From a virus, in the IMG/VR virus record IMGVR_UViG_3300047560_000468, positions 1 to 39,947 of that record: a DNA stretch of 39,947 nt; one strand, 5' to 3'. Shown here one piece after another: positions 1-39,947 of the stretch. Below the pieces are notes generated by a model. It was not told the origin of the DNA and ran no database searches. It saw nothing but the letters and a program-made list of their open reading frames with translations. Numbering within the stretch: the first letter of the stretch is position 1; the number at the start of each line of letters is the position of its first letter. The position numbers and the translations under genes are program-made.

Positions 1-156
1 AAATCTTGGTTTGAACCTTGTAAATAACGCAAGTAACCTGTCAGGAGTTTTGTTTAGCACTAATGCCGCACCAGCAACTTCGTACACCTATATCAAGGGC
101 GATGGTCGTTCTAGCGGCTTTATTACGTTGTCAACAAACGACACCGAGCGTATGCG
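1..156. repeat. Terminal direct repeat, copy 1 (matches 38847-39002)
   Basis: Bases 1-127 are identical to 38847-38973. Position 128 differs (T versus C, a silent Leu change), 129-156 match again, and the two copies then diverge. The repeat lies inside tail-fibre coding sequence and is read in the same frame in both copies. An exact 127-nt overlap at a contig end is what a de Bruijn assembler with k=127 leaves at a branch point, so this probably marks a circle closure with two alternative continuations. That origin is inference; the identity is seen directly. Confidence 0.93.
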
Positions 157-1378
157 CCTCGACTCCTCCGGCAACCTCGGCTTGGGGGTTACGCCGAGTG
201 CGTGGTTTAGCGGCGCAAAAGTAATGCAGTTAGGACTTGCAGGGGCTTTCTATGCCAATACTGGCGTTACCCAGTTTCAAGTGCTGAACAATACGCTAAT
301 CAATGCTAGCGGTAATGAAGTTTATTTAAATAACGGCTATGCACAAAAGTACGCGCTAAACAATTCTGGAGAATTTACTTGGTTTAGAGCCGCCTCGGGC
401 ACAGCAGGAAACGCCATCACCTTCACTCAGGCGATGACGCTGGATGCGAGTGGGCGACTGTTGCTTGGAACTACAACTGGCTCTGAGAATTTAATCGTAT
501 CTGCCGCAAACGCCAGACAAAGAATTTCAAGCACAACCACTACAAATGCAGTTGCCACCTTGTATGGAAATTCCAACAACTACTTCTATGTTGGCAGGGA
601 TGACAGCGGTGGTGGATACTTTAATTCAGGCTCTGCGTATGCGGCCTGTCTGTATTCTGAAGGCGCATATCCGATGGTGTTCTTTACCAACGCCACCGAA
701 CGGATGCGTATTGACTCCAGCGGGAATTTGCTGGTGGGGAAAACAAGCACTTCGTTTTCAACTGCTGGTTGTCGTATTCTTCCGGAGGGAAGTGTTAATG
801 CGGTTGCATCAAATCGTGAGGTGATAGCCGTAAATAGACTTAATTCAGATGGAAATCTTGTTGAGTTTTATCAAGACACAACTTTAGAAGGCTCTATCTC
901 AGTATCAGGCACAACTGTTTCATACAACGGCGGTCATTTGGCTCGTTATGCACAGACTACGGCTGCCAAAGACGAATCGTTGGTCAAGGGAACTGTACTG
1001 TCCAACTTGGATGACATGAACACCTACACAGACGCTGAAGGCAACGCTGTCGATAACGAACAGCTTAACAAAGTGAAAGTCTCTGATGTTGAAGGTGATG
1101 TCAATGTTGCTGGCGTGTTTGTTAACTGGTCTTTTGACGAGCAACATAATGTAGACGAAATTAACATGGCAATGACTGGTGACATGATTATCCGCATCGC
1201 TCAAGGAACTACTGTTTCCCGTGGTGATTTGTTGATGTCTGCTGGTGACGGTACTGCCAAGCCACAAGGTGATGACATCGTCAGAGCCAAGACAATCGCC
1301 AAAGTAACTTCAACCCATGTAACTTGCACATACGAAGATGGTTCTTACTGTGTGCCTTGCGTTTTGATGGCTTGCTAA
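2..1378 (+). CDS. Tail fibre, C-terminal part (allele 1), 5' partial
   Basis: The reading frame is open from the first full codon, so this is the distal part of a larger protein; a TTG at position 11 is not a credible start. The N-terminal residues match an internal stretch of the fibre encoded at 37039-39516. Beads follow with DSSGNLGLGVTPSAW and AASGTAGNAITFTQAM motifs, typical of beta-rich phage fibre shafts. The last ~140 residues (from about GGHLARYAQT to VPCVLMAC) form a distinct C-terminal domain unlike the S74-type domain of the other allele; it may be a trimerisation or chaperone tip, which is inferred. Joined to 37039-38846 it gives a 1061-aa fibre in frame. It should bind the host receptor. 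The partner gene follows after 10 nt. Confidence 0.9.
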   Translation, partial: NLGLNLVNNASNLSGVLFSTNAAPATSYTYIKGDGRSSGFITLSTNDTERMRLDSSGNLGLGVTPSAWFSGAKVMQLGLAGAFYANTGVTQFQVLNNTLINASGNEVYLNNGYAQKYALNNSGEFTWFRAASGTAGNAITFTQAMTLDASGRLLLGTTTGSENLIVSAANARQRISSTTTTNAVATLYGNSNNYFYVGRDDSGGGYFNSGSAYAACLYSEGAYPMVFFTNATERMRIDSSGNLLVGKTSTSFSTAGCRILPEGSVNAVASNREVIAVNRLNSDGNLVEFYQDTTLEGSISVSGTTVSYNGGHLARYAQTTAAKDESLVKGTVLSNLDDMNTYTDAEGNAVDNEQLNKVKVSDVEGDVNVAGVFVNWSFDEQHNVDEINMAMTGDMIIRIAQGTTVSRGDLLMSAGDGTAKPQGDDIVRAKTIAKVTSTHVTCTYEDGSYCVPCVLMAC

Positions 1379-1388
1379 AAGGAATACT

Positions 1389-1682
1389 ATGACAATCACA
1401 TGGAAAATCAATAACCTAGAACGCCAAACCTCTGATGGTCTTGTAACAGTAGTGCATTGGGGTGCTTCAGCCGTAGATGGTGACTATTCAGCATCTATTG
1501 TGAACACACAAGCCCTAGAGCGTGGGCAGTCATTTGTAAGCTACGACACCCTGACTGAAGAAACAGTCTTGGGTTGGTTGTGGGAAAAGATTGACAAGGC
1601 TGCTACGGAAGCCGCAGTGACCGCACAGATTGAGGCTCAGAAAAACCCTGTTCAGGCTTCAGGAACTCCTTGGAGCAACTGA
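1389..1682 (+). CDS. Small fibre-associated protein, paralogue of 39519-39818
   Basis: A 97-aa protein encoded directly after the fibre. It is clearly paralogous to the 99-aa product of 39519-39818: both start MTITW, have a variable middle, and share ETVLGW and AQIEAQKNPVQA near the end. A family of this type (I believe DUF7936) is common next to phage tail-fibre genes; no function is established that I can name. Position suggests a fibre chaperone or tip partner matched to the preceding fibre allele, which is inference. The DNA near its 3' end (1602-1665) is almost identical to 39735-39798, so it is also a potential recombination patch. The stop overlaps the next ATG by one base. Confidence 0.85.
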   Translation: MTITWKINNLERQTSDGLVTVVHWGASAVDGDYSASIVNTQALERGQSFVSYDTLTEETVLGWLWEKIDKAATEAAVTAQIEAQKNPVQASGTPWSN

Positions 1683-1906
1683 TGGACGAGGTAAGCCATG
1701 CTCAAATTTATGAGAGGCTAATAGCTGTTGAGAACAAAGTGGATGAAGTGGATAAAAACACTAGACACATTGTTAATGCTTTTGAAGCTTTAGATGGGGC
1801 CTTTACTGTTTTAGAATGGATTGCTAAAGCTGCTAAACCTATCCTCTGGATTGGAGCACTTATCACTGCAATGAGTGCTTTTTGGGGGATGAGAAATAAT
1901 GATTGA
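1682..1906 (+). CDS. Small C-terminal-anchored membrane protein, lysis cassette
   Basis: 74 aa. ATG at 1682 is chosen over an upstream in-frame TTG at 1670 because GGAG lies 6 nt before it and the ATG overlaps the previous stop. The first ~45 residues are soluble and heptad-like (IYERLIAVENKVDEVDKNT). One hydrophobic segment follows (ILWIGALITAMSAFW) near the C-terminus. The arrangement resembles XhlA-type or other accessory holin proteins, and the position at the head of a membrane-protein cluster ending in an endolysin supports a lysis role. It overlaps the next gene by 8 nt. Confidence 0.75.
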   Translation: MDEVSHAQIYERLIAVENKVDEVDKNTRHIVNAFEALDGAFTVLEWIAKAAKPILWIGALITAMSAFWGMRNND

Positions 1907-2390
1907 TCCAGTAAGTGCATTAGCAGCAGTTCAGTCTGCTGTTGCTTTAATTAAGAAAGCATCAGAAACTGTAGATGATGTAGCCTCTTTAGGGCCACTG
2001 ATTGGAAAGTATTTTGATGCTAAATCCACTGCCACTAAAGCTGCAAAAGAAGCTAAGAAGGCTGGTGGTTCTAACATGGGCAAAGCTATAGAGATTGAAC
2101 TTGCTCTAAAGCAACAAGCTGACTTTGAGAAAGAGCTTCAAGGATTGTTCTTTGCCACTAATAACATGGATGTTTGGCAGAATATTATGAAGCGAGTAGC
2201 TGAGATGAATGCTGCTGATGCTGAACAGGCTAAGAAAGATGCAATTTCAGAGGCAATAAGAAAAAGAAAAGAACAAGAACTTAATGAGATTTTTATTGTT
2301 GTTGGTGTAGTTCTTGTATCCTTGATCTTTTTAGGGTGGGCTGGGTATGAAGCTTTGACATTCTGTCAGAGTGCGAGGTGTGGTAGATGA
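1899..2390 (+). CDS. Putative membrane protein with helical domain, lysis region
   Basis: 163 aa. It begins with an Ala-rich amphipathic helix (DPVSALAAVQSAVALIKKAS) and continues as a Lys/Glu/Ala-rich coiled-coil-like region. A single membrane span lies at about residues 131-152 (IFIVVGVVLVSLIFLGW), followed by a short tail with two cysteines. I do not recognise a named family. Its place between a small TM protein and the holin/endolysin pair makes a lysis accessory or spanin-like role possible, but no signal peptide or lipobox is visible. The stop overlaps the next small gene as ATGA. Confidence 0.75.
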   Translation: MIDPVSALAAVQSAVALIKKASETVDDVASLGPLIGKYFDAKSTATKAAKEAKKAGGSNMGKAIEIELALKQQADFEKELQGLFFATNNMDVWQNIMKRVAEMNAADAEQAKKDAISEAIRKRKEQELNEIFIVVGVVLVSLIFLGWAGYEALTFCQSARCGR

Positions 2391-2554
2391 GATTTAAAGA
2401 CTTTGTAACAAATGAAATGATACAAGGTTTTAAACAATGGATTAAACTTGCTTGTTATGGACTTGCTTTGATTTGGTTGCTTGATCTTCTTCCAAAGCTT
2501 CCAGATGAATTTGCTAAACCCATAGCAGATAAACTTGTAGACTTGGTAAAATAA
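2387..2554 (+). CDS. 55-aa single-span membrane protein, lysis cassette
   Basis: A short gene tightly packed between its neighbours: ATG at 2387 overlaps the upstream stop as ATGA, and the stop ends one base before the next ATG. The protein has a charged start (MRFKDFVTNEM) and one hydrophobic stretch (LACYGLALIWLLDLL, about residues 20-34), then an amphipathic C-terminus. Size and topology fit a pinholin, antiholin or other small lysis protein. No family is recognised. Translational coupling and the absence of spare DNA argue that it is real. Confidence 0.65.
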   Translation: MRFKDFVTNEMIQGFKQWIKLACYGLALIWLLDLLPKLPDEFAKPIADKLVDLVK

Positions 2555-2555
2555 T

Positions 2556-3059
2556 ATGTTAACTCTTCTTTCTTCTCTTCTTTCATTTTTAGCTGGTGGT
2601 CTTCCTAAAGTTCTTGACATGATTCAAGACAAAGGAGATAAAAAGCATGAGCTAGCTTTAGCTCAAATGCAGGTAGAGCGTGAGCTTGCTCTTAAGAAAG
2701 CTGGATTTGAAATTCAAGAACGTATAGAACACATTCAAACTGAACAACTTCAGATTACAGCTAATGTTGATATGGCTGGTATTGCCTTACAAGAAAGACA
2801 GGCTTTATATAACCACGATATTGAGATTGGTAAAGGGGCTTCTCAATGGGTAATTGATGCTAGGGCTTTTACTCGTAGTGCCATTACCTATGGTATGTAT
2901 GTTATGTTTATGTTTGTAGAAGTGTTTGGCTTCTTATACGCATGGAAAACTGGTGTAGATTTTACTGTTGCTCTTGATTTGCTGTGGGATGATGACACTC
3001 AACTTATCTGGTCTTCAATTGTAAGCTTCTGGTTTGGTACTCAAGCCTTTAAGAAATGA
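2556..3059 (+). CDS. Putative holin
   Basis: 167 aa. The hydrophobic N-terminus (LTLLSSLLSFLAGGLP) is followed by a long charged helix (residues ~25-90, ELALAQMQVERELALKKAG), then two hydrophobic segments (AITYGMYVMFMFVEVFGFLY and IWSSIVSFWFGTQAF). This order matches the three-TM holin-like proteins of phages and gene-transfer agents. It probably makes the membrane lesion that lets the downstream endolysin reach the wall. Its stop overlaps the endolysin start (ATGA), the usual holin-endolysin coupling. Confidence 0.75.
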   Translation: MLTLLSSLLSFLAGGLPKVLDMIQDKGDKKHELALAQMQVERELALKKAGFEIQERIEHIQTEQLQITANVDMAGIALQERQALYNHDIEIGKGASQWVIDARAFTRSAITYGMYVMFMFVEVFGFLYAWKTGVDFTVALDLLWDDDTQLIWSSIVSFWFGTQAFKK

Positions 3060-3535
3060 TTAGCGAGAAGGCTTTAAACACAATTAAACACCATGAGGGT
3101 GTACGAGTAAAGGCTTATAGGTGTCCTGCTCGTTTATGGACTATTGGTGTTGGTCATGTAATTGATCAGAACCATATTAAAGTTCCTTTTGAACAACGGC
3201 TATCTCTGTCAATTCCTGAAGGTTGGGACAGAACACTTAGCATGGAGGAAGTAGATGAGATTCTCAGGAAAGACCTTGAAGGATTTGTTAGAGGCACTAT
3301 ACGGATGTGCCATAACACTGCTAACAATCAAGGCCACTTGGACTGCCTTGTTTCTTTTGCCTTCAATGTAGGACTAGGAAATCTTCAAAGAAGTACAGTG
3401 AGGCAAAAATACAACAGGGGAGATGTACAAGGTGCTGCGGATGCCCTGATGGACTGGACTAAAGCTGGAGGGAAGATTCTTCCTGGTTTAGTGAAGAGAA
3501 GACAAGACGAACGTAACCTTATGTTAGGAGTATGA
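3056..3535 (+). CDS. Endolysin, T4-lysozyme family (GH24)
   Basis: 159 aa, the usual length for the family. The catalytic triad pattern is seen as E14-8aa-C23-5aa-T29 (HHEGVRVKAYR, then C, then PARLWT), with Cys in the place where T4 lysozyme has Asp; this E-C-T variant is known among phage lysozymes. Further family motifs are TIGVGH and LVSFAFNVGLGN. It should cleave the MurNAc-GlcNAc bond of peptidoglycan at the end of infection. No signal peptide or SAR segment is visible, so export probably depends on the upstream holin. Confidence 0.93.
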   Translation: MISEKALNTIKHHEGVRVKAYRCPARLWTIGVGHVIDQNHIKVPFEQRLSLSIPEGWDRTLSMEEVDEILRKDLEGFVRGTIRMCHNTANNQGHLDCLVSFAFNVGLGNLQRSTVRQKYNRGDVQGAADALMDWTKAGGKILPGLVKRRQDERNLMLGV

Positions 3536-3536
3536 A

Positions 3537-3707
3537 ATGAAAAAGAGTATGGCTAAAGTGGGTAAAGTGATGCACGAATACAAGACTGGTACGCTGCATA
3601 GTGGCAAAGGAGGCCCTGTAGTCAAGAATTCTAAGCAAGCCATTGCCATTGCCATGTCTGAAGTTGGAATGGCTAAAAAGCCCTCTAAGGCAAAAAAGAA
3701 GAAGTAA
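3537..3707 (+). CDS. Small basic protein, DUF6496-like
   Basis: 56 aa, too short for most gene callers. ATG at 3537 follows TTAGGAG, and the previous gene ends two bases earlier. The sequence contains VMHEYKTGTLHSGKGG and KQAIAIAMSEVG, the pattern I know from DUF6496 proteins found in phages and bacteria, and ends in a Lys-rich tail (KPSKAKKKK). The function of the family is unknown; the charge suggests nucleic-acid binding or packaging with DNA, which is inference. Confidence 0.75.
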   Translation: MKKSMAKVGKVMHEYKTGTLHSGKGGPVVKNSKQAIAIAMSEVGMAKKPSKAKKKK

Positions 3708-3775
3708 GCACCCTACCCCTTAACCTGCTGAGAAGTCGGCTAAAAAGGGGGTTTAAAGCTGTTTAAAGGGCATAT

Positions 3776-4054
3776 ATGAAAGATAGTAGACTAGAAAGAG
3801 CTGGTGTAGCTGGATATAACCAACCTAAACGCACACCGAACCATCCAACCAAAAGCCATGTTGTTGTAGCTAAGTCTGGAGATCAAGTTAAAACTATTAG
3901 ATTTGGACAACAGGGTGTGGTGGGTAGTCCTAAGAAAGCTGGGGAGAGTGAAGCTTACAGGAACAGACGAGAAAGTTTTAAAGCTCGTCATGCTAAGAAC
4001 ATTGCCAAAGGTAAGATGAGTGCTGCTTATTGGGCTGACAAGGTTAAATGGTAA
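3776..4054 (+). CDS. Conserved basic phage protein
   Basis: 92 aa, strongly basic, with a conserved-looking C-terminus (ESFKARHAKNIAKG then KMSAAYWADKVKW) that I associate with small proteins of aquatic podoviruses and cyanophages. No function is known to me; DNA or RNA binding is plausible from composition. It starts 68 nt after the previous gene and may belong to the same transcript. Its stop codon (TAA) lies inside one of the dispersed 18-bp palindromes (4050-4067). Confidence 0.8.
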   Translation: MKDSRLERAGVAGYNQPKRTPNHPTKSHVVVAKSGDQVKTIRFGQQGVVGSPKKAGESEAYRNRRESFKARHAKNIAKGKMSAAYWADKVKW

Positions 4055-4067
4055 CTTATAAGTTAAT
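4050..4067. repeat. Dispersed 18-bp palindrome, site 1 (GGTAACT-N4-AGTTAAT)
   Basis: GGTAACT, then TATA, then AGTTAAT. The inner 14 nt (4052-4065) are a perfect palindrome. The stop codon of the gene ending at 4054 is inside it. A weaker relative (AGTAACC-TATA-AGTATTG) lies at 4082-4099 and runs into the -35 box of the promoter at 4097. Confidence 0.7.
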
Positions 4068-4096
4068 ATAAAAAGTAATAAAGTAACCTATAAGTA

Positions 4097-4136
4097 TTGA
4101 CTTTTATTATATTATATGCTATAATACTTATAAGTA
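4097..4136 (+). promoter_or_regulatory. Sigma70 promoter with start-site palindrome
   Basis: TTGACT (4097-4102), a 17-nt spacer, then TATAAT (4120-4125) preceded by TGC, so also an extended -10. The palindrome TACTTATAAGTA (4125-4136) begins in the -10 and covers the expected start site, where an operator would block initiation. It should drive the tail/ejection operon from 4150. The same arrangement is seen at 25350-25391 on the other strand. Confidence 0.85.
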
Positions 4137-4149
4137 GAAGGAATAAGAG

Positions 4150-4797
4150 ATGACTTATTTACAAATAGTTAACAAAGTACTAAGAAGACTTAGAGAAAGA
4201 GAAGTTACTTCTGTCTCTCAAAGTACTTATAGTAAACTTATTGGTGACTTTGTTAATGATGCTAAAAAAGAAGTTGAAGATGCTTGGCAATGGAGCGTAT
4301 TAAGAACTACGCTTACTTTAACCACTTCTAATGGTGTGTTTAACTATGAGCTTAATGGAAGTCAGAACAACTTTAATGTTATAGATGTTGTTAATGACAC
4401 CAGCAATAAGTTCATGCAATATAAAACATCTGTGTGGTTTGACAATCAGTTCTTAAACATGAACCCTGCAAGTGGTTCTCCTTTGTACTACAACTTTAAT
4501 GGTGTATCTACTGATGGAGATACTCAAGTTGATCTCTATCCTATTCCAGATGGCATCTATCAACTCCGATTTAATTCTGTTGTTAGACCTTTAGAGCTTA
4601 CTAATGACACGGATAAAATTGTTGTTCCCAATCAACCTGTCTTTTTGTTAGCTGTTGCTAAGGCAATTGAAGAGCGTGGAGAAGATGGTGGAACCTCTAG
4701 CATGAATGCTTATGCTGCTGGTCGTAGTGCCCTTGCTGATGAAATTGCTTACGATATGGCTCGTCATCCTGAAGACTCTATTTGGCAAACAGTATGA
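4150..4797 (+). CDS. Tail tubular protein A-like (head-tail adaptor)
   Basis: 215 aa, close to T7 gp11 (196 aa). The N-terminus MTYLQIVNKVLRRLRE followed by a GDFVNDAKKEVEDAW helix is typical of podovirus tail-tube A / adaptor proteins. It would sit below the portal and connect head to tail nozzle. Its stop overlaps the ATG of the tail tubular B homologue (ATGA), the usual order. It is the first gene after the promoter at 4097-4125. Confidence 0.85.
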   Translation: MTYLQIVNKVLRRLREREVTSVSQSTYSKLIGDFVNDAKKEVEDAWQWSVLRTTLTLTTSNGVFNYELNGSQNNFNVIDVVNDTSNKFMQYKTSVWFDNQFLNMNPASGSPLYYNFNGVSTDGDTQVDLYPIPDGIYQLRFNSVVRPLELTNDTDKIVVPNQPVFLLAVAKAIEERGEDGGTSSMNAYAAGRSALADEIAYDMARHPEDSIWQTV

Positions 4798-6386
4798 AAG
4801 AATTACAAAGCGCATCTGTAGCAGCTCCTGGTTTCTTTGGGCTTAACACCCAAGAGAGTGGAGCTTTGCTGTCTGATGGATTTGCTTTGAGAGCTTCCAA
4901 CTGTGTCATTGACAAGTATGGAAGACTTGGTGCTCGTAAGGGATGGACTATGCGTACTACCTCTGGAAGCACTGCTCTTTCTGGAAATCCTATCAGAAGT
5001 ATTTTTGAATATTTAAACTCTGATGGTAGTCTTGACTACATCAGTGCTGGCAATAATAAAATCTTTAGAAACGGCATTGGTAGTTCTTTAGTGGATATGA
5101 CTCCTACAATGACTATCACTGCAAGTAATTGGCAGATGGCTTCATTAGCCAATCATTGCTTAATGGTTCAACAAGGACATGAACCTGTATTATTTACTCG
5201 TGAGACTGGTTCTCCTGTTTGTGCAAAACTTGTTAGTCACACTGGACATGGTGGATTTACTTCTCCTATTTTTGGTACGGGTGTAACTAATGGTCCTAAT
5301 TGTGTATTAGCAGCTTATGGGCGTTTTTGGGTAGCTCGTAGTGATAACAATAAAACTACTCTATATTGGAGTACTGATATTGCTGATGCAAGCTTTCCCA
5401 CTTTTGACACTGGAGCTGCAAGCACTGCGGGAAGCATGAACCTTAATGCTAAGCTTCCTAATAACTCAGATGAAATTACTGGCCTTGCTGCACACAATGG
5501 ATACATTATTGTATTTTTAAGAAATAACATCATTGTCCTCCGAGGTAATGATGACAACTTCAGCAATCCAACTACAATGTATGTTGATGATGTGATTCCT
5601 GGAGTTGGTTGTGTTGCTAGAGATAGCATTCAAAAAGTAGGTAATGATATTCTTTTCTTAACACAATCTGGTGTTAGAAGTCTTGGGCGTACAGTTCAGG
5701 AAAAGAGTATGCCAATGACTGACATCTCTAAGAATGTTAGAGATGACTTATATGCTTACTTTGCTAATTCTAATGTTAATGAAATTCGTAGTTGTTTCTC
5801 TCAAAAGAATGCGTTTTATTTGTTAAGCTTTCCTAGCACAAACACTAATGTAGTTTATTGTTTTGATATGAGAGCTCCTTTAGAAAATGGAGCAGCTAGA
5901 GTTACTTCTTGGGATAGTTATCAAGCTTATGCCTTCTCTTCCAATAGAGATGGTTCTATTTATATTGGAAAGCCAAATGGAATTGCTGAATATTATGGAT
6001 ATACAGACAATGGCTCAAGCTATCCTTTTATCTATTACACTACATACTTTGATTTTCAACAACCAACAACTAACAAAATTGTTAAGAAAGTTGGAATTGT
6101 AATGATTGGTGGAGGTGGACAGCAGATTGTCTTGAAGCTTGGCTTTGATTATCAAGATAGTTATGATAGCTTTCCAGCAAGTTTAAGTACTAGAACTCCA
6201 GCAGAATATAATATTGCTGAGTATAACATTGGAGAATATTCTTCTGGTGTCTTTGTTGATACGCTTAACACTCCTCTTGGTGGACAAGGTAAAGTAGTGC
6301 AGATGGGTTTTGAAGCTACAGTGAGTGGTGCTCCATTGAGCATTCAAAAGATGGATATATTTACTAAACTGGGACGGAGTTACTAA
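4794..6386 (+). CDS. Tail tubular protein B-like (tail nozzle)
   Basis: 530 aa from ATG 4794 (MKELQSASVAAPGFFGLNTQ). The TTG 12 nt upstream is ignored because ATG 4794 overlaps the upstream stop as ATGA. The N-terminal phrase APGFFGLNTQESG, with a strand-rich body of repeated aromatic/glycine beta segments (YGRFWVARSDNNKTTLYWS), matches nozzle proteins of T7-like podoviruses. It is shorter than T7 gp12 (794 aa) but within the range of this group. It forms the distal tail tube through which DNA exits. The stop abuts the next ATG (TAATG). Confidence 0.85.
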   Translation: MKELQSASVAAPGFFGLNTQESGALLSDGFALRASNCVIDKYGRLGARKGWTMRTTSGSTALSGNPIRSIFEYLNSDGSLDYISAGNNKIFRNGIGSSLVDMTPTMTITASNWQMASLANHCLMVQQGHEPVLFTRETGSPVCAKLVSHTGHGGFTSPIFGTGVTNGPNCVLAAYGRFWVARSDNNKTTLYWSTDIADASFPTFDTGAASTAGSMNLNAKLPNNSDEITGLAAHNGYIIVFLRNNIIVLRGNDDNFSNPTTMYVDDVIPGVGCVARDSIQKVGNDILFLTQSGVRSLGRTVQEKSMPMTDISKNVRDDLYAYFANSNVNEIRSCFSQKNAFYLLSFPSTNTNVVYCFDMRAPLENGAARVTSWDSYQAYAFSSNRDGSIYIGKPNGIAEYYGYTDNGSSYPFIYYTTYFDFQQPTTNKIVKKVGIVMIGGGGQQIVLKLGFDYQDSYDSFPASLSTRTPAEYNIAEYNIGEYSSGVFVDTLNTPLGGQGKVVQMGFEATVSGAPLSIQKMDIFTKLGRSY

Positions 6387-7003
6387 TGAGTGACTATTCT
6401 AAATTAACAAATTTTGCTGTTAAAGATGGCTATACTTCTGGCACTCCTGCTAAAGTAATTAAAGGCACTGAACTTGATGATGAGTTTAATGCTATTGCAA
6501 CTGCTGTAGCTACTAAATATGATAGTGGAGATAGCACTGAATTAAGAAGTCTCGTGGGTGCTTTGTTGTATCCAGTCGGTTCTATTTATATCAATGCTAC
6601 TAATAGTGCAAATCCTTCTTCTTTGTTAGGATTTGGTACTTGGACTGCTTTTGGTGCTGGTAGAGTTCCTGTTGGTTTTGATGCTACTGATTCTTTATTT
6701 GATTCTGCTGAAGAAACAGGTGGTTCAAAAGACGCAACAGTTGTGTCACACTCACATACTGCTACTTCTACTTCTTCTGTAACTGACCCAGGCCACAATC
6801 ATACATACTATTTAAAAACGGGAACTGGTAGTTATCAGTCTGCTGCTGGAAATGAAAATAATGGAGTGAATGCCAATACTTCTACAGCAACTACTGGTAT
6901 TTCTGTATCAACATCGACTACAATTTCATCTGCTGGTTCTTCTGGAACTAATGCAAACCTTCAGCCGTACATTACTGTGTATATGTGGAAGCGCACTGCA
7001 TGA
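6386..7003 (+). CDS. Tail collar / short-fibre tip-like protein
   Basis: 205 aa. The N-terminal ~70 residues look like a virion-attachment domain. YPVGSIYINATNSANPS and LLGFGTWTAFGAGRVPVG then give the signature of phage tail-collar domains. A histidine pair cluster follows (SHSHT ... GHNHT), as in metal-binding trimeric fibre knobs such as T4 gp12, and the protein ends NLQPYITVYMWKRTA, a classic collar-domain end. A minor tail spike or baseplate-like fibre is likely, giving this phage a second potential host-contact protein. It overlaps the next gene by 4 nt. Confidence 0.8.
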   Translation: MSDYSKLTNFAVKDGYTSGTPAKVIKGTELDDEFNAIATAVATKYDSGDSTELRSLVGALLYPVGSIYINATNSANPSSLLGFGTWTAFGAGRVPVGFDATDSLFDSAEETGGSKDATVVSHSHTATSTSSVTDPGHNHTYYLKTGTGSYQSAAGNENNGVNANTSTATTGISVSTSTTISSAGSSGTNANLQPYITVYMWKRTA

Positions 7004-7317
7004 TAGATTCTGTAGAAAATATTCAACATCATTTCTCTAGTGGCGTTTATGCTAAGCAAGCCACTATTCCTAAAGGTTCTTTTGTTATTCAACATAGACA
7101 TAAACATGACCATATGAGCATTCTTGCTTCTGGTAAAGTAGTTGTATATGTTGATGAAGATGCTAAAGAGTATACAGCCCCTACTTGTATTACTATTGAA
7201 GCAGGAAAGAACCATGGAGTTGAGGCTTTAGAAGATAGTGTTTGGTTTTGTATTCATGCAACTGATGAAACAGATTGTAATAAAGTAGATCAAGTAGTGA
7301 TCAAAAAAGGAGTGTAA
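7000..7317 (+). CDS. Cupin-fold protein
   Basis: 105 aa from ATG 7000 (ATGA overlap with the upstream stop); an upstream GTG at 6985 is unlikely. The pattern QHRHKHDHMSILASGKVVVY followed by CITIEAGKNHGVEALEDS is that of a single cupin barrel: a His-rich metal-binding motif 1, then a motif 2 with G-x-N-H-G. Cupins of this size occur in tail regions of several phages without known function. It might be a metal-binding virion component or a small enzyme acting on host envelope sugars; neither is shown. Confidence 0.75.
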   Translation: MIDSVENIQHHFSSGVYAKQATIPKGSFVIQHRHKHDHMSILASGKVVVYVDEDAKEYTAPTCITIEAGKNHGVEALEDSVWFCIHATDETDCNKVDQVVIKKGV

Positions 7318-7318
7318 T

Positions 7319-8197
7319 ATGGCCTGGATGATGCCAGCAGCAATTATCGGAAGTTCGCTGCTTAGTTCAAGTACAGCTAGTGATGCAGCCAGTCAAGCAG
7401 CCGATGCTCAAAGATATGCTGCCGATAAAGCAGCAGCAGCAGCTCAGTTTAAACCTTATAGCATTACCACTGGTTTTGGTAAAAGCTATTTTAATCCTGA
7501 ATCTCAAACTGCTGGATATGAGCTTGACCCAAGACTGCAAGCCTTTAGAGATCAGCTTTATGGTTTGTCTTCATCCACGCTAGGACAGCTTGCTGGTACT
7601 ACTCCTGAAGCAGAAGCTCAGAAGTATGTTACTCAGCAAATGGGGCTTTTAGCGCCAACTAGACAAGCTGAAGATATTGCAGCTAGACAAGCTGCTCTAG
7701 GTACTGGACGTATTGGACTAGGTGTTACACCTGTTTCTTTAGGGGCTGGGAATCAAGCTGGTTTAGTTAATCCTGATGAGTTTGCTAGACAGCTTGCAAG
7801 AGAACGAGTTAATGCTCAGATTGCTGCTGAAGGAACTCAGTATGGTCAGAATGTTATTGACAAACTAATTGCTCGTGGCACTGGTTTGTTCAGCTCTGGT
7901 GCTGGTGTTGAACAGCTTGGCATGGGTACTCTTACCTCTGGTGCTGATATTGGTAAAGCTGCTGTTCCTGCTGGTGCTGCTCAAGCTCAGTCGTTGCTAT
8001 ATGGTGGTTTGAGTGCTGCTCAAAGTAACTTGGCTGGTGGCTTGGCTACTGCTAATGCCCTTCAGCGTGGTGGTTTAGCATTGAGTGGTATGTTTGCTCA
8101 ACCGCAGTCCCCTGCTACTACTTACTATCCTGCACTTAATCAGTCGTATTATAGTCAGTTTGGTATTACTCCTCAACAAGCGTCTATTGCAATCTAA
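7319..8197 (+). CDS. Internal virion (ejection) protein, gp14-like
   Basis: 292 aa. The Ala/Ser-rich hydrophobic N-terminus (MAWMMPAAIIGSSLLSS) and a long low-complexity helical body rich in Ala, Gln and Gly are typical of the smallest ejection protein of podoviruses (T7 gp14 is 196 aa). It is first of a run of four ejection-type genes, which in T7 are ejected ahead of the DNA to build the trans-envelope channel. Assignment rests on position, size order and composition rather than strong motifs. Confidence 0.65.
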   Translation: MAWMMPAAIIGSSLLSSSTASDAASQAADAQRYAADKAAAAAQFKPYSITTGFGKSYFNPESQTAGYELDPRLQAFRDQLYGLSSSTLGQLAGTTPEAEAQKYVTQQMGLLAPTRQAEDIAARQAALGTGRIGLGVTPVSLGAGNQAGLVNPDEFARQLARERVNAQIAAEGTQYGQNVIDKLIARGTGLFSSGAGVEQLGMGTLTSGADIGKAAVPAGAAQAQSLLYGGLSAAQSNLAGGLATANALQRGGLALSGMFAQPQSPATTYYPALNQSYYSQFGITPQQASIAI

Positions 8198-8208
8198 GGA
8201 GAAACATA

Positions 8209-9144
8209 ATGGCTAGTGATGTGATGTCGTTGTTTAATATGCCCACGCAAGAGCAACTAGGTCAAGACTATTTGCGTGGAATGATGGTTTCTCCTCAGCA
8301 ACTGGGACAGCAAAGCTTGCTACAACAGGTTGTTTCTATGGGAGGTAATGCTGGTGCTGGTATAGGCTATGGTCTTGGAAGACTCATGGGCGGTATGACT
8401 GCTGATGAGGTGAGAGCTAAAGGCATTAACGATGCTATGCAGACTGTTCAGGGCATGGGCCTTACCAGCGATGCTGATATGTATGGTGCTTTGTCTCAAG
8501 AGCTGGCTAAACGTGGCCTTACTCAAGATGCTCTGATGGCTCGTAACACTGGCTTGAAAGCTTTACAAGCTGAAGAACAGATGCGTCTTGCTCGTCAACA
8601 AGGCGACATCAATCTGTCTGAGCTTGGTATTAAACAAGAAGCTGCTGCTAGAGAAGCAGAACTGTTGCCTCTCAAGATTAAAGGGCTACAACTGGATATT
8701 ACGACTAAGGAAGAAGCTCTTAAAACTACTGAAGAGCAGCTTGCTGAAGCTCTCAAAGCTGGTGATACTCCTAGAGCACAAGGTTTGCAAAGACGATTGG
8801 ATGCTCAGAAAGAAGAGATCAACCTCAAGAAGCGTGAGCTGGACATTCGTTCTCGTCAGGCAGAGGCTTCTATGGTTACTGCTGAAGCTGCTAAGAGCAG
8901 AGCAGACGCTTTAGCAAATCAAGAGAGCTATTCTCAGAACGTCACTGTTAGAGATATGCTAGGACAACCTGTGTCTATTGGTCGTTATAGCACTAAGCTC
9001 AATGAGTTTATGGCTAACGATGGAACTAAATTTAAGACTAGAGCAGAACTTGAAGCTTATGCTAAAGAACAATCTGTTCCTGTTAATCCTGCACCCAATA
9101 AAGGAAAAACTCCTCAGAAACCCATCTCTTCTTTTGGAGGTTAA
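8209..9144 (+). CDS. Internal virion (ejection) protein, coiled-coil, gp15-like position
   Basis: 311 aa, beginning MASDVMSLFNMPTQEQLGQD after a GGAG ribosome-binding site. Residues ~120-240 form a long Glu/Lys/Leu/Ala helical region, very likely coiled coil. The C-terminus is Lys/Pro rich. Location between the gp14-like and the large ejection-type genes gives it the role of the middle ejection protein. It is much shorter than T7 gp15 (747 aa), so homology to gp15 itself is not claimed. Confidence 0.6.
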   Translation: MASDVMSLFNMPTQEQLGQDYLRGMMVSPQQLGQQSLLQQVVSMGGNAGAGIGYGLGRLMGGMTADEVRAKGINDAMQTVQGMGLTSDADMYGALSQELAKRGLTQDALMARNTGLKALQAEEQMRLARQQGDINLSELGIKQEAAAREAELLPLKIKGLQLDITTKEEALKTTEEQLAEALKAGDTPRAQGLQRRLDAQKEEINLKKRELDIRSRQAEASMVTAEAAKSRADALANQESYSQNVTVRDMLGQPVSIGRYSTKLNEFMANDGTKFKTRAELEAYAKEQSVPVNPAPNKGKTPQKPISSFGG

Positions 9145-9147
9145 TTG

Positions 9148-11214
9148 ATGGCTACAATGCTCTCGCCTGAAGAACAGGTGATGGGGGCCGTAGGAGACAC
9201 AGGGGCTATCCCTCAAGGTGGCTTCGACATTGTTGGTGCTCTCCAAGAAGGTTACTCACAACAAGATATTGCTGATTATCTAGCTCAAAAGAAAGGCTTT
9301 GATATTGCTGGAGCTAGACAAGAAGGCTATAAAGATGATCAAATCATTGCTCATTTGATGGGTGAGGGTGCTTTCACTGCTGGCATGAAGCAATTCATTC
9401 AAGCCGGTGGGAGTTCTATCAAAGGTCTTGCCCAACTTGGCGGTCAACTTGATGTTGAAAGAGCATTGGCTGAACGTCAAGCTGCTGACATTGCTGCTGC
9501 TAATAATAGGGCTGCTGATATTGCTGGATATGTTGCTGGATCTATTTTAGACCCAATTGCCCTTCCTGCCTGGGCTGTTGCTCCTTTAAGAGGAGCTACT
9601 ATGACAGGTACATTACTCAGACAAGGCGCTGCACAAGGAGCCTTTGCTGGTGCATTAGAGCCTCGACTGACAGAAGAAGACAGCATTGTTAAGAACATTC
9701 TACTAGGCACTGCTTTTGGCGGTGCTTTTGGTGCTGGTATTGGTAAGCTCATTGACAAAGCTGCTGCTAAAGCTGCTGATGTCACCGATGTTACTAAAGC
9801 AACTGAAGATGCAGACCTAACTAAACAAGCAAGCAAGACAGCTATTGAAGATTTAACTAAAGCTGTTGCTCCTGAGACTGTCCCCTCTGAGAGAGCAATC
9901 TCTGGTGAGGGCGTTGCTTCTCGCATTATGGATGAGCCTCAAAGACAGGCTATCACTACTCGTATTGGTCAACTTCAAAGCGAGGTGGATGAGCTTCGTT
10001 GGAGGCAGGCAGAGGGAACCCCGCAAGTTACCCCGCAAGTTACCCCGCAAGCAGCCTTGCTCAGAGGTGAAACCCCTGCTCCTGTTAACTTGGCTGACAA
10101 TTTACCTTCAACCTCTAGAGGGCTCTTTACGCCCACGAGAGAGCAGCCTAGTACCCAGGTACCAGCTCTGTTCCAAAAGCCCGTAGAAGCCGTTCCTGAA
10201 GCTCCTAGAGGCATTGCTACACCACAGCAACCTGCTTTGTTCCAAGGAGGCTTGGACAATGCCATTCAAACCAGACAAGATGAGATTGCTCGTTTGCGTA
10301 ATATGCTGACAGAGCAAGACCAGCTAATTGCAAACAGGAACAAGCCTGAGATGGTGCAAGTGGAAACAAGAAAGCCTCTGGCTCCTGATGCTCCGCTAAC
10401 CCCTGCTGAAACTCAGACCATTGCAAAGCTCCAGAAGGTGCTGGATGACAATGGATTTAAGAACATGGATGAGGCTATTGTAGCTACAGGAAAACCTGCT
10501 GAGGTGGCTGCTGCTCAGGCTCGTATTGACTCTGGTAATGTTCAAACCCTTGAGCAAATTGTCAGGGGTTTTCGTTCTGGTGGCTCTGCTGCTGTTGCTC
10601 CCGAGCGTATGTATGCTGGAGCTACTGTGTTCCCTGATGTTGAAAGAGCTGTGGTTGGTGCAGTAATGGGCGAAAAAGCCCCTCAACTTAAGATTGAACC
10701 TGTCAGTAATGCTGATGTAAACAAACTACTTCAGGATACTGTTGGCTTCTTAGGTAAAGACTTAAAGACTATGCGTGAAGGCGGTGACTTTTCTGGAACT
10801 TTGAAGGGAACTGTTGAAGCTGGTATTCAGTCTGCTCGAAAAGCTGCTGCTGAAGAGGGTTCCTACCTTGCTTGGCTGTTCAAAAAAGACGAGAATGGCA
10901 ACTTCATAAACATCGACAAGAGCTGGGGTAGAGGAGAAATTGCTGCTTTTATGCCAGTTGTCAGAGATGCAACAAATGTGTATAATAGATTGATGGATGA
11001 AGCTGTAACACTAAATACTAAAGGTGATCTTAGTGATGCTGCTCTCCAGACCATCATGGAAAAGATGGCTTATCCAATTCAAATCATGGGTATTTTCCAA
11101 GCAAAAAGAACTCAAGCCTCTCGTAGCTTGAATGCTTTCAGAACTCTAGACATGAGCCTCAAAGATGGCAAAACTGTTAAGGGATTTATGAATGCTGGTG
11201 TGCCCTGCGCCTAA
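9148..11214 (+). CDS. Large ejection-type internal virion protein, N-terminal half
   Basis: 688 aa from ATG 9148, which has GGAGG 7 nt upstream; a TTG directly before it is not needed. Near the N-terminus are two copies of an ~18-residue repeat (FDIVGALQEGYSQQDIADYL, then FDIAGARQEGYKDDQIIAHL). A Gly/Ala-rich hydrophobic stretch follows (~residues 150-200, FGGAFGAGIG), then a Pro/Thr/Gln-rich linker. No lysozyme motif is visible here. With the next gene it totals about 1365 aa, similar to T7 gp16 (1318 aa), suggesting a split large ejection protein. It ends 10 nt before the next ATG. Confidence 0.65.
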   Translation: MATMLSPEEQVMGAVGDTGAIPQGGFDIVGALQEGYSQQDIADYLAQKKGFDIAGARQEGYKDDQIIAHLMGEGAFTAGMKQFIQAGGSSIKGLAQLGGQLDVERALAERQAADIAAANNRAADIAGYVAGSILDPIALPAWAVAPLRGATMTGTLLRQGAAQGAFAGALEPRLTEEDSIVKNILLGTAFGGAFGAGIGKLIDKAAAKAADVTDVTKATEDADLTKQASKTAIEDLTKAVAPETVPSERAISGEGVASRIMDEPQRQAITTRIGQLQSEVDELRWRQAEGTPQVTPQVTPQAALLRGETPAPVNLADNLPSTSRGLFTPTREQPSTQVPALFQKPVEAVPEAPRGIATPQQPALFQGGLDNAIQTRQDEIARLRNMLTEQDQLIANRNKPEMVQVETRKPLAPDAPLTPAETQTIAKLQKVLDDNGFKNMDEAIVATGKPAEVAAAQARIDSGNVQTLEQIVRGFRSGGSAAVAPERMYAGATVFPDVERAVVGAVMGEKAPQLKIEPVSNADVNKLLQDTVGFLGKDLKTMREGGDFSGTLKGTVEAGIQSARKAAAEEGSYLAWLFKKDENGNFINIDKSWGRGEIAAFMPVVRDATNVYNRLMDEAVTLNTKGDLSDAALQTIMEKMAYPIQIMGIFQAKRTQASRSLNAFRTLDMSLKDGKTVKGFMNAGVPCA
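10018..10050 (+). repeat. 12-nt tandem repeat, 2.75 copies
   Basis: The unit ACCCCGCAAGTT is repeated perfectly from 10018, encoding Thr-Pro-Gln-Val repeats in the linker of the large ejection protein. The length keeps the frame, so copy number could vary without breaking the gene. Confidence 0.85.
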
Positions 11215-11224
11215 AGGAACAACA

Positions 11225-13255
11225 ATGCCATTTGATAAAGCGTGTTTAACACAAGCCAGAGAGTTGATTGATACGGCTACTCAGGTTAAACAATTTCAAA
11301 GCTTAGACAAAGCTACTCAAGATAAAGTTATTGGTCAGCTTACTGGTGATGCAATTAAGAATCAATGGAGTGCAAAAAAAGTTAGAGAGATGGTAGCTGA
11401 GTATATTGTTAATGGCTATCTCACTGCTCCTACAAACATTGCGACCAACATTGGGTCTGCTATTTCTCAAACACTTGTAACTCCTGTTGCTCGTGAGCTG
11501 GAAACTGCGCTTGCTAAACTAACTAAAGCACAAGGAGCTGAAGAGCGTGTCTTTGGTGAAGGGTTGGCTATGATTAAAGCTGCCTTCAAGAACTTCGGTG
11601 AGCGTATTGACTTCTTTAAGGCTGGATATAATAGAGGATTCCCTCTTGAAACCAAGGTGAGTGCTGGAGCTTTTGGTATCTCTGAAAAAGACTTCAAGAC
11701 TTACACAGATAAGCTTGGCCTTGACCAGACTGAAGCATTGCTGTTTAAGCAAGAGCTATATGACGCATATGGAACTCGTAAGATTCCTGGCTTGTTTGGT
11801 AAAGTGCTTTCACAAGGTGCTCGTGCTGGTGTGGGCATTGACGAGGCAAACAAAGCCATGTTTAGACGCATGGAGTTTGATGCTTTGTCATATCGTATGG
11901 CACAGCTCACAGCTAAGAAAGAAGGAATCTCTGTTGCTGATGCTGAAAAACGTTGGGCTATAGATGATTTAAGCCCTGCCGACTATCAAGCTAAAATTAC
12001 ACAAGCCTTGCAAAAGATGGGCTTTGAGAGTCCTGTTGCTGAATACAATAAGTTACAAAACTCTGTGAGAACTCTAGTGTTCCAAGGTGAGGGTGGTAAG
12101 CTTCTCAATAAAGTAACTCAGTTCAGAGCTGAGCATCCTTTGTTTGGTGCTTTGGTTGCTCCCTTTGTTAAGACACCCGCATTGATTCTTAACGAGGGTG
12201 TGGCTTATGTTCCTGTTGTTGGTATGCTTCATCGTAGAGCTAAGATAGATCCTGTTACTGGGTTGTTCCAAGGCACTGACTTTGCTGCTCGTATTCCATC
12301 ACAACGAGCTGAACTTCTAGCTAAGCAAGCCCTTGGAATTGCTGCAACTGCTTATGCTAATCACCTTGTTGACCAAGGACTATTAACTGGTTCTGAACCA
12401 TCAGGGGATAAGCCTAAGTTTTCCATTAAAGTGGGAGACACTTGGTATGGATATGGTCGAGTGGAGCCTTTAGCTACTGTGCTTGGCCTTGCTTCTGATC
12501 TGCAAGAGCTTAGAAACAAATATGCTAAAGACCCTGAAGCTGGTAAAGAAGTTTTGAAAGATGTGGAAAAGTATGGTGCTTTATACATGAAAGCCATATC
12601 GGATAACATCACTCAGAAGAGTTTTATGGAAGGCTTTGCTAAGTTCTTTGCTGCTGCTGTAGACCCAGAAAAGAATGTTGGAAGTTTCCTACAAAGCTAC
12701 GCAACTGCTCTTGTTCCTGCTGGTGTGGCTGCTGTTGCTAGAACCATTGACCCTATCGAACGTGAAGTGACAACCTTCTTTGATAAGGTTAAAGGACGCT
12801 TGCCGGGAGTACGTGAAACACTTCCTCCTAAGTATGACATTACAGGTCAGCCTGTTGAGCGTAGCTTAGGTGAAGTATGGGCTGGCATCAAAACTAAAAC
12901 TCCTAACGCTATTCAAACAGCTCTTGAAGAAAGTGGCTATACCTTTACTCCAAGCGATAAGAAGATTAAGGGTGTTGAACTAACCACTCAGCAGCTTGCT
13001 GAATATAGAAAGCTTTCTGGTAATTACTTTGCTAGTATTGTAACTGAACTGGAAAAAAATCCACAGTTTAAACAAGCAGATGATAGCATGAAAGACCTTA
13101 TCTTGAAGCAACAACTGACGAGAGCTAGAAGTGCTGCTGCTGACCAGCTTGCAAGTACTTTGTTAGCAACAGATCCTAAGTTTAGGGAAGACTTTATAAG
13201 AGAATTTAGGATAAAGAAAGGTCAAGCAGACCAACTTCTAAGAGAACAAAGATAA
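11225..13255 (+). CDS. Large ejection-type internal virion protein, C-terminal half
   Basis: 676 aa from ATG 11225, which has AAGGA 6 nt upstream; an in-frame ATG at 11192 lies inside the previous gene and lacks such a site. The sequence starts abruptly (MPFDKACLTQARELIDTATQ) and soon reaches VAEYIVNGYLTAPTNIATNI, a segment I associate with the middle of very large phage virion proteins. The rest is mainly helical. It is last in the structural arm and is followed directly by the bidirectional terminator. It could be the C-terminal half of a gp16-like protein that is now a separate gene. Confidence 0.65.
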   Translation: MPFDKACLTQARELIDTATQVKQFQSLDKATQDKVIGQLTGDAIKNQWSAKKVREMVAEYIVNGYLTAPTNIATNIGSAISQTLVTPVARELETALAKLTKAQGAEERVFGEGLAMIKAAFKNFGERIDFFKAGYNRGFPLETKVSAGAFGISEKDFKTYTDKLGLDQTEALLFKQELYDAYGTRKIPGLFGKVLSQGARAGVGIDEANKAMFRRMEFDALSYRMAQLTAKKEGISVADAEKRWAIDDLSPADYQAKITQALQKMGFESPVAEYNKLQNSVRTLVFQGEGGKLLNKVTQFRAEHPLFGALVAPFVKTPALILNEGVAYVPVVGMLHRRAKIDPVTGLFQGTDFAARIPSQRAELLAKQALGIAATAYANHLVDQGLLTGSEPSGDKPKFSIKVGDTWYGYGRVEPLATVLGLASDLQELRNKYAKDPEAGKEVLKDVEKYGALYMKAISDNITQKSFMEGFAKFFAAAVDPEKNVGSFLQSYATALVPAGVAAVARTIDPIEREVTTFFDKVKGRLPGVRETLPPKYDITGQPVERSLGEVWAGIKTKTPNAIQTALEESGYTFTPSDKKIKGVELTTQQLAEYRKLSGNYFASIVTELEKNPQFKQADDSMKDLILKQQLTRARSAAADQLASTLLATDPKFREDFIREFRIKKGQADQLLREQR

Positions 13256-13290
13256 ACAAAAAGGGCTCCACTAAGGAGCCCTTCTTTTTT
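13256..13290. terminator. Bidirectional rho-independent terminator between convergent arms
   Basis: A perfect 9-bp stem AAGGGCTCC (13261-13269) / GGAGCCCTT (13275-13283) with loop ACTAA. It is followed by CTTTTTT and preceded by a run of A, so it works in both directions. It separates the structural arm (plus) from the early/replication arm (minus). Confidence 0.93.
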
Positions 13291-13308
13291 GGTAACTTAA
13301 AAGTTACT
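13291..13308. repeat. Dispersed 18-bp palindrome, site 2 (GGTAACT-N4-AGTTACT)
   Basis: GGTAACT, TAAA, AGTTACT: six perfect pairs plus a terminal wobble. The stop codon of the minus-strand gene ending at 13304 is inside it. It lies next to the bidirectional terminator. Confidence 0.75.
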
Positions 13309-13480
13309 TCCCTTTTTCATAGAAGTCACCAATGTAAATAGATATGAATGGAAGTTTTATAATTATTCCAACATACTCTAAATCAACTTCTTTTCCATCT
13401 TCTACTAAGGTGTGCTGAATATCTTCATTGTATTCAATATCCAGTCCAATACCTTGTCTAAGCCTAATTAAGATCATCAT
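13304..13480 (-). CDS. 58-aa hypothetical protein, last gene of the early arm
   Basis: Begins MMILIRLRQGIGLDIEYNED, with GAGGT just before the start, and lies immediately downstream of the ribonucleotide reductase whose stop is two bases away. It is acidic in the middle and has beta-like alternation (VGIIIKLPFISIYIG). It does not resemble a glutaredoxin or any family I can name, although its position after nrdJ makes a link with nucleotide metabolism possible. It ends inside palindrome site 2. Confidence 0.6.
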   Translation of the reverse strand: MMILIRLRQGIGLDIEYNEDIQHTLVEDGKEVDLEYVGIIIKLPFISIYIGDFYEKGK

Positions 13481-13481
13481 A

Positions 13482-15398
13482 TTACCTCACAGGGCAAGCA
13501 CCAGAAGCACACTCATCTTCAAGACCAATGTTTGCTTCATCAATCTGCGTGATCAATCGAGTATTAGCAACCATCTCATCATATTGCTCTTTAGTAATTT
13601 CTTCCAATGGAGCTTGTTTGAATCCATGATCGCTATGCAACAGGAACGACAGGCTCTTGTGGTTGTTCTTGTAATGCTTCTTGAGATATTTACGAATCTC
13701 AGGTAGCTCTTCCTTGCGGTAGTAGATTGTGCAGCTCACGCTGTTGTCACTCCATACTTCCTGCAACCACTTAACAACCTCAAGCTGGTCAATGGCAGTC
13801 ATGTCTTTAGCCAGCAAAGCCTCTTCAGGGTGGCTAAAGGGGAAGCTAACAACGACAGTGCCAAAGTCCTCAGAGCCATCAAAGTTCTGCTGATACTCCA
13901 CATGATAGCCATGATCTTTACAAACCTGCACCAGAGGGTGATTGCTTGCAATACGAATACGGCGAATCATGTAACGAGCATAGGCAGGATGAGCACCCGG
14001 AGTGACACCGGGAAGCAGGCTCAGAGTGCCAGAGGGCTTCACAGTGGTAATCTTAATGCTCTCAGGGAACCCATTCTCCTCTGAATACTCTTTGTCAAAC
14101 TCACGCAGCTTGGTGTAAACCTCCTTGAGCCAGCTCTTTTGATCTTCAGTGGCTTGCAACACCCCTGTCACACCAATGCCCATACGCATATTCTTGTTAA
14201 CAATAGCCTCGGTACTCTTCAAGTGACACTTGAGGGCAAGGCTATGTTTGTTAATGCGATATAGCAGGGTGGCTACATCCAGAAATTCTTCTTTGCTTGT
14301 GATGTTGGGCAGGAAGATTTCAGCCAAGCAGCAGGTTTCCTTATCTGCTAGGCTTTGCTCAGCGCAAGGATTATATCCCTGAACTTCTGGGTCAGGGTAT
14401 TGGGTCTCCCCCAGTCTTCCAATCTTTCGAGAAAGCTTAAGGTTGATGAGGCCATAGGGCTCACCTTTCCCTTCGTAACCATCCCAGAAGAATTCATGCA
14501 AATCTCCGATGTCATTGCACACCACGCTGTTGTTGGACATAGCTCTCCAGCTCGGGATATTTCCCAAGTCCCATCGTTTAGCAAGTAAATATTCCACATC
14601 GTCTGAATCTCCAATTGCAATCTGAGCTGAACGGCGAACATTACCAGCTACCACAATAGCACCAATAATGTTCATAATATCCAAGCAGTCCACAGGGCGA
14701 ACCTTCTTACCTGCTCTCTTCTCCAAGATTTCACCAATCTTAGTGATGCCCCACACGAGGTCTTCAGGGCCAGAGGCAGTACCACCAAAGCCCTTGATAG
14801 GAGCCCCTTTAGAGCGAATAAGCTTGGTGCTGTAGGTGAAGGTCTGCTTACCACTTTCGTGAGCTAGGAAGGCTGCTTTAAGCGTTTTCCCAAGCAATCT
14901 AACCCAGCCCTCCCTGCTGTCAGGAACAATGAAGTCTGCATCATCAGAATCAATACGTGTTGGAGTCTTAAAAGATTCCTTGACAGGGGGGAGTTTATCT
15001 ACGTTAGCTTTCTGAATGTTATAACCAACACCAGAGCCAAGCATAAGCAAATCCATGGCCCAGATAAAAGGCTCTACAGGTTGATCAACCACAGTGAAAG
15101 CGCAGTTCTGAAGGCTAGACAAACCCAATCGGTTAACAGTATCAGTACCAAGTTGCCACAGGAAACGCCCTGCAACAGTCCCCTTCAAAAGCATTAGGTG
15201 GTTCTTTAAACGTTCATTCTCTTCGTCAGTAAAGCCACAGCCAAGCTGTTCATTACACGCCTTCACAACACGAGAGATAGTTTCATTAAATTCCTCAGTC
15301 GGGCTGTTGGGGTCTGCTTCGTTTAAGCGCCTAGAGTATGTACGCTTATATGTTAAATAACCAACAGTGCTCCAAGGAGTACCAGTCTCATAACTCAT
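13482..15398 (-). CDS. nrdJ: Adenosylcobalamin-dependent (class II) ribonucleotide reductase, monomeric
   Basis: 638 aa, related to the monomeric Lactobacillus leichmannii ribonucleoside-triphosphate reductase. Key cysteines are in place: C99 (QNCAFTVVD) and C356 (KETCCLAE) as the redox pair, C345 in NPCAEQ as the thiyl radical residue, with E347, and C-terminal C630/C635 (CASGACPVR) that re-reduce the active site. It makes deoxyribonucleotides for phage DNA synthesis and needs cobalamin from host or environment, but no oxygen and no small subunit. The start has AAAGGGAAC upstream and overlaps the previous small gene by 11 nt. ThyX is encoded in the same arm. Confidence 0.95.
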   Translation of the reverse strand: MSYETGTPWSTVGYLTYKRTYSRRLNEADPNSPTEEFNETISRVVKACNEQLGCGFTDEENERLKNHLMLLKGTVAGRFLWQLGTDTVNRLGLSSLQNCAFTVVDQPVEPFIWAMDLLMLGSGVGYNIQKANVDKLPPVKESFKTPTRIDSDDADFIVPDSREGWVRLLGKTLKAAFLAHESGKQTFTYSTKLIRSKGAPIKGFGGTASGPEDLVWGITKIGEILEKRAGKKVRPVDCLDIMNIIGAIVVAGNVRRSAQIAIGDSDDVEYLLAKRWDLGNIPSWRAMSNNSVVCNDIGDLHEFFWDGYEGKGEPYGLINLKLSRKIGRLGETQYPDPEVQGYNPCAEQSLADKETCCLAEIFLPNITSKEEFLDVATLLYRINKHSLALKCHLKSTEAIVNKNMRMGIGVTGVLQATEDQKSWLKEVYTKLREFDKEYSEENGFPESIKITTVKPSGTLSLLPGVTPGAHPAYARYMIRRIRIASNHPLVQVCKDHGYHVEYQQNFDGSEDFGTVVVSFPFSHPEEALLAKDMTAIDQLEVVKWLQEVWSDNSVSCTIYYRKEELPEIRKYLKKHYKNNHKSLSFLLHSDHGFKQAPLEEITKEQYDEMVANTRLITQIDEANIGLEDECASGACPVR

Positions 15399-15549
15399 TA
15401 AGTTCCCTTTCTAGAAAGTCTGCTTTTTCTTCTATCTTATCCATAAATCTATCGACTAGCTCATCCTCGCTAATGTCCAATAGTTCCAATATTGTAACAC
15501 AGTCCTGCCTTCTAAGCAAGTCTGCAATATCGACTAAAGTGAATGCCAT
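15388..15549 (-). CDS. 53-aa acidic hypothetical protein
   Basis: Begins MAFTLVDIADLLRRQDCVTI and continues LELLDISEDELVDRFMDKIE; entirely helical and acidic. It overlaps the nrdJ start by 11 nt and begins one base after the upstream stop, so it is part of the same operon. Similar small phage proteins with a LELLDIS-DELVDRF core exist, without known function. Confidence 0.65.
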   Translation of the reverse strand: MAFTLVDIADLLRRQDCVTILELLDISEDELVDRFMDKIEEKADFLERELNEL

Positions 15550-15550
15550 G

Positions 15551-15703
15551 TTATCCGTTAATCCAGTCGCTTAGATTCTCCATGCCTCTATCGCATAGAG
15601 TAATACCAGAAGAAAAAGCTTCACGAGAGAACTCATATAATACACCACCAAGAATCAGGGGAGCAGCTACAAGGATAATTAAATATTGTGTAAGTTTACG
15701 CAT
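15551..15703 (-). CDS. 50-aa membrane protein
   Basis: Begins MRKLTQYLIILVAAPLILGG, a positively charged start followed by one membrane span, then a short acidic/polar domain ending LSDWING. It overlaps the upstream metallophosphoesterase gene by 8 nt. Not recognised; probably an inner-membrane protein with the C-terminus in the periplasm, by the positive-inside rule. Confidence 0.55.
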   Translation of the reverse strand: MRKLTQYLIILVAAPLILGGVLYEFSREAFSSGITLCDRGMENLSDWING

Positions 15704-16457
15704 ACTTCTCTTTCAAGTAAGTGAGGCTAACGGGGAGCTCGTCAAAACTTCCATCGTCTACCTCGTTGAACATCCACACACCAGCCCATGAGCCATTGGT
15801 TTGAGGGGTTAAATAGTCTTCATCATGTGGGTAGCAAATACCAGCAAACAATCCAGTCATACGCTTACCATCAGCTCTACGAGCATAGGCAATTCCTCTG
15901 TCTTGTACGTGACCCATGACACAACTCATGTGCTTTTTTGCCAACAAAAGCGTAGGAGAGCTAACGGGCCTACCCATAACACCAGAAGTAAAGTAGTGGC
16001 AATAAGCAACACCATTAAGAACAACAGGTTGTAGATAGTCATAACACTCCCAACCATAATCCTTGAGATGAAAATCATGGTAGCCAATAAGTCCGTCCAG
16101 TTTCCTGTCAGATTCAATCGCTCGTTGAATTCGTTCTTCATGGTTGCCTAGCAGAAACACCATACGAGGCTTCCACTGCTTCTCCTTATTCTTCTTAAGA
16201 CGTAATTGTTCTTCATGGATCGGAGCTAAGAGAGCTTCCATACCAGCCTTACCAGCTTCAATATCAGACTGGTATGTACGCCCTTCAAAGCTCTTCTTAC
16301 CTACATCATAGATGGACAAGCTAGGCATATCCCAATGATCACCGAGATGAATGATTACATCAGGCTTCTTCTCAGCAGCATACTTACCGACCCATGAGAG
16401 GTGCTCAAAAGTATGTCCTGGTTTACATTGTGTATCAGGAATAACTAAATGTCTCAT
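15696..16457 (-). CDS. Calcineurin-like metallophosphoesterase
   Basis: 253 aa from ATG 16457 (MRHLVIPDTQ); the open frame upstream lies inside the previous gene. Metallophosphoesterase motifs are in order: VIPDTQ near the N-terminus (D-x-Q rather than the usual D-x-H), LGDHWD, LLGNHEER, then CHYFTSG and MGHVQD. It binds two metal ions and hydrolyses a phosphodiester or phosphomonoester; the substrate is not evident. Proteins of this type are common among replication/repair genes of T7-like phages of aquatic bacteria, and its position between the tRNA and nrdJ fits nucleotide metabolism or DNA repair. Confidence 0.85.
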   Translation of the reverse strand: MRHLVIPDTQCKPGHTFEHLSWVGKYAAEKKPDVIIHLGDHWDMPSLSIYDVGKKSFEGRTYQSDIEAGKAGMEALLAPIHEEQLRLKKNKEKQWKPRMVFLLGNHEERIQRAIESDRKLDGLIGYHDFHLKDYGWECYDYLQPVVLNGVAYCHYFTSGVMGRPVSSPTLLLAKKHMSCVMGHVQDRGIAYARRADGKRMTGLFAGICYPHDEDYLTPQTNGSWAGVWMFNEVDDGSFDELPVSLTYLKEKYA

Positions 16458-16683
16458 CTTCTTGCATGGCCTTATATGAAGGATTATCCTTGAGCATCTT
16501 CTCCATTTTAAGGAGAACATTTACATAACCACATCCCTCAAGGAAATGAGCAAAGTGCAGCAGTACTTCTACCCACGTTACATCTTCAGGAAAATGAGAA
16601 GCCACCTCGCAGGTGCGATAAGTAGGCTCATCATAGTTTCCTTCAATCATCTCAAATCTAAAGCGTTTAAATTCATTGTTCAT
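16435..16683 (-). CDS. Conserved hypothetical phage protein
   Basis: 82 aa, starting MNNEFKRFRFEMIEGNYDE with GGAA upstream. The middle (VTWVEVLLHFAHFLEGCGYV) is predicted helical and resembles a short phage family with unknown role. It overlaps the phosphoesterase start by 23 nt and lies 17 nt downstream of the tRNA. Confidence 0.7.
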   Translation of the reverse strand: MNNEFKRFRFEMIEGNYDEPTYRTCEVASHFPEDVTWVEVLLHFAHFLEGCGYVNVLLKMEKMLKDNPSYKAMQEDETFSYS

Positions 16684-16700
16684 AAGAATTCCGTATGTTT

Positions 16701-16777
16701 TGGTATGCCCTAGAGGAATTGAACCTCTGACCCACAGCTTAGAAGGCTGTTGCTCTATCCAACTGAGCTAAGGGCAT
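16701..16777 (-). tRNA. tRNA-Arg (anticodon UCU), CCA encoded
   Basis: On the minus strand a full cloverleaf can be drawn: acceptor ATGCCCT/AGGGCAT (7 bp), D arm GCTC/GAGC, anticodon stem ACAGC/GCTGT with loop CTTCTAA (UCU reads AGA), T arm AGAGG/CCTCT with loop TTCAATT, discriminator A, then CCA in the DNA. AGA is a common Arg codon in this AT-rich genome, so the tRNA probably supplements a host with few AGA-reading tRNAs. It lies between thyX and a small gene on the same strand. Confidence 0.95.
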
Positions 16778-16778
16778 A

Positions 16779-16796
16779 GGTTACTAACTAGTTACT
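16779..16796. repeat. Degenerate 18-bp palindrome, site 3
   Basis: On the minus strand AGTAACT, AGTT, AGTAACC: the same 7-4-7 layout as the other sites with two changed positions. The ThyX stop codon (TAG) falls inside it, between the tRNA and thyX. Confidence 0.5.
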
Positions 16797-17407
16797 TCTT
16801 TGATGGATGGAAACAATGAGTAAATTATATCACGACATTGTTCTGCAATCAAGCGGTGTTCCTTTTGTGTGGCTTTGTCACATCTCAAAGTGATGTAATG
16901 AATCCAGCTACGCAAGCTTCCATTCATATACATATTGCTGATGGTTAGTCCTTCAGGAAGAATCTTTCGGGCTACTTCTTTAGCAACACCACGATCAAGC
17001 ATCTTTTTATAATACTTATCAGTAGTGTTAATTATTTCAATTTGAGCATCCAGCCAAAGCTGATGAAGTTCTCCATTATCTGTTTCAATACTATTCTGTC
17101 TATTATAGAAGTCTTGCAAGCGACACTCACTAGTTAAAAAACCAGGAGCTACAGCATACCTCTGAGAGAACTCTTGAAAACTAAAACTTCTATGTCTTAG
17201 TATTTGTCTCGCAATGTCACGAGTGGTTTCAATTTCAACGCAGACATTGACCATCTCAAATGGGGACCAGTGCTGATTCTTAACCAGATACTTGAGAAGT
17301 TTTGAAGCTGTCTCCTGGTTGTGTTTGTTGAGAGGATTGCTTACTCTCGCCATCTCCGCTATCAATGCTTCCCCGTTCGGAGTCGCCCACACTAGTTCCA
17401 CTGTCAT
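16784..17407 (-). CDS. thyX: Flavin-dependent thymidylate synthase
   Basis: 207 aa. The ThyX signature RHR-x2-S-x4-S-x-R is complete at residues 71-83 (RHRSFSFQEFSQR), preceded by TTRDIARQIL, and SWIHYITLRC lies near the C-terminus. It methylates dUMP to dTMP using methylene-tetrahydrofolate and FAD/NADPH. The start MTVELVWATPNGEALI matches the usual family N-terminus, so 17407 is preferred although it lies 128 nt inside the upstream gene. With NrdJ it makes the phage largely independent of host dNTP supply. Confidence 0.95.
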   Translation of the reverse strand: MTVELVWATPNGEALIAEMARVSNPLNKHNQETASKLLKYLVKNQHWSPFEMVNVCVEIETTRDIARQILRHRSFSFQEFSQRYAVAPGFLTSECRLQDFYNRQNSIETDNGELHQLWLDAQIEIINTTDKYYKKMLDRGVAKEVARKILPEGLTISNMYMNGSLRSWIHYITLRCDKATQKEHRLIAEQCRDIIYSLFPSIKEVTS

Positions 17408-17576
17408 CGTATTCGTATTCCTTCAATTTAAATTCTTCAGTAGATGCTATAGCCATTTCAAGTAGAGCTTTGAGGGCTACTCTCATCATCGTTTCCATAC
17501 CCTCTTTATCAACATCGAGGACACAGTTTGCAGATCCATCTGGATTATCTTTAAAATCTTTAAGTTCAATTTTCAC
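17280..17576 (-). CDS. Small conserved phage protein with Ser/Gly/Asp-rich tail overlapping thyX
   Basis: 98 aa from GTG 17576 (AGGAG 8 nt upstream, GTGA overlap with the upstream stop). The first ~60 residues (MKIELKDFKDNPDGSANCVL, then DVDKEGMETMMRVAL) match a short phage protein type of unknown function. The remaining ~40 residues are acidic and Ser/Gly/Gln rich and are encoded in a different frame inside the thyX start. Either the stop codon was lost and the tail is junk, or the tail is a genuine disordered extension. Confidence 0.7.
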   Translation of the reverse strand: MKIELKDFKDNPDGSANCVLDVDKEGMETMMRVALKALLEMAIASTEEFKLKEYEYDDSGTSVGDSERGSIDSGDGESKQSSQQTQPGDSFKTSQVSG

Positions 17577-17842
17577 GTTACAAACTCCTTAGCAATAAAT
17601 GGTTGCTCATATTCCTGTGCAAGTTCTAACACTGTAGCTCGTTGAAGTTTAGCTTTTATTAGATCTTCTGCATCACGAATATGTGACATCTCCCAAGAGA
17701 ACGCTTGCTCAACCAGAAACTTAGCAGCTTCATCTGCATTACGAGCTACGATTGCTTGCAAGCCTCCATACTCAGAGGTTGGGAATGGAACCCAATAGCT
17801 GGTAAGAAACACGTACCACTGTTCCTTCTCTTTCTTAGCCAC
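17573..17842 (-). CDS. Hypothetical protein
   Basis: 89 aa. I use GTG 17842 because AAGGA precedes it; the frame further upstream has only a TTG (17866) inside the HNH gene. It starts MAKKEKEQWYVFLTSYWVPF and contains GGLQAIVARNADEAAKFLVE, which resembles the small alpha/beta fold of other phage proteins that begin WYVF or similar. The function is not known. Confidence 0.65.
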   Translation of the reverse strand: MAKKEKEQWYVFLTSYWVPFPTSEYGGLQAIVARNADEAAKFLVEQAFSWEMSHIRDAEDLIKAKLQRATVLELAQEYEQPFIAKEFVT

Positions 17843-18251
17843 TCTTTTTCCTTTCTTGTTTCTCAAGTTGTGTCTTCACTGAATGACAGGTCTTACACAA
17901 CACTTGTAAATTATCCTTTTCACAGAACATCCTATCAATGAAGATGTCCCATCCTTCAAAGCCCATACGGGGGTCAACAACAGGAGCGATATGGTCTACT
18001 TGAACATCCTTTTGGACGAATAAGTTTCTGCAATGGGCACACCTATAATGATATGCTAGTTTATTTGTAGCTTTATTAACCTTACGTCCTATGCAAGCAT
18101 CCTTTAATGCCTTGTATTTAGGAGGCCATTTTCGGGTAGCCGTGCGTAGTGCTGAAGTGATAAAACTTTTAAATCTTGCAGGAGTCCACTCACTGTCATT
18201 ATACCTTGCTCGTAATAACCCATTGATGGAGGAGATTTCCGAACCCTTCAA
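17835..18251 (-). CDS. HNH endonuclease-like protein
   Basis: About 138 aa; the start is uncertain. A TTG at 18251 avoids reading deep into the upstream gene, but ATGs exist at 18299, 18311 and 18341 in the same frame. The C-terminal half has YRCAHCRNLF, KDVQVDHIAPVV, DNLQVLCKTCHSVKT: two CxxC zinc pairs around a D-H pair and an N residue, the HNH fold. Similar short HNH proteins are widespread in phages, either as free-standing homing nucleases or as recombination/packaging nucleases. The location among replication genes fits either. Confidence 0.75.
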   Translation of the reverse strand: MKGSEISSINGLLRARYNDSEWTPARFKSFITSALRTATRKWPPKYKALKDACIGRKVNKATNKLAYHYRCAHCRNLFVQKDVQVDHIAPVVDPRMGFEGWDIFIDRMFCEKDNLQVLCKTCHSVKTQLEKQERKKSG

Positions 18252-18492
18252 CTTCTTTTTCGCTATGATCTGTATCCCCCATAACAAATTTAATTGCATG
18301 AACAAGCTCATGGAAAAATGTAGCTTGTGTTGCTTGTGCATTCATTCCAGATCGAATGCTTATTTCATACTTCTGTGGATCACAAAGCCCCATCTCAGGA
18401 AGGTCTTGAACAATCTTTACTGTCCACTCACATCCTGCGAGGAGGAAACTTTGGGGAAGTCCCACATTTGTTGATGTTTCCTTCTTAGCCAT
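18199..18492 (-). CDS. HExxH putative zinc metalloprotein
   Basis: 97 aa. QATFFHELVHAIKFVMGDTD contains HELVH, the gluzincin-type zinc motif, and a later Glu (EKEVEGFGNLL) may be the third ligand. This resembles short phage proteins related to SprT/ImmA-type metallopeptidases. Substrate unknown; cleavage of a host regulator or repair factor would be a guess. It overlaps the exonuclease gene by 76 nt and the HNH frame downstream. Confidence 0.75.
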   Translation of the reverse strand: MAKKETSTNVGLPQSFLLAGCEWTVKIVQDLPEMGLCDPQKYEISIRSGMNAQATQATFFHELVHAIKFVMGDTDHSEKEVEGFGNLLHQWVITSKV

Positions 18493-19115
18493 AACAATCT
18501 ACCATTCTCCAATGTTCGTTCTTCTCCCAGACCCTCCAAGCAAACGGCAAGCATCTCTTGTTCTGTCGTAGACTTGGCAAGCATCTTCTCCGCTTTGACA
18601 GGCCCTACTTTTGGGATACCCACAATGTTGTCTGCTTTGTCTCCCATTAGGATTTGCTTGTAGAAGAACCGCAGTCCTTCCTCTTCGGAGACATAATACT
18701 TTTCTTTCTTCACAAAATTGTAGTGCCATCCTGCCACCTGATTAAAGTCTTTGTCAATGCTAACCATGATGCAGTCATCACCAAGCTCAGTTGCTTTGAT
18801 TGCAATGCAGTCATCTGCTTCTTCGCCTTCACTGATGATAGCACCCCAAGCGGTAACTAGATAGTTACGCAGAAGCTCTAAGTGTGCTGGCTTCTCTTGT
18901 GTTCTATTGCCTTTGTAAGGGGCTGTGACAGCAATCTCATGTCTGAAGTTATTCTTTCCTGTCAGATAGAGTTGCCAGTCATTCAGCCTTAGATCAACCA
19001 TTAAGATTTCCTCTAAGAAGGCAGCCATCGTAGAGATAGCAATACCTTCTGGTTCATCCTTACAGGCGAACGCAATGCGATAGCACATCACATCTCCGTC
19101 CACCAAAGCAATCAT
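18417..19115 (-). CDS. 5'-3' exonuclease (T7 gp6 / PolI N-terminal type)
   Basis: 232 aa, starting MIALVDGDVMCYRIAFAC, the first acidic motif of the FEN family. GEEADDCIAI and MVSIDKDFNQV supply further metal-binding acids, and GDKADNIVGIPKVGPVKAEKM is the helix-hairpin-helix DNA-binding segment. It should remove RNA primers, degrade host DNA and process ends. It starts at the stop of a 49-aa gene, in the SSB-exonuclease order common in T7-like replication blocks. Confidence 0.9.
   Translation of the reverse strand: MIALVDGDVMCYRIAFACKDEPEGIAISTMAAFLEEILMVDLRLNDWQLYLTGKNNFRHEIAVTAPYKGNRTQEKPAHLELLRNYLVTAWGAIISEGEEADDCIAIKATELGDDCIMVSIDKDFNQVAGWHYNFVKKEKYYVSEEEGLRFFYKQILMGDKADNIVGIPKVGPVKAEKMLAKSTTEQEMLAVCLEGLGEERTLENGRLLWLRRKHQQMWDFPKVSSSQDVSGQ
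18852..18869. repeat. 18-bp palindrome, site 4, inside the exonuclease gene
   Basis: GGTAACT, AGAT, AGTTACG: the same half-sites and 4-nt centre as the other copies, here in coding sequence. Confidence 0.6.
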
Positions 19116-19264
19116 TATGATTCCTGTCCTTCAGTTTGCTTAAGCTTTTCAAGCTGAGCATTGATACTGCTAACCACAATAAAAGCGTTGCTTTTAGTTG
19201 GCAAGTCACCGAGGACATTCAAGATGAATGCAAGTTCTTGTTCAGAAAATTCAATAGTAATCAT
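19115..19264 (-). CDS. 49-aa conserved small phage protein
   Basis: Begins MITIEFSEQELAFILNVLGD and continues LPTKSNAFIVVSSINAQLEK. Start and stop both overlap neighbours (ATGA with SSB, TAATG with the exonuclease), so it is clearly within the replication operon. Proteins with this pattern recur in T7-like phages next to the SSB gene; no function is known to me. Confidence 0.7.
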   Translation of the reverse strand: MITIEFSEQELAFILNVLGDLPTKSNAFIVVSSINAQLEKLKQTEGQES

Positions 19265-19704
19265 AGAGTAACCTCAGCTTCTTGTTCTTCTTGCACAGGA
19301 GGAACAACGAGTTCTTTAATCTTCAAAGCAGGGATAGAACTGGAGTGCAAGATGCTAACACCATAGCCATGCAAAGCAGATAGCTTGTGAGAATAGCTAC
19401 TGATGGTGCATTCAGCCACAGTGCCATTACCAATTTGTTCAGGAGCAATTTCATTTCCTTTCTCATCAACAGCCTTGATGACATAGTTGCTCTTGGCAAC
19501 TATGTATTTACCACGACCATAAGAGTCATCAGCTTTCTGCTTCACTTTAATGCCAAGCTCATCTTGCAGACGCTTAGCAATAGAGTCAGACAGATCACCA
19601 ATGCAAATCTCATATTTGTTGTTAGCTTCATTGAACTGACGATTGGGTTCAGTCATGTGCTTAGCCCAAAACAGTTTACCAACTACCTTAACTTGTGCTT
19701 TCAT
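19261..19704 (-). CDS. Single-stranded DNA-binding protein, T7 gp2.5-like group
   Basis: 147 aa from ATG 19704, which has AAGGA upstream; an earlier TTG is not needed. It starts MKAQVKVVGKLFWAKHMTEP, contains YEICIGDLSDSIAKRL and YSHKLSALHGYGVSILHSSS, and ends in an acidic tail (EEQEAEV), all as in phage SSBs, whose acidic C-terminus contacts polymerase and helicase. It coats ssDNA at the fork. A recognisable sigma70 promoter lies directly upstream (19736-19765). Confidence 0.8.
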   Translation of the reverse strand: MKAQVKVVGKLFWAKHMTEPNRQFNEANNKYEICIGDLSDSIAKRLQDELGIKVKQKADDSYGRGKYIVAKSNYVIKAVDEKGNEIAPEQIGNGTVAECTISSYSHKLSALHGYGVSILHSSSIPALKIKELVVPPVQEEQEAEVTL

Positions 19705-19733
19705 TTGTGTTTCCTTTTTCAAGAGTTGTACTA

Positions 19734-19934
19734 TTATTGTAACATATTCGGAGTATTGTTGTCAAGGCTTGGATTCAACAAAATCCTAGCAGTAACATAT
19801 CCGAATAAGTCTACTAGATGTAAAGGGTCAGAGTCCTGTCCCAATACCATTGTCACCTTCCCGTCTTTGACGAAAAGATAAACGCTTTCATCGCTTTCTT
19901 CAATTAGCTCAATGAGCTTGTCACGCTTGTTCAT
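19734..19934 (-). CDS. 66-aa acidic hypothetical protein
   Basis: From ATG 19934, which overlaps the polymerase stop (TGATG). It begins MNKRDKLIELIEESDESVYL and has a short beta hairpin-like stretch (VYLFVKDGKVTMVLGQ). Not recognised. It lies between polymerase and SSB, and its 3' end carries the SSB promoter. Confidence 0.6.
   Translation of the reverse strand: MNKRDKLIELIEESDESVYLFVKDGKVTMVLGQDSDPLHLVDLFGYVTARILLNPSLDNNTPNMLQ
19736..19765 (-). promoter_or_regulatory. Sigma70 promoter for SSB/exonuclease genes
   Basis: Read on the minus strand: TTGACA (19765-19760), an 18-nt spacer, TACAAT (19741-19736), about 32 nt before the SSB start. It lies in the 3' end of the upstream 66-aa gene, so it would be an internal promoter raising SSB expression. 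Confidence 0.65.
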
Positions 19935-21643
19935 CAGTGGGTGTCCTTCCATGTCTTCCCAATATGGTATTCCCCAGACAGGGGACACCTTAGTTTAAAA
20001 AACTCTCCAGCTTGTTTAATTGAATCAACAGCAAGAGAACCTACTAGATCAGCGTGTTCTTGTTTTGTTTCAATCTGCCATTCATCATGGACATTAGCAC
20101 AAAATCCATACCACACTTTTCTTTTCCTTAAAGCCTCATCAAGTATGACAAGAGCTTGCTTCATCACAATCGCACCAGCACCTTGGAGGAGACTATTAAG
20201 CGCCGAGTGTTCACTCCTGACCCAAATCTTACGTCCATCAAGACCCGGGACATAGCCCTTTGTTGCATATTTTGCAACTGTATTACGTAGAATTTTGAGT
20301 GAGGGAGTCGAGGAAAGAAACTTTTCCGTAAGTTTTGAGCCAACATCCGAACCACCACCAACGATGGAGCCGATCTTCGTTGGGCCCGCACCATAGAGGA
20401 ACGCATATATGAATGTTTTCGCTGCATCCCGTGTCGGTAGCCCAGCAGCTTTCTGGTTAATCGTGTGGACATCGGTTCCATCTTTGCTAGATCCCTCAGT
20501 AACTGTTCTGACATACGCTTCATCTTTCATATAATGAGCCAACATCCGTAGCTCTAATCCACTAGCATCTGCACCAACAAGAGCATTACCATCATCAACT
20601 GTCCACAAGTCTCGGCATTCATGTCCATAAGGACTTCCTGAGTTGGGAACCTGAGCCATATTAGGACTACTATGTGTCATACGTCCTGTCACAGCTCCAT
20701 TAGTAATTACACTACCATGGACCCTGCCAGTATCTTTCACTTCATCAAGCCATGAAGACACCTGAGCTACACGCTTTTGGAGCATCAAGTATTCATTCAA
20801 TAGCTTAGCCTCTGGTAAGTCGATACCATCTAAAACTTTTTCATCTACGATGATAGCACCCTTCTCAGTCTTCTTTGTGAACTTAACACCAAGACCAGCA
20901 AGTCTCTCAGCAATTTGCTGCCTGGAACCAGGATTAAAAATAATCACTTTGTCTTTGAGAGGCTTGCCTGTTTTCTCAGACACCCGCTTCTCAATAACTG
21001 GAGGAAATACTTCTTGCAACTTGCTTTCAATGTCTATCATCTTTCCTTGAAGAGTTGTCATCAACTCTTGAGCTTTCTTAATATCAAGTCTAAATCCATG
21101 CTCCTTTTGTTTTTGAATAATGATGGCAACTTTATGCTCAAGTTCAATGCTATATGTGTTGAAGTCTTTTAGCAACCCCTCAAGATGCTTATGCACATCA
21201 GCCAATAAAGCAACGTCTTGCTTGCAATAGTCGAACATCAATGGTAAGTCTGGGCTATCCCAACAATTAAGGTTACTAGGTAGTAACCCACCAACAGCAT
21301 ACTTATCAAAATAAACTTGAGGGTAGTCAATCTTGTTGTTCCCTAGTCGTTTCCCCCATACCTCTAAACTGTGGCCTCCGTCTAAACTTGGATTGTATAA
21401 ACGAGAGAGTATCAAGGTATCTATCGCTTGCTTCGCTGTTATCGAAACTTTCCAGCACTTCCGCAACACTACTGCATCGAACCCTATTAAGTTGTGTGCG
21501 ATCACTTTGTCTGAGCTTGCGATTAAGGGAATCAGTGTATTTGGCTCTGTGTGACATACGCTTCCATTCTTCTCATCCCATGTGAAACAACACCAGATTT
21601 TGTCATGCTTTGAGTTTGTTTCAATGTCGAGATAGAGGTTCAT
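19934..21643 (-). CDS. DNA polymerase, family A (T7 gp5-like) with 3'-5' exonuclease
   Basis: 569 aa. The proofreading domain is intact: D6/E8 in LDIETN, HNLIGFD and YCKQDV. Polymerase motifs are A DASGLELRMLAH, B RDAAKTFIYAFLYGAG and C NVHDEWQ. In motif B, Tyr occupies the position of T7 Y526 / E. coli F762, as in T7 rather than the Leu/Phe variants seen in many aquatic phages. It replicates the genome with the primase-helicase and SSB of the same arm. It is shorter than T7 gp5 (704 aa). ATGA overlap with the upstream gene. Confidence 0.96.
   Translation of the reverse strand: MNLYLDIETNSKHDKIWCCFTWDEKNGSVCHTEPNTLIPLIASSDKVIAHNLIGFDAVVLRKCWKVSITAKQAIDTLILSRLYNPSLDGGHSLEVWGKRLGNNKIDYPQVYFDKYAVGGLLPSNLNCWDSPDLPLMFDYCKQDVALLADVHKHLEGLLKDFNTYSIELEHKVAIIIQKQKEHGFRLDIKKAQELMTTLQGKMIDIESKLQEVFPPVIEKRVSEKTGKPLKDKVIIFNPGSRQQIAERLAGLGVKFTKKTEKGAIIVDEKVLDGIDLPEAKLLNEYLMLQKRVAQVSSWLDEVKDTGRVHGSVITNGAVTGRMTHSSPNMAQVPNSGSPYGHECRDLWTVDDGNALVGADASGLELRMLAHYMKDEAYVRTVTEGSSKDGTDVHTINQKAAGLPTRDAAKTFIYAFLYGAGPTKIGSIVGGGSDVGSKLTEKFLSSTPSLKILRNTVAKYATKGYVPGLDGRKIWVRSEHSALNSLLQGAGAIVMKQALVILDEALRKRKVWYGFCANVHDEWQIETKQEHADLVGSLAVDSIKQAGEFFKLRCPLSGEYHIGKTWKDTH
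21271..21288. repeat. 18-bp palindrome, site 5, inside the polymerase gene
   Basis: GGTTACT, AGGT, AGTAACC: a perfect 7-bp inverted repeat with a 4-nt centre; one symmetric base-pair change from the main form. Confidence 0.6.
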
Positions 21644-22002
21644 TTTTTATCCAGTTGTTTCACCACAAGTGTAGCATAACCAGAGATGTCATGCCACGAG
21701 TCATCATAATAAGGATCACCAGAGAGAATGCGAGCAAGTTTGTTAGCAATCATATGCAAGCTCTCTTGCATGAAAGGCTCAAGCTTATACCAGTTCTCAC
21801 TTCGTTGCATAACTGTCTTAAGTTCTTGTGATAGGCCAGCAACATTACGATAGTCTCCATATCTTGTTCCTCGTTGTTCCAAAGTGTCATCAACAGATGC
21901 TCGTTGAAGGGTGGCATAGTTTTTCATATATTGATCAATCGATTCAGTAAGTGTTTGTTCAGGAAGAGGAGGCATGCTCCATAAAGTATCTTTTATTTTC
22001 AT
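21640..22002 (-). CDS. DUF6378-like protein
   Basis: 120 aa from ATG 22002, with AGGAG about 8 nt upstream. The frame extends further up, but only inside the previous gene. RGTRYGDYRNVAGLSQELKT, then MQESLHMIANKLARILSGDP and DSWHDISGYATL, follow the DUF6378 pattern, distantly like the all-alpha NTP pyrophosphatase fold (Glu and Asp residues on helices). A role in nucleotide clean-up near the polymerase is plausible but not shown. ATGA overlap with the polymerase start. Confidence 0.75.
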   Translation of the reverse strand: MKIKDTLWSMPPLPEQTLTESIDQYMKNYATLQRASVDDTLEQRGTRYGDYRNVAGLSQELKTVMQRSENWYKLEPFMQESLHMIANKLARILSGDPYYDDSWHDISGYATLVVKQLDKK

Positions 22003-22006
22003 CCAT

Positions 22007-22357
22007 TTATCTCCTTGCTCTGATGGCTTCGGCAAAGTATTTACCACGATAGCGGTCGGAGTTCTCGCACAACTTTGCACAAGCCTCACGCTCACGCTCA
22101 CGCACTTGGCGATACAACTCCTCCAACATCTCTTCAATGATGTCGCCGTGGCCTGTTGCATAGCCTTTTGCCATGATCCATTGAGCAACTTTCTCACGAT
22201 CTTGTGTTACAACAATGGAAATTGATTGTCGTAGGGTGGGGATGGCTTGATCAATAGCTTCATCAAGTATTAACCATGAATCATAGTCAAGGCGTTCTCC
22301 AGCAGCGTCAGCCTGAGCCTGTAAAAGGCAGTCAATAATTTCTTTAATTGTTTTCAC
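22007..22357 (-). CDS. Hypothetical protein, host-like C-terminal motif
   Basis: 116 aa from GTG 22357 (GAGGT 8 nt upstream). The second half, with REREREACAKLCEN and YFAEAIRARR, is a motif often seen in proteobacterial prophage proteins. The DNA here looks richer in GC than its neighbours, suggesting acquisition from another phage or host. No function is assigned. Confidence 0.65.
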   Translation of the reverse strand: MKTIKEIIDCLLQAQADAAGERLDYDSWLILDEAIDQAIPTLRQSISIVVTQDREKVAQWIMAKGYATGHGDIIEEMLEELYRQVREREREACAKLCENSDRYRGKYFAEAIRARR

Positions 22358-22508
22358 AGATTGTTACCTCAGTCCAAGCTGCAAGATGAACAACATTTCC
22401 ACTGTCGTCTGTACAGAAAGAATACATACCATCAATGTGATGGAAATTAAACTCACTCCCATCTTCAATAGCAATGCGTGAGTTTCGTGGAACATCATAT
22501 AATTTCAT
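22344..22508 (-). CDS. 54-aa conserved phage protein
   Basis: From ATG 22508 with GGAG upstream: MKLYDVPRNSRIAIEDGSEF, then FHHIDGMYSFCTDDSGNVVH and LAAWTEV. This is a small widespread phage protein with a beta-strand pattern and no known role. It overlaps the downstream GTG gene by 14 nt. Confidence 0.75.
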   Translation of the reverse strand: MKLYDVPRNSRIAIEDGSEFNFHHIDGMYSFCTDDSGNVVHLAAWTEVTICENN

Positions 22509-22591
22509 GGAAGTTTCTCCAATATCTTTAAAAGGTTTGCGTTGATTGCAAAGAGCATAAGCCATATAGACATAGTGTAGAACCAGTTCAT
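22505..22591 (-). CDS. Possible 28-aa membrane micropeptide
   Basis: MNWFYTMSIWLMLFAINANL followed by LKILEKLP. Its ATG overlaps the upstream stop (ATGA at 22588-22591) and its stop overlaps the next ATG (ATGA at 22505-22508), so it fits the translational-coupling chain exactly. It is one hydrophobic helix. There is no separate ribosome-binding site, so this is tentative. Confidence 0.4.
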   Translation of the reverse strand: MNWFYTMSIWLMLFAINANLLKILEKLP

Positions 22592-22737
22592 TTGATGTTC
22601 ATCCAAAGTCCGATCTGGGCAAAAGCATATCCGGTCCATATCATGCCATTGGGTAAGTCACCTTTGAACCATTGTAGCACACCAACAATAGCATAGCCGA
22701 TTCCTGTGGCTCCAACAATAATATGCTCAATGCTCAT
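22588..22737 (-). CDS. 49-aa membrane protein
   Basis: Begins MSIEHIIVGATGIGYAIVGV, then LQWFKGDLPN and GMIWTGYAFAQIGLWMNIK: two hydrophobic segments joined by a short polar turn. ATGA overlap with the upstream gene. A similar layout is seen in small phage inner-membrane proteins; role unknown. Confidence 0.6.
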   Translation of the reverse strand: MSIEHIIVGATGIGYAIVGVLQWFKGDLPNGMIWTGYAFAQIGLWMNIK

Positions 22738-23021
22738 GTTAACTCAGCATCAGTAAAGTCCCAATCAAAAATGTCACACTCATCTTCTTGTCTCATAGCC
22801 ATGAGTGCTCTTTCAATGTGGTCTGAAGCTCTGTCACTATCCCAGCCAGAAACAATAACTTCAACTGTTACTTTATAAGTTGGAACATCTTCCATGCACC
22901 AGTCTTGTTCAGTCTCCATATTTAAATCCTTTCGGTGGTTGCCAGCTTTGCCCTTGTGAACTAGGCTCCCTCTCTTCGGAGCTTTTAGCATGGCTAAAGT
23001 TATATGGTTTCTCGGTTTCAT
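22734..23021 (-). CDS. Small phage protein, possibly two overlapping starts
   Basis: 95 aa from ATG 23021 (GGA 7 nt upstream). The first 34 residues (MKPRNHITLAMLKAPKRGSL ... GKAGNHRKD) look like a small basic phage protein on their own. The rest, from internal ATG 22919 (AAGGA upstream), is acidic: METEQDWCMEDVPTYKVTVE ... DIFDWDFTDAEL. The gene may encode a fusion, or the downstream part may be made separately. Confidence 0.55.
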   Translation of the reverse strand: MKPRNHITLAMLKAPKRGSLVHKGKAGNHRKDLNMETEQDWCMEDVPTYKVTVEVIVSGWDSDRASDHIERALMAMRQEDECDIFDWDFTDAELT

Positions 23022-23065
23022 GTTTGTTTCCAATGCTAGTTGGAAAAGGCCAAGTCCTTCCCTCT

Positions 23066-23083
23066 GGTAACTTCTTAGTTACC
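23066..23083. repeat. 18-bp palindrome, site 6 (perfect)
   Basis: GGTAACT, TCTT, AGTTACC: perfect 7-bp arms. The TAA stop of the gene ending at 23075 is inside it. Confidence 0.8.
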
Positions 23084-23284
23084 TTCGGTGTATGGTTTAT
23101 AAATTGTATTGAGAGTTTCAAAGGTTCCATCTTCTTCTTTCTTAATAACAGTTGAGGTTCTTACCTTTTGACATCCAAGTTTTGGGTGGTCTACTGCACG
23201 ACAATAAGCAACATTGTATAGTTTTCCTTCATACTCGTAGGTGTCAAACTGGACATCACCAATGTAATGCACAACGGGTTTCAT
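23075..23284 (-). CDS. Hypothetical protein
   Basis: 69 aa, starting MKPVVHYIGDVQFDTYEYEG. Predicted small beta-rich protein (KLYNVAYCRAVDHPKLG, VRTSTVIKKEEDG). ATGA overlap with the primase-helicase stop, so cotranslated with it. Not recognised. Confidence 0.65.
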   Translation of the reverse strand: MKPVVHYIGDVQFDTYEYEGKLYNVAYCRAVDHPKLGCQKVRTSTVIKKEEDGTFETLNTIYKPYTEGN

Positions 23285-24900
23285 AGTTTTTCCTCTTCTA
23301 CTTCCATCATTCTACCAGAGTCTTTGCTATAAAGCAAGTGACAAGCTGGACCTGTTGTTCCACTGAAACGATTCTTTAGAACCCTCACCTTGGTAGTGTT
23401 GCGCTCATGCTCATCCTCTGCCTGACCATTACGCTCAAGGCCAATCACCATATCACTAAGCTGTGCAATAGAGCCTGAACCTCGGAGTTGTGCAAGGCTG
23501 GTTGCTGCTCCTTCCTCATGTCCTTTAGTGTCAGGGCGTTTGAGGTGGCTGACAATGATCAGACTAATACCAGTCTTTTGAACCAGAGTTCTAAGCTCAG
23601 TCATCACACGATCAAGGGCCTTTCGCTCATCTCCATTGTCTTGGGCTGAGACAACAATTGATACGTGATCAAGGAAGACATAGCCACAACCAAAAGCACG
23701 AGCAAACTCTTCAGTACGAGAGACAATGTTTTCAATGTTGGTGGAACCAAAATGGTCAAACATATACAAGCGGTCAGTACCAAGTGTAGCATCAAAAGCA
23801 TCACGTTTCTCCTCATCTGTTACATCAGTGTCAGGCAAATGCAATGGCTTGTTTGCAGCCAAGCTCATCAAACTCAAGCCAGTCTTACGAACACTCTCTT
23901 CCAAGAACATCAAGCCAATGTTGTCCTCTGTCTTACAGAGAATGTGCCAAATAATTTCACGCAAGAATTGACTCTTTCCTAAGCCAGATCCAGCAGTGAC
24001 AGTTACAAGTTCACCCTTACGAATGCCATAGGTTAATTTGTTAAGTCCTTCAAATGGATAGTTTACCTCAGCCTTGTCAAGAGGTTTACTAACTGTATCC
24101 CATAGGCTACTGCCAGCAACAATACCATCAGGCATGAATCGCTCAGCATTCCACCAGCGATCAATAAACTCTTTCTCCTTACTCGCAAGCAACCAGTCAC
24201 ACCCATCCTTAAACCCATCAACAGGCTTAAATACCTTGGCCTTGGAGCCAAACAATGTAGCAACCTGTGTTGAGGCAGTTTGTCCTGGCTCGTCAGAATC
24301 AAAGCAAATAACAATGTTCTCAAAGCTATTGAGCCACTCATAGTTTGCCTTGCAATCTTTCAATGCACCCCCTGCTCCACTCTTGATGGAGACAACAGGA
24401 AACTTAGAGCCAAGCATTTGGAACACAGCAAGGGCATCATACTCTCCCTCAACAATGGTTACATATTTGCCACCCTTGGTGAACAAGTTCTGACCAAACA
24501 AGGTGGTGTTCTTCCAATCCCCTTCAATGAAGAACCTCTTGTCGTTGATAAGTCGTTTCTTAACAGCAACAAACTTGCCTTCCTCATTGTGGTATGGAAA
24601 CCACACCTCATTCTTGGCATCAGTGACAAGCCCATATCGCTCACAAGTTGCTAGACTGATGCGCCTGGAGCCAATGGCAGGGGTAGGTAGGGAATAATAA
24701 TCCCCGCTAATGGCCTTAAAAGCCTCGCTATGCGTTTCTTTTAAGGGGGCTGGTAGGGTGGTAGCTTCCATGTCTTTCTTTCGTTCTGAGGGCGTGTGTT
24801 CTTGGCAAGCAAAACAAAAGCTACTTCCATCTTCGTTGACAGACAAAGCATCTGAGCTGTCACATGAGGGGCAAGGCTGATGAGTTTTAACAAAGGCCAT
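23281..24900 (-). CDS. DNA primase-helicase (T7 gp4-like)
   Basis: 539 aa from ATG 24900 (TAATG overlap). The N-terminal zinc finger has C10/C13 and C29/C32 (CPSC, CFAC). The TOPRIM-type primase has VEGEYDALAVF with E151 and CFDSDEPGQ with D201/D203. The hexameric helicase has Walker A GSGLGKS at 304-310 and Walker B-like YVFLDH; later LIIVSHLKRP and a GAATSLAQLRGSGSIAQLSD segment match the DnaB/gp4 family. It unwinds the fork and makes primers for the family A polymerase. Length is near T7 gp4A (566 aa). Confidence 0.95.
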   Translation of the reverse strand: MAFVKTHQPCPSCDSSDALSVNEDGSSFCFACQEHTPSERKKDMEATTLPAPLKETHSEAFKAISGDYYSLPTPAIGSRRISLATCERYGLVTDAKNEVWFPYHNEEGKFVAVKKRLINDKRFFIEGDWKNTTLFGQNLFTKGGKYVTIVEGEYDALAVFQMLGSKFPVVSIKSGAGGALKDCKANYEWLNSFENIVICFDSDEPGQTASTQVATLFGSKAKVFKPVDGFKDGCDWLLASKEKEFIDRWWNAERFMPDGIVAGSSLWDTVSKPLDKAEVNYPFEGLNKLTYGIRKGELVTVTAGSGLGKSQFLREIIWHILCKTEDNIGLMFLEESVRKTGLSLMSLAANKPLHLPDTDVTDEEKRDAFDATLGTDRLYMFDHFGSTNIENIVSRTEEFARAFGCGYVFLDHVSIVVSAQDNGDERKALDRVMTELRTLVQKTGISLIIVSHLKRPDTKGHEEGAATSLAQLRGSGSIAQLSDMVIGLERNGQAEDEHERNTTKVRVLKNRFSGTTGPACHLLYSKDSGRMMEVEEEKL

Positions 24901-25097
24901 TACAGTTCCCAATTATTTAGTAGTTCAATCTGAGCTTTACGTTCTTCTTCTGTTAGTGGTTTGCTCTCTGGTTTCATACGCAAAAAAGCAAGCTGAAATA
25001 GTTCCATCCATTCAGCATAACCAATCTTATGAGCCAGTTCAGCAGCATCTATCAATGTGAAATGTAGCCACATTTCTTCTTGATCTTCATTGCTCAT
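24900..25097 (-). CDS. Hypothetical protein
   Basis: 65 aa from ATG 25097 with GGAG upstream (MSNEDQEEMWLHFTLIDAAE). Fully helical, acidic, with a Trp/Leu-rich core (IGYAEWMELFQLAFLRM). It sits between a zinc-finger protein and the primase-helicase. Not recognised. Confidence 0.65.
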   Translation of the reverse strand: MSNEDQEEMWLHFTLIDAAELAHKIGYAEWMELFQLAFLRMKPESKPLTEEERKAQIELLNNWEL

Positions 25098-25278
25098 TTT
25101 CATCTCCTTCAATTTCTATATCACTCTCGTGTCGTAAGTCGCTACGCTCGTAGACATCAATATCATCTCGGATTGTATGATAACAATCATTACACATATC
25201 TAAAAAATCACCAGTTGTAGCACTCCTACGAGTAGCTTCAAAGTCTGATAACAAACTATTGCAACAATAACAACGCAT
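25087..25278 (-). CDS. Small zinc-finger protein
   Basis: 63 aa: MRCYCCNSLLSDFEATRRSA, then DFLDMCNDCYHTI, giving C-x-C-C and C-x-x-C pairs that can bind one zinc, followed by a very acidic tail. A short conserved T7-like phage protein with this zinc pattern is common beside the primase gene; role unknown. It is the first gene after the promoter at 25363-25391. Confidence 0.75.
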   Translation of the reverse strand: MRCYCCNSLLSDFEATRRSATTGDFLDMCNDCYHTIRDDIDVYERSDLRHESDIEIEGDENEQ

Positions 25279-25349
25279 ATGTTACTTCTTTCTTTTATGT
25301 TACAAGTATGCTTATATGTATTGTATATAACAACATAAGCAGTTCTGTG

Positions 25350-25391
25350 TACTTATAAGTATATTATACATAGAAGCATAACAAGTGTCAA
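25350..25391 (-). promoter_or_regulatory. Consensus sigma70 promoter with start-site palindrome
   Basis: Minus strand: TTGACA (25391-25386), 17-nt spacer, TATAAT (25368-25363), a perfect consensus. The palindrome TACTTATAAGTA (25350-25361) covers the expected start site, as at 4125-4136. It drives the replication genes from 25278 down. Confidence 0.9.
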
Positions 25392-25411
25392 ACAAACAAT
25401 GTAAAACTTCT

Positions 25412-25429
25412 GGTAACTCATTAGTTACC
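25412..25429. repeat. 18-bp palindrome, site 7 (perfect)
   Basis: GGTAACT, CATT, AGTTACC, extended by one more T/A pair. The stop of the gene ending at 25425 is inside it, and it lies ~20 nt upstream of the -35 of the replication promoter. Confidence 0.8.
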
Positions 25430-25865
25430 AACTGCTTTGGTAGTAAACATCAATAGAACCATTAGTAATGTCTTCATCTTGACAAAGCTCAGACATTAGT
25501 TCATATGTGTCTTGAATGCTATTCCAATACCATTCATCATACTCTGTGCTACCAAAGAAAAAGCCACTGGTAGTAGGTAAAAGCTCTGGCTTTTTATTGT
25601 CAAGAACTTCCTTGCAAATATCCTTAAGCTTTACTAGGTCACTATACTTAACAAGATATTCATCACAATCATCTTCACCTCCTTGACAGTTGTCAACAAA
25701 CCATTTGTGAATGGCATTAGCCTTACGCCAATAGCCAAGCTCAAATTCTATTTGCTTTAGTTGTCTTCCTTTGGTGAGTTTTTTGATGACAGGCTCATCT
25801 GCAATCTCATCATGCTCATTGTGCCAAAGGAAACGTTTACCTTTCAAATACATATCAAGCCCCAT
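25425..25865 (-). CDS. Conserved phage protein of the MGLDMYL type
   Basis: 146 aa from ATG 25865, with GGAG upstream; the frame upstream is inside the previous gene. It begins MGLDMYLKGKRFLW and contains GYWRKANAIHKWFVDNC and LPTTSGFFFGSTEYDEWYW. This family is very common in phages and often carries the unfounded name phosphoglycerate kinase; no ATP-binding or kinase motif is visible. Function unknown. Confidence 0.8.
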   Translation of the reverse strand: MGLDMYLKGKRFLWHNEHDEIADEPVIKKLTKGRQLKQIEFELGYWRKANAIHKWFVDNCQGGEDDCDEYLVKYSDLVKLKDICKEVLDNKKPELLPTTSGFFFGSTEYDEWYWNSIQDTYELMSELCQDEDITNGSIDVYYQSSW

Positions 25866-26061
25866 GATTTTCTCCTTTGTAGAAACAATTAAAAACATTA
25901 CCAAACACTTTGTCAAACGCTTCGTCAAGCTCTTCGTCTGACATAGTTCCATACCCACCTTGAGCAAACAGCTCTGCAATTGCTTTGAAATTTTCTTTGT
26001 GTGACAAGAAAAAATCTAGCTCATTGATAGTGAGAGCTAACGATTTTTCATATCTAGTCAT
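25855..26061 (-). CDS. Hypothetical acidic protein
   Basis: 68 aa, starting MTRYEKSLALTINELDFFLS and containing ELFAQGGYGTMSDEELDEAF. Helical, acidic. ATGA overlap with the upstream stop and an 11-nt overlap with the next start. Not recognised. Confidence 0.65.
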   Translation of the reverse strand: MTRYEKSLALTINELDFFLSHKENFKAIAELFAQGGYGTMSDEELDEAFDKVFGNVFNCFYKGENHGA

Positions 26062-26444
26062 TCTTCCACCTCATAAGTTCCAATTTGAATTACTGGTTTG
26101 TTGGTGATGGGTTTCACTTGCATAAAAGCCACATCAGCAAAAGCTACTGGCTTGTTGTCATCGTCAACAAACGAATCAAACAAGTATGGATTATACCTTA
26201 CATTTTCCCAAACAACTTTGTCAGAGGACAACAGATGTGTTGTGAATTCTCCAACAACACCAGCATGAACATTCTTTCTCTGCTCTCTAAGCACACGCTC
26301 ACGCCCTGCTTTTGACACTTTGAACTTGGGATTTTCTATGCAAACATAAGGCAAATGTGCTATCACTCTCCCTTTCTTTTCTCCCTCTAAAGCCTTGATA
26401 GAGAAAAGCTTTTTGTGCAAATTGAAATATGTAAAAACTTTCAT
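26058..26444 (-). CDS. Conserved phage protein
   Basis: 128 aa from ATG 26444 (GGAG 6 nt upstream; it overlaps the previous stop by a few bases). It begins MKVFTYFNLHKKLFSIKALE and contains KGRVIAHLPYV and KAGRERVLREQRKNVHAGVV. This is a recurrent phage family of unknown function with a conserved FNLHK start and an RKNVHA motif. Confidence 0.75.
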   Translation of the reverse strand: MKVFTYFNLHKKLFSIKALEGEKKGRVIAHLPYVCIENPKFKVSKAGRERVLREQRKNVHAGVVGEFTTHLLSSDKVVWENVRYNPYLFDSFVDDDNKPVAFADVAFMQVKPITNKPVIQIGTYEVEE

Positions 26445-26445
26445 G

Positions 26446-26700
26446 TCAAGCTCCATGGTAAATTTGTGGGATGTCCCTGACAATTGTTTTACCATACAAG
26501 TCATGCTCGTATAGTTTGTCATTCTCATCATACACTGCAACAGTTATTCCGTCTTTACCAGAATATTCCTTGCCGAAAAAGTTTATGTCAACACCATCAA
26601 ACAATGTCCATGAGTCAATACACTCAATATACTCATCCGATAGGTGCTCAAATGTGGCATCACACCACGCCAAAATGTATGCTTCAATACTCGTCTTCAT
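26446..26700 (-). CDS. Hypothetical protein
   Basis: 84 aa, starting MKTSIEAYILAWCDATFEHL; GGAG lies in the 3' end of the upstream HTH gene, which it overlaps by 17 nt. The second half is beta-like and acidic (GKDGITVAVYDENDKLYEHD). Not recognised. Confidence 0.65.
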   Translation of the reverse strand: MKTSIEAYILAWCDATFEHLSDEYIECIDSWTLFDGVDINFFGKEYSGKDGITVAVYDENDKLYEHDLYGKTIVRDIPQIYHGA

Positions 26701-26854
26701 TTGTTTGCTCCATCAAAATAGTTTTCAAAAACTTAACTGTGTATCCAGTTAAATTGGAAAGCTCTTGCAAAGTTAAGCTTGGATTGTTGTCATATATTTC
26801 CTTGATTGTAGCATATGACAATCCGTTCAAATGCCTTCTTAATGTGTATGTCAT
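26684..26854 (-). CDS. 56-aa helix-turn-helix protein, candidate regulator
   Basis: From ATG 26854 with GGAG upstream. MTYTLRRHLNGLSYATIKEI, then NPSLTLQELSNLTGYTVKFL, then KTILMEQTNEDEY. Residues ~26-48 have the spacing of a helix-turn-helix (LQELSNLTGYTVKFLKTIL). It is the only small DNA-binding-type protein I can pick out in the early arm, so it is a candidate partner for the dispersed palindromes. That link is pure inference. Its start lies 35 nt downstream of the inverted repeat at 26889-26905. Confidence 0.65.
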   Translation of the reverse strand: MTYTLRRHLNGLSYATIKEIYDNNPSLTLQELSNLTGYTVKFLKTILMEQTNEDEY

Positions 26855-26888
26855 GTTTGCTCCATGTTTATAAAAGATTCATCAGAAA

Positions 26889-26905
26889 GTTACACTTAGT
26901 GTAAC
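26889..26905. repeat. Inverted repeat GTTACAC-TTA-GTGTAAC
   Basis: Perfect 7-bp arms with a 3-nt centre between two minus-strand genes, upstream of the HTH gene. The arms share GTTAC/GTAAC with the 18-bp family, but the centre differs (3 rather than 4 nt), so it is kept separate. It could be an operator for the HTH gene or an mRNA hairpin. Confidence 0.6.
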
Positions 26906-26912
26906 CTTATGC

Positions 26913-27128
26913 TTAGTCCAGCAAAATCATATACTCTTTTGGGTAATGCTTTCTGAACCAGTCAAGGCCCTTCCTCACTTTCTTATAGTCCCCTATAAAT
27001 TCACTGCCCATGATGGTGTCATAAACAGCTACAGCCTCTGGTGTGAGCATACAAGAGTCTCCACTAAAACGATTCCTAACCTCTACTGGTTCAGTGTCCA
27101 GTATTACACAATCAAATGGTAGTTTCAT
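26913..27128 (-). CDS. Conserved phage protein
   Basis: 71 aa from ATG 27128 with GGAG upstream: MKLPFDCVILDTEPVEVRNR, FSGDSCMLTPEAVAVYD, GDYKKVRKGLDWFRKHYPKE. This is a short, well-conserved phage protein of unknown function, recognisable by FSGDSC and the VRKGLDWFRK helix. The frame upstream runs into the Gp88-like gene and is not used. Confidence 0.75.
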   Translation of the reverse strand: MKLPFDCVILDTEPVEVRNRFSGDSCMLTPEAVAVYDTIMGSEFIGDYKKVRKGLDWFRKHYPKEYMILLD

Positions 27129-27140
27129 TTTGTTTCTCCA

Positions 27141-27158
27141 TGTTACTAGATAGTTACC
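27141..27158. repeat. 18-bp palindrome, site 8 (one arm changed)
   Basis: TGTTACT, AGAT, AGTTACC: the right arm is canonical and the left has substitutions. The stop of the Gp88-like gene ending at 27146 lies inside it. Confidence 0.55.
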
Positions 27159-27775
27159 AACCGCACAACTTTGTGCATCTTCTTGCCATGAGCCAAGTAT
27201 GCCACATTGTGAACATCTTTGCTCCAGCAAGCCCGACAATCTAAACACTTACCCCCTTGGGAATAAGCAGGGCACATATGGGCATCAGCCATTGTCTCAG
27301 GTGCAACAACCATAGACACGAATTGTCCAAACTTAGGGGCTTCACCGATGTTATCACCGCTAAAGCGAACCACCACATTAGGCAAAGCATTGAGCCTGTC
27401 AAGCACGTCTTTAAACTTGGCAAACTTATACATCCTAGTGGGTATCCAATGCTGACACCATGGCGTAGCTTGACAAACTTGATAGATTTTCTCTGCCAAC
27501 TCTAGTGCATAAACATCCCCTGAGTCAAACCATCTGAAAAACCTACTATCATGTAGGGCTTTTGTCATGTCAAGCACCCATGTGTCAGCTTGCCATTCCT
27601 GCTTATTAAGCTCACGAACACGCTTGACATTGGGAAAACGATAGTTTCCTCCAGTGGCATAACACCCCTGGCAAACCTCTACAAGCCCACCATTGTCGCC
27701 TACGGCTCCGGGGCAAGTTTCTAGGGCTTGTAAACTCCACGATTTACAGCCAAGTTTAGATGTTTCAGATAACAT
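27146..27775 (-). CDS. Gp88-like protein
   Basis: 209 aa from ATG 27775, with GGAGG upstream. LETCPGAVGDNGGLVEVCQG and CYATGGNYRFPNV, then FRWFDSGDVYALELAEKIYQ, and late cysteines (CPAYSQGGKCLDCRACW) match the phage Gene-product-88 family, which is Cys-rich and may bind a metal or Fe-S cluster. Function unknown; commonly an early gene in podoviruses and mycobacteriophages. The stop is inside palindrome site 8. Confidence 0.8.
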   Translation of the reverse strand: MLSETSKLGCKSWSLQALETCPGAVGDNGGLVEVCQGCYATGGNYRFPNVKRVRELNKQEWQADTWVLDMTKALHDSRFFRWFDSGDVYALELAEKIYQVCQATPWCQHWIPTRMYKFAKFKDVLDRLNALPNVVVRFSGDNIGEAPKFGQFVSMVVAPETMADAHMCPAYSQGGKCLDCRACWSKDVHNVAYLAHGKKMHKVVRLVTI

Positions 27776-27881
27776 TTGACACCTCCAAAATGATGAACAA
27801 CATGAGGATTGTAACACATATGCTACAAAATGTTTTGTCAGTCATGGACTGCTCCATTGTCAAGCTGGCAAAATTGCCACT

Positions 27882-27906
27882 TAAGGGGACTCAGAGAATC
27901 CCCTTA
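27882..27906. terminator. Stem-loop between early genes, possible weak terminator
   Basis: TAAGGGGA (27882-27889) / TCCCCTTA (27899-27906), an 8-bp stem with a 9-nt loop, 13 nt after the stop of the minus-strand gene at 27920. No U-tract follows on the minus strand, so it may be a processing or attenuation hairpin rather than a full terminator. The rest of the 27776-27919 gap shows nothing else I can support. Confidence 0.5.
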
Positions 27907-27919
27907 GATAGTGCTCTGC

Positions 27920-28174
27920 TCAAATTACCTTAGCATCAGCTTGACGGACACGCAAGCGCACATGATCACGATGTACACGGACAACACTTGTGTGCTTGAC
28001 AGTGACATATCGGTCCACACTAGGGACTGCTTTTCGGATTGTCACACTAAACAAACCGATTCTAGCCACCTGCCCATTATGATGCTTACCATCATGGTAA
28101 ACAGTTAAGAACCGATTGCCATGGTCTGAGACAAAGCTACGGGCAACAAAAAATTCACGGATTTTTGCAAACAT
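27920..28174 (-). CDS. Basic hypothetical protein, early gene
   Basis: 84 aa: MFAKIREFFVARSFVSDHGN, then beta-rich and very Arg/His/Val rich (VDRYVTVKHTSVVRVHRDHV). A GAGAGG site precedes the start. Second gene of the early arm and rich in positive charge, so nucleic-acid binding or host take-over is possible. Not recognised. Confidence 0.6.
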   Translation of the reverse strand: MFAKIREFFVARSFVSDHGNRFLTVYHDGKHHNGQVARIGLFSVTIRKAVPSVDRYVTVKHTSVVRVHRDHVRLRVRQADAKVI

Positions 28175-28190
28175 AGAAACCTCTCTCGAT

Positions 28191-28245
28191 TAAAAGAAAC
28201 GATGCGAAAGTGCATCAGATAAGCGCCTGAGCATTGCTCAAGCGC
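28191..28245 (-). terminator. Two hairpins after the first early gene; the second resembles a terminator
   Basis: Read on the minus strand: first a 10-bp hairpin GCGCTTGAGC / GCTCAGGCGC (28245-28223) with one U-G pair, then GATGC / GCATC (28216-28201) with a 6-nt loop followed by GTTTCTTTTA. Together they could partly terminate transcripts of the 28265-28894 gene. Confidence 0.6.
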
Positions 28246-28264
28246 CTATCGGGGCGCTTTCCTC

Positions 28265-28894
28265 TCATTCTCCCCGTCCAATGCTTGCTTGAGCTTGCAT
28301 GATCATGTCCGCCGCTTTGGTGAATCCCGCCGCATGGGTTGCGATCATGATCATCTCAAGTGAATCGATTAGTCCGGCTTTAGTGCTTAGGTCGAATTGC
28401 AGGGGCTTAGCGTCTTCGGTTACTTGCGAGTTACCTTCCTCGCTTTCCCCTTCTGCCTTCTCTGCTTTCACCTTCTCCACTTTGCCCTCATCGTTGACCA
28501 CGGCCTTACCATTTTCAAGGGCCCTTAGGTCCTTCACTAGGCGCTGTACTGAGTCGTACTGGTCGATGATGTTCACCAGATTCTGGCGGGTTTCGTCAGC
28601 GCTCGCATGATCGACTACCTTTTTGAATTCGCTCTTTCGTGTCTTGGCGGTGTTCGCATCATACAGCGCCTTTGCTTGTTCCCCGTAACCCTCAATCATT
28701 TCGGCGTATTCGGCCTTGTGTGCCGTGGTGTAGGCGATTATACAGGCTTTTAGGGTCTTGATTAGCTCGCCCCCGATGCTGGCTTGAACACTAGCGAAAT
28801 GAGCGCCTACGGCCTTTGGTGAATGGGTTACATCGTCATTGGGCTTTACAGCTTGAAGCTGGTCTGCCATGGTTTGCTTAGGTTTCTTGCTCAT
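28265..28894 (-). CDS. First early gene, unknown 209-aa helical protein
   Basis: Starts MSKKPKQTMADQLQAVKPND after AGGAG. Long helical stretches (residues ~30-130, e.g. GGELIKTLKACIIAYTTAHK), a Lys/Glu-rich linker (KVEKVKAEKAEGESEEGNSQ) and a helical C-terminus. I recognise no family. The DNA is visibly richer in G+C than the flanking genes, suggesting recent acquisition or different selection. As the first gene of the early arm it may act in host take-over. Its promoter region carries the perfect palindrome at 28961-28978. Confidence 0.75.
   Translation of the reverse strand: MSKKPKQTMADQLQAVKPNDDVTHSPKAVGAHFASVQASIGGELIKTLKACIIAYTTAHKAEYAEMIEGYGEQAKALYDANTAKTRKSEFKKVVDHASADETRQNLVNIIDQYDSVQRLVKDLRALENGKAVVNDEGKVEKVKAEKAEGESEEGNSQVTEDAKPLQFDLSTKAGLIDSLEMIMIATHAAGFTKAADMIMQAQASIGRGE
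28418..28435. repeat. 18-bp palindrome, coding copy, site 9 (one mismatch)
   Basis: GGTTACT, TGCG, AGTTACC within the first early gene. Centre and right arm are nearly those of the perfect copy at 28961-28978. Confidence 0.45.
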
Positions 28895-28946
28895 GGTGTT
28901 TACTCCTGGTGTCTGTCAGAGCACTATTGCGCTGTCAGTGATGTCA

Positions 28947-28978
28947 GTATAGCACCATTGGTAACTTGCAAGTTACCT
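28947..28978 (-). promoter_or_regulatory. Early promoter (extended -10) with perfect 18-bp palindrome
   Basis: Minus strand: TATACT (28952-28947) preceded by TGC, an extended -10, about 53 nt before the ATG of the first early gene. No good -35 is visible. Instead the perfect palindrome GGTAACT-TGCA-AGTTACC (28961-28978) covers the -35/spacer region, where a bound protein would repress or activate. Confidence 0.6.
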
Positions 28979-29308
28979 AGTGTAATGTCCTACTATTTTA
29001 TATGGATACTTTGGTTTCTCATTAGTGCATGGTATGTATACTTTATTTATTGGGGATATCCCTATATTTTCTGTAGTGTGTACTTGTGTTTTCATTTTAG
29101 TGCTTGTGTGTATACTTTGGTTTCTAAGTGCTCAGGGGTTCCCTCATAAGCCCTCACATTAGTACCTTGGTTTTCAATTGGAGCTTTGCAGTAACACTTT
29201 TGTACTCAAAAGCTACCCGGGGGGAGGGCAATAATGTCCAACATAGTAGCGGTAGCCCCTTAGCCACAAAAAAGAGCAAAAATGGCCTAAAAAGATAACT
29301 AAAAAAGC
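28979..29308. other. Non-coding divergent region with degenerate direct repeats
   Basis: T-rich on the plus strand. ATACTTTGGTTTCT occurs at 29006-29019 and 29112-29125, with a third degenerate copy (TACCTTGGTTTTC) near 29163-29175. Iteron-like binding sites are possible. A Tyr/Phe/Trp-rich open frame from 28985 has no ribosome-binding site and looks like a product of T-richness. No gene is supported here. Confidence 0.5.
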
Positions 29309-29381
29309 AGTGGATAAGCTGTGGATAACTTATTGATTTGTAAAGAACTTGTGGATATCCTGTGGATAACTATGTGGATAA
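29309..29381. other. Cluster of five DnaA boxes, putative replication origin
   Basis: TGTGGATAA (reverse of the strong DnaA box TTATCCACA) occurs exactly at 29320-29328, 29361-29369 and 29373-29381, and with one mismatch at 29309-29317 and 29350-29358. All have the same orientation. Start distances are 11, 30, 11 and 12 nt, close to whole helical turns. An AT-rich stretch (29420-29600) follows on one side, as an unwinding element would. It lies at the divergence point of the two transcription arms. Confidence 0.75.
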
Positions 29382-29434
29382 CTAAAAAGGAGGCATAACA
29401 GAATCTCGACTGTATGATGTGAGACAAGAAGTGC

Positions 29435-29478
29435 TTGACAAATTAAGAATTTTGTGGTATACTATATACATATATGTA
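29435..29478 (+). promoter_or_regulatory. Sigma70 promoter for the packaging/head operon, with palindrome
   Basis: TTGACA (29435-29440), 17-nt spacer, TATACT (29458-29463). The palindrome TACATATATGTA (29467-29478) lies at the expected start site, a variant of TACTTATAAGTA. The ~145-nt leader is AT-rich and carries another ACTTATAAGT (29570-29579) shortly before the small terminase gene. Confidence 0.82.
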
Positions 29479-29614
29479 ACTCAGGATGCATATACGAAAT
29501 AAGCACTAAGGATGCTTAAATAAAATGCTTAAGTTATTGTTAATAATTTAAGAAATAGTTTAGAGCTTTACTTATAAGTTGCACTGAATAGCTTATAAGG
29601 TACTAAGGACATAG

Positions 29615-30070
29615 ATGACTCAAGAGCTACTTAAAGATGTAAATCTTTCACCTGTTAGCGTTATTAATACACAATCGGTGAATGAACAAGATGTTGTTAA
29701 AAGAAAAAGAGGGCGCCCTCGTAAGGGGGAAGTAGTAGCTAAAAAAGCAGGTAACAGGGGTGTTGTTGGTCGCCCTAAAGGTGAACAGAGCATCATCAAT
29801 GAATACAGGGCTAGAATGTTGGCTAGTCCTAAAAGTGCTAAGGTGCTTGAGAAGATTTATGAAGCAGCTCTGGATGATGCTCACAAGAACCAGAGTGCTG
29901 CCTGGAAGCTCATTATGGACAGGATGCTTCCCCTTAGTTATTTTGAGAAGAGCAGTGCTAATGCTGGGCGTAGTAGTGTTAATATCACTATCACTGGTGT
30001 TAATGGAGAAACCACCATCATTGGTGACAATGGTGACCAAGTTGAGGACATCCCATTCAATGAACTTTGA
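29615..30070 (+). CDS. Putative small terminase subunit with AT-hook
   Basis: 151 aa, with AAGGAC upstream. Residues ~30-38 (KRKRGRPRKGE) are a textbook AT-hook, and a second GRPKGE follows. The remainder is helical (INEYRARMLASPKSAKVLEK, AAWKLIMDRMLPLSYFE), with a beta-like C-terminus. Its position two genes before the large terminase and its DNA-binding character point to the small terminase, which recognises phage DNA for packaging. It overlaps the next gene by 11 nt. Confidence 0.75.
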   Translation: MTQELLKDVNLSPVSVINTQSVNEQDVVKRKRGRPRKGEVVAKKAGNRGVVGRPKGEQSIINEYRARMLASPKSAKVLEKIYEAALDDAHKNQSAAWKLIMDRMLPLSYFEKSSANAGRSSVNITITGVNGETTIIGDNGDQVEDIPFNEL

Positions 30071-30620
30071 TTATGACATCTTTAGGAATGCCTTGGCTGA
30101 AAAGGAAAGCTCAGACAATTATGAGGCTGTGAACAAAGGAAACTATCTTGGACGCTATCAGCTAGGAGCTAAAGCTTTGTCTGAGGTAGGTTTTGTTAAG
30201 CCTGGAACAACACACAAGGGCTTGAACAACCCTAAGAATTGGATTGTTGGAGACAAGAACGAGTTTCTTAAAAGTCCTGATTTGCAAGAGAAGGCTATGC
30301 TTGCATACACTCAGAAAAATTATGGGTATGCTCAGAAGTATGGCTTAATTAATTCAGACACTTCTCCAGAAGAGGAAGCAGCTATTCTAGCTGGAACTCA
30401 TTTGGTTGGTGCTAAGGGAATGCAGAAAGCATTGGCAGGAGCTGATGTGAAAGATGCTAATAACATTCGTCCTCAGCAGTATTATGACTATATGCTCAGT
30501 AAGTTTCAAAGGATCCCTAGAAGTCCTGAAGTGAATCTGCCTTATGAGCAACAAATGGCTCAGAATGAAGACATCTTCCAGAACAGCTTGAGAAGTATGA
30601 TGCTGGGAGGAGCTCCTTAA
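30060..30620 (+). CDS. Lysozyme-like muramidase (transglycosylase-type)
   Basis: 186 aa from ATG 30060. The frame is open further upstream but there it is only the +1 shadow of the terminase gene. FRNALAEKESSDNYEAVNKG provides the likely catalytic Glu, and GNYLGRYQLGAKALSEVGF the G-x-YQ-x-G motif of lysozyme-like muramidases; AILAGTHLVGAKGMQKAL lies near the C-terminus. Unlike T7, where this activity is part of gp16, it is a stand-alone gene beside the terminase. It may be a virion enzyme for local wall digestion during DNA entry. Confidence 0.78.
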   Translation: MNFDYDIFRNALAEKESSDNYEAVNKGNYLGRYQLGAKALSEVGFVKPGTTHKGLNNPKNWIVGDKNEFLKSPDLQEKAMLAYTQKNYGYAQKYGLINSDTSPEEEAAILAGTHLVGAKGMQKALAGADVKDANNIRPQQYYDYMLSKFQRIPRSPEVNLPYEQQMAQNEDIFQNSLRSMMLGGAP

Positions 30621-31015
30621 TGCCTAATATGCTTTATGGCCTAGAAGGTCTTGATCTTTCTCCACAAGAGATTAATAAAGTTTTGTATCATCGTCAAAAT
30701 CTTGCTAATCCTTTTATGCAAGACGGTAATCCAGTGACTATCTATGCTATAGGTATTCAAATACCAACAGGAAAAGATAAAGGAAAGTATGTCTCAGTTC
30801 CTGGATATGTAAATGGAAGACTTGTTGACAACGAAGAAGAACTTTGGAAAATCTGGAAGAAAGACATTCAAGCTAATAAGTGGCCTATTTATGGTTCGGC
30901 TAAAGAGTTGAATGAAAGAGATAAATGGCTCCATCAAATTATGGACAGAGATATACAACAAGAAGCAGAAAGCAGTAGTTTGTTTGCTTCTCCTTTTGAG
31001 TTTACTATTAAATGA
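30620..31015 (+). CDS. Hypothetical protein
   Basis: 131 aa, starting at the stop of the muramidase (TAATG): MPNMLYGLEGLDLSPQEINK. It contains VTIYAIGIQIPTGKDKGKYV, LVDNEEELWKIWKKDI and WPIYGSAKELNERDKWLHQI. Similar small proteins follow muramidases in related podoviruses, possibly as partners in the virion. ATGA overlap with the large terminase. Confidence 0.7.
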   Translation: MPNMLYGLEGLDLSPQEINKVLYHRQNLANPFMQDGNPVTIYAIGIQIPTGKDKGKYVSVPGYVNGRLVDNEEELWKIWKKDIQANKWPIYGSAKELNERDKWLHQIMDRDIQQEAESSSLFASPFEFTIK

Positions 31016-32262
31016 GTAACCTCAATATTAAGTTGCTACCTTGGCAGCAGACAGTATGGGAAGACCCTACACGCTTTAAGGTGGTGGCTGCTGGTCGTAG
31101 AACTGGTAAGAGCAGATTGGCTGCTTACCTTTTGTTATTTTATGCTTTGCAGACAGAGAAAGGCCATGTGTTCTATGTTGCCCCTACACAGGGACAGGCT
31201 AGAGACATTATGTGGCAGACGCTCTTAGAGGTAGGCCATCCTGTCATTACTGGTAGCCATGTGAACAACTTGCAGATTAAGCTGATTAACGGAGCCACAA
31301 TTAGCCTCAAGGGTGCTGACAGACCGGAGACAATGCGAGGAGTGTCCTTGAAGTTTCTGGTTATGGACGAATATGCAGACATGAAACCTGAAGTGTGGGA
31401 ACAAATCTTGCGTCCTGCTTTGGCTGACCAGAAAGGTTGTGCTTTATTCATTGGAACTCCTATGGGCAGGAACCACTTCTATGAGCTTTATCAACACGCC
31501 CTGAGTGGCGAAGATGAAACCTTCAAGGGCTGGCACTTCACTAGCTATGACAATCCTCTGATTGATCCTCAAGAAATTGAGGCAGCTAAGAAGAGTATGA
31601 GCAGCTTTGCTTTCCGTCAGGAGTTCATGGCTTCTTTTGAAGCTCAAGGCGGGGAGTTGTTTAAAGAAGAATGGATTGTTATTGATGAAGAAGAACCTGA
31701 GAAGGGTGATTTTTATATTGCTATTGACTTGGCAGGGTTTACTGATGAGAGCAAGGCAAGCAAGAGCAAGAAGCTAGATAACAGTGCCATCTCTATTGTT
31801 AAATGCAATGAAGATGGTTGGTATGTTAAAGACATTATCTTTGGTAGATGGAGTGTTGAGGAGACAGCTCAGAAGATTTTTAATGCAGTTCAGAAGTATG
31901 AACCTGTAGCTGTGGGAATTGAAAAGGGAATTGCTAAGCAAGCAGTTATGCCCTATCTATCAGACCTAATGAGAAGAAGACAGACATTCTTTAGAGTGGA
32001 AGAACTTTCTCATGGAAACAAGAAGAAGACAGATAGAATTGTTTGGGCTTTACAAGGACGATTTGAGCATAGCCAAATTGTTCTTAATAAAGGTAAGTGG
32101 AACATGGAGTTCTTGGATGAGCTCTTCCAGTTCCCAAATCATCTTGTGCATGATGACTTAATTGACTCCCTGAGCTATATTGAACAGCTTAATAAACAAA
32201 GTTATGCAATGGACTGGGAAGAAGAAGATTTTGAACCAATGGACGCTATAAGCGGATACTGA
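31012..32262 (+). CDS. terL: Large terminase subunit
   Basis: 416 aa. ATPase: Walker A AAGRRTGKS (26-34), Walker B FLVMDEYAD (D119/E120), coupling motif FIGTPMG. Nuclease: IAIDLAG with D239, AVGIEKG, and HDDLIDSLSY near residue 385. It translocates DNA into the prohead and cuts the concatemer. It is shorter than T7 gp19 (586 aa) and closer to the compact Terminase_6-type enzymes. A permuted-genome (headful) strategy would suit the apparent circular closure but is not proven here. Confidence 0.96.
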   Translation: MSNLNIKLLPWQQTVWEDPTRFKVVAAGRRTGKSRLAAYLLLFYALQTEKGHVFYVAPTQGQARDIMWQTLLEVGHPVITGSHVNNLQIKLINGATISLKGADRPETMRGVSLKFLVMDEYADMKPEVWEQILRPALADQKGCALFIGTPMGRNHFYELYQHALSGEDETFKGWHFTSYDNPLIDPQEIEAAKKSMSSFAFRQEFMASFEAQGGELFKEEWIVIDEEEPEKGDFYIAIDLAGFTDESKASKSKKLDNSAISIVKCNEDGWYVKDIIFGRWSVEETAQKIFNAVQKYEPVAVGIEKGIAKQAVMPYLSDLMRRRQTFFRVEELSHGNKKKTDRIVWALQGRFEHSQIVLNKGKWNMEFLDELFQFPNHLVHDDLIDSLSYIEQLNKQSYAMDWEEEDFEPMDAISGY

Positions 32263-32263
32263 T

Positions 32264-32683
32264 ATGGAATGTCCACTCGCTCTCAGGAGCAATGAAGAGA
32301 ATATTAGAAACCACAAGAAGACCATTAAAGAACATGGTCTTGGCCCTGCTGACCCACGAAAGAGCAATGCTGCTTTCTGGCAAGACAAGGCACAGAAGTG
32401 GGGAGTGACCGAAGGAGATGCTAGGGGCCGTTTGTGTGCCAACTGTGAGCATTACTTACAAACTCCTTCAATTCAAAAATGTATTGAAGAAACTCCTGCT
32501 AAGAATTTTAAAACATCTATGGTAGATTCTTCAATTGCAGATATTGAAAGTAAGCCAGTTGCTTTTTGTTCTCTCTATCATATTACTTGTTCTCCAACAA
32601 GAACCTGTGATAGTCAAGAACTTGGTGGTCCTATTTACTCTGATGAGTATCAATCTTTAGATAATGAAATGGAGAAGCCATGA
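32264..32683 (+). CDS. Cysteine-rich conserved phage protein
   Basis: 139 aa, starting MECPLALRSNEENIRNHKKT one base after the terminase stop. Cysteines come in RLCANCEHY, QKCIEE, FCSLYHITC and RTCDSQELGGPI, enough to hold a zinc ion or an Fe-S cluster. The pattern, with WQDKAQKWGVTEGDARGRLC, is a recurring protein between terminase and portal in aquatic podoviruses; function unknown. It overlaps the portal start by 4 nt. Confidence 0.75.
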   Translation: MECPLALRSNEENIRNHKKTIKEHGLGPADPRKSNAAFWQDKAQKWGVTEGDARGRLCANCEHYLQTPSIQKCIEETPAKNFKTSMVDSSIADIESKPVAFCSLYHITCSPTRTCDSQELGGPIYSDEYQSLDNEMEKP

Positions 32684-34638
32684 GCTTTGAAGAAGAAACC
32701 TACAAGGATGATGGCCTTGCCTCTTGGGTGATGGAGAAAGTAGATCGCTGGCGTGATCACTATGAAAGCACTTATAAAGAACGCTTTGAGGAATACTATC
32801 GCCTGTGGAGAGGGCAGTGGAATGCTTCTGATAAAACTCGTGAAAGCGAGAGAAGCAAACTCATTAGCCCTGCTTTGCAGCAAGCTGTAGAGAGTGCTGT
32901 TGCTGAGGTTGAAGAAGCCACTTTTGGTCGTGGTAAGTGGTTTGATATTAAAGATGATGCTCGTGATGCTCAGAACTTGGATATTCAGGTAACTAGAGAG
33001 TTACTTAATGAAGAGTTTCAGTTCACTAAAGTTAGACGAGCCATCTCTGAAATCCTGATTAACTCAGCCGTATATGGTACTGGCTGTGGTGAACTGGTGT
33101 TGGAAGAGGTCAATGATGTAACACCAGCTTCTCAGCCCATTCTAGATGGCGCTGCTATGGCTGTAGGTGTGATGGTACAGCCTCGCACTGTTGTTAAACT
33201 ACGTCCTGTGCTTCCTCAGAACTTCTTGATTGATCCTAATGCTTCCTCTATTGAAGAAGCTTTGGGTGTTGCTATTGATGAATTTGTTCCTAAACATCAG
33301 GTTAAAATCTTGCAAGAGCAGGGTGTTTACAAAGATGTAGAGATTGATAGTGCTGCTCCTGATCAAGAGCTTGAGCCTGATCAAGAAATGATTATCTATC
33401 AAGATGATAAAGTACGTCTAACCAAGTATTATGGTCTTGTTCCTACTGATTTGCTTAAGAAACATTTAGGCACTTATGAAGAGCCTAAGAACGAGAAGGC
33501 TGATGAGAAAGAGGATGAGAATGAGCCTGAGTACACTGAGGCAATTATTGTTATTGGCAATAGTGGTGTATGCTTGAAGGCTGAAGAAAATCCTTACATG
33601 ATGGAAGATCGTCCTGTAGTGGCTTTTGCTTGGGATGTTGTTCCTGGTCGTTTCTGGGGCCGTGGTATTTGTGAGAAGGGTTATAATAGCCAGAAGGCTT
33701 TGGATGCCGAGTTGAGAGCTCGTATTGATGGATTAGCTCTTACTGTGCACCCAATGATGGCTATTGATGGCTCTCGGATGCCTAGAGGCTCTAAGTTTGA
33801 GATTCGTCCGGGTAAAACTGTTGTAACCAATGGTAATCCTTCTGAAATCTTGCAGCCATTTAAGTTTGGTGGTATTGATAATGTAACTTTCCAACAAGCT
33901 GGTGAACTTCAAAAGATGGTTCAGATGGCTACTGGTGCTATTGATGCTGCTGGAATGACTGGGGCTGTCAATGGTGAAGCTGCTGCTGGTGCTGTTTCTA
34001 TGTCTTTGGGTGCAATCATCAAGAGACATAAGAGAACGCTTATTAATTTCCAAGAAACTTTCCTACTTCCTATGGTAAGTAAGGTTGCTTGGAGATATAT
34101 GCAATATGATCCTGATCGTTTCCCTGCTCAAGACTACAAATTTGTAGCCTCTAGCACACTAGGTGTGATAGCTCGTGAGTATGAAGTAACTCAATTGGTT
34201 CAATTGCTTAATACTTTGAGTAATGATAGTCCTTTGTATCCTTTGTTGGTTCAAGGTGTTGTGGAAAATATGAGTTTGTCCAATAGAGAAAGCTTTATTG
34301 AGCAACTTAAGCAAGCTAGTCAGCCTACCCCTCAACAACAACAAATGGCAGAGATGGATATGCAAGTTAAAATGGCTAGTGCTCAAGCTCAAATTGCATT
34401 ACTACAGGCTCAAGCTGCTGAAAGTCAGGCCAGAGCTGCTAAATATACTACAGAAGCTCAAGCTGTTCCTGCTCGTTTGGAGAATGATAGAATTAGAGCT
34501 ATCTCGGCTAATATCAAGCCAGGAGAACAGGACGATAAAGAGTTTGAACGTAGGGCAAAAGTTGCTGAATTGGTCCTAAAAGAGCGTGAAATTGCTAGCA
34601 GAGAGGCTATTGTAGCTCAGCAAATGAATAAAGCTTGA
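32680..34638 (+). CDS. Portal (head-tail connector) protein
   Basis: 652 aa. The early YYRLWRGQWNASDKTRESER, and later GRFWGRGICEKGYNSQKALD, are typical of podovirus portals, as is the Gln/Ala-rich C-terminal helix (residues ~555-600, QMAEMDMQVKMASAQAQIAL) that forms the barrel. It sits at the capsid vertex and is the docking site for terminase and tail adaptor. Longer than T7 gp8 (536 aa). Palindrome-like site 10 lies in its 5' third. Confidence 0.88.
   Translation: MSFEEETYKDDGLASWVMEKVDRWRDHYESTYKERFEEYYRLWRGQWNASDKTRESERSKLISPALQQAVESAVAEVEEATFGRGKWFDIKDDARDAQNLDIQVTRELLNEEFQFTKVRRAISEILINSAVYGTGCGELVLEEVNDVTPASQPILDGAAMAVGVMVQPRTVVKLRPVLPQNFLIDPNASSIEEALGVAIDEFVPKHQVKILQEQGVYKDVEIDSAAPDQELEPDQEMIIYQDDKVRLTKYYGLVPTDLLKKHLGTYEEPKNEKADEKEDENEPEYTEAIIVIGNSGVCLKAEENPYMMEDRPVVAFAWDVVPGRFWGRGICEKGYNSQKALDAELRARIDGLALTVHPMMAIDGSRMPRGSKFEIRPGKTVVTNGNPSEILQPFKFGGIDNVTFQQAGELQKMVQMATGAIDAAGMTGAVNGEAAAGAVSMSLGAIIKRHKRTLINFQETFLLPMVSKVAWRYMQYDPDRFPAQDYKFVASSTLGVIAREYEVTQLVQLLNTLSNDSPLYPLLVQGVVENMSLSNRESFIEQLKQASQPTPQQQQMAEMDMQVKMASAQAQIALLQAQAAESQARAAKYTTEAQAVPARLENDRIRAISANIKPGEQDDKEFERRAKVAELVLKEREIASREAIVAQQMNKA
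32988..33005. repeat. 18-bp palindrome, coding copy, site 10
   Basis: GGTAACT, AGAG, AGTTACT: six perfect pairs with the standard 4-nt centre, in the portal gene. Confidence 0.5.
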
Positions 34639-34663
34639 CAAATGTAAACTTTTGTGTTATAAT
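34635..34663 (+). promoter_or_regulatory. Consensus sigma70 promoter for scaffold/capsid genes
   Basis: TTGACA (34635-34640), 17-nt spacer, TATAAT (34658-34663): a perfect consensus. The -35 begins within the portal stop codon (TGA) and is directly downstream of it. Unlike the promoters at 4097, 25391 and 29435 it has no start-site palindrome, so it may be constitutive and give the large amounts of scaffold and capsid protein. Confidence 0.88.
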
Positions 34664-34696
34664 AAAGACATAATAGCATCCTAAAAGGAGAAATGC

Positions 34697-34936
34697 TTGA
34701 ACGAATTGAACGAATATTATGAATCTTTGTTAGAAATTTTCACTACTTCAGGGTGGAAACACTTTGAAGAAGACCTGAAAAGAAGTCTAGAGAACTTAAA
34801 TACTCTCCAGAACATTTCAGATAGTGAAACTTTCTGGCATAGGAAGGGCGAAGTGTCAGTACTCCAGACGCTTCTCGGTTATAAGGATGCTATTACAGCA
34901 GCTTATGAGGAGATGCAAGATGCTGAGAGTGTTTGA
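34697..34936 (+). CDS. Small helical protein, TTG start
   Basis: 79 aa: MNELNEYYESLLEIFTTSGW ... EVSVLQTLLGYKDAITAAYE. TTG 34697 is the likely start: AAGGAG lies 6 nt before it, while the nearby ATG (34693) is in another frame and closed. Acidic helical proteins of this type precede scaffold genes in related phages. Overlaps the next gene by 17 nt. Confidence 0.7.
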   Translation: MNELNEYYESLLEIFTTSGWKHFEEDLKRSLENLNTLQNISDSETFWHRKGEVSVLQTLLGYKDAITAAYEEMQDAESV

Positions 34937-35153
34937 CTTTATTTGCTCTAATGGTCACAGAAATGAACTCTTTGTGTCTACTGATATAGACGAAACAAAG
35001 TGTCCCCAATGTGACAAAACTGCTTTTAAAATCATCAGTGCTCCTAATGTTAAGCTAGAAGGATGGTCAGGCTCTTTTCCTGGGGCAGCAATGAAATGGG
35101 AAAAGAAACATCAGGAGAAGATGGCTCAAGAGCGTAAGCGGAACAGCGACTAA
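34920..35153 (+). CDS. Zinc-ribbon protein, FmdB-like
   Basis: 77 aa from ATG 34920, with GAGGAG upstream. MLRVFDFICSNGHRNELFVS and DETKCPQCDKTAFKIIS give C-x2-G-H and CPQC metal-binding knuckles, as in FmdB/CxxC-SSSS proteins; SAPNVKLEGWSGSFPG follows, then a Lys-rich tail. Common before the scaffold gene in aquatic phages. Role unknown. Confidence 0.75.
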   Translation: MLRVFDFICSNGHRNELFVSTDIDETKCPQCDKTAFKIISAPNVKLEGWSGSFPGAAMKWEKKHQEKMAQERKRNSD

Positions 35154-35206
35154 GTGCGCCAAGTTCTAAATTTATTTCCATAATGCTATCGAAGCACGGA
35201 GACTAT

Positions 35207-35986
35207 ATGGCACAATTTATTGATGAGAGCGAACAAGTTAAAGAACCTACTGAAACTATCGAAGATGAGCAGCAATCCCAAGAGGATACTTCTGTAAATC
35301 AAGAAGAGCAGACTGAGGAAGAAGTTCCTGAACGTTATAGGGGTAAGAGTCCTAAAGATCTTATCCGTATGCACCAAGAAGCTGAAAAGCTTATGGGCAG
35401 ACATAGTAAGGAAGTTGGAGAACTCAGAAGAGTGGTTGATGACTTTATTAAAGCTCAGACCATCACAAAAGAAGCCCCAACGGACGAAGAAGTAGACTTC
35501 TTTAGTGATCCGAAAAAGGCTGTTGAGGTTGCTGTTTCTAAGCATCCAAAGATTAAAGAAGCCGAAAGGATGGCAGCAGAGCTGGCTAAACAGACAGCAT
35601 TGCAGCAACTCCAATCAGCTCATCCTGATTATCAAGACATTCTTGAAGATGAAAGTTTTAAAGAGTGGGTTGGTAAGAGCAGAGTGAGAAGCGAACTTTT
35701 GTCGAGAGCTGATCAGCGTTTTGACTTTGATGCTGCTGATGAACTATTTAGTTCATGGAAGGAGCGTCAAGCATTGGTTAAAAACACTGTTGAAACTCAA
35801 AAGGCTGATAGAAAGCAACAAGTAAAACAAGCCTCAACTGGAAACGTTAAAGGATCTGCTGAGCCTGTAAGCCGTAAGGTTTATAGACGTTCTGAAATCA
35901 TAGACCTCATGCGTAAAGACCCAGATCGTTATATGGCACTACAGCCTGAAATTATGGCAGCCTATGCGGAGGGTCGTGTTCGATAA
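35207..35986 (+). CDS. Capsid assembly scaffolding protein
   Basis: 259 aa from ATG 35207 (CGGAGA upstream; the earlier ATG 35183 lacks a site). Highly acidic N-terminus (EDEQQSQEDTSVNQEEQTEE), the helical core VPERYRGKSPKDLIRMHQEA, typical of podovirus scaffolds, and a basic C-terminus (RKVYRRSEIIDLMRKDPDRY) that would contact the capsid protein. It shapes the prohead and leaves before packaging. 23 nt before the major capsid gene. Confidence 0.85.
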   Translation: MAQFIDESEQVKEPTETIEDEQQSQEDTSVNQEEQTEEEVPERYRGKSPKDLIRMHQEAEKLMGRHSKEVGELRRVVDDFIKAQTITKEAPTDEEVDFFSDPKKAVEVAVSKHPKIKEAERMAAELAKQTALQQLQSAHPDYQDILEDESFKEWVGKSRVRSELLSRADQRFDFDAADELFSSWKERQALVKNTVETQKADRKQQVKQASTGNVKGSAEPVSRKVYRRSEIIDLMRKDPDRYMALQPEIMAAYAEGRVR

Positions 35987-36009
35987 TATTTTGAAAGGAA
36001 ATTTTTAAC

Positions 36010-36957
36010 ATGGCAACTTCTACTTACCCCACGATGACTGGCGCTGCTGGTCTGACTGAAGCGAGCAACTTCCTCCCTGATTTGTGGAGTGATGAGATTA
36101 TCGCTGCTTATAAAAAGAACCTCGTTCTGGCCCAGTTCGTTCGCAAGATGAGCTTTAAGGGCAAGAAGGGCGATGCTCTGATTATCCCTAACCCCAGCCG
36201 TGGCTTGGCTGCTCAGAACAAAGGTGAGAACACTGCTGTTACTCTCCAAAACCTGAGCCAGTCTGCTATCACTGTTAACCTGAGCCAGCACAAAGAAGTG
36301 TCTTACTTGATTGAAGACATCGTTGAAGTGCAAGCTCTGCCCTCATTGCGTAAGCATTATACCGATGATGCTGGCTATGCGATGGCTAAACAGGTTGATG
36401 ACGATCTGTGGGCTTTGGTTAAGAGCTTGGGCGATGGTGCTGGCTCGTCTTATGTCCACAGCCGTTCCTTCCAGTTTAACACCTCTACTGGTGTTTTGGA
36501 AGCTTATGATGCTGATGGTACTACCGACATTGGTGCTTTCTCTGATGTTGGCTTCCGCAGAGCCATCCAGTATTTGGATGACGCTGACCAGCCGATGGAT
36601 GGGCGTGTGCTGATTGTTCCTCCGAGCACCCGCAACACCTTGAATGGCATTAACCGCTATACCGAGCAAGCCTTTGTTGGCGAAGCTGGTAGCGCTAATA
36701 CCATCCGCAATGGCGAAGTTGGTAATCTGTATGGCATTCCTGTTGTTGTGTCTAGCAACTGCCCCACCCTGGAAACTGGTGTGAAAGGTGCTTTGCTGGC
36801 TCATAAAGACTGGGCTGTTCATGTGGAGCAGATGTCTGTTCGTTCGCAACAGCAGTACAAACAAGAGTACTTGGCTACTCTGTTTACCAGCGATATGTTG
36901 TATGGCACGAAAGTGCTCCGCAGCGATGCTGGCGTGTTGATGGCTGTTGCAGCCTGA
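36010..36957 (+). CDS. Major capsid protein
   Basis: 315 aa: MATSTYPTMTGAAGLTEASN, FVRKMSFKGKKGDALIIPNP, then a HK97-fold-like body with GRVLIVPPSTRNTLNGINRY and GEVGNLYGIPVVVSSNCPTL, typical of podovirus capsid proteins. AAGGAAA precedes the start. The codons are visibly richer in C/G endings than in neighbouring genes, as expected for a very highly expressed gene. A strong terminator follows directly. Confidence 0.92.
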   Translation: MATSTYPTMTGAAGLTEASNFLPDLWSDEIIAAYKKNLVLAQFVRKMSFKGKKGDALIIPNPSRGLAAQNKGENTAVTLQNLSQSAITVNLSQHKEVSYLIEDIVEVQALPSLRKHYTDDAGYAMAKQVDDDLWALVKSLGDGAGSSYVHSRSFQFNTSTGVLEAYDADGTTDIGAFSDVGFRRAIQYLDDADQPMDGRVLIVPPSTRNTLNGINRYTEQAFVGEAGSANTIRNGEVGNLYGIPVVVSSNCPTLETGVKGALLAHKDWAVHVEQMSVRSQQQYKQEYLATLFTSDMLYGTKVLRSDAGVLMAVAA

Positions 36958-36963
36958 TAACTC

Positions 36964-36990
36964 GGGAGCCCTCATAAGGGGCTCCCTTGT
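36964..36990 (+). terminator. Rho-independent terminator after the capsid gene
   Basis: GGGAGCCC (36964-36971) / GGGCTCCC (36979-36986), a perfect 8-bp stem with a 7-nt loop, followed by TTGTTTTGTTT. It would cap transcripts from the promoter at 34635 and lower tail-fibre expression relative to capsid. Confidence 0.88.
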
Positions 36991-36997
36991 TTTGTTT

Positions 36998-37018
36998 AGA
37001 GATTCCATAAGAGTCTCT
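36998..37018 (+). other. Hairpin directly upstream of the tail-fibre ribosome-binding site
   Basis: AGAGATTC / GAGTCTCT with one U-G pair and loop CATAA, 12 nt before AAGGAGA. It could be an RNase III-type processing site or a translational modulator of the fibre gene. Confidence 0.5.
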
Positions 37019-37038
37019 ATACATAACAAGGAGACACT

Positions 37039-39516
37039 ATGGCTATTTGGAGAGGAGTGGGTGGCTCTGGCGAGAGCACTAATGACTCCACAGTTCCTAC
37101 AGTAACTGATCTTTTAGTGCAGACAAACGCAGCTAAAACGGATGCTCAAACTGCTGCTACATCTGCTGCATCTTCTGCTACTGCTGCTTCTGGAAGTGCT
37201 TCAAGTGCAGCTTCTTCTTCAACTACGGCTTCTACACAAGCCACTAATGCAGCTTCTTCTGCAAGTGCTGCTTCAACTTCAGCAAGTAATGCAGCTTCTT
37301 CTGCTACTTCTGCTGCATCCTCTGCAACTACTGCAACTACTAAAGCTTCTGAAGCGTCTACCTCTGCTACTAATGCAGCATCCAGTGCTACGTCTGCTGC
37401 GTCTTCTGCTACTACTGCTACAACTAAAGCTTCAGAAGCTTCTACTTCTGCTACAAATGCGGCCTCTTCTGCGACTTCTGCTGCGAGTTCGGCAAGCACA
37501 GCTACGACTCAGGCAAGCAATGCAGCTTCTAGTGCAACTTCTGCGGCTGCCGCTCAGAGTGCTGCTGAAACTGCACGAGATCAAACCTTAGCTGCCTTTG
37601 ATAGCTTTGATGATCGTTATCTGGGACAGAAGAGCACTGCTCCTACTGTGGACAATGATGGCAATGCTTTGGTTGCTGGTGCTTTGTATTTCAACACCAC
37701 AACTAATGAGATGAAGGTGTATGACGGTACTCAGTGGTTGAGTGCCTATGCTTCTTTGTCTGGTGCTCTGTTAGCTACGAACAACCTTAGTGATTTGAAC
37801 AATGTAGCCACTGCTAGAACCAATCTTGGTTTAGGCACTGCAGCTACTACCAATGCCTCTAGTTATGTTGCTGTCACTGGTGACCAAACTGTTGCTGGCA
37901 TTAAGACCTTCAGCAGCAATCCTGTGCTCTCTGGCGGCACTGCCAACGGAGTGCTGTATCTCAACGGCTCTAAAGTTGCAACGAGTGGGTCTGCGCTGAC
38001 TTTTGATGGGACAACAGTTGCAAACATTAACAGCGATGGAACTGGGTTTTCCACGCAAAATGCCGCATCTAACTTTTCAATCTTGCGACTTGGAACTGAT
38101 AGCGTAAACGGCTATGCGTTTTTCCAAAGTGGCAAGAGTGGAACAGGCACAACTTTGCCTTTTTCGTGGAGGCAAGACTCCAGCGAGTTAATGCGCCTGA
38201 CCAGCACAGGGCTGGGTATTGGGACGAGTTCGCCTTCTTATAAGTTGGATGTCTACGGAGCGACTGGTGTTGTTTCTAGATTCAAATCGTCCGGCAATTA
38301 CGCAGTAGTGGTCGCAGATAACAGCAATACTACTGGTGGTGGTTCTTTTTCTGCAAGACAAAATGGTACTTCATACGCCATTTTTGGCGTTAGCGGAGCC
38401 ATTCAAGGCGACACAAGCACTGACGCCGCGATTTTGGCAGACGGCGCAGGCAAGGGCATTAATTTTTACACCAACGGTTCTCCGACTGTAAAAGCCACCC
38501 TCGACTCCTCCGGCAACCTTGGATTAGGTGTTACTCCTAGTGCTTGGAATACCCTGACAACAATGCAAATCAAAAACGCATCGTTCTCAGGATATGGCAA
38601 CCATTCATACACAATGGCAAATACTTTCTATCAAACAGGATGGAAATACATTGCGTCTGAATATGCTTTGCAGTATTACCAAAACGCTACTGCTGGCTCT
38701 CACGTTTGGTACAACGCCGCCTCCGGCACAGCAGGAAACGCCATCACCTTCACTCAGGCGATGACGCTGGATGCTAGTGGTTCATTAGGTATTGGTGTAA
38801 CTTCAGTACCAGAAGCATTGACTGTTAAGCCAAACGGAACCGGCGCAAATCTTGGTTTGAACCTTGTAAATAACGCAAGTAACCTGTCAGGAGTTTTGTT
38901 TAGCACTAATGCCGCACCAGCAACTTCGTACACCTATATCAAGGGCGATGGTCGTTCTAGCGGCTTTATTACGCTGTCAACAAACGACACCGAGCGTATG
39001 CGTATCGACTCCAGCGGTAACGTGCTGGTGGGGACTACAAGCGTCAACTTTACTGGAAGCGGCCTCACTTTATCTAGTAATGCTGGAACTACAAAGTGGC
39101 TTGTTGGCCCTTACTCTGGGGCTAGTGGCCAATTTTATGTTTGTTCTAGTAGTTCTACGGGTGTTTATTTAAGTAGCACAAGCGCAACATCTTGGTCTTC
39201 AAATTCTGACTTTAATCTGAAAACAGATTTGGTTGCTATTGAGAACGCAGCAGAAAAAGTAGCATCGCTTCGTGCGGTTACTGGTCGTTATAAAACAGAC
39301 CCTGAAGGTACAAGCAGAGCTTTCTTGATTGCTCAAGATGTTCAAGCCGTGTTGCCAGAGGCTGTTGCGCCTACAACCATGTATGACGGAACAGAAGTTC
39401 TTGGTCTTGCTTACACCGAAGTCATCCCACTTTTGGTTGCCGCAATTAAAGAACAACAAGCCATCATTGAACAACTCACCAGCCGTATTGCGGCACTTGA
39501 AACGAAAGGAGCCTGA
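37039..39516 (+). CDS. Tail fibre with S74-type chaperone tip (allele 2)
   Basis: 825 aa, AAGGAGA upstream. Residues 1-35 are a probable virion anchor. Residues ~35-185 are Ala/Ser/Thr-rich with heptad character, including a 28-residue repeat (around SATTATTKASEASTSATNAA) used twice. DDRYLGQKS and GALYFNTTTNEMKVYDGTQW mark a common fibre joint domain. Beads with DSSGNLGLGVTPSAW follow. The last ~110 residues (SNSDFNLKTDLVAIENAAEK ... TSRAFLIAQDVQAVLPEA) are the endosialidase-type intramolecular chaperone (Peptidase_S74), which folds the trimer and may cut itself off. 38847-39002 repeats window positions 1-156. Confidence 0.93.
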   Translation: MAIWRGVGGSGESTNDSTVPTVTDLLVQTNAAKTDAQTAATSAASSATAASGSASSAASSSTTASTQATNAASSASAASTSASNAASSATSAASSATTATTKASEASTSATNAASSATSAASSATTATTKASEASTSATNAASSATSAASSASTATTQASNAASSATSAAAAQSAAETARDQTLAAFDSFDDRYLGQKSTAPTVDNDGNALVAGALYFNTTTNEMKVYDGTQWLSAYASLSGALLATNNLSDLNNVATARTNLGLGTAATTNASSYVAVTGDQTVAGIKTFSSNPVLSGGTANGVLYLNGSKVATSGSALTFDGTTVANINSDGTGFSTQNAASNFSILRLGTDSVNGYAFFQSGKSGTGTTLPFSWRQDSSELMRLTSTGLGIGTSSPSYKLDVYGATGVVSRFKSSGNYAVVVADNSNTTGGGSFSARQNGTSYAIFGVSGAIQGDTSTDAAILADGAGKGINFYTNGSPTVKATLDSSGNLGLGVTPSAWNTLTTMQIKNASFSGYGNHSYTMANTFYQTGWKYIASEYALQYYQNATAGSHVWYNAASGTAGNAITFTQAMTLDASGSLGIGVTSVPEALTVKPNGTGANLGLNLVNNASNLSGVLFSTNAAPATSYTYIKGDGRSSGFITLSTNDTERMRIDSSGNVLVGTTSVNFTGSGLTLSSNAGTTKWLVGPYSGASGQFYVCSSSSTGVYLSSTSATSWSSNSDFNLKTDLVAIENAAEKVASLRAVTGRYKTDPEGTSRAFLIAQDVQAVLPEAVAPTTMYDGTEVLGLAYTEVIPLLVAAIKEQQAIIEQLTSRIAALETKGA
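38847..39002. repeat. Direct repeat, copy 2 (matches 1-156)
   Basis: Lies in the fibre gene. Up to 38973 it is identical to the window start; 38974 is the first difference. After 39002 the two continuations encode different fibre tips. If 38846 is joined to 1 the fibre frame continues without shift (1808 + 1378 nt is divisible by three). Confidence 0.93.
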
Positions 39517-39518
39517 AC

Positions 39519-39818
39519 ATGACTATCACTTGGACTATTGACAACCTCGACCGCCGCACCTCTGACGGATTCGTTTTTCAGGCGCATTTCCGCTGTACTG
39601 GTGTAGATGGAGAGCATTCTGCTTCTGTCTATGCCACATCGTCTTGGTCTGAAGGTCAGCCCACGATTCCCTATGATTCTCTGACGCAAGAAACTGTGTT
39701 GGGTTGGATTTGGGCCAATGGCGTGGATAAAGAGGCTACGGAAGCCGCAGTTAGCGCACAGATTGAGGCTCAAAAGAACCCTGTTCAGGCTCAAGGGCTG
39801 CCCTGGGCACAAGAGTAA
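39519..39818 (+). CDS. Small fibre-associated protein, paralogue of 1389-1682
   Basis: 99 aa: MTITWTIDNLDRRTSDGFVF ... ETVLGWIWANGVDKEATEAA. AAAGGAGCC precedes it and it begins two bases after the fibre stop. The N-terminal 8-10 and C-terminal ~45 residues are shared with the 97-aa paralogue, while the middle differs. Each fibre tip thus travels with its own version, suggesting a specific partner or assembly factor, which is inference. Confidence 0.85.
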   Translation: MTITWTIDNLDRRTSDGFVFQAHFRCTGVDGEHSASVYATSSWSEGQPTIPYDSLTQETVLGWIWANGVDKEATEAAVSAQIEAQKNPVQAQGLPWAQE

Positions 39819-39865
39819 ATAGGCAAACCACCAGCCTTTGATGGTGGCAATTTGGAGTAAACGAA

Positions 39866-39947
39866 ATGGGCGAGAAAAAAACAACCCCTGTCGTTATTGA
39901 TGAAGTTGAGTATTTGTTTGAAGACATGACTGCTGAACAGCAAACGT
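39866..39947 (+). CDS. Start of a small phage protein, 3' partial (DUF6447-like)
   Basis: From ATG 39866 (GGAGT upstream) the frame MGEKKTTPVVIDEVEYLFED continues MTAEQQT to the window end. Small proteins with this start follow tail-fibre genes in many marine and freshwater phages (DUF6447-type, by memory). It has no counterpart after the allele-1 partner gene, so the two tip branches differ here in gene content. Confidence 0.55.
   Translation, partial: MGEKKTTPVVIDEVEYLFEDMTAEQQT

Follow-up and report, generated by a model that had tools for sequence, protein, structure and literature searches.

Short palindromes, named conserved inverted repeats (CIRs), are dispersed over the early region of the Streptomyces phage phiC31 and are bound by the phage repressor. 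In bipartite operators of the GalR/LacI type, two palindromes are placed around the promoter about ten helical turns apart. Genomes of Cluster A mycobacteriophages, such as L5 and Bxb1, contain many stoperators each, some at the early promoter and most away from promoters, and relatives within this cluster have different stoperator sequences matched to their own repressors (PMC6550527). The L5 sites are 13 bp long, asymmetric, oriented with transcription, and present in 20–30 copies per genome (PMC6550527). One repressor of this group is a monomer that sits with two domains on its asymmetric site (PMC9283540). Dispersed 22-bp repeats were also found in the T1-like phages Stevie and TLS and were likened to stoperators by the authors (PMC4319613, PMC11447400).

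Here, a dispersed palindrome of an uncultured phage was analyzed together with its counterparts in related genomes. Judged from sequence comparisons, the regulator that binds this palindrome is most likely the product of the first early gene.

Genome Organization

The analyzed DNA is the uncultured virus record IMGVR_UViG_3300047560_000468, positions 1 to 39,947, and this whole stretch of 39,947 bases is herein referred to as the window. Its source is a virus of bacteria known from environmental DNA alone. The gene set is that of a short-tailed phage and includes genes for terminase, portal, internal virion protein, family A DNA polymerase, and primase/helicase, as well as for exonuclease, ribonucleotide reductase, and thymidylate synthase. 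Among the main window genes scanned, neither an RNA polymerase nor genes of a temperate phage, including integrase or parABS, were seen. The early operon lies on the minus strand, running from about 29.0 to 13.3 kb; the late operon, on the plus strand, starts at 29.4 kb and reaches the contig end. Gene order in relatives points to a circularly permuted record, in which case the late operon would resume at position 1 and extend to 13.3 kb.

The early operon of this podophage holds matches to the L5 gp82 family (26058–26540, minus strand) and to the GP88 family (27146–27817, minus strand). It also contains a tRNA-Arg (TCT) gene (16701–16777, minus strand) that adjoins the palindromic site at 16779; this tRNA was the sole match in an Rfam scan of the window. 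DnaA boxes, comprising three exact copies of TTATCCACA plus near copies, are clustered at 29320–29385, a short distance upstream of the late promoter. This cluster is absent from the relatives G004 and G030 and may represent a host-type replication signal particular to the window phage.

Palindromic Sites in the Window

With up to three mismatches allowed, GGTAACTN4AGTTACC had 14 matches in the window, compared with a mean of 1.15 and a maximum of 4 in shuffled sequences. The strict core GTWACTN4AGTWAC, where W is A or T, permitted at palindrome positions 4 and 15, is herein referred to as M1; it was found in 10 copies in the window and in approximately none in shuffles. A sequence-only reading of this DNA had listed eleven dispersed copies with a 7-4-7 geometry and had proposed comparisons with shuffled sequence and with close relatives. 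All eleven sites are present, with the start given as 28961 corrected to 28960, and ten of them are supported (Table 1); the eleventh (4050–4067) has a broken core, is not conserved at the orthologous position, and is not supported as a site. Both proposed comparisons were run: the motif count is far higher than in shuffles, and the sites are kept in close relatives. The three copies described as perfect (23066, 25412, and 28960) are indeed so. Likewise, ORF ends confirm that a stop codon lies inside six sites (4050, 13291, 16779, 23066, 25412, and 27141), which is partly built in because GTAAC and GTTAC carry TAA on one strand. The central N4 had been described as freely varying; instead, A/T is favored at its ends and G-C in its middle. 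Mismatches at palindrome positions 1 and 18 are common.

The matches at 10015 and 10027 are products of a 12-bp tandem repeat and were set aside. This repeat, ACCCCGCAAGTT, is located at 10018–10051 within a late structural gene and mimics the palindrome half-sites. The match at 19495 is weak, with two mismatches.

Table 1. Palindromic sites, promoters predicted from the sequence, and the candidate regulator gene in the window.
Feature	Position	Strand	Location	Remarks
Site GGTAACTTAAAAGTTACT	13291..13308		Convergent end of early and late operons, past intrinsic terminator	
Site GGTTACTAACTAGTTACT	16779..16796		Between thymidylate synthase gene and tRNA-Arg	About +30 of promoter-like sequence
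Promoter-like TTGATT-17-TATAAT	16824..16852	-	Upstream of tRNA-Arg	10/12 match, TG before -10
Site GGTAACTAGATAGTTACG	18852..18869		Within exonuclease gene	Encodes RNYLVT; present in 16/16 motif-clade sequences compared
Site GGTTACTAGGTAGTAACC	21271..21288		Within DNA polymerase gene	Present in 14 distinct polymerase sequences
Site GGTAACTTCTTAGTTACC	23066..23083		Between two early genes	Perfect; counterpart in L222
Promoter TTGACA-17-TATAAT	25363..25391	-	Precedes zinc-ribbon and primase/helicase genes	12/12 match
Site GGTAACTCATTAGTTACC	25412..25429		20 bp upstream of consensus promoter	Perfect; position -65
Site TGTTACTAGATAGTTACC	27141..27158		End of gp88-like gene, just ahead of ribosome site of next gene	Counterpart in L222
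First early gene	28265..28894	-		209 aa, helical; proposed regulator predicted to bind the palindromes
Site GGTTACTTGCGAGTTACC	28418..28435		Within candidate regulator gene	Counterpart within gene in L222
Extended -10 TGcTATACT	28946..28951	-	Putative early promoter	Site centre at about -30, as read from sequence
Site GGTAACTTGCAAGTTACC	28960..28977		Covers -35 region of putative regulator promoter	Perfect; counterpart in L222 and at early promoter of other relatives
Late promoter TTGACA-17-TATACT	29435..29463	+	Upstream of terminase small subunit gene	
Site GGTAACTAGAGAGTTACT	32988..33005		Within portal gene	Sole strict late-arm site in window

Conservation and Location of the Sites

The M1 core was found in 8–9 copies in three other full-length close relatives (G004, G030, and G029) and in 7 copies in a 26-kb fragment (G013); no copies were found in fourteen more distant relatives. 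Outside the close relatives, the core was seen only in fragments of these phages. Most M1 sites occupy orthologous positions, namely the convergent operon end, the exonuclease gene, the polymerase gene, the end of gene 25425, the stretch ahead of gene 27920, and the region around the gene 28265 start. The site at 13291 is conserved in six relatives (G004, G030, G029, G013, G023, and G008). The nearest relative, L222, shares the sites at 23066, 27141, and 28418 as well as the site in the portal gene, which lies at the same distance from the portal start as the window site at 32988.

Two sites inside genes coincide with changes in the encoded proteins. In exonuclease genes without the motif the corresponding residues are REYLQT, RGYMVD, REYLVT, RDYLVT, or others, versus the uniform RNYLVT of the M1 clade. 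In the polymerase gene, an Asn/Tyr residue switches in step with the A/T position of the site, and the site is missing in some relatives through substitution or in-frame indel. These patterns suggest that the protein sequence bends to keep the site in both genes. An excess of synonymous constraint at gene-internal sites was not significant, with 38 of 216 and 29 of 281 windows being at least as conserved.

In the four full-length M1 genomes, the early arm holds 31 of the 35 sites (p ~2e-9); three of the others are located in the late-operon leader and one in the portal gene. A sigma70-type promoter lies on the early strand within 100 bp of 63 of the 160 distinct M1 sites, compared with 8% of random positions (66/800) and 13/160 in the antisense control; orthologous M1 sites are not independent, so the effect size matters more than the p value. 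Such enrichment was not seen for the M4 palindrome and was small for M2 (both described below). Translation-start signals occur within 45 nt downstream of 68/160 M1, 16/42 M2, and 14/31 M4 sites (42%, 38%, and 45%), compared with 24, 5, and 5 sites (15%, 12%, and 16%) in the upstream control.

In many M1 relatives, a pair of sites about 102–107 bp apart, that is, ten helical turns, flanks the putative regulator promoter at -76/-77 and +25 to +31. Sites at the predicted replication promoter are centered at -45, -55, -65 (the window), or -96, positions that differ by full helical turns; one site, at -52, departs from this. The late promoter of relatives is accompanied by a palindrome at about +50 to +68, and the window has just a degenerate copy near 29567.

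The full-length relatives of the M1 clade contain three near-identical TTGACA-17-TATAAT promoters, each followed by ACATATAAG at about +1 to +10. Among the genomes checked, this start region is confined to the M1 clade; it was found in the window at 29435–29463 (plus strand) and 25363–25391 (minus strand), and in G004 the promoter and start region occur at 7025, 27397, and 31490.

Co-variation of the First Early Gene and the Palindrome

De novo searches revealed three further palindromes: M2 (GGTTAACGnCGTTAACC, eight copies in G041), M3 (TTTAGTCATGACTAAA, six copies in G044), and M4 (TAGATAnnTATCTA, eight copies in G017). In all three genomes these sites surround the first gene of the early operon, and in each of the four lineages the promoter or start of this gene is flanked by sites. 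The other loci, which included HTVC104P, CRP-403, and Bylgja, phages of a different layout that served as extra loci in the palindrome scan, had no additional dispersed palindrome of comparable density.

Additional relatives were gathered by scans with the first early gene proteins. Among loci holding the gene, protein subfamilies and palindromes match one to one, without any cross match, in 30, 10, 4, and 5 contigs (49 in total, counted by contig name). Protein identity within subfamilies sharing one palindrome goes down to 46% (M1), 48% (M2), and 64% (M4). In 1.98 Mb of loci without the gene, no match to the M2 or M3 palindrome was found; the matches to M1 or M4 among gene-less loci were located in contigs or pieces from relatives that do not cover the regulator stretch.

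The sister phages G041 and G044 share 92% identity in the large terminase subunit (terL), 82% in the polymerase, and 93% in the phosphoesterase, and a site marks the phosphoesterase gene start in each. Despite this sister status, their palindromes are unrelated, and their first early genes had no BLAST match at E 0.01, with 23% identity at a lax cut-off. The first early gene is the one fast-diverging gene between G041 and G044 that has a counterpart in every motif lineage. By co-variation, this gene is the predicted specificity partner of the palindrome, and the case looks like an undescribed phage regulator/operator switch that swaps its own lock and key. The co-variation may partly come from shared descent.

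The sequence-only reading had recognized no repressor and had named a 56-aa HTH protein (26684–26854, minus strand) as the first candidate for binding. The first early gene now fits that role by co-variation, flanked as it is by sites in every lineage, and the HTH protein does not track the motif. Counterparts were limited to two relatives, L229 (44%) and L050 (67%); L050 lacks the motif, and none was found in the other motif-bearing phages. An HTH gene of the M2 and M3 phages (G041 8077–8394, G044 7507–7794) was rejected for the same reason: identity in several M2 pairs is 27–33%, as distant as from M3. The basic 84-aa product of gene 27920 was also rejected, since this gene is present in M1 and M4 (G017) and is not universal; reading of the ORF lists revealed no counterpart of it among the first early genes of G041 and G044.

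Two other repeat types were observed. TGTTGT-N6-ACAACA is present in G016 (12289–23185) and G020, where the copies are clustered or imperfect and partly upstream of the terminase gene; no homolog of the regulator was found for it in these two genomes, and it may be a fifth, weaker system. CTTAAG-type 10-bp repeats in G039, G040, and G043 form tight arrays near the terminase small subunit gene. These were rejected as dispersed sites, being grouped together and iteron-like, and their carriers have no dispersed palindromes.

Features of the Candidate Regulator

The first early gene proteins of the M1–M4 lineages are 167–209 aa long. For the candidate regulator, no significant match was found in Pfam, PHROG, PDB, or fold comparisons, and two predicted structures had no match among solved structures or viral models (E up to 0.001). 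The sequence-only reading had considered the system possibly new, which agrees with a predicted binding protein in no known family. Similarity between the subfamilies is weak: profile comparison linked the M1 and M4 proteins (E 6e-5) and, more weakly, the M2 and M3 proteins (E 0.003); M1 and M2 proteins were not linked.

The pattern K-x2-K/R-S-x2-K, located in one helix, is common to the subfamilies, with the M3 protein deviating at the first K. Within a motif group no other stretch is conserved as well as this helix, whose sequence differs between groups: the M1 version is TAKxRKSEFK, and SVKVLKSNRKCI is invariant among proteins about 45–67% identical to that of G041. Such conservation points to it as the putative DNA-binding helix. 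As read from both predicted structures, three helices are followed by the K/S helix, two more helices, a linker, and a C-terminal hairpin.

No close relatives of the regulator were found in annotated phages, in plasmids, or in one genome each of 84,980 bacterial species. Therefore, no evidence of lysogeny was found.

Proposed Mechanism and Alternatives

The palindromes are probably operators of an autoregulated phage repressor, accompanied by promoterless stoperator-like sites. This proposal builds on computed results, namely the sites themselves, their clade-wide conservation, DNA character, and position bias, and the co-variation of regulator and motif. From these, we infer DNA binding, dimerization, repression, looping, and roadblocking by the product of gene 28265. 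The early operon would be initiated by the host RNA polymerase with sigma70. The product of 28265–28894 (minus strand) would then bind the palindromes, probably as a dimer with one subunit per half-site GGTWACT, making contact through the helix with K-x2-K/R-S-x2-K. Binding to the sites around its own promoter would turn that promoter off, by means of two flanking sites in many relatives and of one site over the -35 region in the window. Further targets of the regulator would be the replication promoter and, among relatives, the late promoter as well. Promoterless sites in the early operon, several of them ahead of ribosome-binding sites, would serve as downstream roadblocks halting read-through.

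Another possibility, unlikely as a whole, is that the first early protein binds the sites as an activator or dual switch, turning on the replication and perhaps late promoters and turning its own promoter down. Site centers at -45, -55, -65, -76, and -96 share about one helix face, and 39% of M1 sites are near a promoter; an activator or a regulator that depends on contact would be equally compatible with helically phased sites ahead of strong promoters. However, promoters with the consensus TTGACA-17-TATAAT should need no help, many sites are downstream of promoters (+25 to +68) or distant from any, and the strict motif is missing at a promoter of this class that follows the 3776 gene. Even so, activation is a serious alternative to repression at the replication promoter.

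It is considerably less probable that the sites organize the phage DNA for partition, condensation, replication, or packaging, the protein being ParB-like or nucleoid-like and autoregulation incidental. A spacing of about 2 kb along the early operon and promoterless sites within genes would suit such a role, but the sites are nearly absent from the late arm, cluster at promoters, and occur just ahead of ribosome sites, and no ParA or partition gene was seen among the genes scanned.

Binding by a host transcription factor that the phage exploits, with differences between lineages reflecting different hosts, is more doubtful still: the sites surround the first early gene in each lineage, and it is this gene, present throughout the lineages, that diverged so fast between G041 and G044.

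Finally, it is very improbable that the palindromes act as RNA hairpins in termination, processing, or translation control before ribosome sites, although several sites are just upstream of start signals and a copy inside a gene was scored as a weak terminator-like stem: mismatches at positions 1/18 are common, the Rfam scan found nothing beyond the tRNA, and positions 4 and 15 are complementary in 85 of 162 distinct M1 sites, with 84.4 expected, so that the A/T position of each half varies independently instead of showing the pairing expected of a hairpin, and the absence of base-pair covariation therefore argues for a DNA operator.

Returning to the repressor model, a bolder extension of it, which we regard as speculative and rather unlikely, is that podophages of aquatic bacteria, themselves of non-temperate appearance, carry immunity-like scattered operators, where a fast-diversifying regulator of new fold would silence early genes of the same kind and so protect an infected cell against a second phage that has the same lock and key. 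If true, this would create selection for switching the protein and all its sites together, as between G041 and G044. Dispersed operator sets have been studied experimentally in few phages, mainly in connection with lysogeny. Here, the one-to-one match names a candidate regulator and provides four apparently distinct specificities with their sites, along with a natural swap between close sisters. The system bears on how a regulator and about ten sites can be re-wired together in phages, and on the role of dispersed operators in phages without visible lysogenic genes; the regulator proteins are potential new DNA-binding parts.

Comparison With Known Systems

The flanking-site spacing resembles that of GalR/LacI-type operators; the candidate regulator differs in having no sequence or fold match to those regulators, and looping by it is a prediction. 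The phiC31 CIRs are likewise palindromic dispersed operators, with a different sequence and host group, and the window candidate had no family match. The T1-like repeats occur in lytic phages, are asymmetric and transcription-oriented, and have no proposed binding protein, whereas the window sites are symmetric.

The L5 stoperators had been named in the sequence-only reading as the closest parallel. This comparison holds for the dispersed set itself: multiple sites occur well above chance, an operator at the main predicted early promoter is combined with promoterless sites, and specificity varies among relatives. It does not extend to symmetry, number, distribution, or repressor family, since the sites of the window clade are palindromic, present in 7–10 copies per genome, and concentrated in the early arm (31 of 35), and the candidate regulator matches no known repressor family significantly in Pfam, PHROG, or PDB. 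The window system thus works like the L5 stoperators without being a member of that group.

Follow-up and report, generated by a model that had tools for sequence, protein, structure and literature searches.

A palindrome at the predicted start points of three sigma70 promoters in a family of aquatic phages is a putative operator

Does the ten-base palindrome at the predicted start points of three strong promoters in this phage genome serve as an operator, and which protein might read it? The DNA analysed here, called the window throughout its whole length, is a 39,947-base virus record listed as linear in IMG/VR. Its gene content is podovirus-like, with a T7-like DNA polymerase, a primase-helicase and an exonuclease, and it also holds ribonucleotide reductase, thymidylate synthase, terminase, portal and capsid genes. 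The GenBank phage set contained no close relative; many relatives, several of them near full length, were found in IMG/VR. The phage is water-borne and its family aquatic. It appears to transcribe its genes with the sigma70 RNA polymerase of the host, since a scan of the large ORFs in the window showed no RNA polymerase gene and the promoters are near-consensus with extended -10 boxes.

Three further features of the genome were recorded. The ribonucleotide reductase gene at 13482-15398 (minus strand) is ~89% identical to that of relatives G016 and G017 and ~30% identical to that of other close relatives, and is best read as a replaced gene. A tRNA-Arg(TCT) gene at 16701-16777 (minus strand) is ~91% identical to tRNA-Arg of Proteus phages; nothing else in the left 24 kb matches cultured phages strongly at the DNA level. 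Positions 1-192 and 38847-39038, within tail-fibre-like ORFs near both ends of the record, are 93% identical, and we take this repeat to be a paralogous fibre segment.

The four promoters agree with the sigma70 extended -10 pattern (TTGACA and TATAAT, a spacer of 16-18 nt, TGn before the -10 box). They score 11-12 of 12 hexamer bases and have 17-nt spacers, most of which end in TGn or TG. Start points were predicted at ~7 nt behind the -10 box. The earlier note had called the promoters perfect, which holds for P1 and P4 in both hexamers, whereas P3 (TTGACT) and P2 (TATACT) match 11 of 12 bases each. The promoters and the genes next to them are as follows.

4097..4125 (+), P3: TTGACT at 4097-4102, 17 nt, TATAAT at 4120-4125, with TGn before the -10 box
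4150..4797 (+), tail protein gene (phrog_10775), the first behind P3
25363..25391 (-), P1, perfect: TTGACA at 25391-25386, 17 nt, TATAAT at 25368-25363
29435..29463 (+), P2: TTGACA at 29435-29440, 17 nt, TATACT at 29458-29463
29615..30070 (+), terS-like gene, the first behind P2, so named from its position ahead of terL
34635..34663 (+), P4 of the capsid operon, perfect: TTGACA-17-TATAAT

All four promoters are fixed across the family, each preceding the same genes: zinc-ribbon and replication genes (P1), terS (P2), tail (P3) and capsid (P4). P1, with a predicted start at ~25356, drives the early leftward operon, in which a small zinc-ribbon protein is followed by primase-helicase and polymerase. 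P2 (predicted start ~29470) precedes terS and terL. P3 drives the tail operon from a predicted start near 4132 and also precedes the orthologous tail gene in relatives. The terS-like protein contains GRPRKG/GRPKG AT-hook-like stretches (the AT-hook itself scored below the Pfam cut-off). Just upstream of P2, at 29309-29381 (minus strand), there are five DnaA-box-like sites, three of them exact TTATCCACA; the end of this cluster also occurs in G002 and one single site in G004, and the cluster is a possible host-DnaA-dependent origin or control region. Behind P4, the capsid-operon leader contains a hairpin, AGCAT...ATGCT, at 34675-34697 (plus strand), with the Shine-Dalgarno AGGAG in its loop. 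Its arms covary in relatives (AACAT/ATGTT, TTCAT/ATGAA and, in marine ones, CATCTCT/AGAGATG), and 85% of cells pair vs. 65% in shuffled and 34-40% in slid controls. This hairpin probably controls translation of the capsid mRNA or protects its 5' end.

The promoter and palindrome sequences quoted in the earlier note (4097-4136, 25391-25350 and 29435-29478) are all present in the window. The list below goes beyond them with O1, O2, the exact copy in the P2 leader and a degenerate copy.

4054..4063, O1: ACTTATAAGT, palindrome, overlapping the stop codon of ORF 3776-4054
4086..4095, O2: ACCTATAAGT, palindrome with one mismatch to ACTTATAAGT, ending 1 nt before the P3 -35 box
4126..4135, O3: ACTTATAAGT, palindrome directly behind the P3 -10 box (about -6 to +4)
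25351..25360, P1 copy: ACTTATAAGT, palindrome lying over the predicted start, 2 nt behind the -10 box
29468..29477, P2 copy: ACATATATGT, sister palindrome lying over the predicted start, 4 nt behind the -10 box
29570..29579, fourth exact copy: ACTTATAAGT, palindrome in the P2 leader ~100 nt downstream of the predicted start
29591, degenerate copy: GCTTATAAGG

O3 lies within TACTTATAAGTA at 4125-4136 and covers the predicted P3 start; the P1 copy lies within the same longer sequence at 25361-25350 (minus strand). ACATATATGT occurs once in the window (29468), inside TACATATATGTA at 29467-29478. No palindrome was found behind P4 in the window or in nearly all relatives sampled, so the statement that the capsid promoter at 34635 lacks it was correct. 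An RNA hairpin was rejected as an explanation: the palindrome has no loop and straddles the predicted start, so that the RNA would hold only half of it.

We estimated how often such copies arise by chance. Markov models of orders 1-4 predict 0.03-0.07 copies of ACTTATAAGT in the window, where four exact copies were observed. All of them lie within its non-coding 6.6%, and ACTTATAAGT is the only one of the window's 30 10-bp palindromes that recurs. The probability of a perfect 10-bp palindrome at 0-5 nt behind a -10 box is ~0.008 per promoter in a random A+T-rich leader; three of the four strong promoters have one. Counting any 10-bp palindrome in the three window leaders gave 4 vs. 1.6 expected, which is not significant (p = 0.08). 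The case therefore lies in one repeated word, its fixed place and its conservation, and not in palindromicity itself.

Conservation was most informative at P3, where two palindromes flank the promoter, O2 abutting the -35 box and O3 the -10 box, with a centre-to-centre distance of 40 bp. We compared this region in five genomes (the window, G014, G013, G016 and G002). Mean pairwise identity was 0.89 for O2 and 0.96 for O3, vs. 0.51 upstream, 0.33 downstream and 0.68 in the spacer (ungapped); with the best shift, the flanks reached ~0.65 at most. In all five genomes, O2 and O3 are each at most one mismatch from ACTTATAAGT, and the mismatches fall at different positions. O2 is a perfect ACTTATAAGT in G014 and G002, whereas G013 and G016 differ from it at one position. 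In another relative, G011, the P3 copies have decayed, with 3 and 2 mismatches. This conservation of the site against unconserved flanks was seen at P3 only, in these five genomes. In a more distant branch, P3 keeps ACT....AGT with the centre TATA (G005), TAGT (G007) or AACA (G004); constant arms around a varying centre would be expected if two arms are recognised. The bracketing pair, absent from the earlier note, is in our judgement the best evidence for an operator.

The other promoters gave further instances. P1 in G016 and L309 also carries ACTTATAAGT, and the P2 element ACATATATGT is identical in G002. In the P1-P3 leaders of ten genomes, ACTTATAAGT occurred 9 times vs. 0.045 expected and ACATATATGT 3 times vs. 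0.05 expected, counts that are not independent as the sequences are related. Within-sequence shuffles indicated an excess of full dyads at P3 (5 of 9 vs. 0.38 expected), at P1 (3 of 9 vs. 0.52, p = 0.0125) and at P2 (2 of 7 vs. 0.29, p = 0.03), and no enrichment at P4 (1 of 13 vs. 0.26 expected). Dyad symmetry overlapping the polymerase footprint thus exceeds chance, more weakly in those relatives with ACATATAAG. An absence of function, with shared ancestry and A+T-rich leaders prone to palindromes accounting for the pattern, is the least probable reading that we considered. The close relatives do share ancestry, and family leaders are rich in 10-bp palindromes of any kind (19 observed vs. 8.8 expected), but one word at such excess over expectation, at three non-homologous promoters and conserved beyond its flanks, does not fit it. 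Close relatives conserve the start-site palindrome, which is probably a control switch.

We favour, on balance, the view that a symmetric dimeric protein, most likely phage-encoded and most likely a repressor, uses ACTTATAAGT and related words such as ACATATATGT and ACTTATATGT as its operator. The sequences, their repetition and positions and the conservation of the P3 pair are observed; from these we infer binding, the sign of regulation, the start points, a single shared factor and its phage origin. Extended -10, near-consensus promoters would fire unaided, so a brake would be needed. At each of P1, P2 and P3, a dimer bound to the palindrome would lie over the start point and the -10 box edge, and from there it would block open-complex formation. 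One phage-encoded factor would serve all three promoters, so that P1 might be shut down after the early phase, or the tail genes behind P3 held back, or both; P4 would stay outside the circuit. At P3, a second dimer at O2 would abut the -35 box, and with O2 and O3 both occupied the core promoter would be clamped from both sides. The centre of O2 is at about -41.5, from where a dimer on O2 alone could activate P3, and a dual role is therefore possible.

The main difficulty for the operator lies in the forms that the element takes among relatives. P1, P2 and P3 of close relatives have it at a distance of 0-4 nt from the -10 box, as ACTTATAAGT, ACTTATATGT, ACATATATGT, ACATAGATGT, ACACATAAGT or, most commonly, ACATATAAG. 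The latter is non-palindromic, and many relatives have it alone behind the -10 box. Exact ACTTATAAGT is absent in several relatives whose capsids are 84-93% identical. It was found in leaders 16 times in forward and 3 times in reverse orientation (perfect palindromes cannot show direction), which shows that not every copy would be a simple symmetric operator. In many relatives, ACATATAAG starts 4 nt behind the -10 box, so that C falls at -1 and A at +1, as in the classical CAT start. P4 also has ACAT at this offset, and at P3 of G001, G006 and G008 the element merges into the Shine-Dalgarno AAGGA (TAAGGA). Part of the orientation bias thus has other reasons, namely the CAT start and the Shine-Dalgarno overlap.

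These observations suggest that RNA polymerase itself could instead be the reader of the element, as a signal in the start point or the initial transcribed sequence, with palindromy as a by-product. A CAT-type start and an easily melted A+T-rich stretch would speed opening and escape, and in short leaders the element would merge with the Shine-Dalgarno TAAGGA. We think this unlikely, yet serious because so many relatives carry the asymmetric, orientation-biased ACATATAAG. A precedent is the T5 N25 promoter, where the initial transcribed sequence has a strong effect on escape (PMC12464699), and the placement of the element in the sequence is compatible with an N25-type downstream promoter element. 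T5 early promoters such as N25 likewise come close to the sigma70 consensus and have an A+T-rich stretch that recurs directly behind the -10 box (PMC12464699); unlike at N25, the stretch here is often a true palindrome and is repeated upstream of the -35 box at P3. A signal read by polymerase leaves that upstream copy, O2, unexplained, as it does the mirror-placed C and G and the arms that persist despite a change of centre. The offset of the palindromic form also varies by 0-4 nt, and P4 needs no such element. This loose offset would suit occlusion better than a promoter element of fixed spacing. The shared promoter-operator design put forward in the earlier note is supported by word repetition, the P3 footprint, dyad enrichment at P1-P3 and rarity in bacteria, and weakened by the 16:3 bias of the asymmetric form. 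Its extension to one factor for three operons is plausible, with the reservations that P2 has ACATATATGT and not ACTTATAAGT and that no regulator was found among the scanned proteins.

We then asked how widespread the combination of promoter and palindrome is, scanning for TTGAC, a gap, TATAAT, a gap of 0-4 nt and ACTTATAAGT. In IMG/VR, 31 contigs matched; 18 of the 31 belong to the family of the window phage, with the match at P1, P2 and P3, and the others form about seven unrelated groups. Bacterial and archaeal genomes totalling 257 Gb (GTDB, 84,980 species genomes) gave 26 scattered matches, mostly in A+T-rich Firmicutes, none of them named as Methylophilales. The share in IMG/VR and the rarity in bacterial genomes indicate a trait of the phage family and not a common bacterial design, and a bacterial regulon was rejected on the scattered GTDB matches. 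That the phage borrows a host transcription factor and carries its operator is highly improbable. One word at several promoters and the failure to find the regulator among the scanned phage proteins would fit a host factor, but the arrangement is nearly absent from the species genomes searched, and the start-site element changes quickly between close relatives.

The operator might also belong to a larger set of sites. GGTWACT-N4-AGTWACC forms a genuine class of dispersed dyads that is conserved across the phage family, with up to ~12 per genome at no more than 2 mismatches, mostly in the replication half and also inside genes. They often stand at gene ends, and some are within genes and remote from the mapped promoters.

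13291, 16779, 18852, 21271, 23066, 25412, 27141, 28418, 28960, 32988: 18-bp sites in the window (18 bp each)
25412..25429: GGTAACTCATTAGTTACC, an 18-bp dyad ahead of the -35 box of P1, of a type separate from the start-site palindrome

The arms of the 18-bp motif lie one helical turn apart, so that it may be bound by a protein as DNA instead of forming a hairpin in the RNA. The earlier note had proposed that one protein binds both kinds of site, and we assessed a form of this in which a phage protein would read the start-site palindromes weakly and the 18-bp sites strongly. ACT-N4-AGT is common to both, and most relatives have an 18-bp copy upstream of P1. O1 is the core of the 18-bp-type site GGTAACTTATAAGTTAAT (4050-4067, 2 mismatches), the sole site of both types; at its position, relatives retain GGTAACT-N4-AGTTAC with an altered centre. 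The invariant bases differ, however. In the 18-bp sites, ACT/AGT is near-invariant and the centre free, a pattern that the scan itself favours, whereas the start-site element keeps its TATA centre, frequently has ACA and lacks the GGT/ACC arms. The 18-bp sites are also found within genes, far from mapped promoters. With differing invariant bases and one shared site, we rejected the two as a single sequence class and provisionally treat them as two signals; the proposal of a common protein is not supported and is very unlikely.

Which protein would read the palindrome? No DNA-binding family exceeded the cut-off among the early phage proteins scanned (Pfam/PHROGs), and three small early proteins were considered.

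25087..25278 (-), 63-aa CxxC...CxxC zinc-ribbon protein with an acidic tail, encoded by the first gene behind P1
26684..26854 (-), 56-aa HTH-like early protein
27920..28174 (-), 84-aa basic early protein, family-wide

The HTH-like protein was the most attractive of the three at first sight. Its gene has the same position in G017, and the protein is also present in G016, which combines it with ACTTATAAGT at P1 and P3. A further 54 phage loci have a homologue, and the 286 kb that they span contain not one ACTTATAAGT. As these loci lack the word and most element-bearing relatives lack the protein, it is an unlikely reader. Its closest homologues (57-68%) are in many other IMG/VR phages, and it has apparently been exchanged between phages. 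The zinc-ribbon protein is family-wide and always behind P1. It is acidic, conserved far beyond the family and present in phages that lack the start-site element; we found no relative of solved structure. The nearest named relatives of its gene are in the Methylophilales phages MEP401 and MEP402 (~51-53% identity). For the 84-aa basic protein, the AlphaFold model was poor (pLDDT 61), and a comparison with the PDB gave no relative that was convincing in sequence. Neither sequence nor model was informative for the zinc-ribbon and basic proteins. It is doubtful that a regulator lacking a recognisable DNA-binding domain, such as either of the last two proteins, reads the palindrome and times the three main operons, with the 18-bp network as a second layer.

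Repressor operators that overlap sigma70 promoters are well known from lambda CI/Cro at OR-PR and from Arc and Mnt of P22. As in lambda and P22, short dyads here overlap or flank the -35 and -10 boxes of strong host-polymerase promoters, and P3 has two or three operators. Unlike in those phages, a spacerless 10-bp palindrome sits on the start point of three separate operons, no repressor gene was found, and no lysogeny gene was seen among the scanned phage proteins. Among other small phages that use host sigma70 promoters and have no polymerase of their own, the pelagiphage Polarivirus skadi resembles the window phage in that no phage RNA polymerase was found and there are a handful of sigma70 promoters (PMC10504331). 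The available part of its description contains no start-site palindrome, and the replication genes of the window phage are T7-like. Skadi-1 is reported to have two transcriptional regulators, as do phages of the HTVC010P type (PMC10504331). Among the papers listed in a literature search with the palindrome words there was no phage operator, and the terms used brought up no paper on operators of pelagiphages or Methylophilales phages. An operator on a strong promoter is a textbook design; it is undescribed in this phage family as far as we searched.

The ordering of early and late genes is rarely known for small environmental phages that lack an RNA polymerase of their own. An operator shared by the early, packaging and tail operons and supported by a conserved footprint would offer a concrete bait for the regulator, and it would narrow the bases worth altering to a few.

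Follow-up and report, generated by a model that had tools for sequence, protein, structure and literature searches.

What does it mean when the record of a phage carries two different ends for a single tail fibre? The question is raised by IMGVR_UViG_3300047560_000468, an IMG/VR record of a virus, 39,947 bases long, which in its entirety is the window analysed here. Its bases 1-127 are exactly equal to 38847-38973, a match between contig start and contig interior that is far above chance, and the identity is broken at base 128. The shared stretch is read in the same frame by the fibre ORF 37039-39516 (825 aa) and by ORF 2-1378, which encodes 458 aa, is open on its 5' side and has the C-terminus ...SYCVPCVLMAC. 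The mismatch at base 128 is TTG/CTG, with Leu in both, and bases 129-156 are again identical (28 bases); the true divergence of the two branches begins at about 157, within an ERMR(I/L)DSSG motif. We refer to the continuation of the internal copy as branch a with tip A, and to that of the contig-start copy as branch b with tip B (Table 1).

Table 1. Features of the fibre locus and its two branches; positions are those of the window.
Feature	Position	Strand	Basis
Major capsid protein (MCP), upstream border of the fibre slot	36010..36957	+	PHROG major head protein; relatives 84-96% identical
Fibre stem up to the branch vertex: MAIWRG adaptor, Ala/Ser/Thr-rich repeats, tip-proximal modules	37039..38973	+	Translation; PHROG tail fibre matches; adaptor common to relatives
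Putative branch k-mer, internal copy	38847..38973	+	Identical to 1-127, next base mismatched
Putative branch k-mer, contig-start copy	1..127	+	Sequence identity
Branch a, S74 tip	38974..39516	+	Pfam S74 residues 723-776 (39205-39366); Ser723, Lys728
Branch a, DUF7936 gene, 99 aa	39519..39818	+	PF25590, 91.5 bits
Branch a, start of small gene (MGEKKTTPVV...), truncated at the contig end	39866..39947	+	About 70 aa in relatives, mostly just before lysis genes
Branch b, tip B	128..1378	+	Terminal module ~824-1375, ends VPCVLMAC
Branch b, DUF7936 gene, 97 aa	1389..1682	+	PF25590, 95.7 bits
Small gene with hydrophobic C-terminal stretch, opens the lysis block after branch b	1682..1906	+	Placed before 1899 as in L136, L132
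Conserved downstream genes 1899, 2556 and endolysin 3056-3535	1899..3535	+	PHROG endolysin; order as in G004, G007

A de Bruijn assembler working at k=127 leaves, at a vertex with two continuations, an exact 127-base overlap that is broken at base 128. Because the overlap in the window is exactly 127 bases long, it points to a branch of the assembly graph at k=127 rather than to a biological repeat, a reading based on this sequence and on the exact 127-base end repeat of a circular relative, G017; the end repeats of G001 and G010 measure 123. Circular permutation or a genuine terminal repeat was considered and rejected, because 974 bases separate the second copy from the contig end, and a length of 127 is that of an assembler k. 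A literature search retrieved no paper on 127-base contig overlaps. In addition, a 32-mer from the shared stretch had no exact match in other IMG/VR records; thus the stretch is not a common sequence, and there is no sister contig that would resolve the junction.

Joining 1-38973 at the overlap yields a 38,846-bp circle with one fibre slot and leaves over a branch of 974 bases, which holds the S74 tip, a second DUF7936 gene and the start of the small gene. The circle runs through terminase, portal, scaffold, capsid, fibre slot, lysis genes, gene 3776, tail genes and internal proteins to a replication block on the opposite strand, an order that agrees, small moves excepted, with those of G001, which is 39.9 kb long with an end repeat of 123, and of G003, which is 38.6 kb long with an end repeat of 22. 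It closes without the loss of any core gene, and its gene order is that of relatives of 38.6-39.9 kb. Its fibre, made of stem and tip B, is 1061 aa long without a frame break and is followed by DUF7936 and the lysis genes, and the slot between MCP and tailA spans about 6.0 kb, within the 0.4-8.6 kb seen in 34 relative loci, some of which come from the same record. Within the contig, branch a is a dead end with no return to the circle. The small gene that opens the lysis block may have a holin-like function. The phage belongs to an uncultured clade with many environmental members; the closest isolates to its capsid protein 36010-36957, Anabaena phage A-4L and Leptolyngbya phage LPP-2, share about 28-32% identity. 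The fibre slot can move in this clade, since L136 (G004), a close relative with a terminase 96% identical, lacks a fibre gene after the capsid and has fibre-like genes between portal and scaffold instead.

The two C-termini are indeed different, as a preliminary description of this locus had stated: ORF 37039-39516 ends in a Peptidase_S74 domain (PF13884, E 9e-9, residues 723-776), whereas ORF 2-1378, ending VPCVLMAC, has no match in Pfam. That description had also placed both tips in frame on one shaft; the frames do agree over the 1061 aa, but the contig itself attaches only the S74 tip to the stem, and tip B would be joined to it via the 127-base overlap. The S74 assignment is supported by the score (35.9 bits against a cut-off of 22) and by the C-terminal position (residues 723-776 of 825). 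Moreover, the Ser-Lys pair is intact, Ser723 and Lys728 lying five residues apart, and the dyads S911/K916 (endoNF) and S587/K592 have the same spacing, which was shown to be essential in endoNF and MyRF (PMC8326128). Because the score exceeds the cut-off and both residues are kept, tip A is likely to cleave itself before Ser723.

Each branch carries its own DUF7936 gene, and this bears on whether the tips belong to one genome or to two. DUF7936, scored over the cut-off, is single-copy in all 80 other records that have it (31/31 viral and 49/49 phage records), and two copies occur only in the window. In 10 relative loci the small gene of branch a comes after the final fibre or chaperone gene; lysis or tail genes follow it in most of them, and a fibre tip lies downstream of it in none of the 10. 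In L013 the adaptor, S74 tip, DUF7936 and small gene stand in the order of branch a, with tailA within 1.5 kb, so branch a would suffice by itself to occupy the slot taken by branch b. Since DUF7936 is single-copy, no fibre tip follows the small gene and the order in L013 fills the slot, we favour two alleles of one fibre slot, belonging to two strains combined in one contig, as the probable explanation of these sequences. The position of the DUF7936 genes directly behind fibre genes also suggests a role in fibre assembly.

The same observations weigh against a single genome with tandem fibre genes, in which stem, S74 tip, DUF7936 and small gene would be followed by an unassembled second fibre with tip B and DUF7936 and then by the lysis genes, the 127-base repeat having broken the assembly. 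Such an arrangement has precedents among relatives: L025 (7130-10573) is a clear tandem locus in which two S74 fibres are separated by DUF7936 and followed by another small gene, an MGEKK-type gene and lysis genes, and L051, L093, L108 and L112 hold both kinds of tip within one contig. Many tip B proteins also have an N-terminus of their own, and the two tips of the window have further modules in common. Contigs with repeated fibre genes may moreover be under-represented, being broken in assembly. However, the contig already closes as a complete syntenic circle without the unassembled piece, and a tandem slot would exceed about 8 kb, above nearly all relatives. Together with the DUF7936 counts and the gene order behind the small gene, this makes a tandem arrangement unlikely.

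The fibres of relatives are mosaic, in keeping with two alleles of one slot. The MGIFRG/MAIWRG-type adaptor occurs in about 30 relatives with at least 10 different C-termini, many of them unrelated; it is joined to S74 in L126 and L013, and to tip B in the more distant L103. The MCP-tailA slot itself holds S74 tips in G007, L159 and L170, tip B in the circular G017 and other ends elsewhere, i.e. the same genomic slot carries different fibre ends in close relatives. Between modules, 110 ERMR-type motifs are present, spread over 75 of 194 loci. On near-identical phage cores, as many as five coexisting fibre variants have been reported (PMC7468147), and the C-termini of fibres show a marked decrease in coverage (PMC3909814).

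One may argue that this very abundance of mosaic modules in aquatic phages, together with an extension of just 974 bases that ends blindly, fits a false assembly of branch a or of the tip B join, with sequence from a different phage in the sample that has the same 127-base module. We regard this as less likely still than tandem genes: the slot in this phage group holds both tips (S74 in G005 and G007, tip B in G017), the 32-mer of the shared stretch is in no other viral record, and GC content is similar in stem (0.48), branch a (0.47) and branch b (0.46). A phase-variation or diversity-generating switch that swaps the tips within one lineage, which the preliminary description had raised, would account for one 5' end that continues in frame into either of two 3' ends, the pattern of invertible fibre genes, but the genes behind the tip differ between the alleles too. 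Searches of the record for resolvase/invertase, integrase and reverse transcriptase families found none, with positive controls; no 21-mer is shared in reverse complement anywhere in the record, and the inverted repeats present are weak, imperfect and only 14-22 nt long. With neither recombinase or reverse transcriptase nor a convincing inverted repeat, a switch is unsupported and very improbable.

What stands of the preliminary description is therefore its suggestion of tips exchanged as cassettes in a population, in so far as the circle with its branch, the single-copy DUF7936, the synteny and the adaptor with many tips argue best for coexisting variants; the exchanged unit is tip plus DUF7936 (plus the small gene in branch a) rather than the tip alone. 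The search of relatives that it proposed did recover the same adaptor with other tips, and two fixed fibre genes in one genome, its own counter-explanation, are disfavoured, although contigs with two tips exist (L025, L051, L093, L108). That the window is a whole record, that the overlap has k-mer length and that each branch has its own DUF7936 gene are additions to it.

If two alleles are the correct reading, the record would combine two genotypes of a single uncultured tailed phage that occur together and are distinguished by one fibre slot, which lies between the major capsid gene on one side and the lysis and tail genes on the other. Genotype 1 would be the closed circle, with stem, tip B, DUF7936 and lysis genes, and genotype 2 would depart from it inside the fibre gene, with the S74 tip, a DUF7936 gene of its own and the small gene. 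The between-module motif ERMR-[IL]-DSSG would be a natural site of homologous recombination at which tips are swapped in frame. The C-terminal domain of each tip may fold and cap the fibre trimer, S74 acting as a self-cleaving intramolecular chaperone, and the upstream modules, presumably facing the receptor, differ, so the strains may bind different host surfaces. It may also be that the strains have in common just the module surrounding the 127-base stretch and not the complete stem.

Over 200 aa, the terminal module of tip B shares 74-84% identity with 59 other fibres, and its last 148 aa are 78-94% identical in other fibres. It is carried on N-termini that are often unrelated, and a second branch of the family lies at 40-50% identity. 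The module (824-1375; L220-L299) is very common in the fibres of aquatic phages. Pfam and NCBIfam contain no model for it, and matches to PHROGs are weak; Pfam families matched by its members (Glyco_hydro2_C5 and others) were rejected as weak and scattered. Sequence searches of the PDB with both tip B alignments gave chance matches only. The fold predicted with 60 close sequences had a poor pLDDT of 54.6, and addition of the branch at 40-50% identity (73 sequences) gave a model with pLDDT 83.6 and pTM 0.58, which is all-beta. A Foldseek search with the whole model against the PDB returned nothing at E<=0.001. The final 65 residues can be superposed on the C-terminal barrel of phi29 gp12 (3gqh) with Z 6.0 over 53 of 185 residues at 2.6 Å (Foldseek E 9e-3), in a Z range that also fits a common arrangement, and on barrels of other phage base and decoration proteins with Z 4-8, again compatible with a common arrangement. 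A search for Peptidase_G2 (PF11962) in 25 records, the window among them, found nothing at E<=1, with a positive B. subtilis control. The terminal domain is probably a trimerising barrel, and the modelled end of tip B may act like the gp12 cap. More tentatively, and with the balance slightly against it, we propose that the module (about 185 aa, from NRLTxDGxLVxFxQ..EGxISVSGTTVSYN to VPCxLMxC) is a fibre-end domain, unnamed and very widespread in aquatic phages, that serves beside S74 as another general-purpose terminal chaperone or trimerisation cap, is interchangeable with S74 and is often moved between fibres with DUF7936. The 205-aa tail protein 6386-7003 of the window has an N-terminus that heads fibres with tip B in relatives such as L041, L045 and L055, and is a possible second attachment adaptor.

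That mosaic fibre tips coexist in phage populations is already an established principle; of more interest here is a side result, the unnamed terminal domain. A single metagenome contig can record two receptor-binding alleles of a phage population, as an internal overlap of length k with a dangling branch, and such cases could be mined at scale. In addition, a common fibre-end domain with a DUF7936 partner would aid the annotation of fibres in uncultured phages.

Several known systems resemble parts of this locus. Among them are the fibre islands of metaviromes and metagenomes (PMC3909814; PMC7468147), with near-identical cores, coexisting and recombining fibre variants, and a C-terminal part that varies most; here, by contrast, the two variants were caught at the assembly branch of one contig, and coexistence is read from that branch rather than from read recruitment. 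Tip A resembles the S74 chaperone of endosialidases and the T5 L-shaped fibre (PF13884) in its C-terminal position, its score over the cut-off and a Ser-Lys pair five residues apart, but it sits on a different shaft, and its cleavage and trimerisation are predicted from sequence. The modelled end of tip B superposes on the end barrel in the C-terminal fragment of phi29 gp12 (3gqh, 3suc), at the common-arrangement level noted above and without the Peptidase_G2 sequence match. Finally, in the host-recognition modules of Alteromonas phages (PMC10579305), fibre and partner gene likewise travel together between unrelated phages; their partner is a known chaperone, whereas the partner here is DUF7936, a family without known function.
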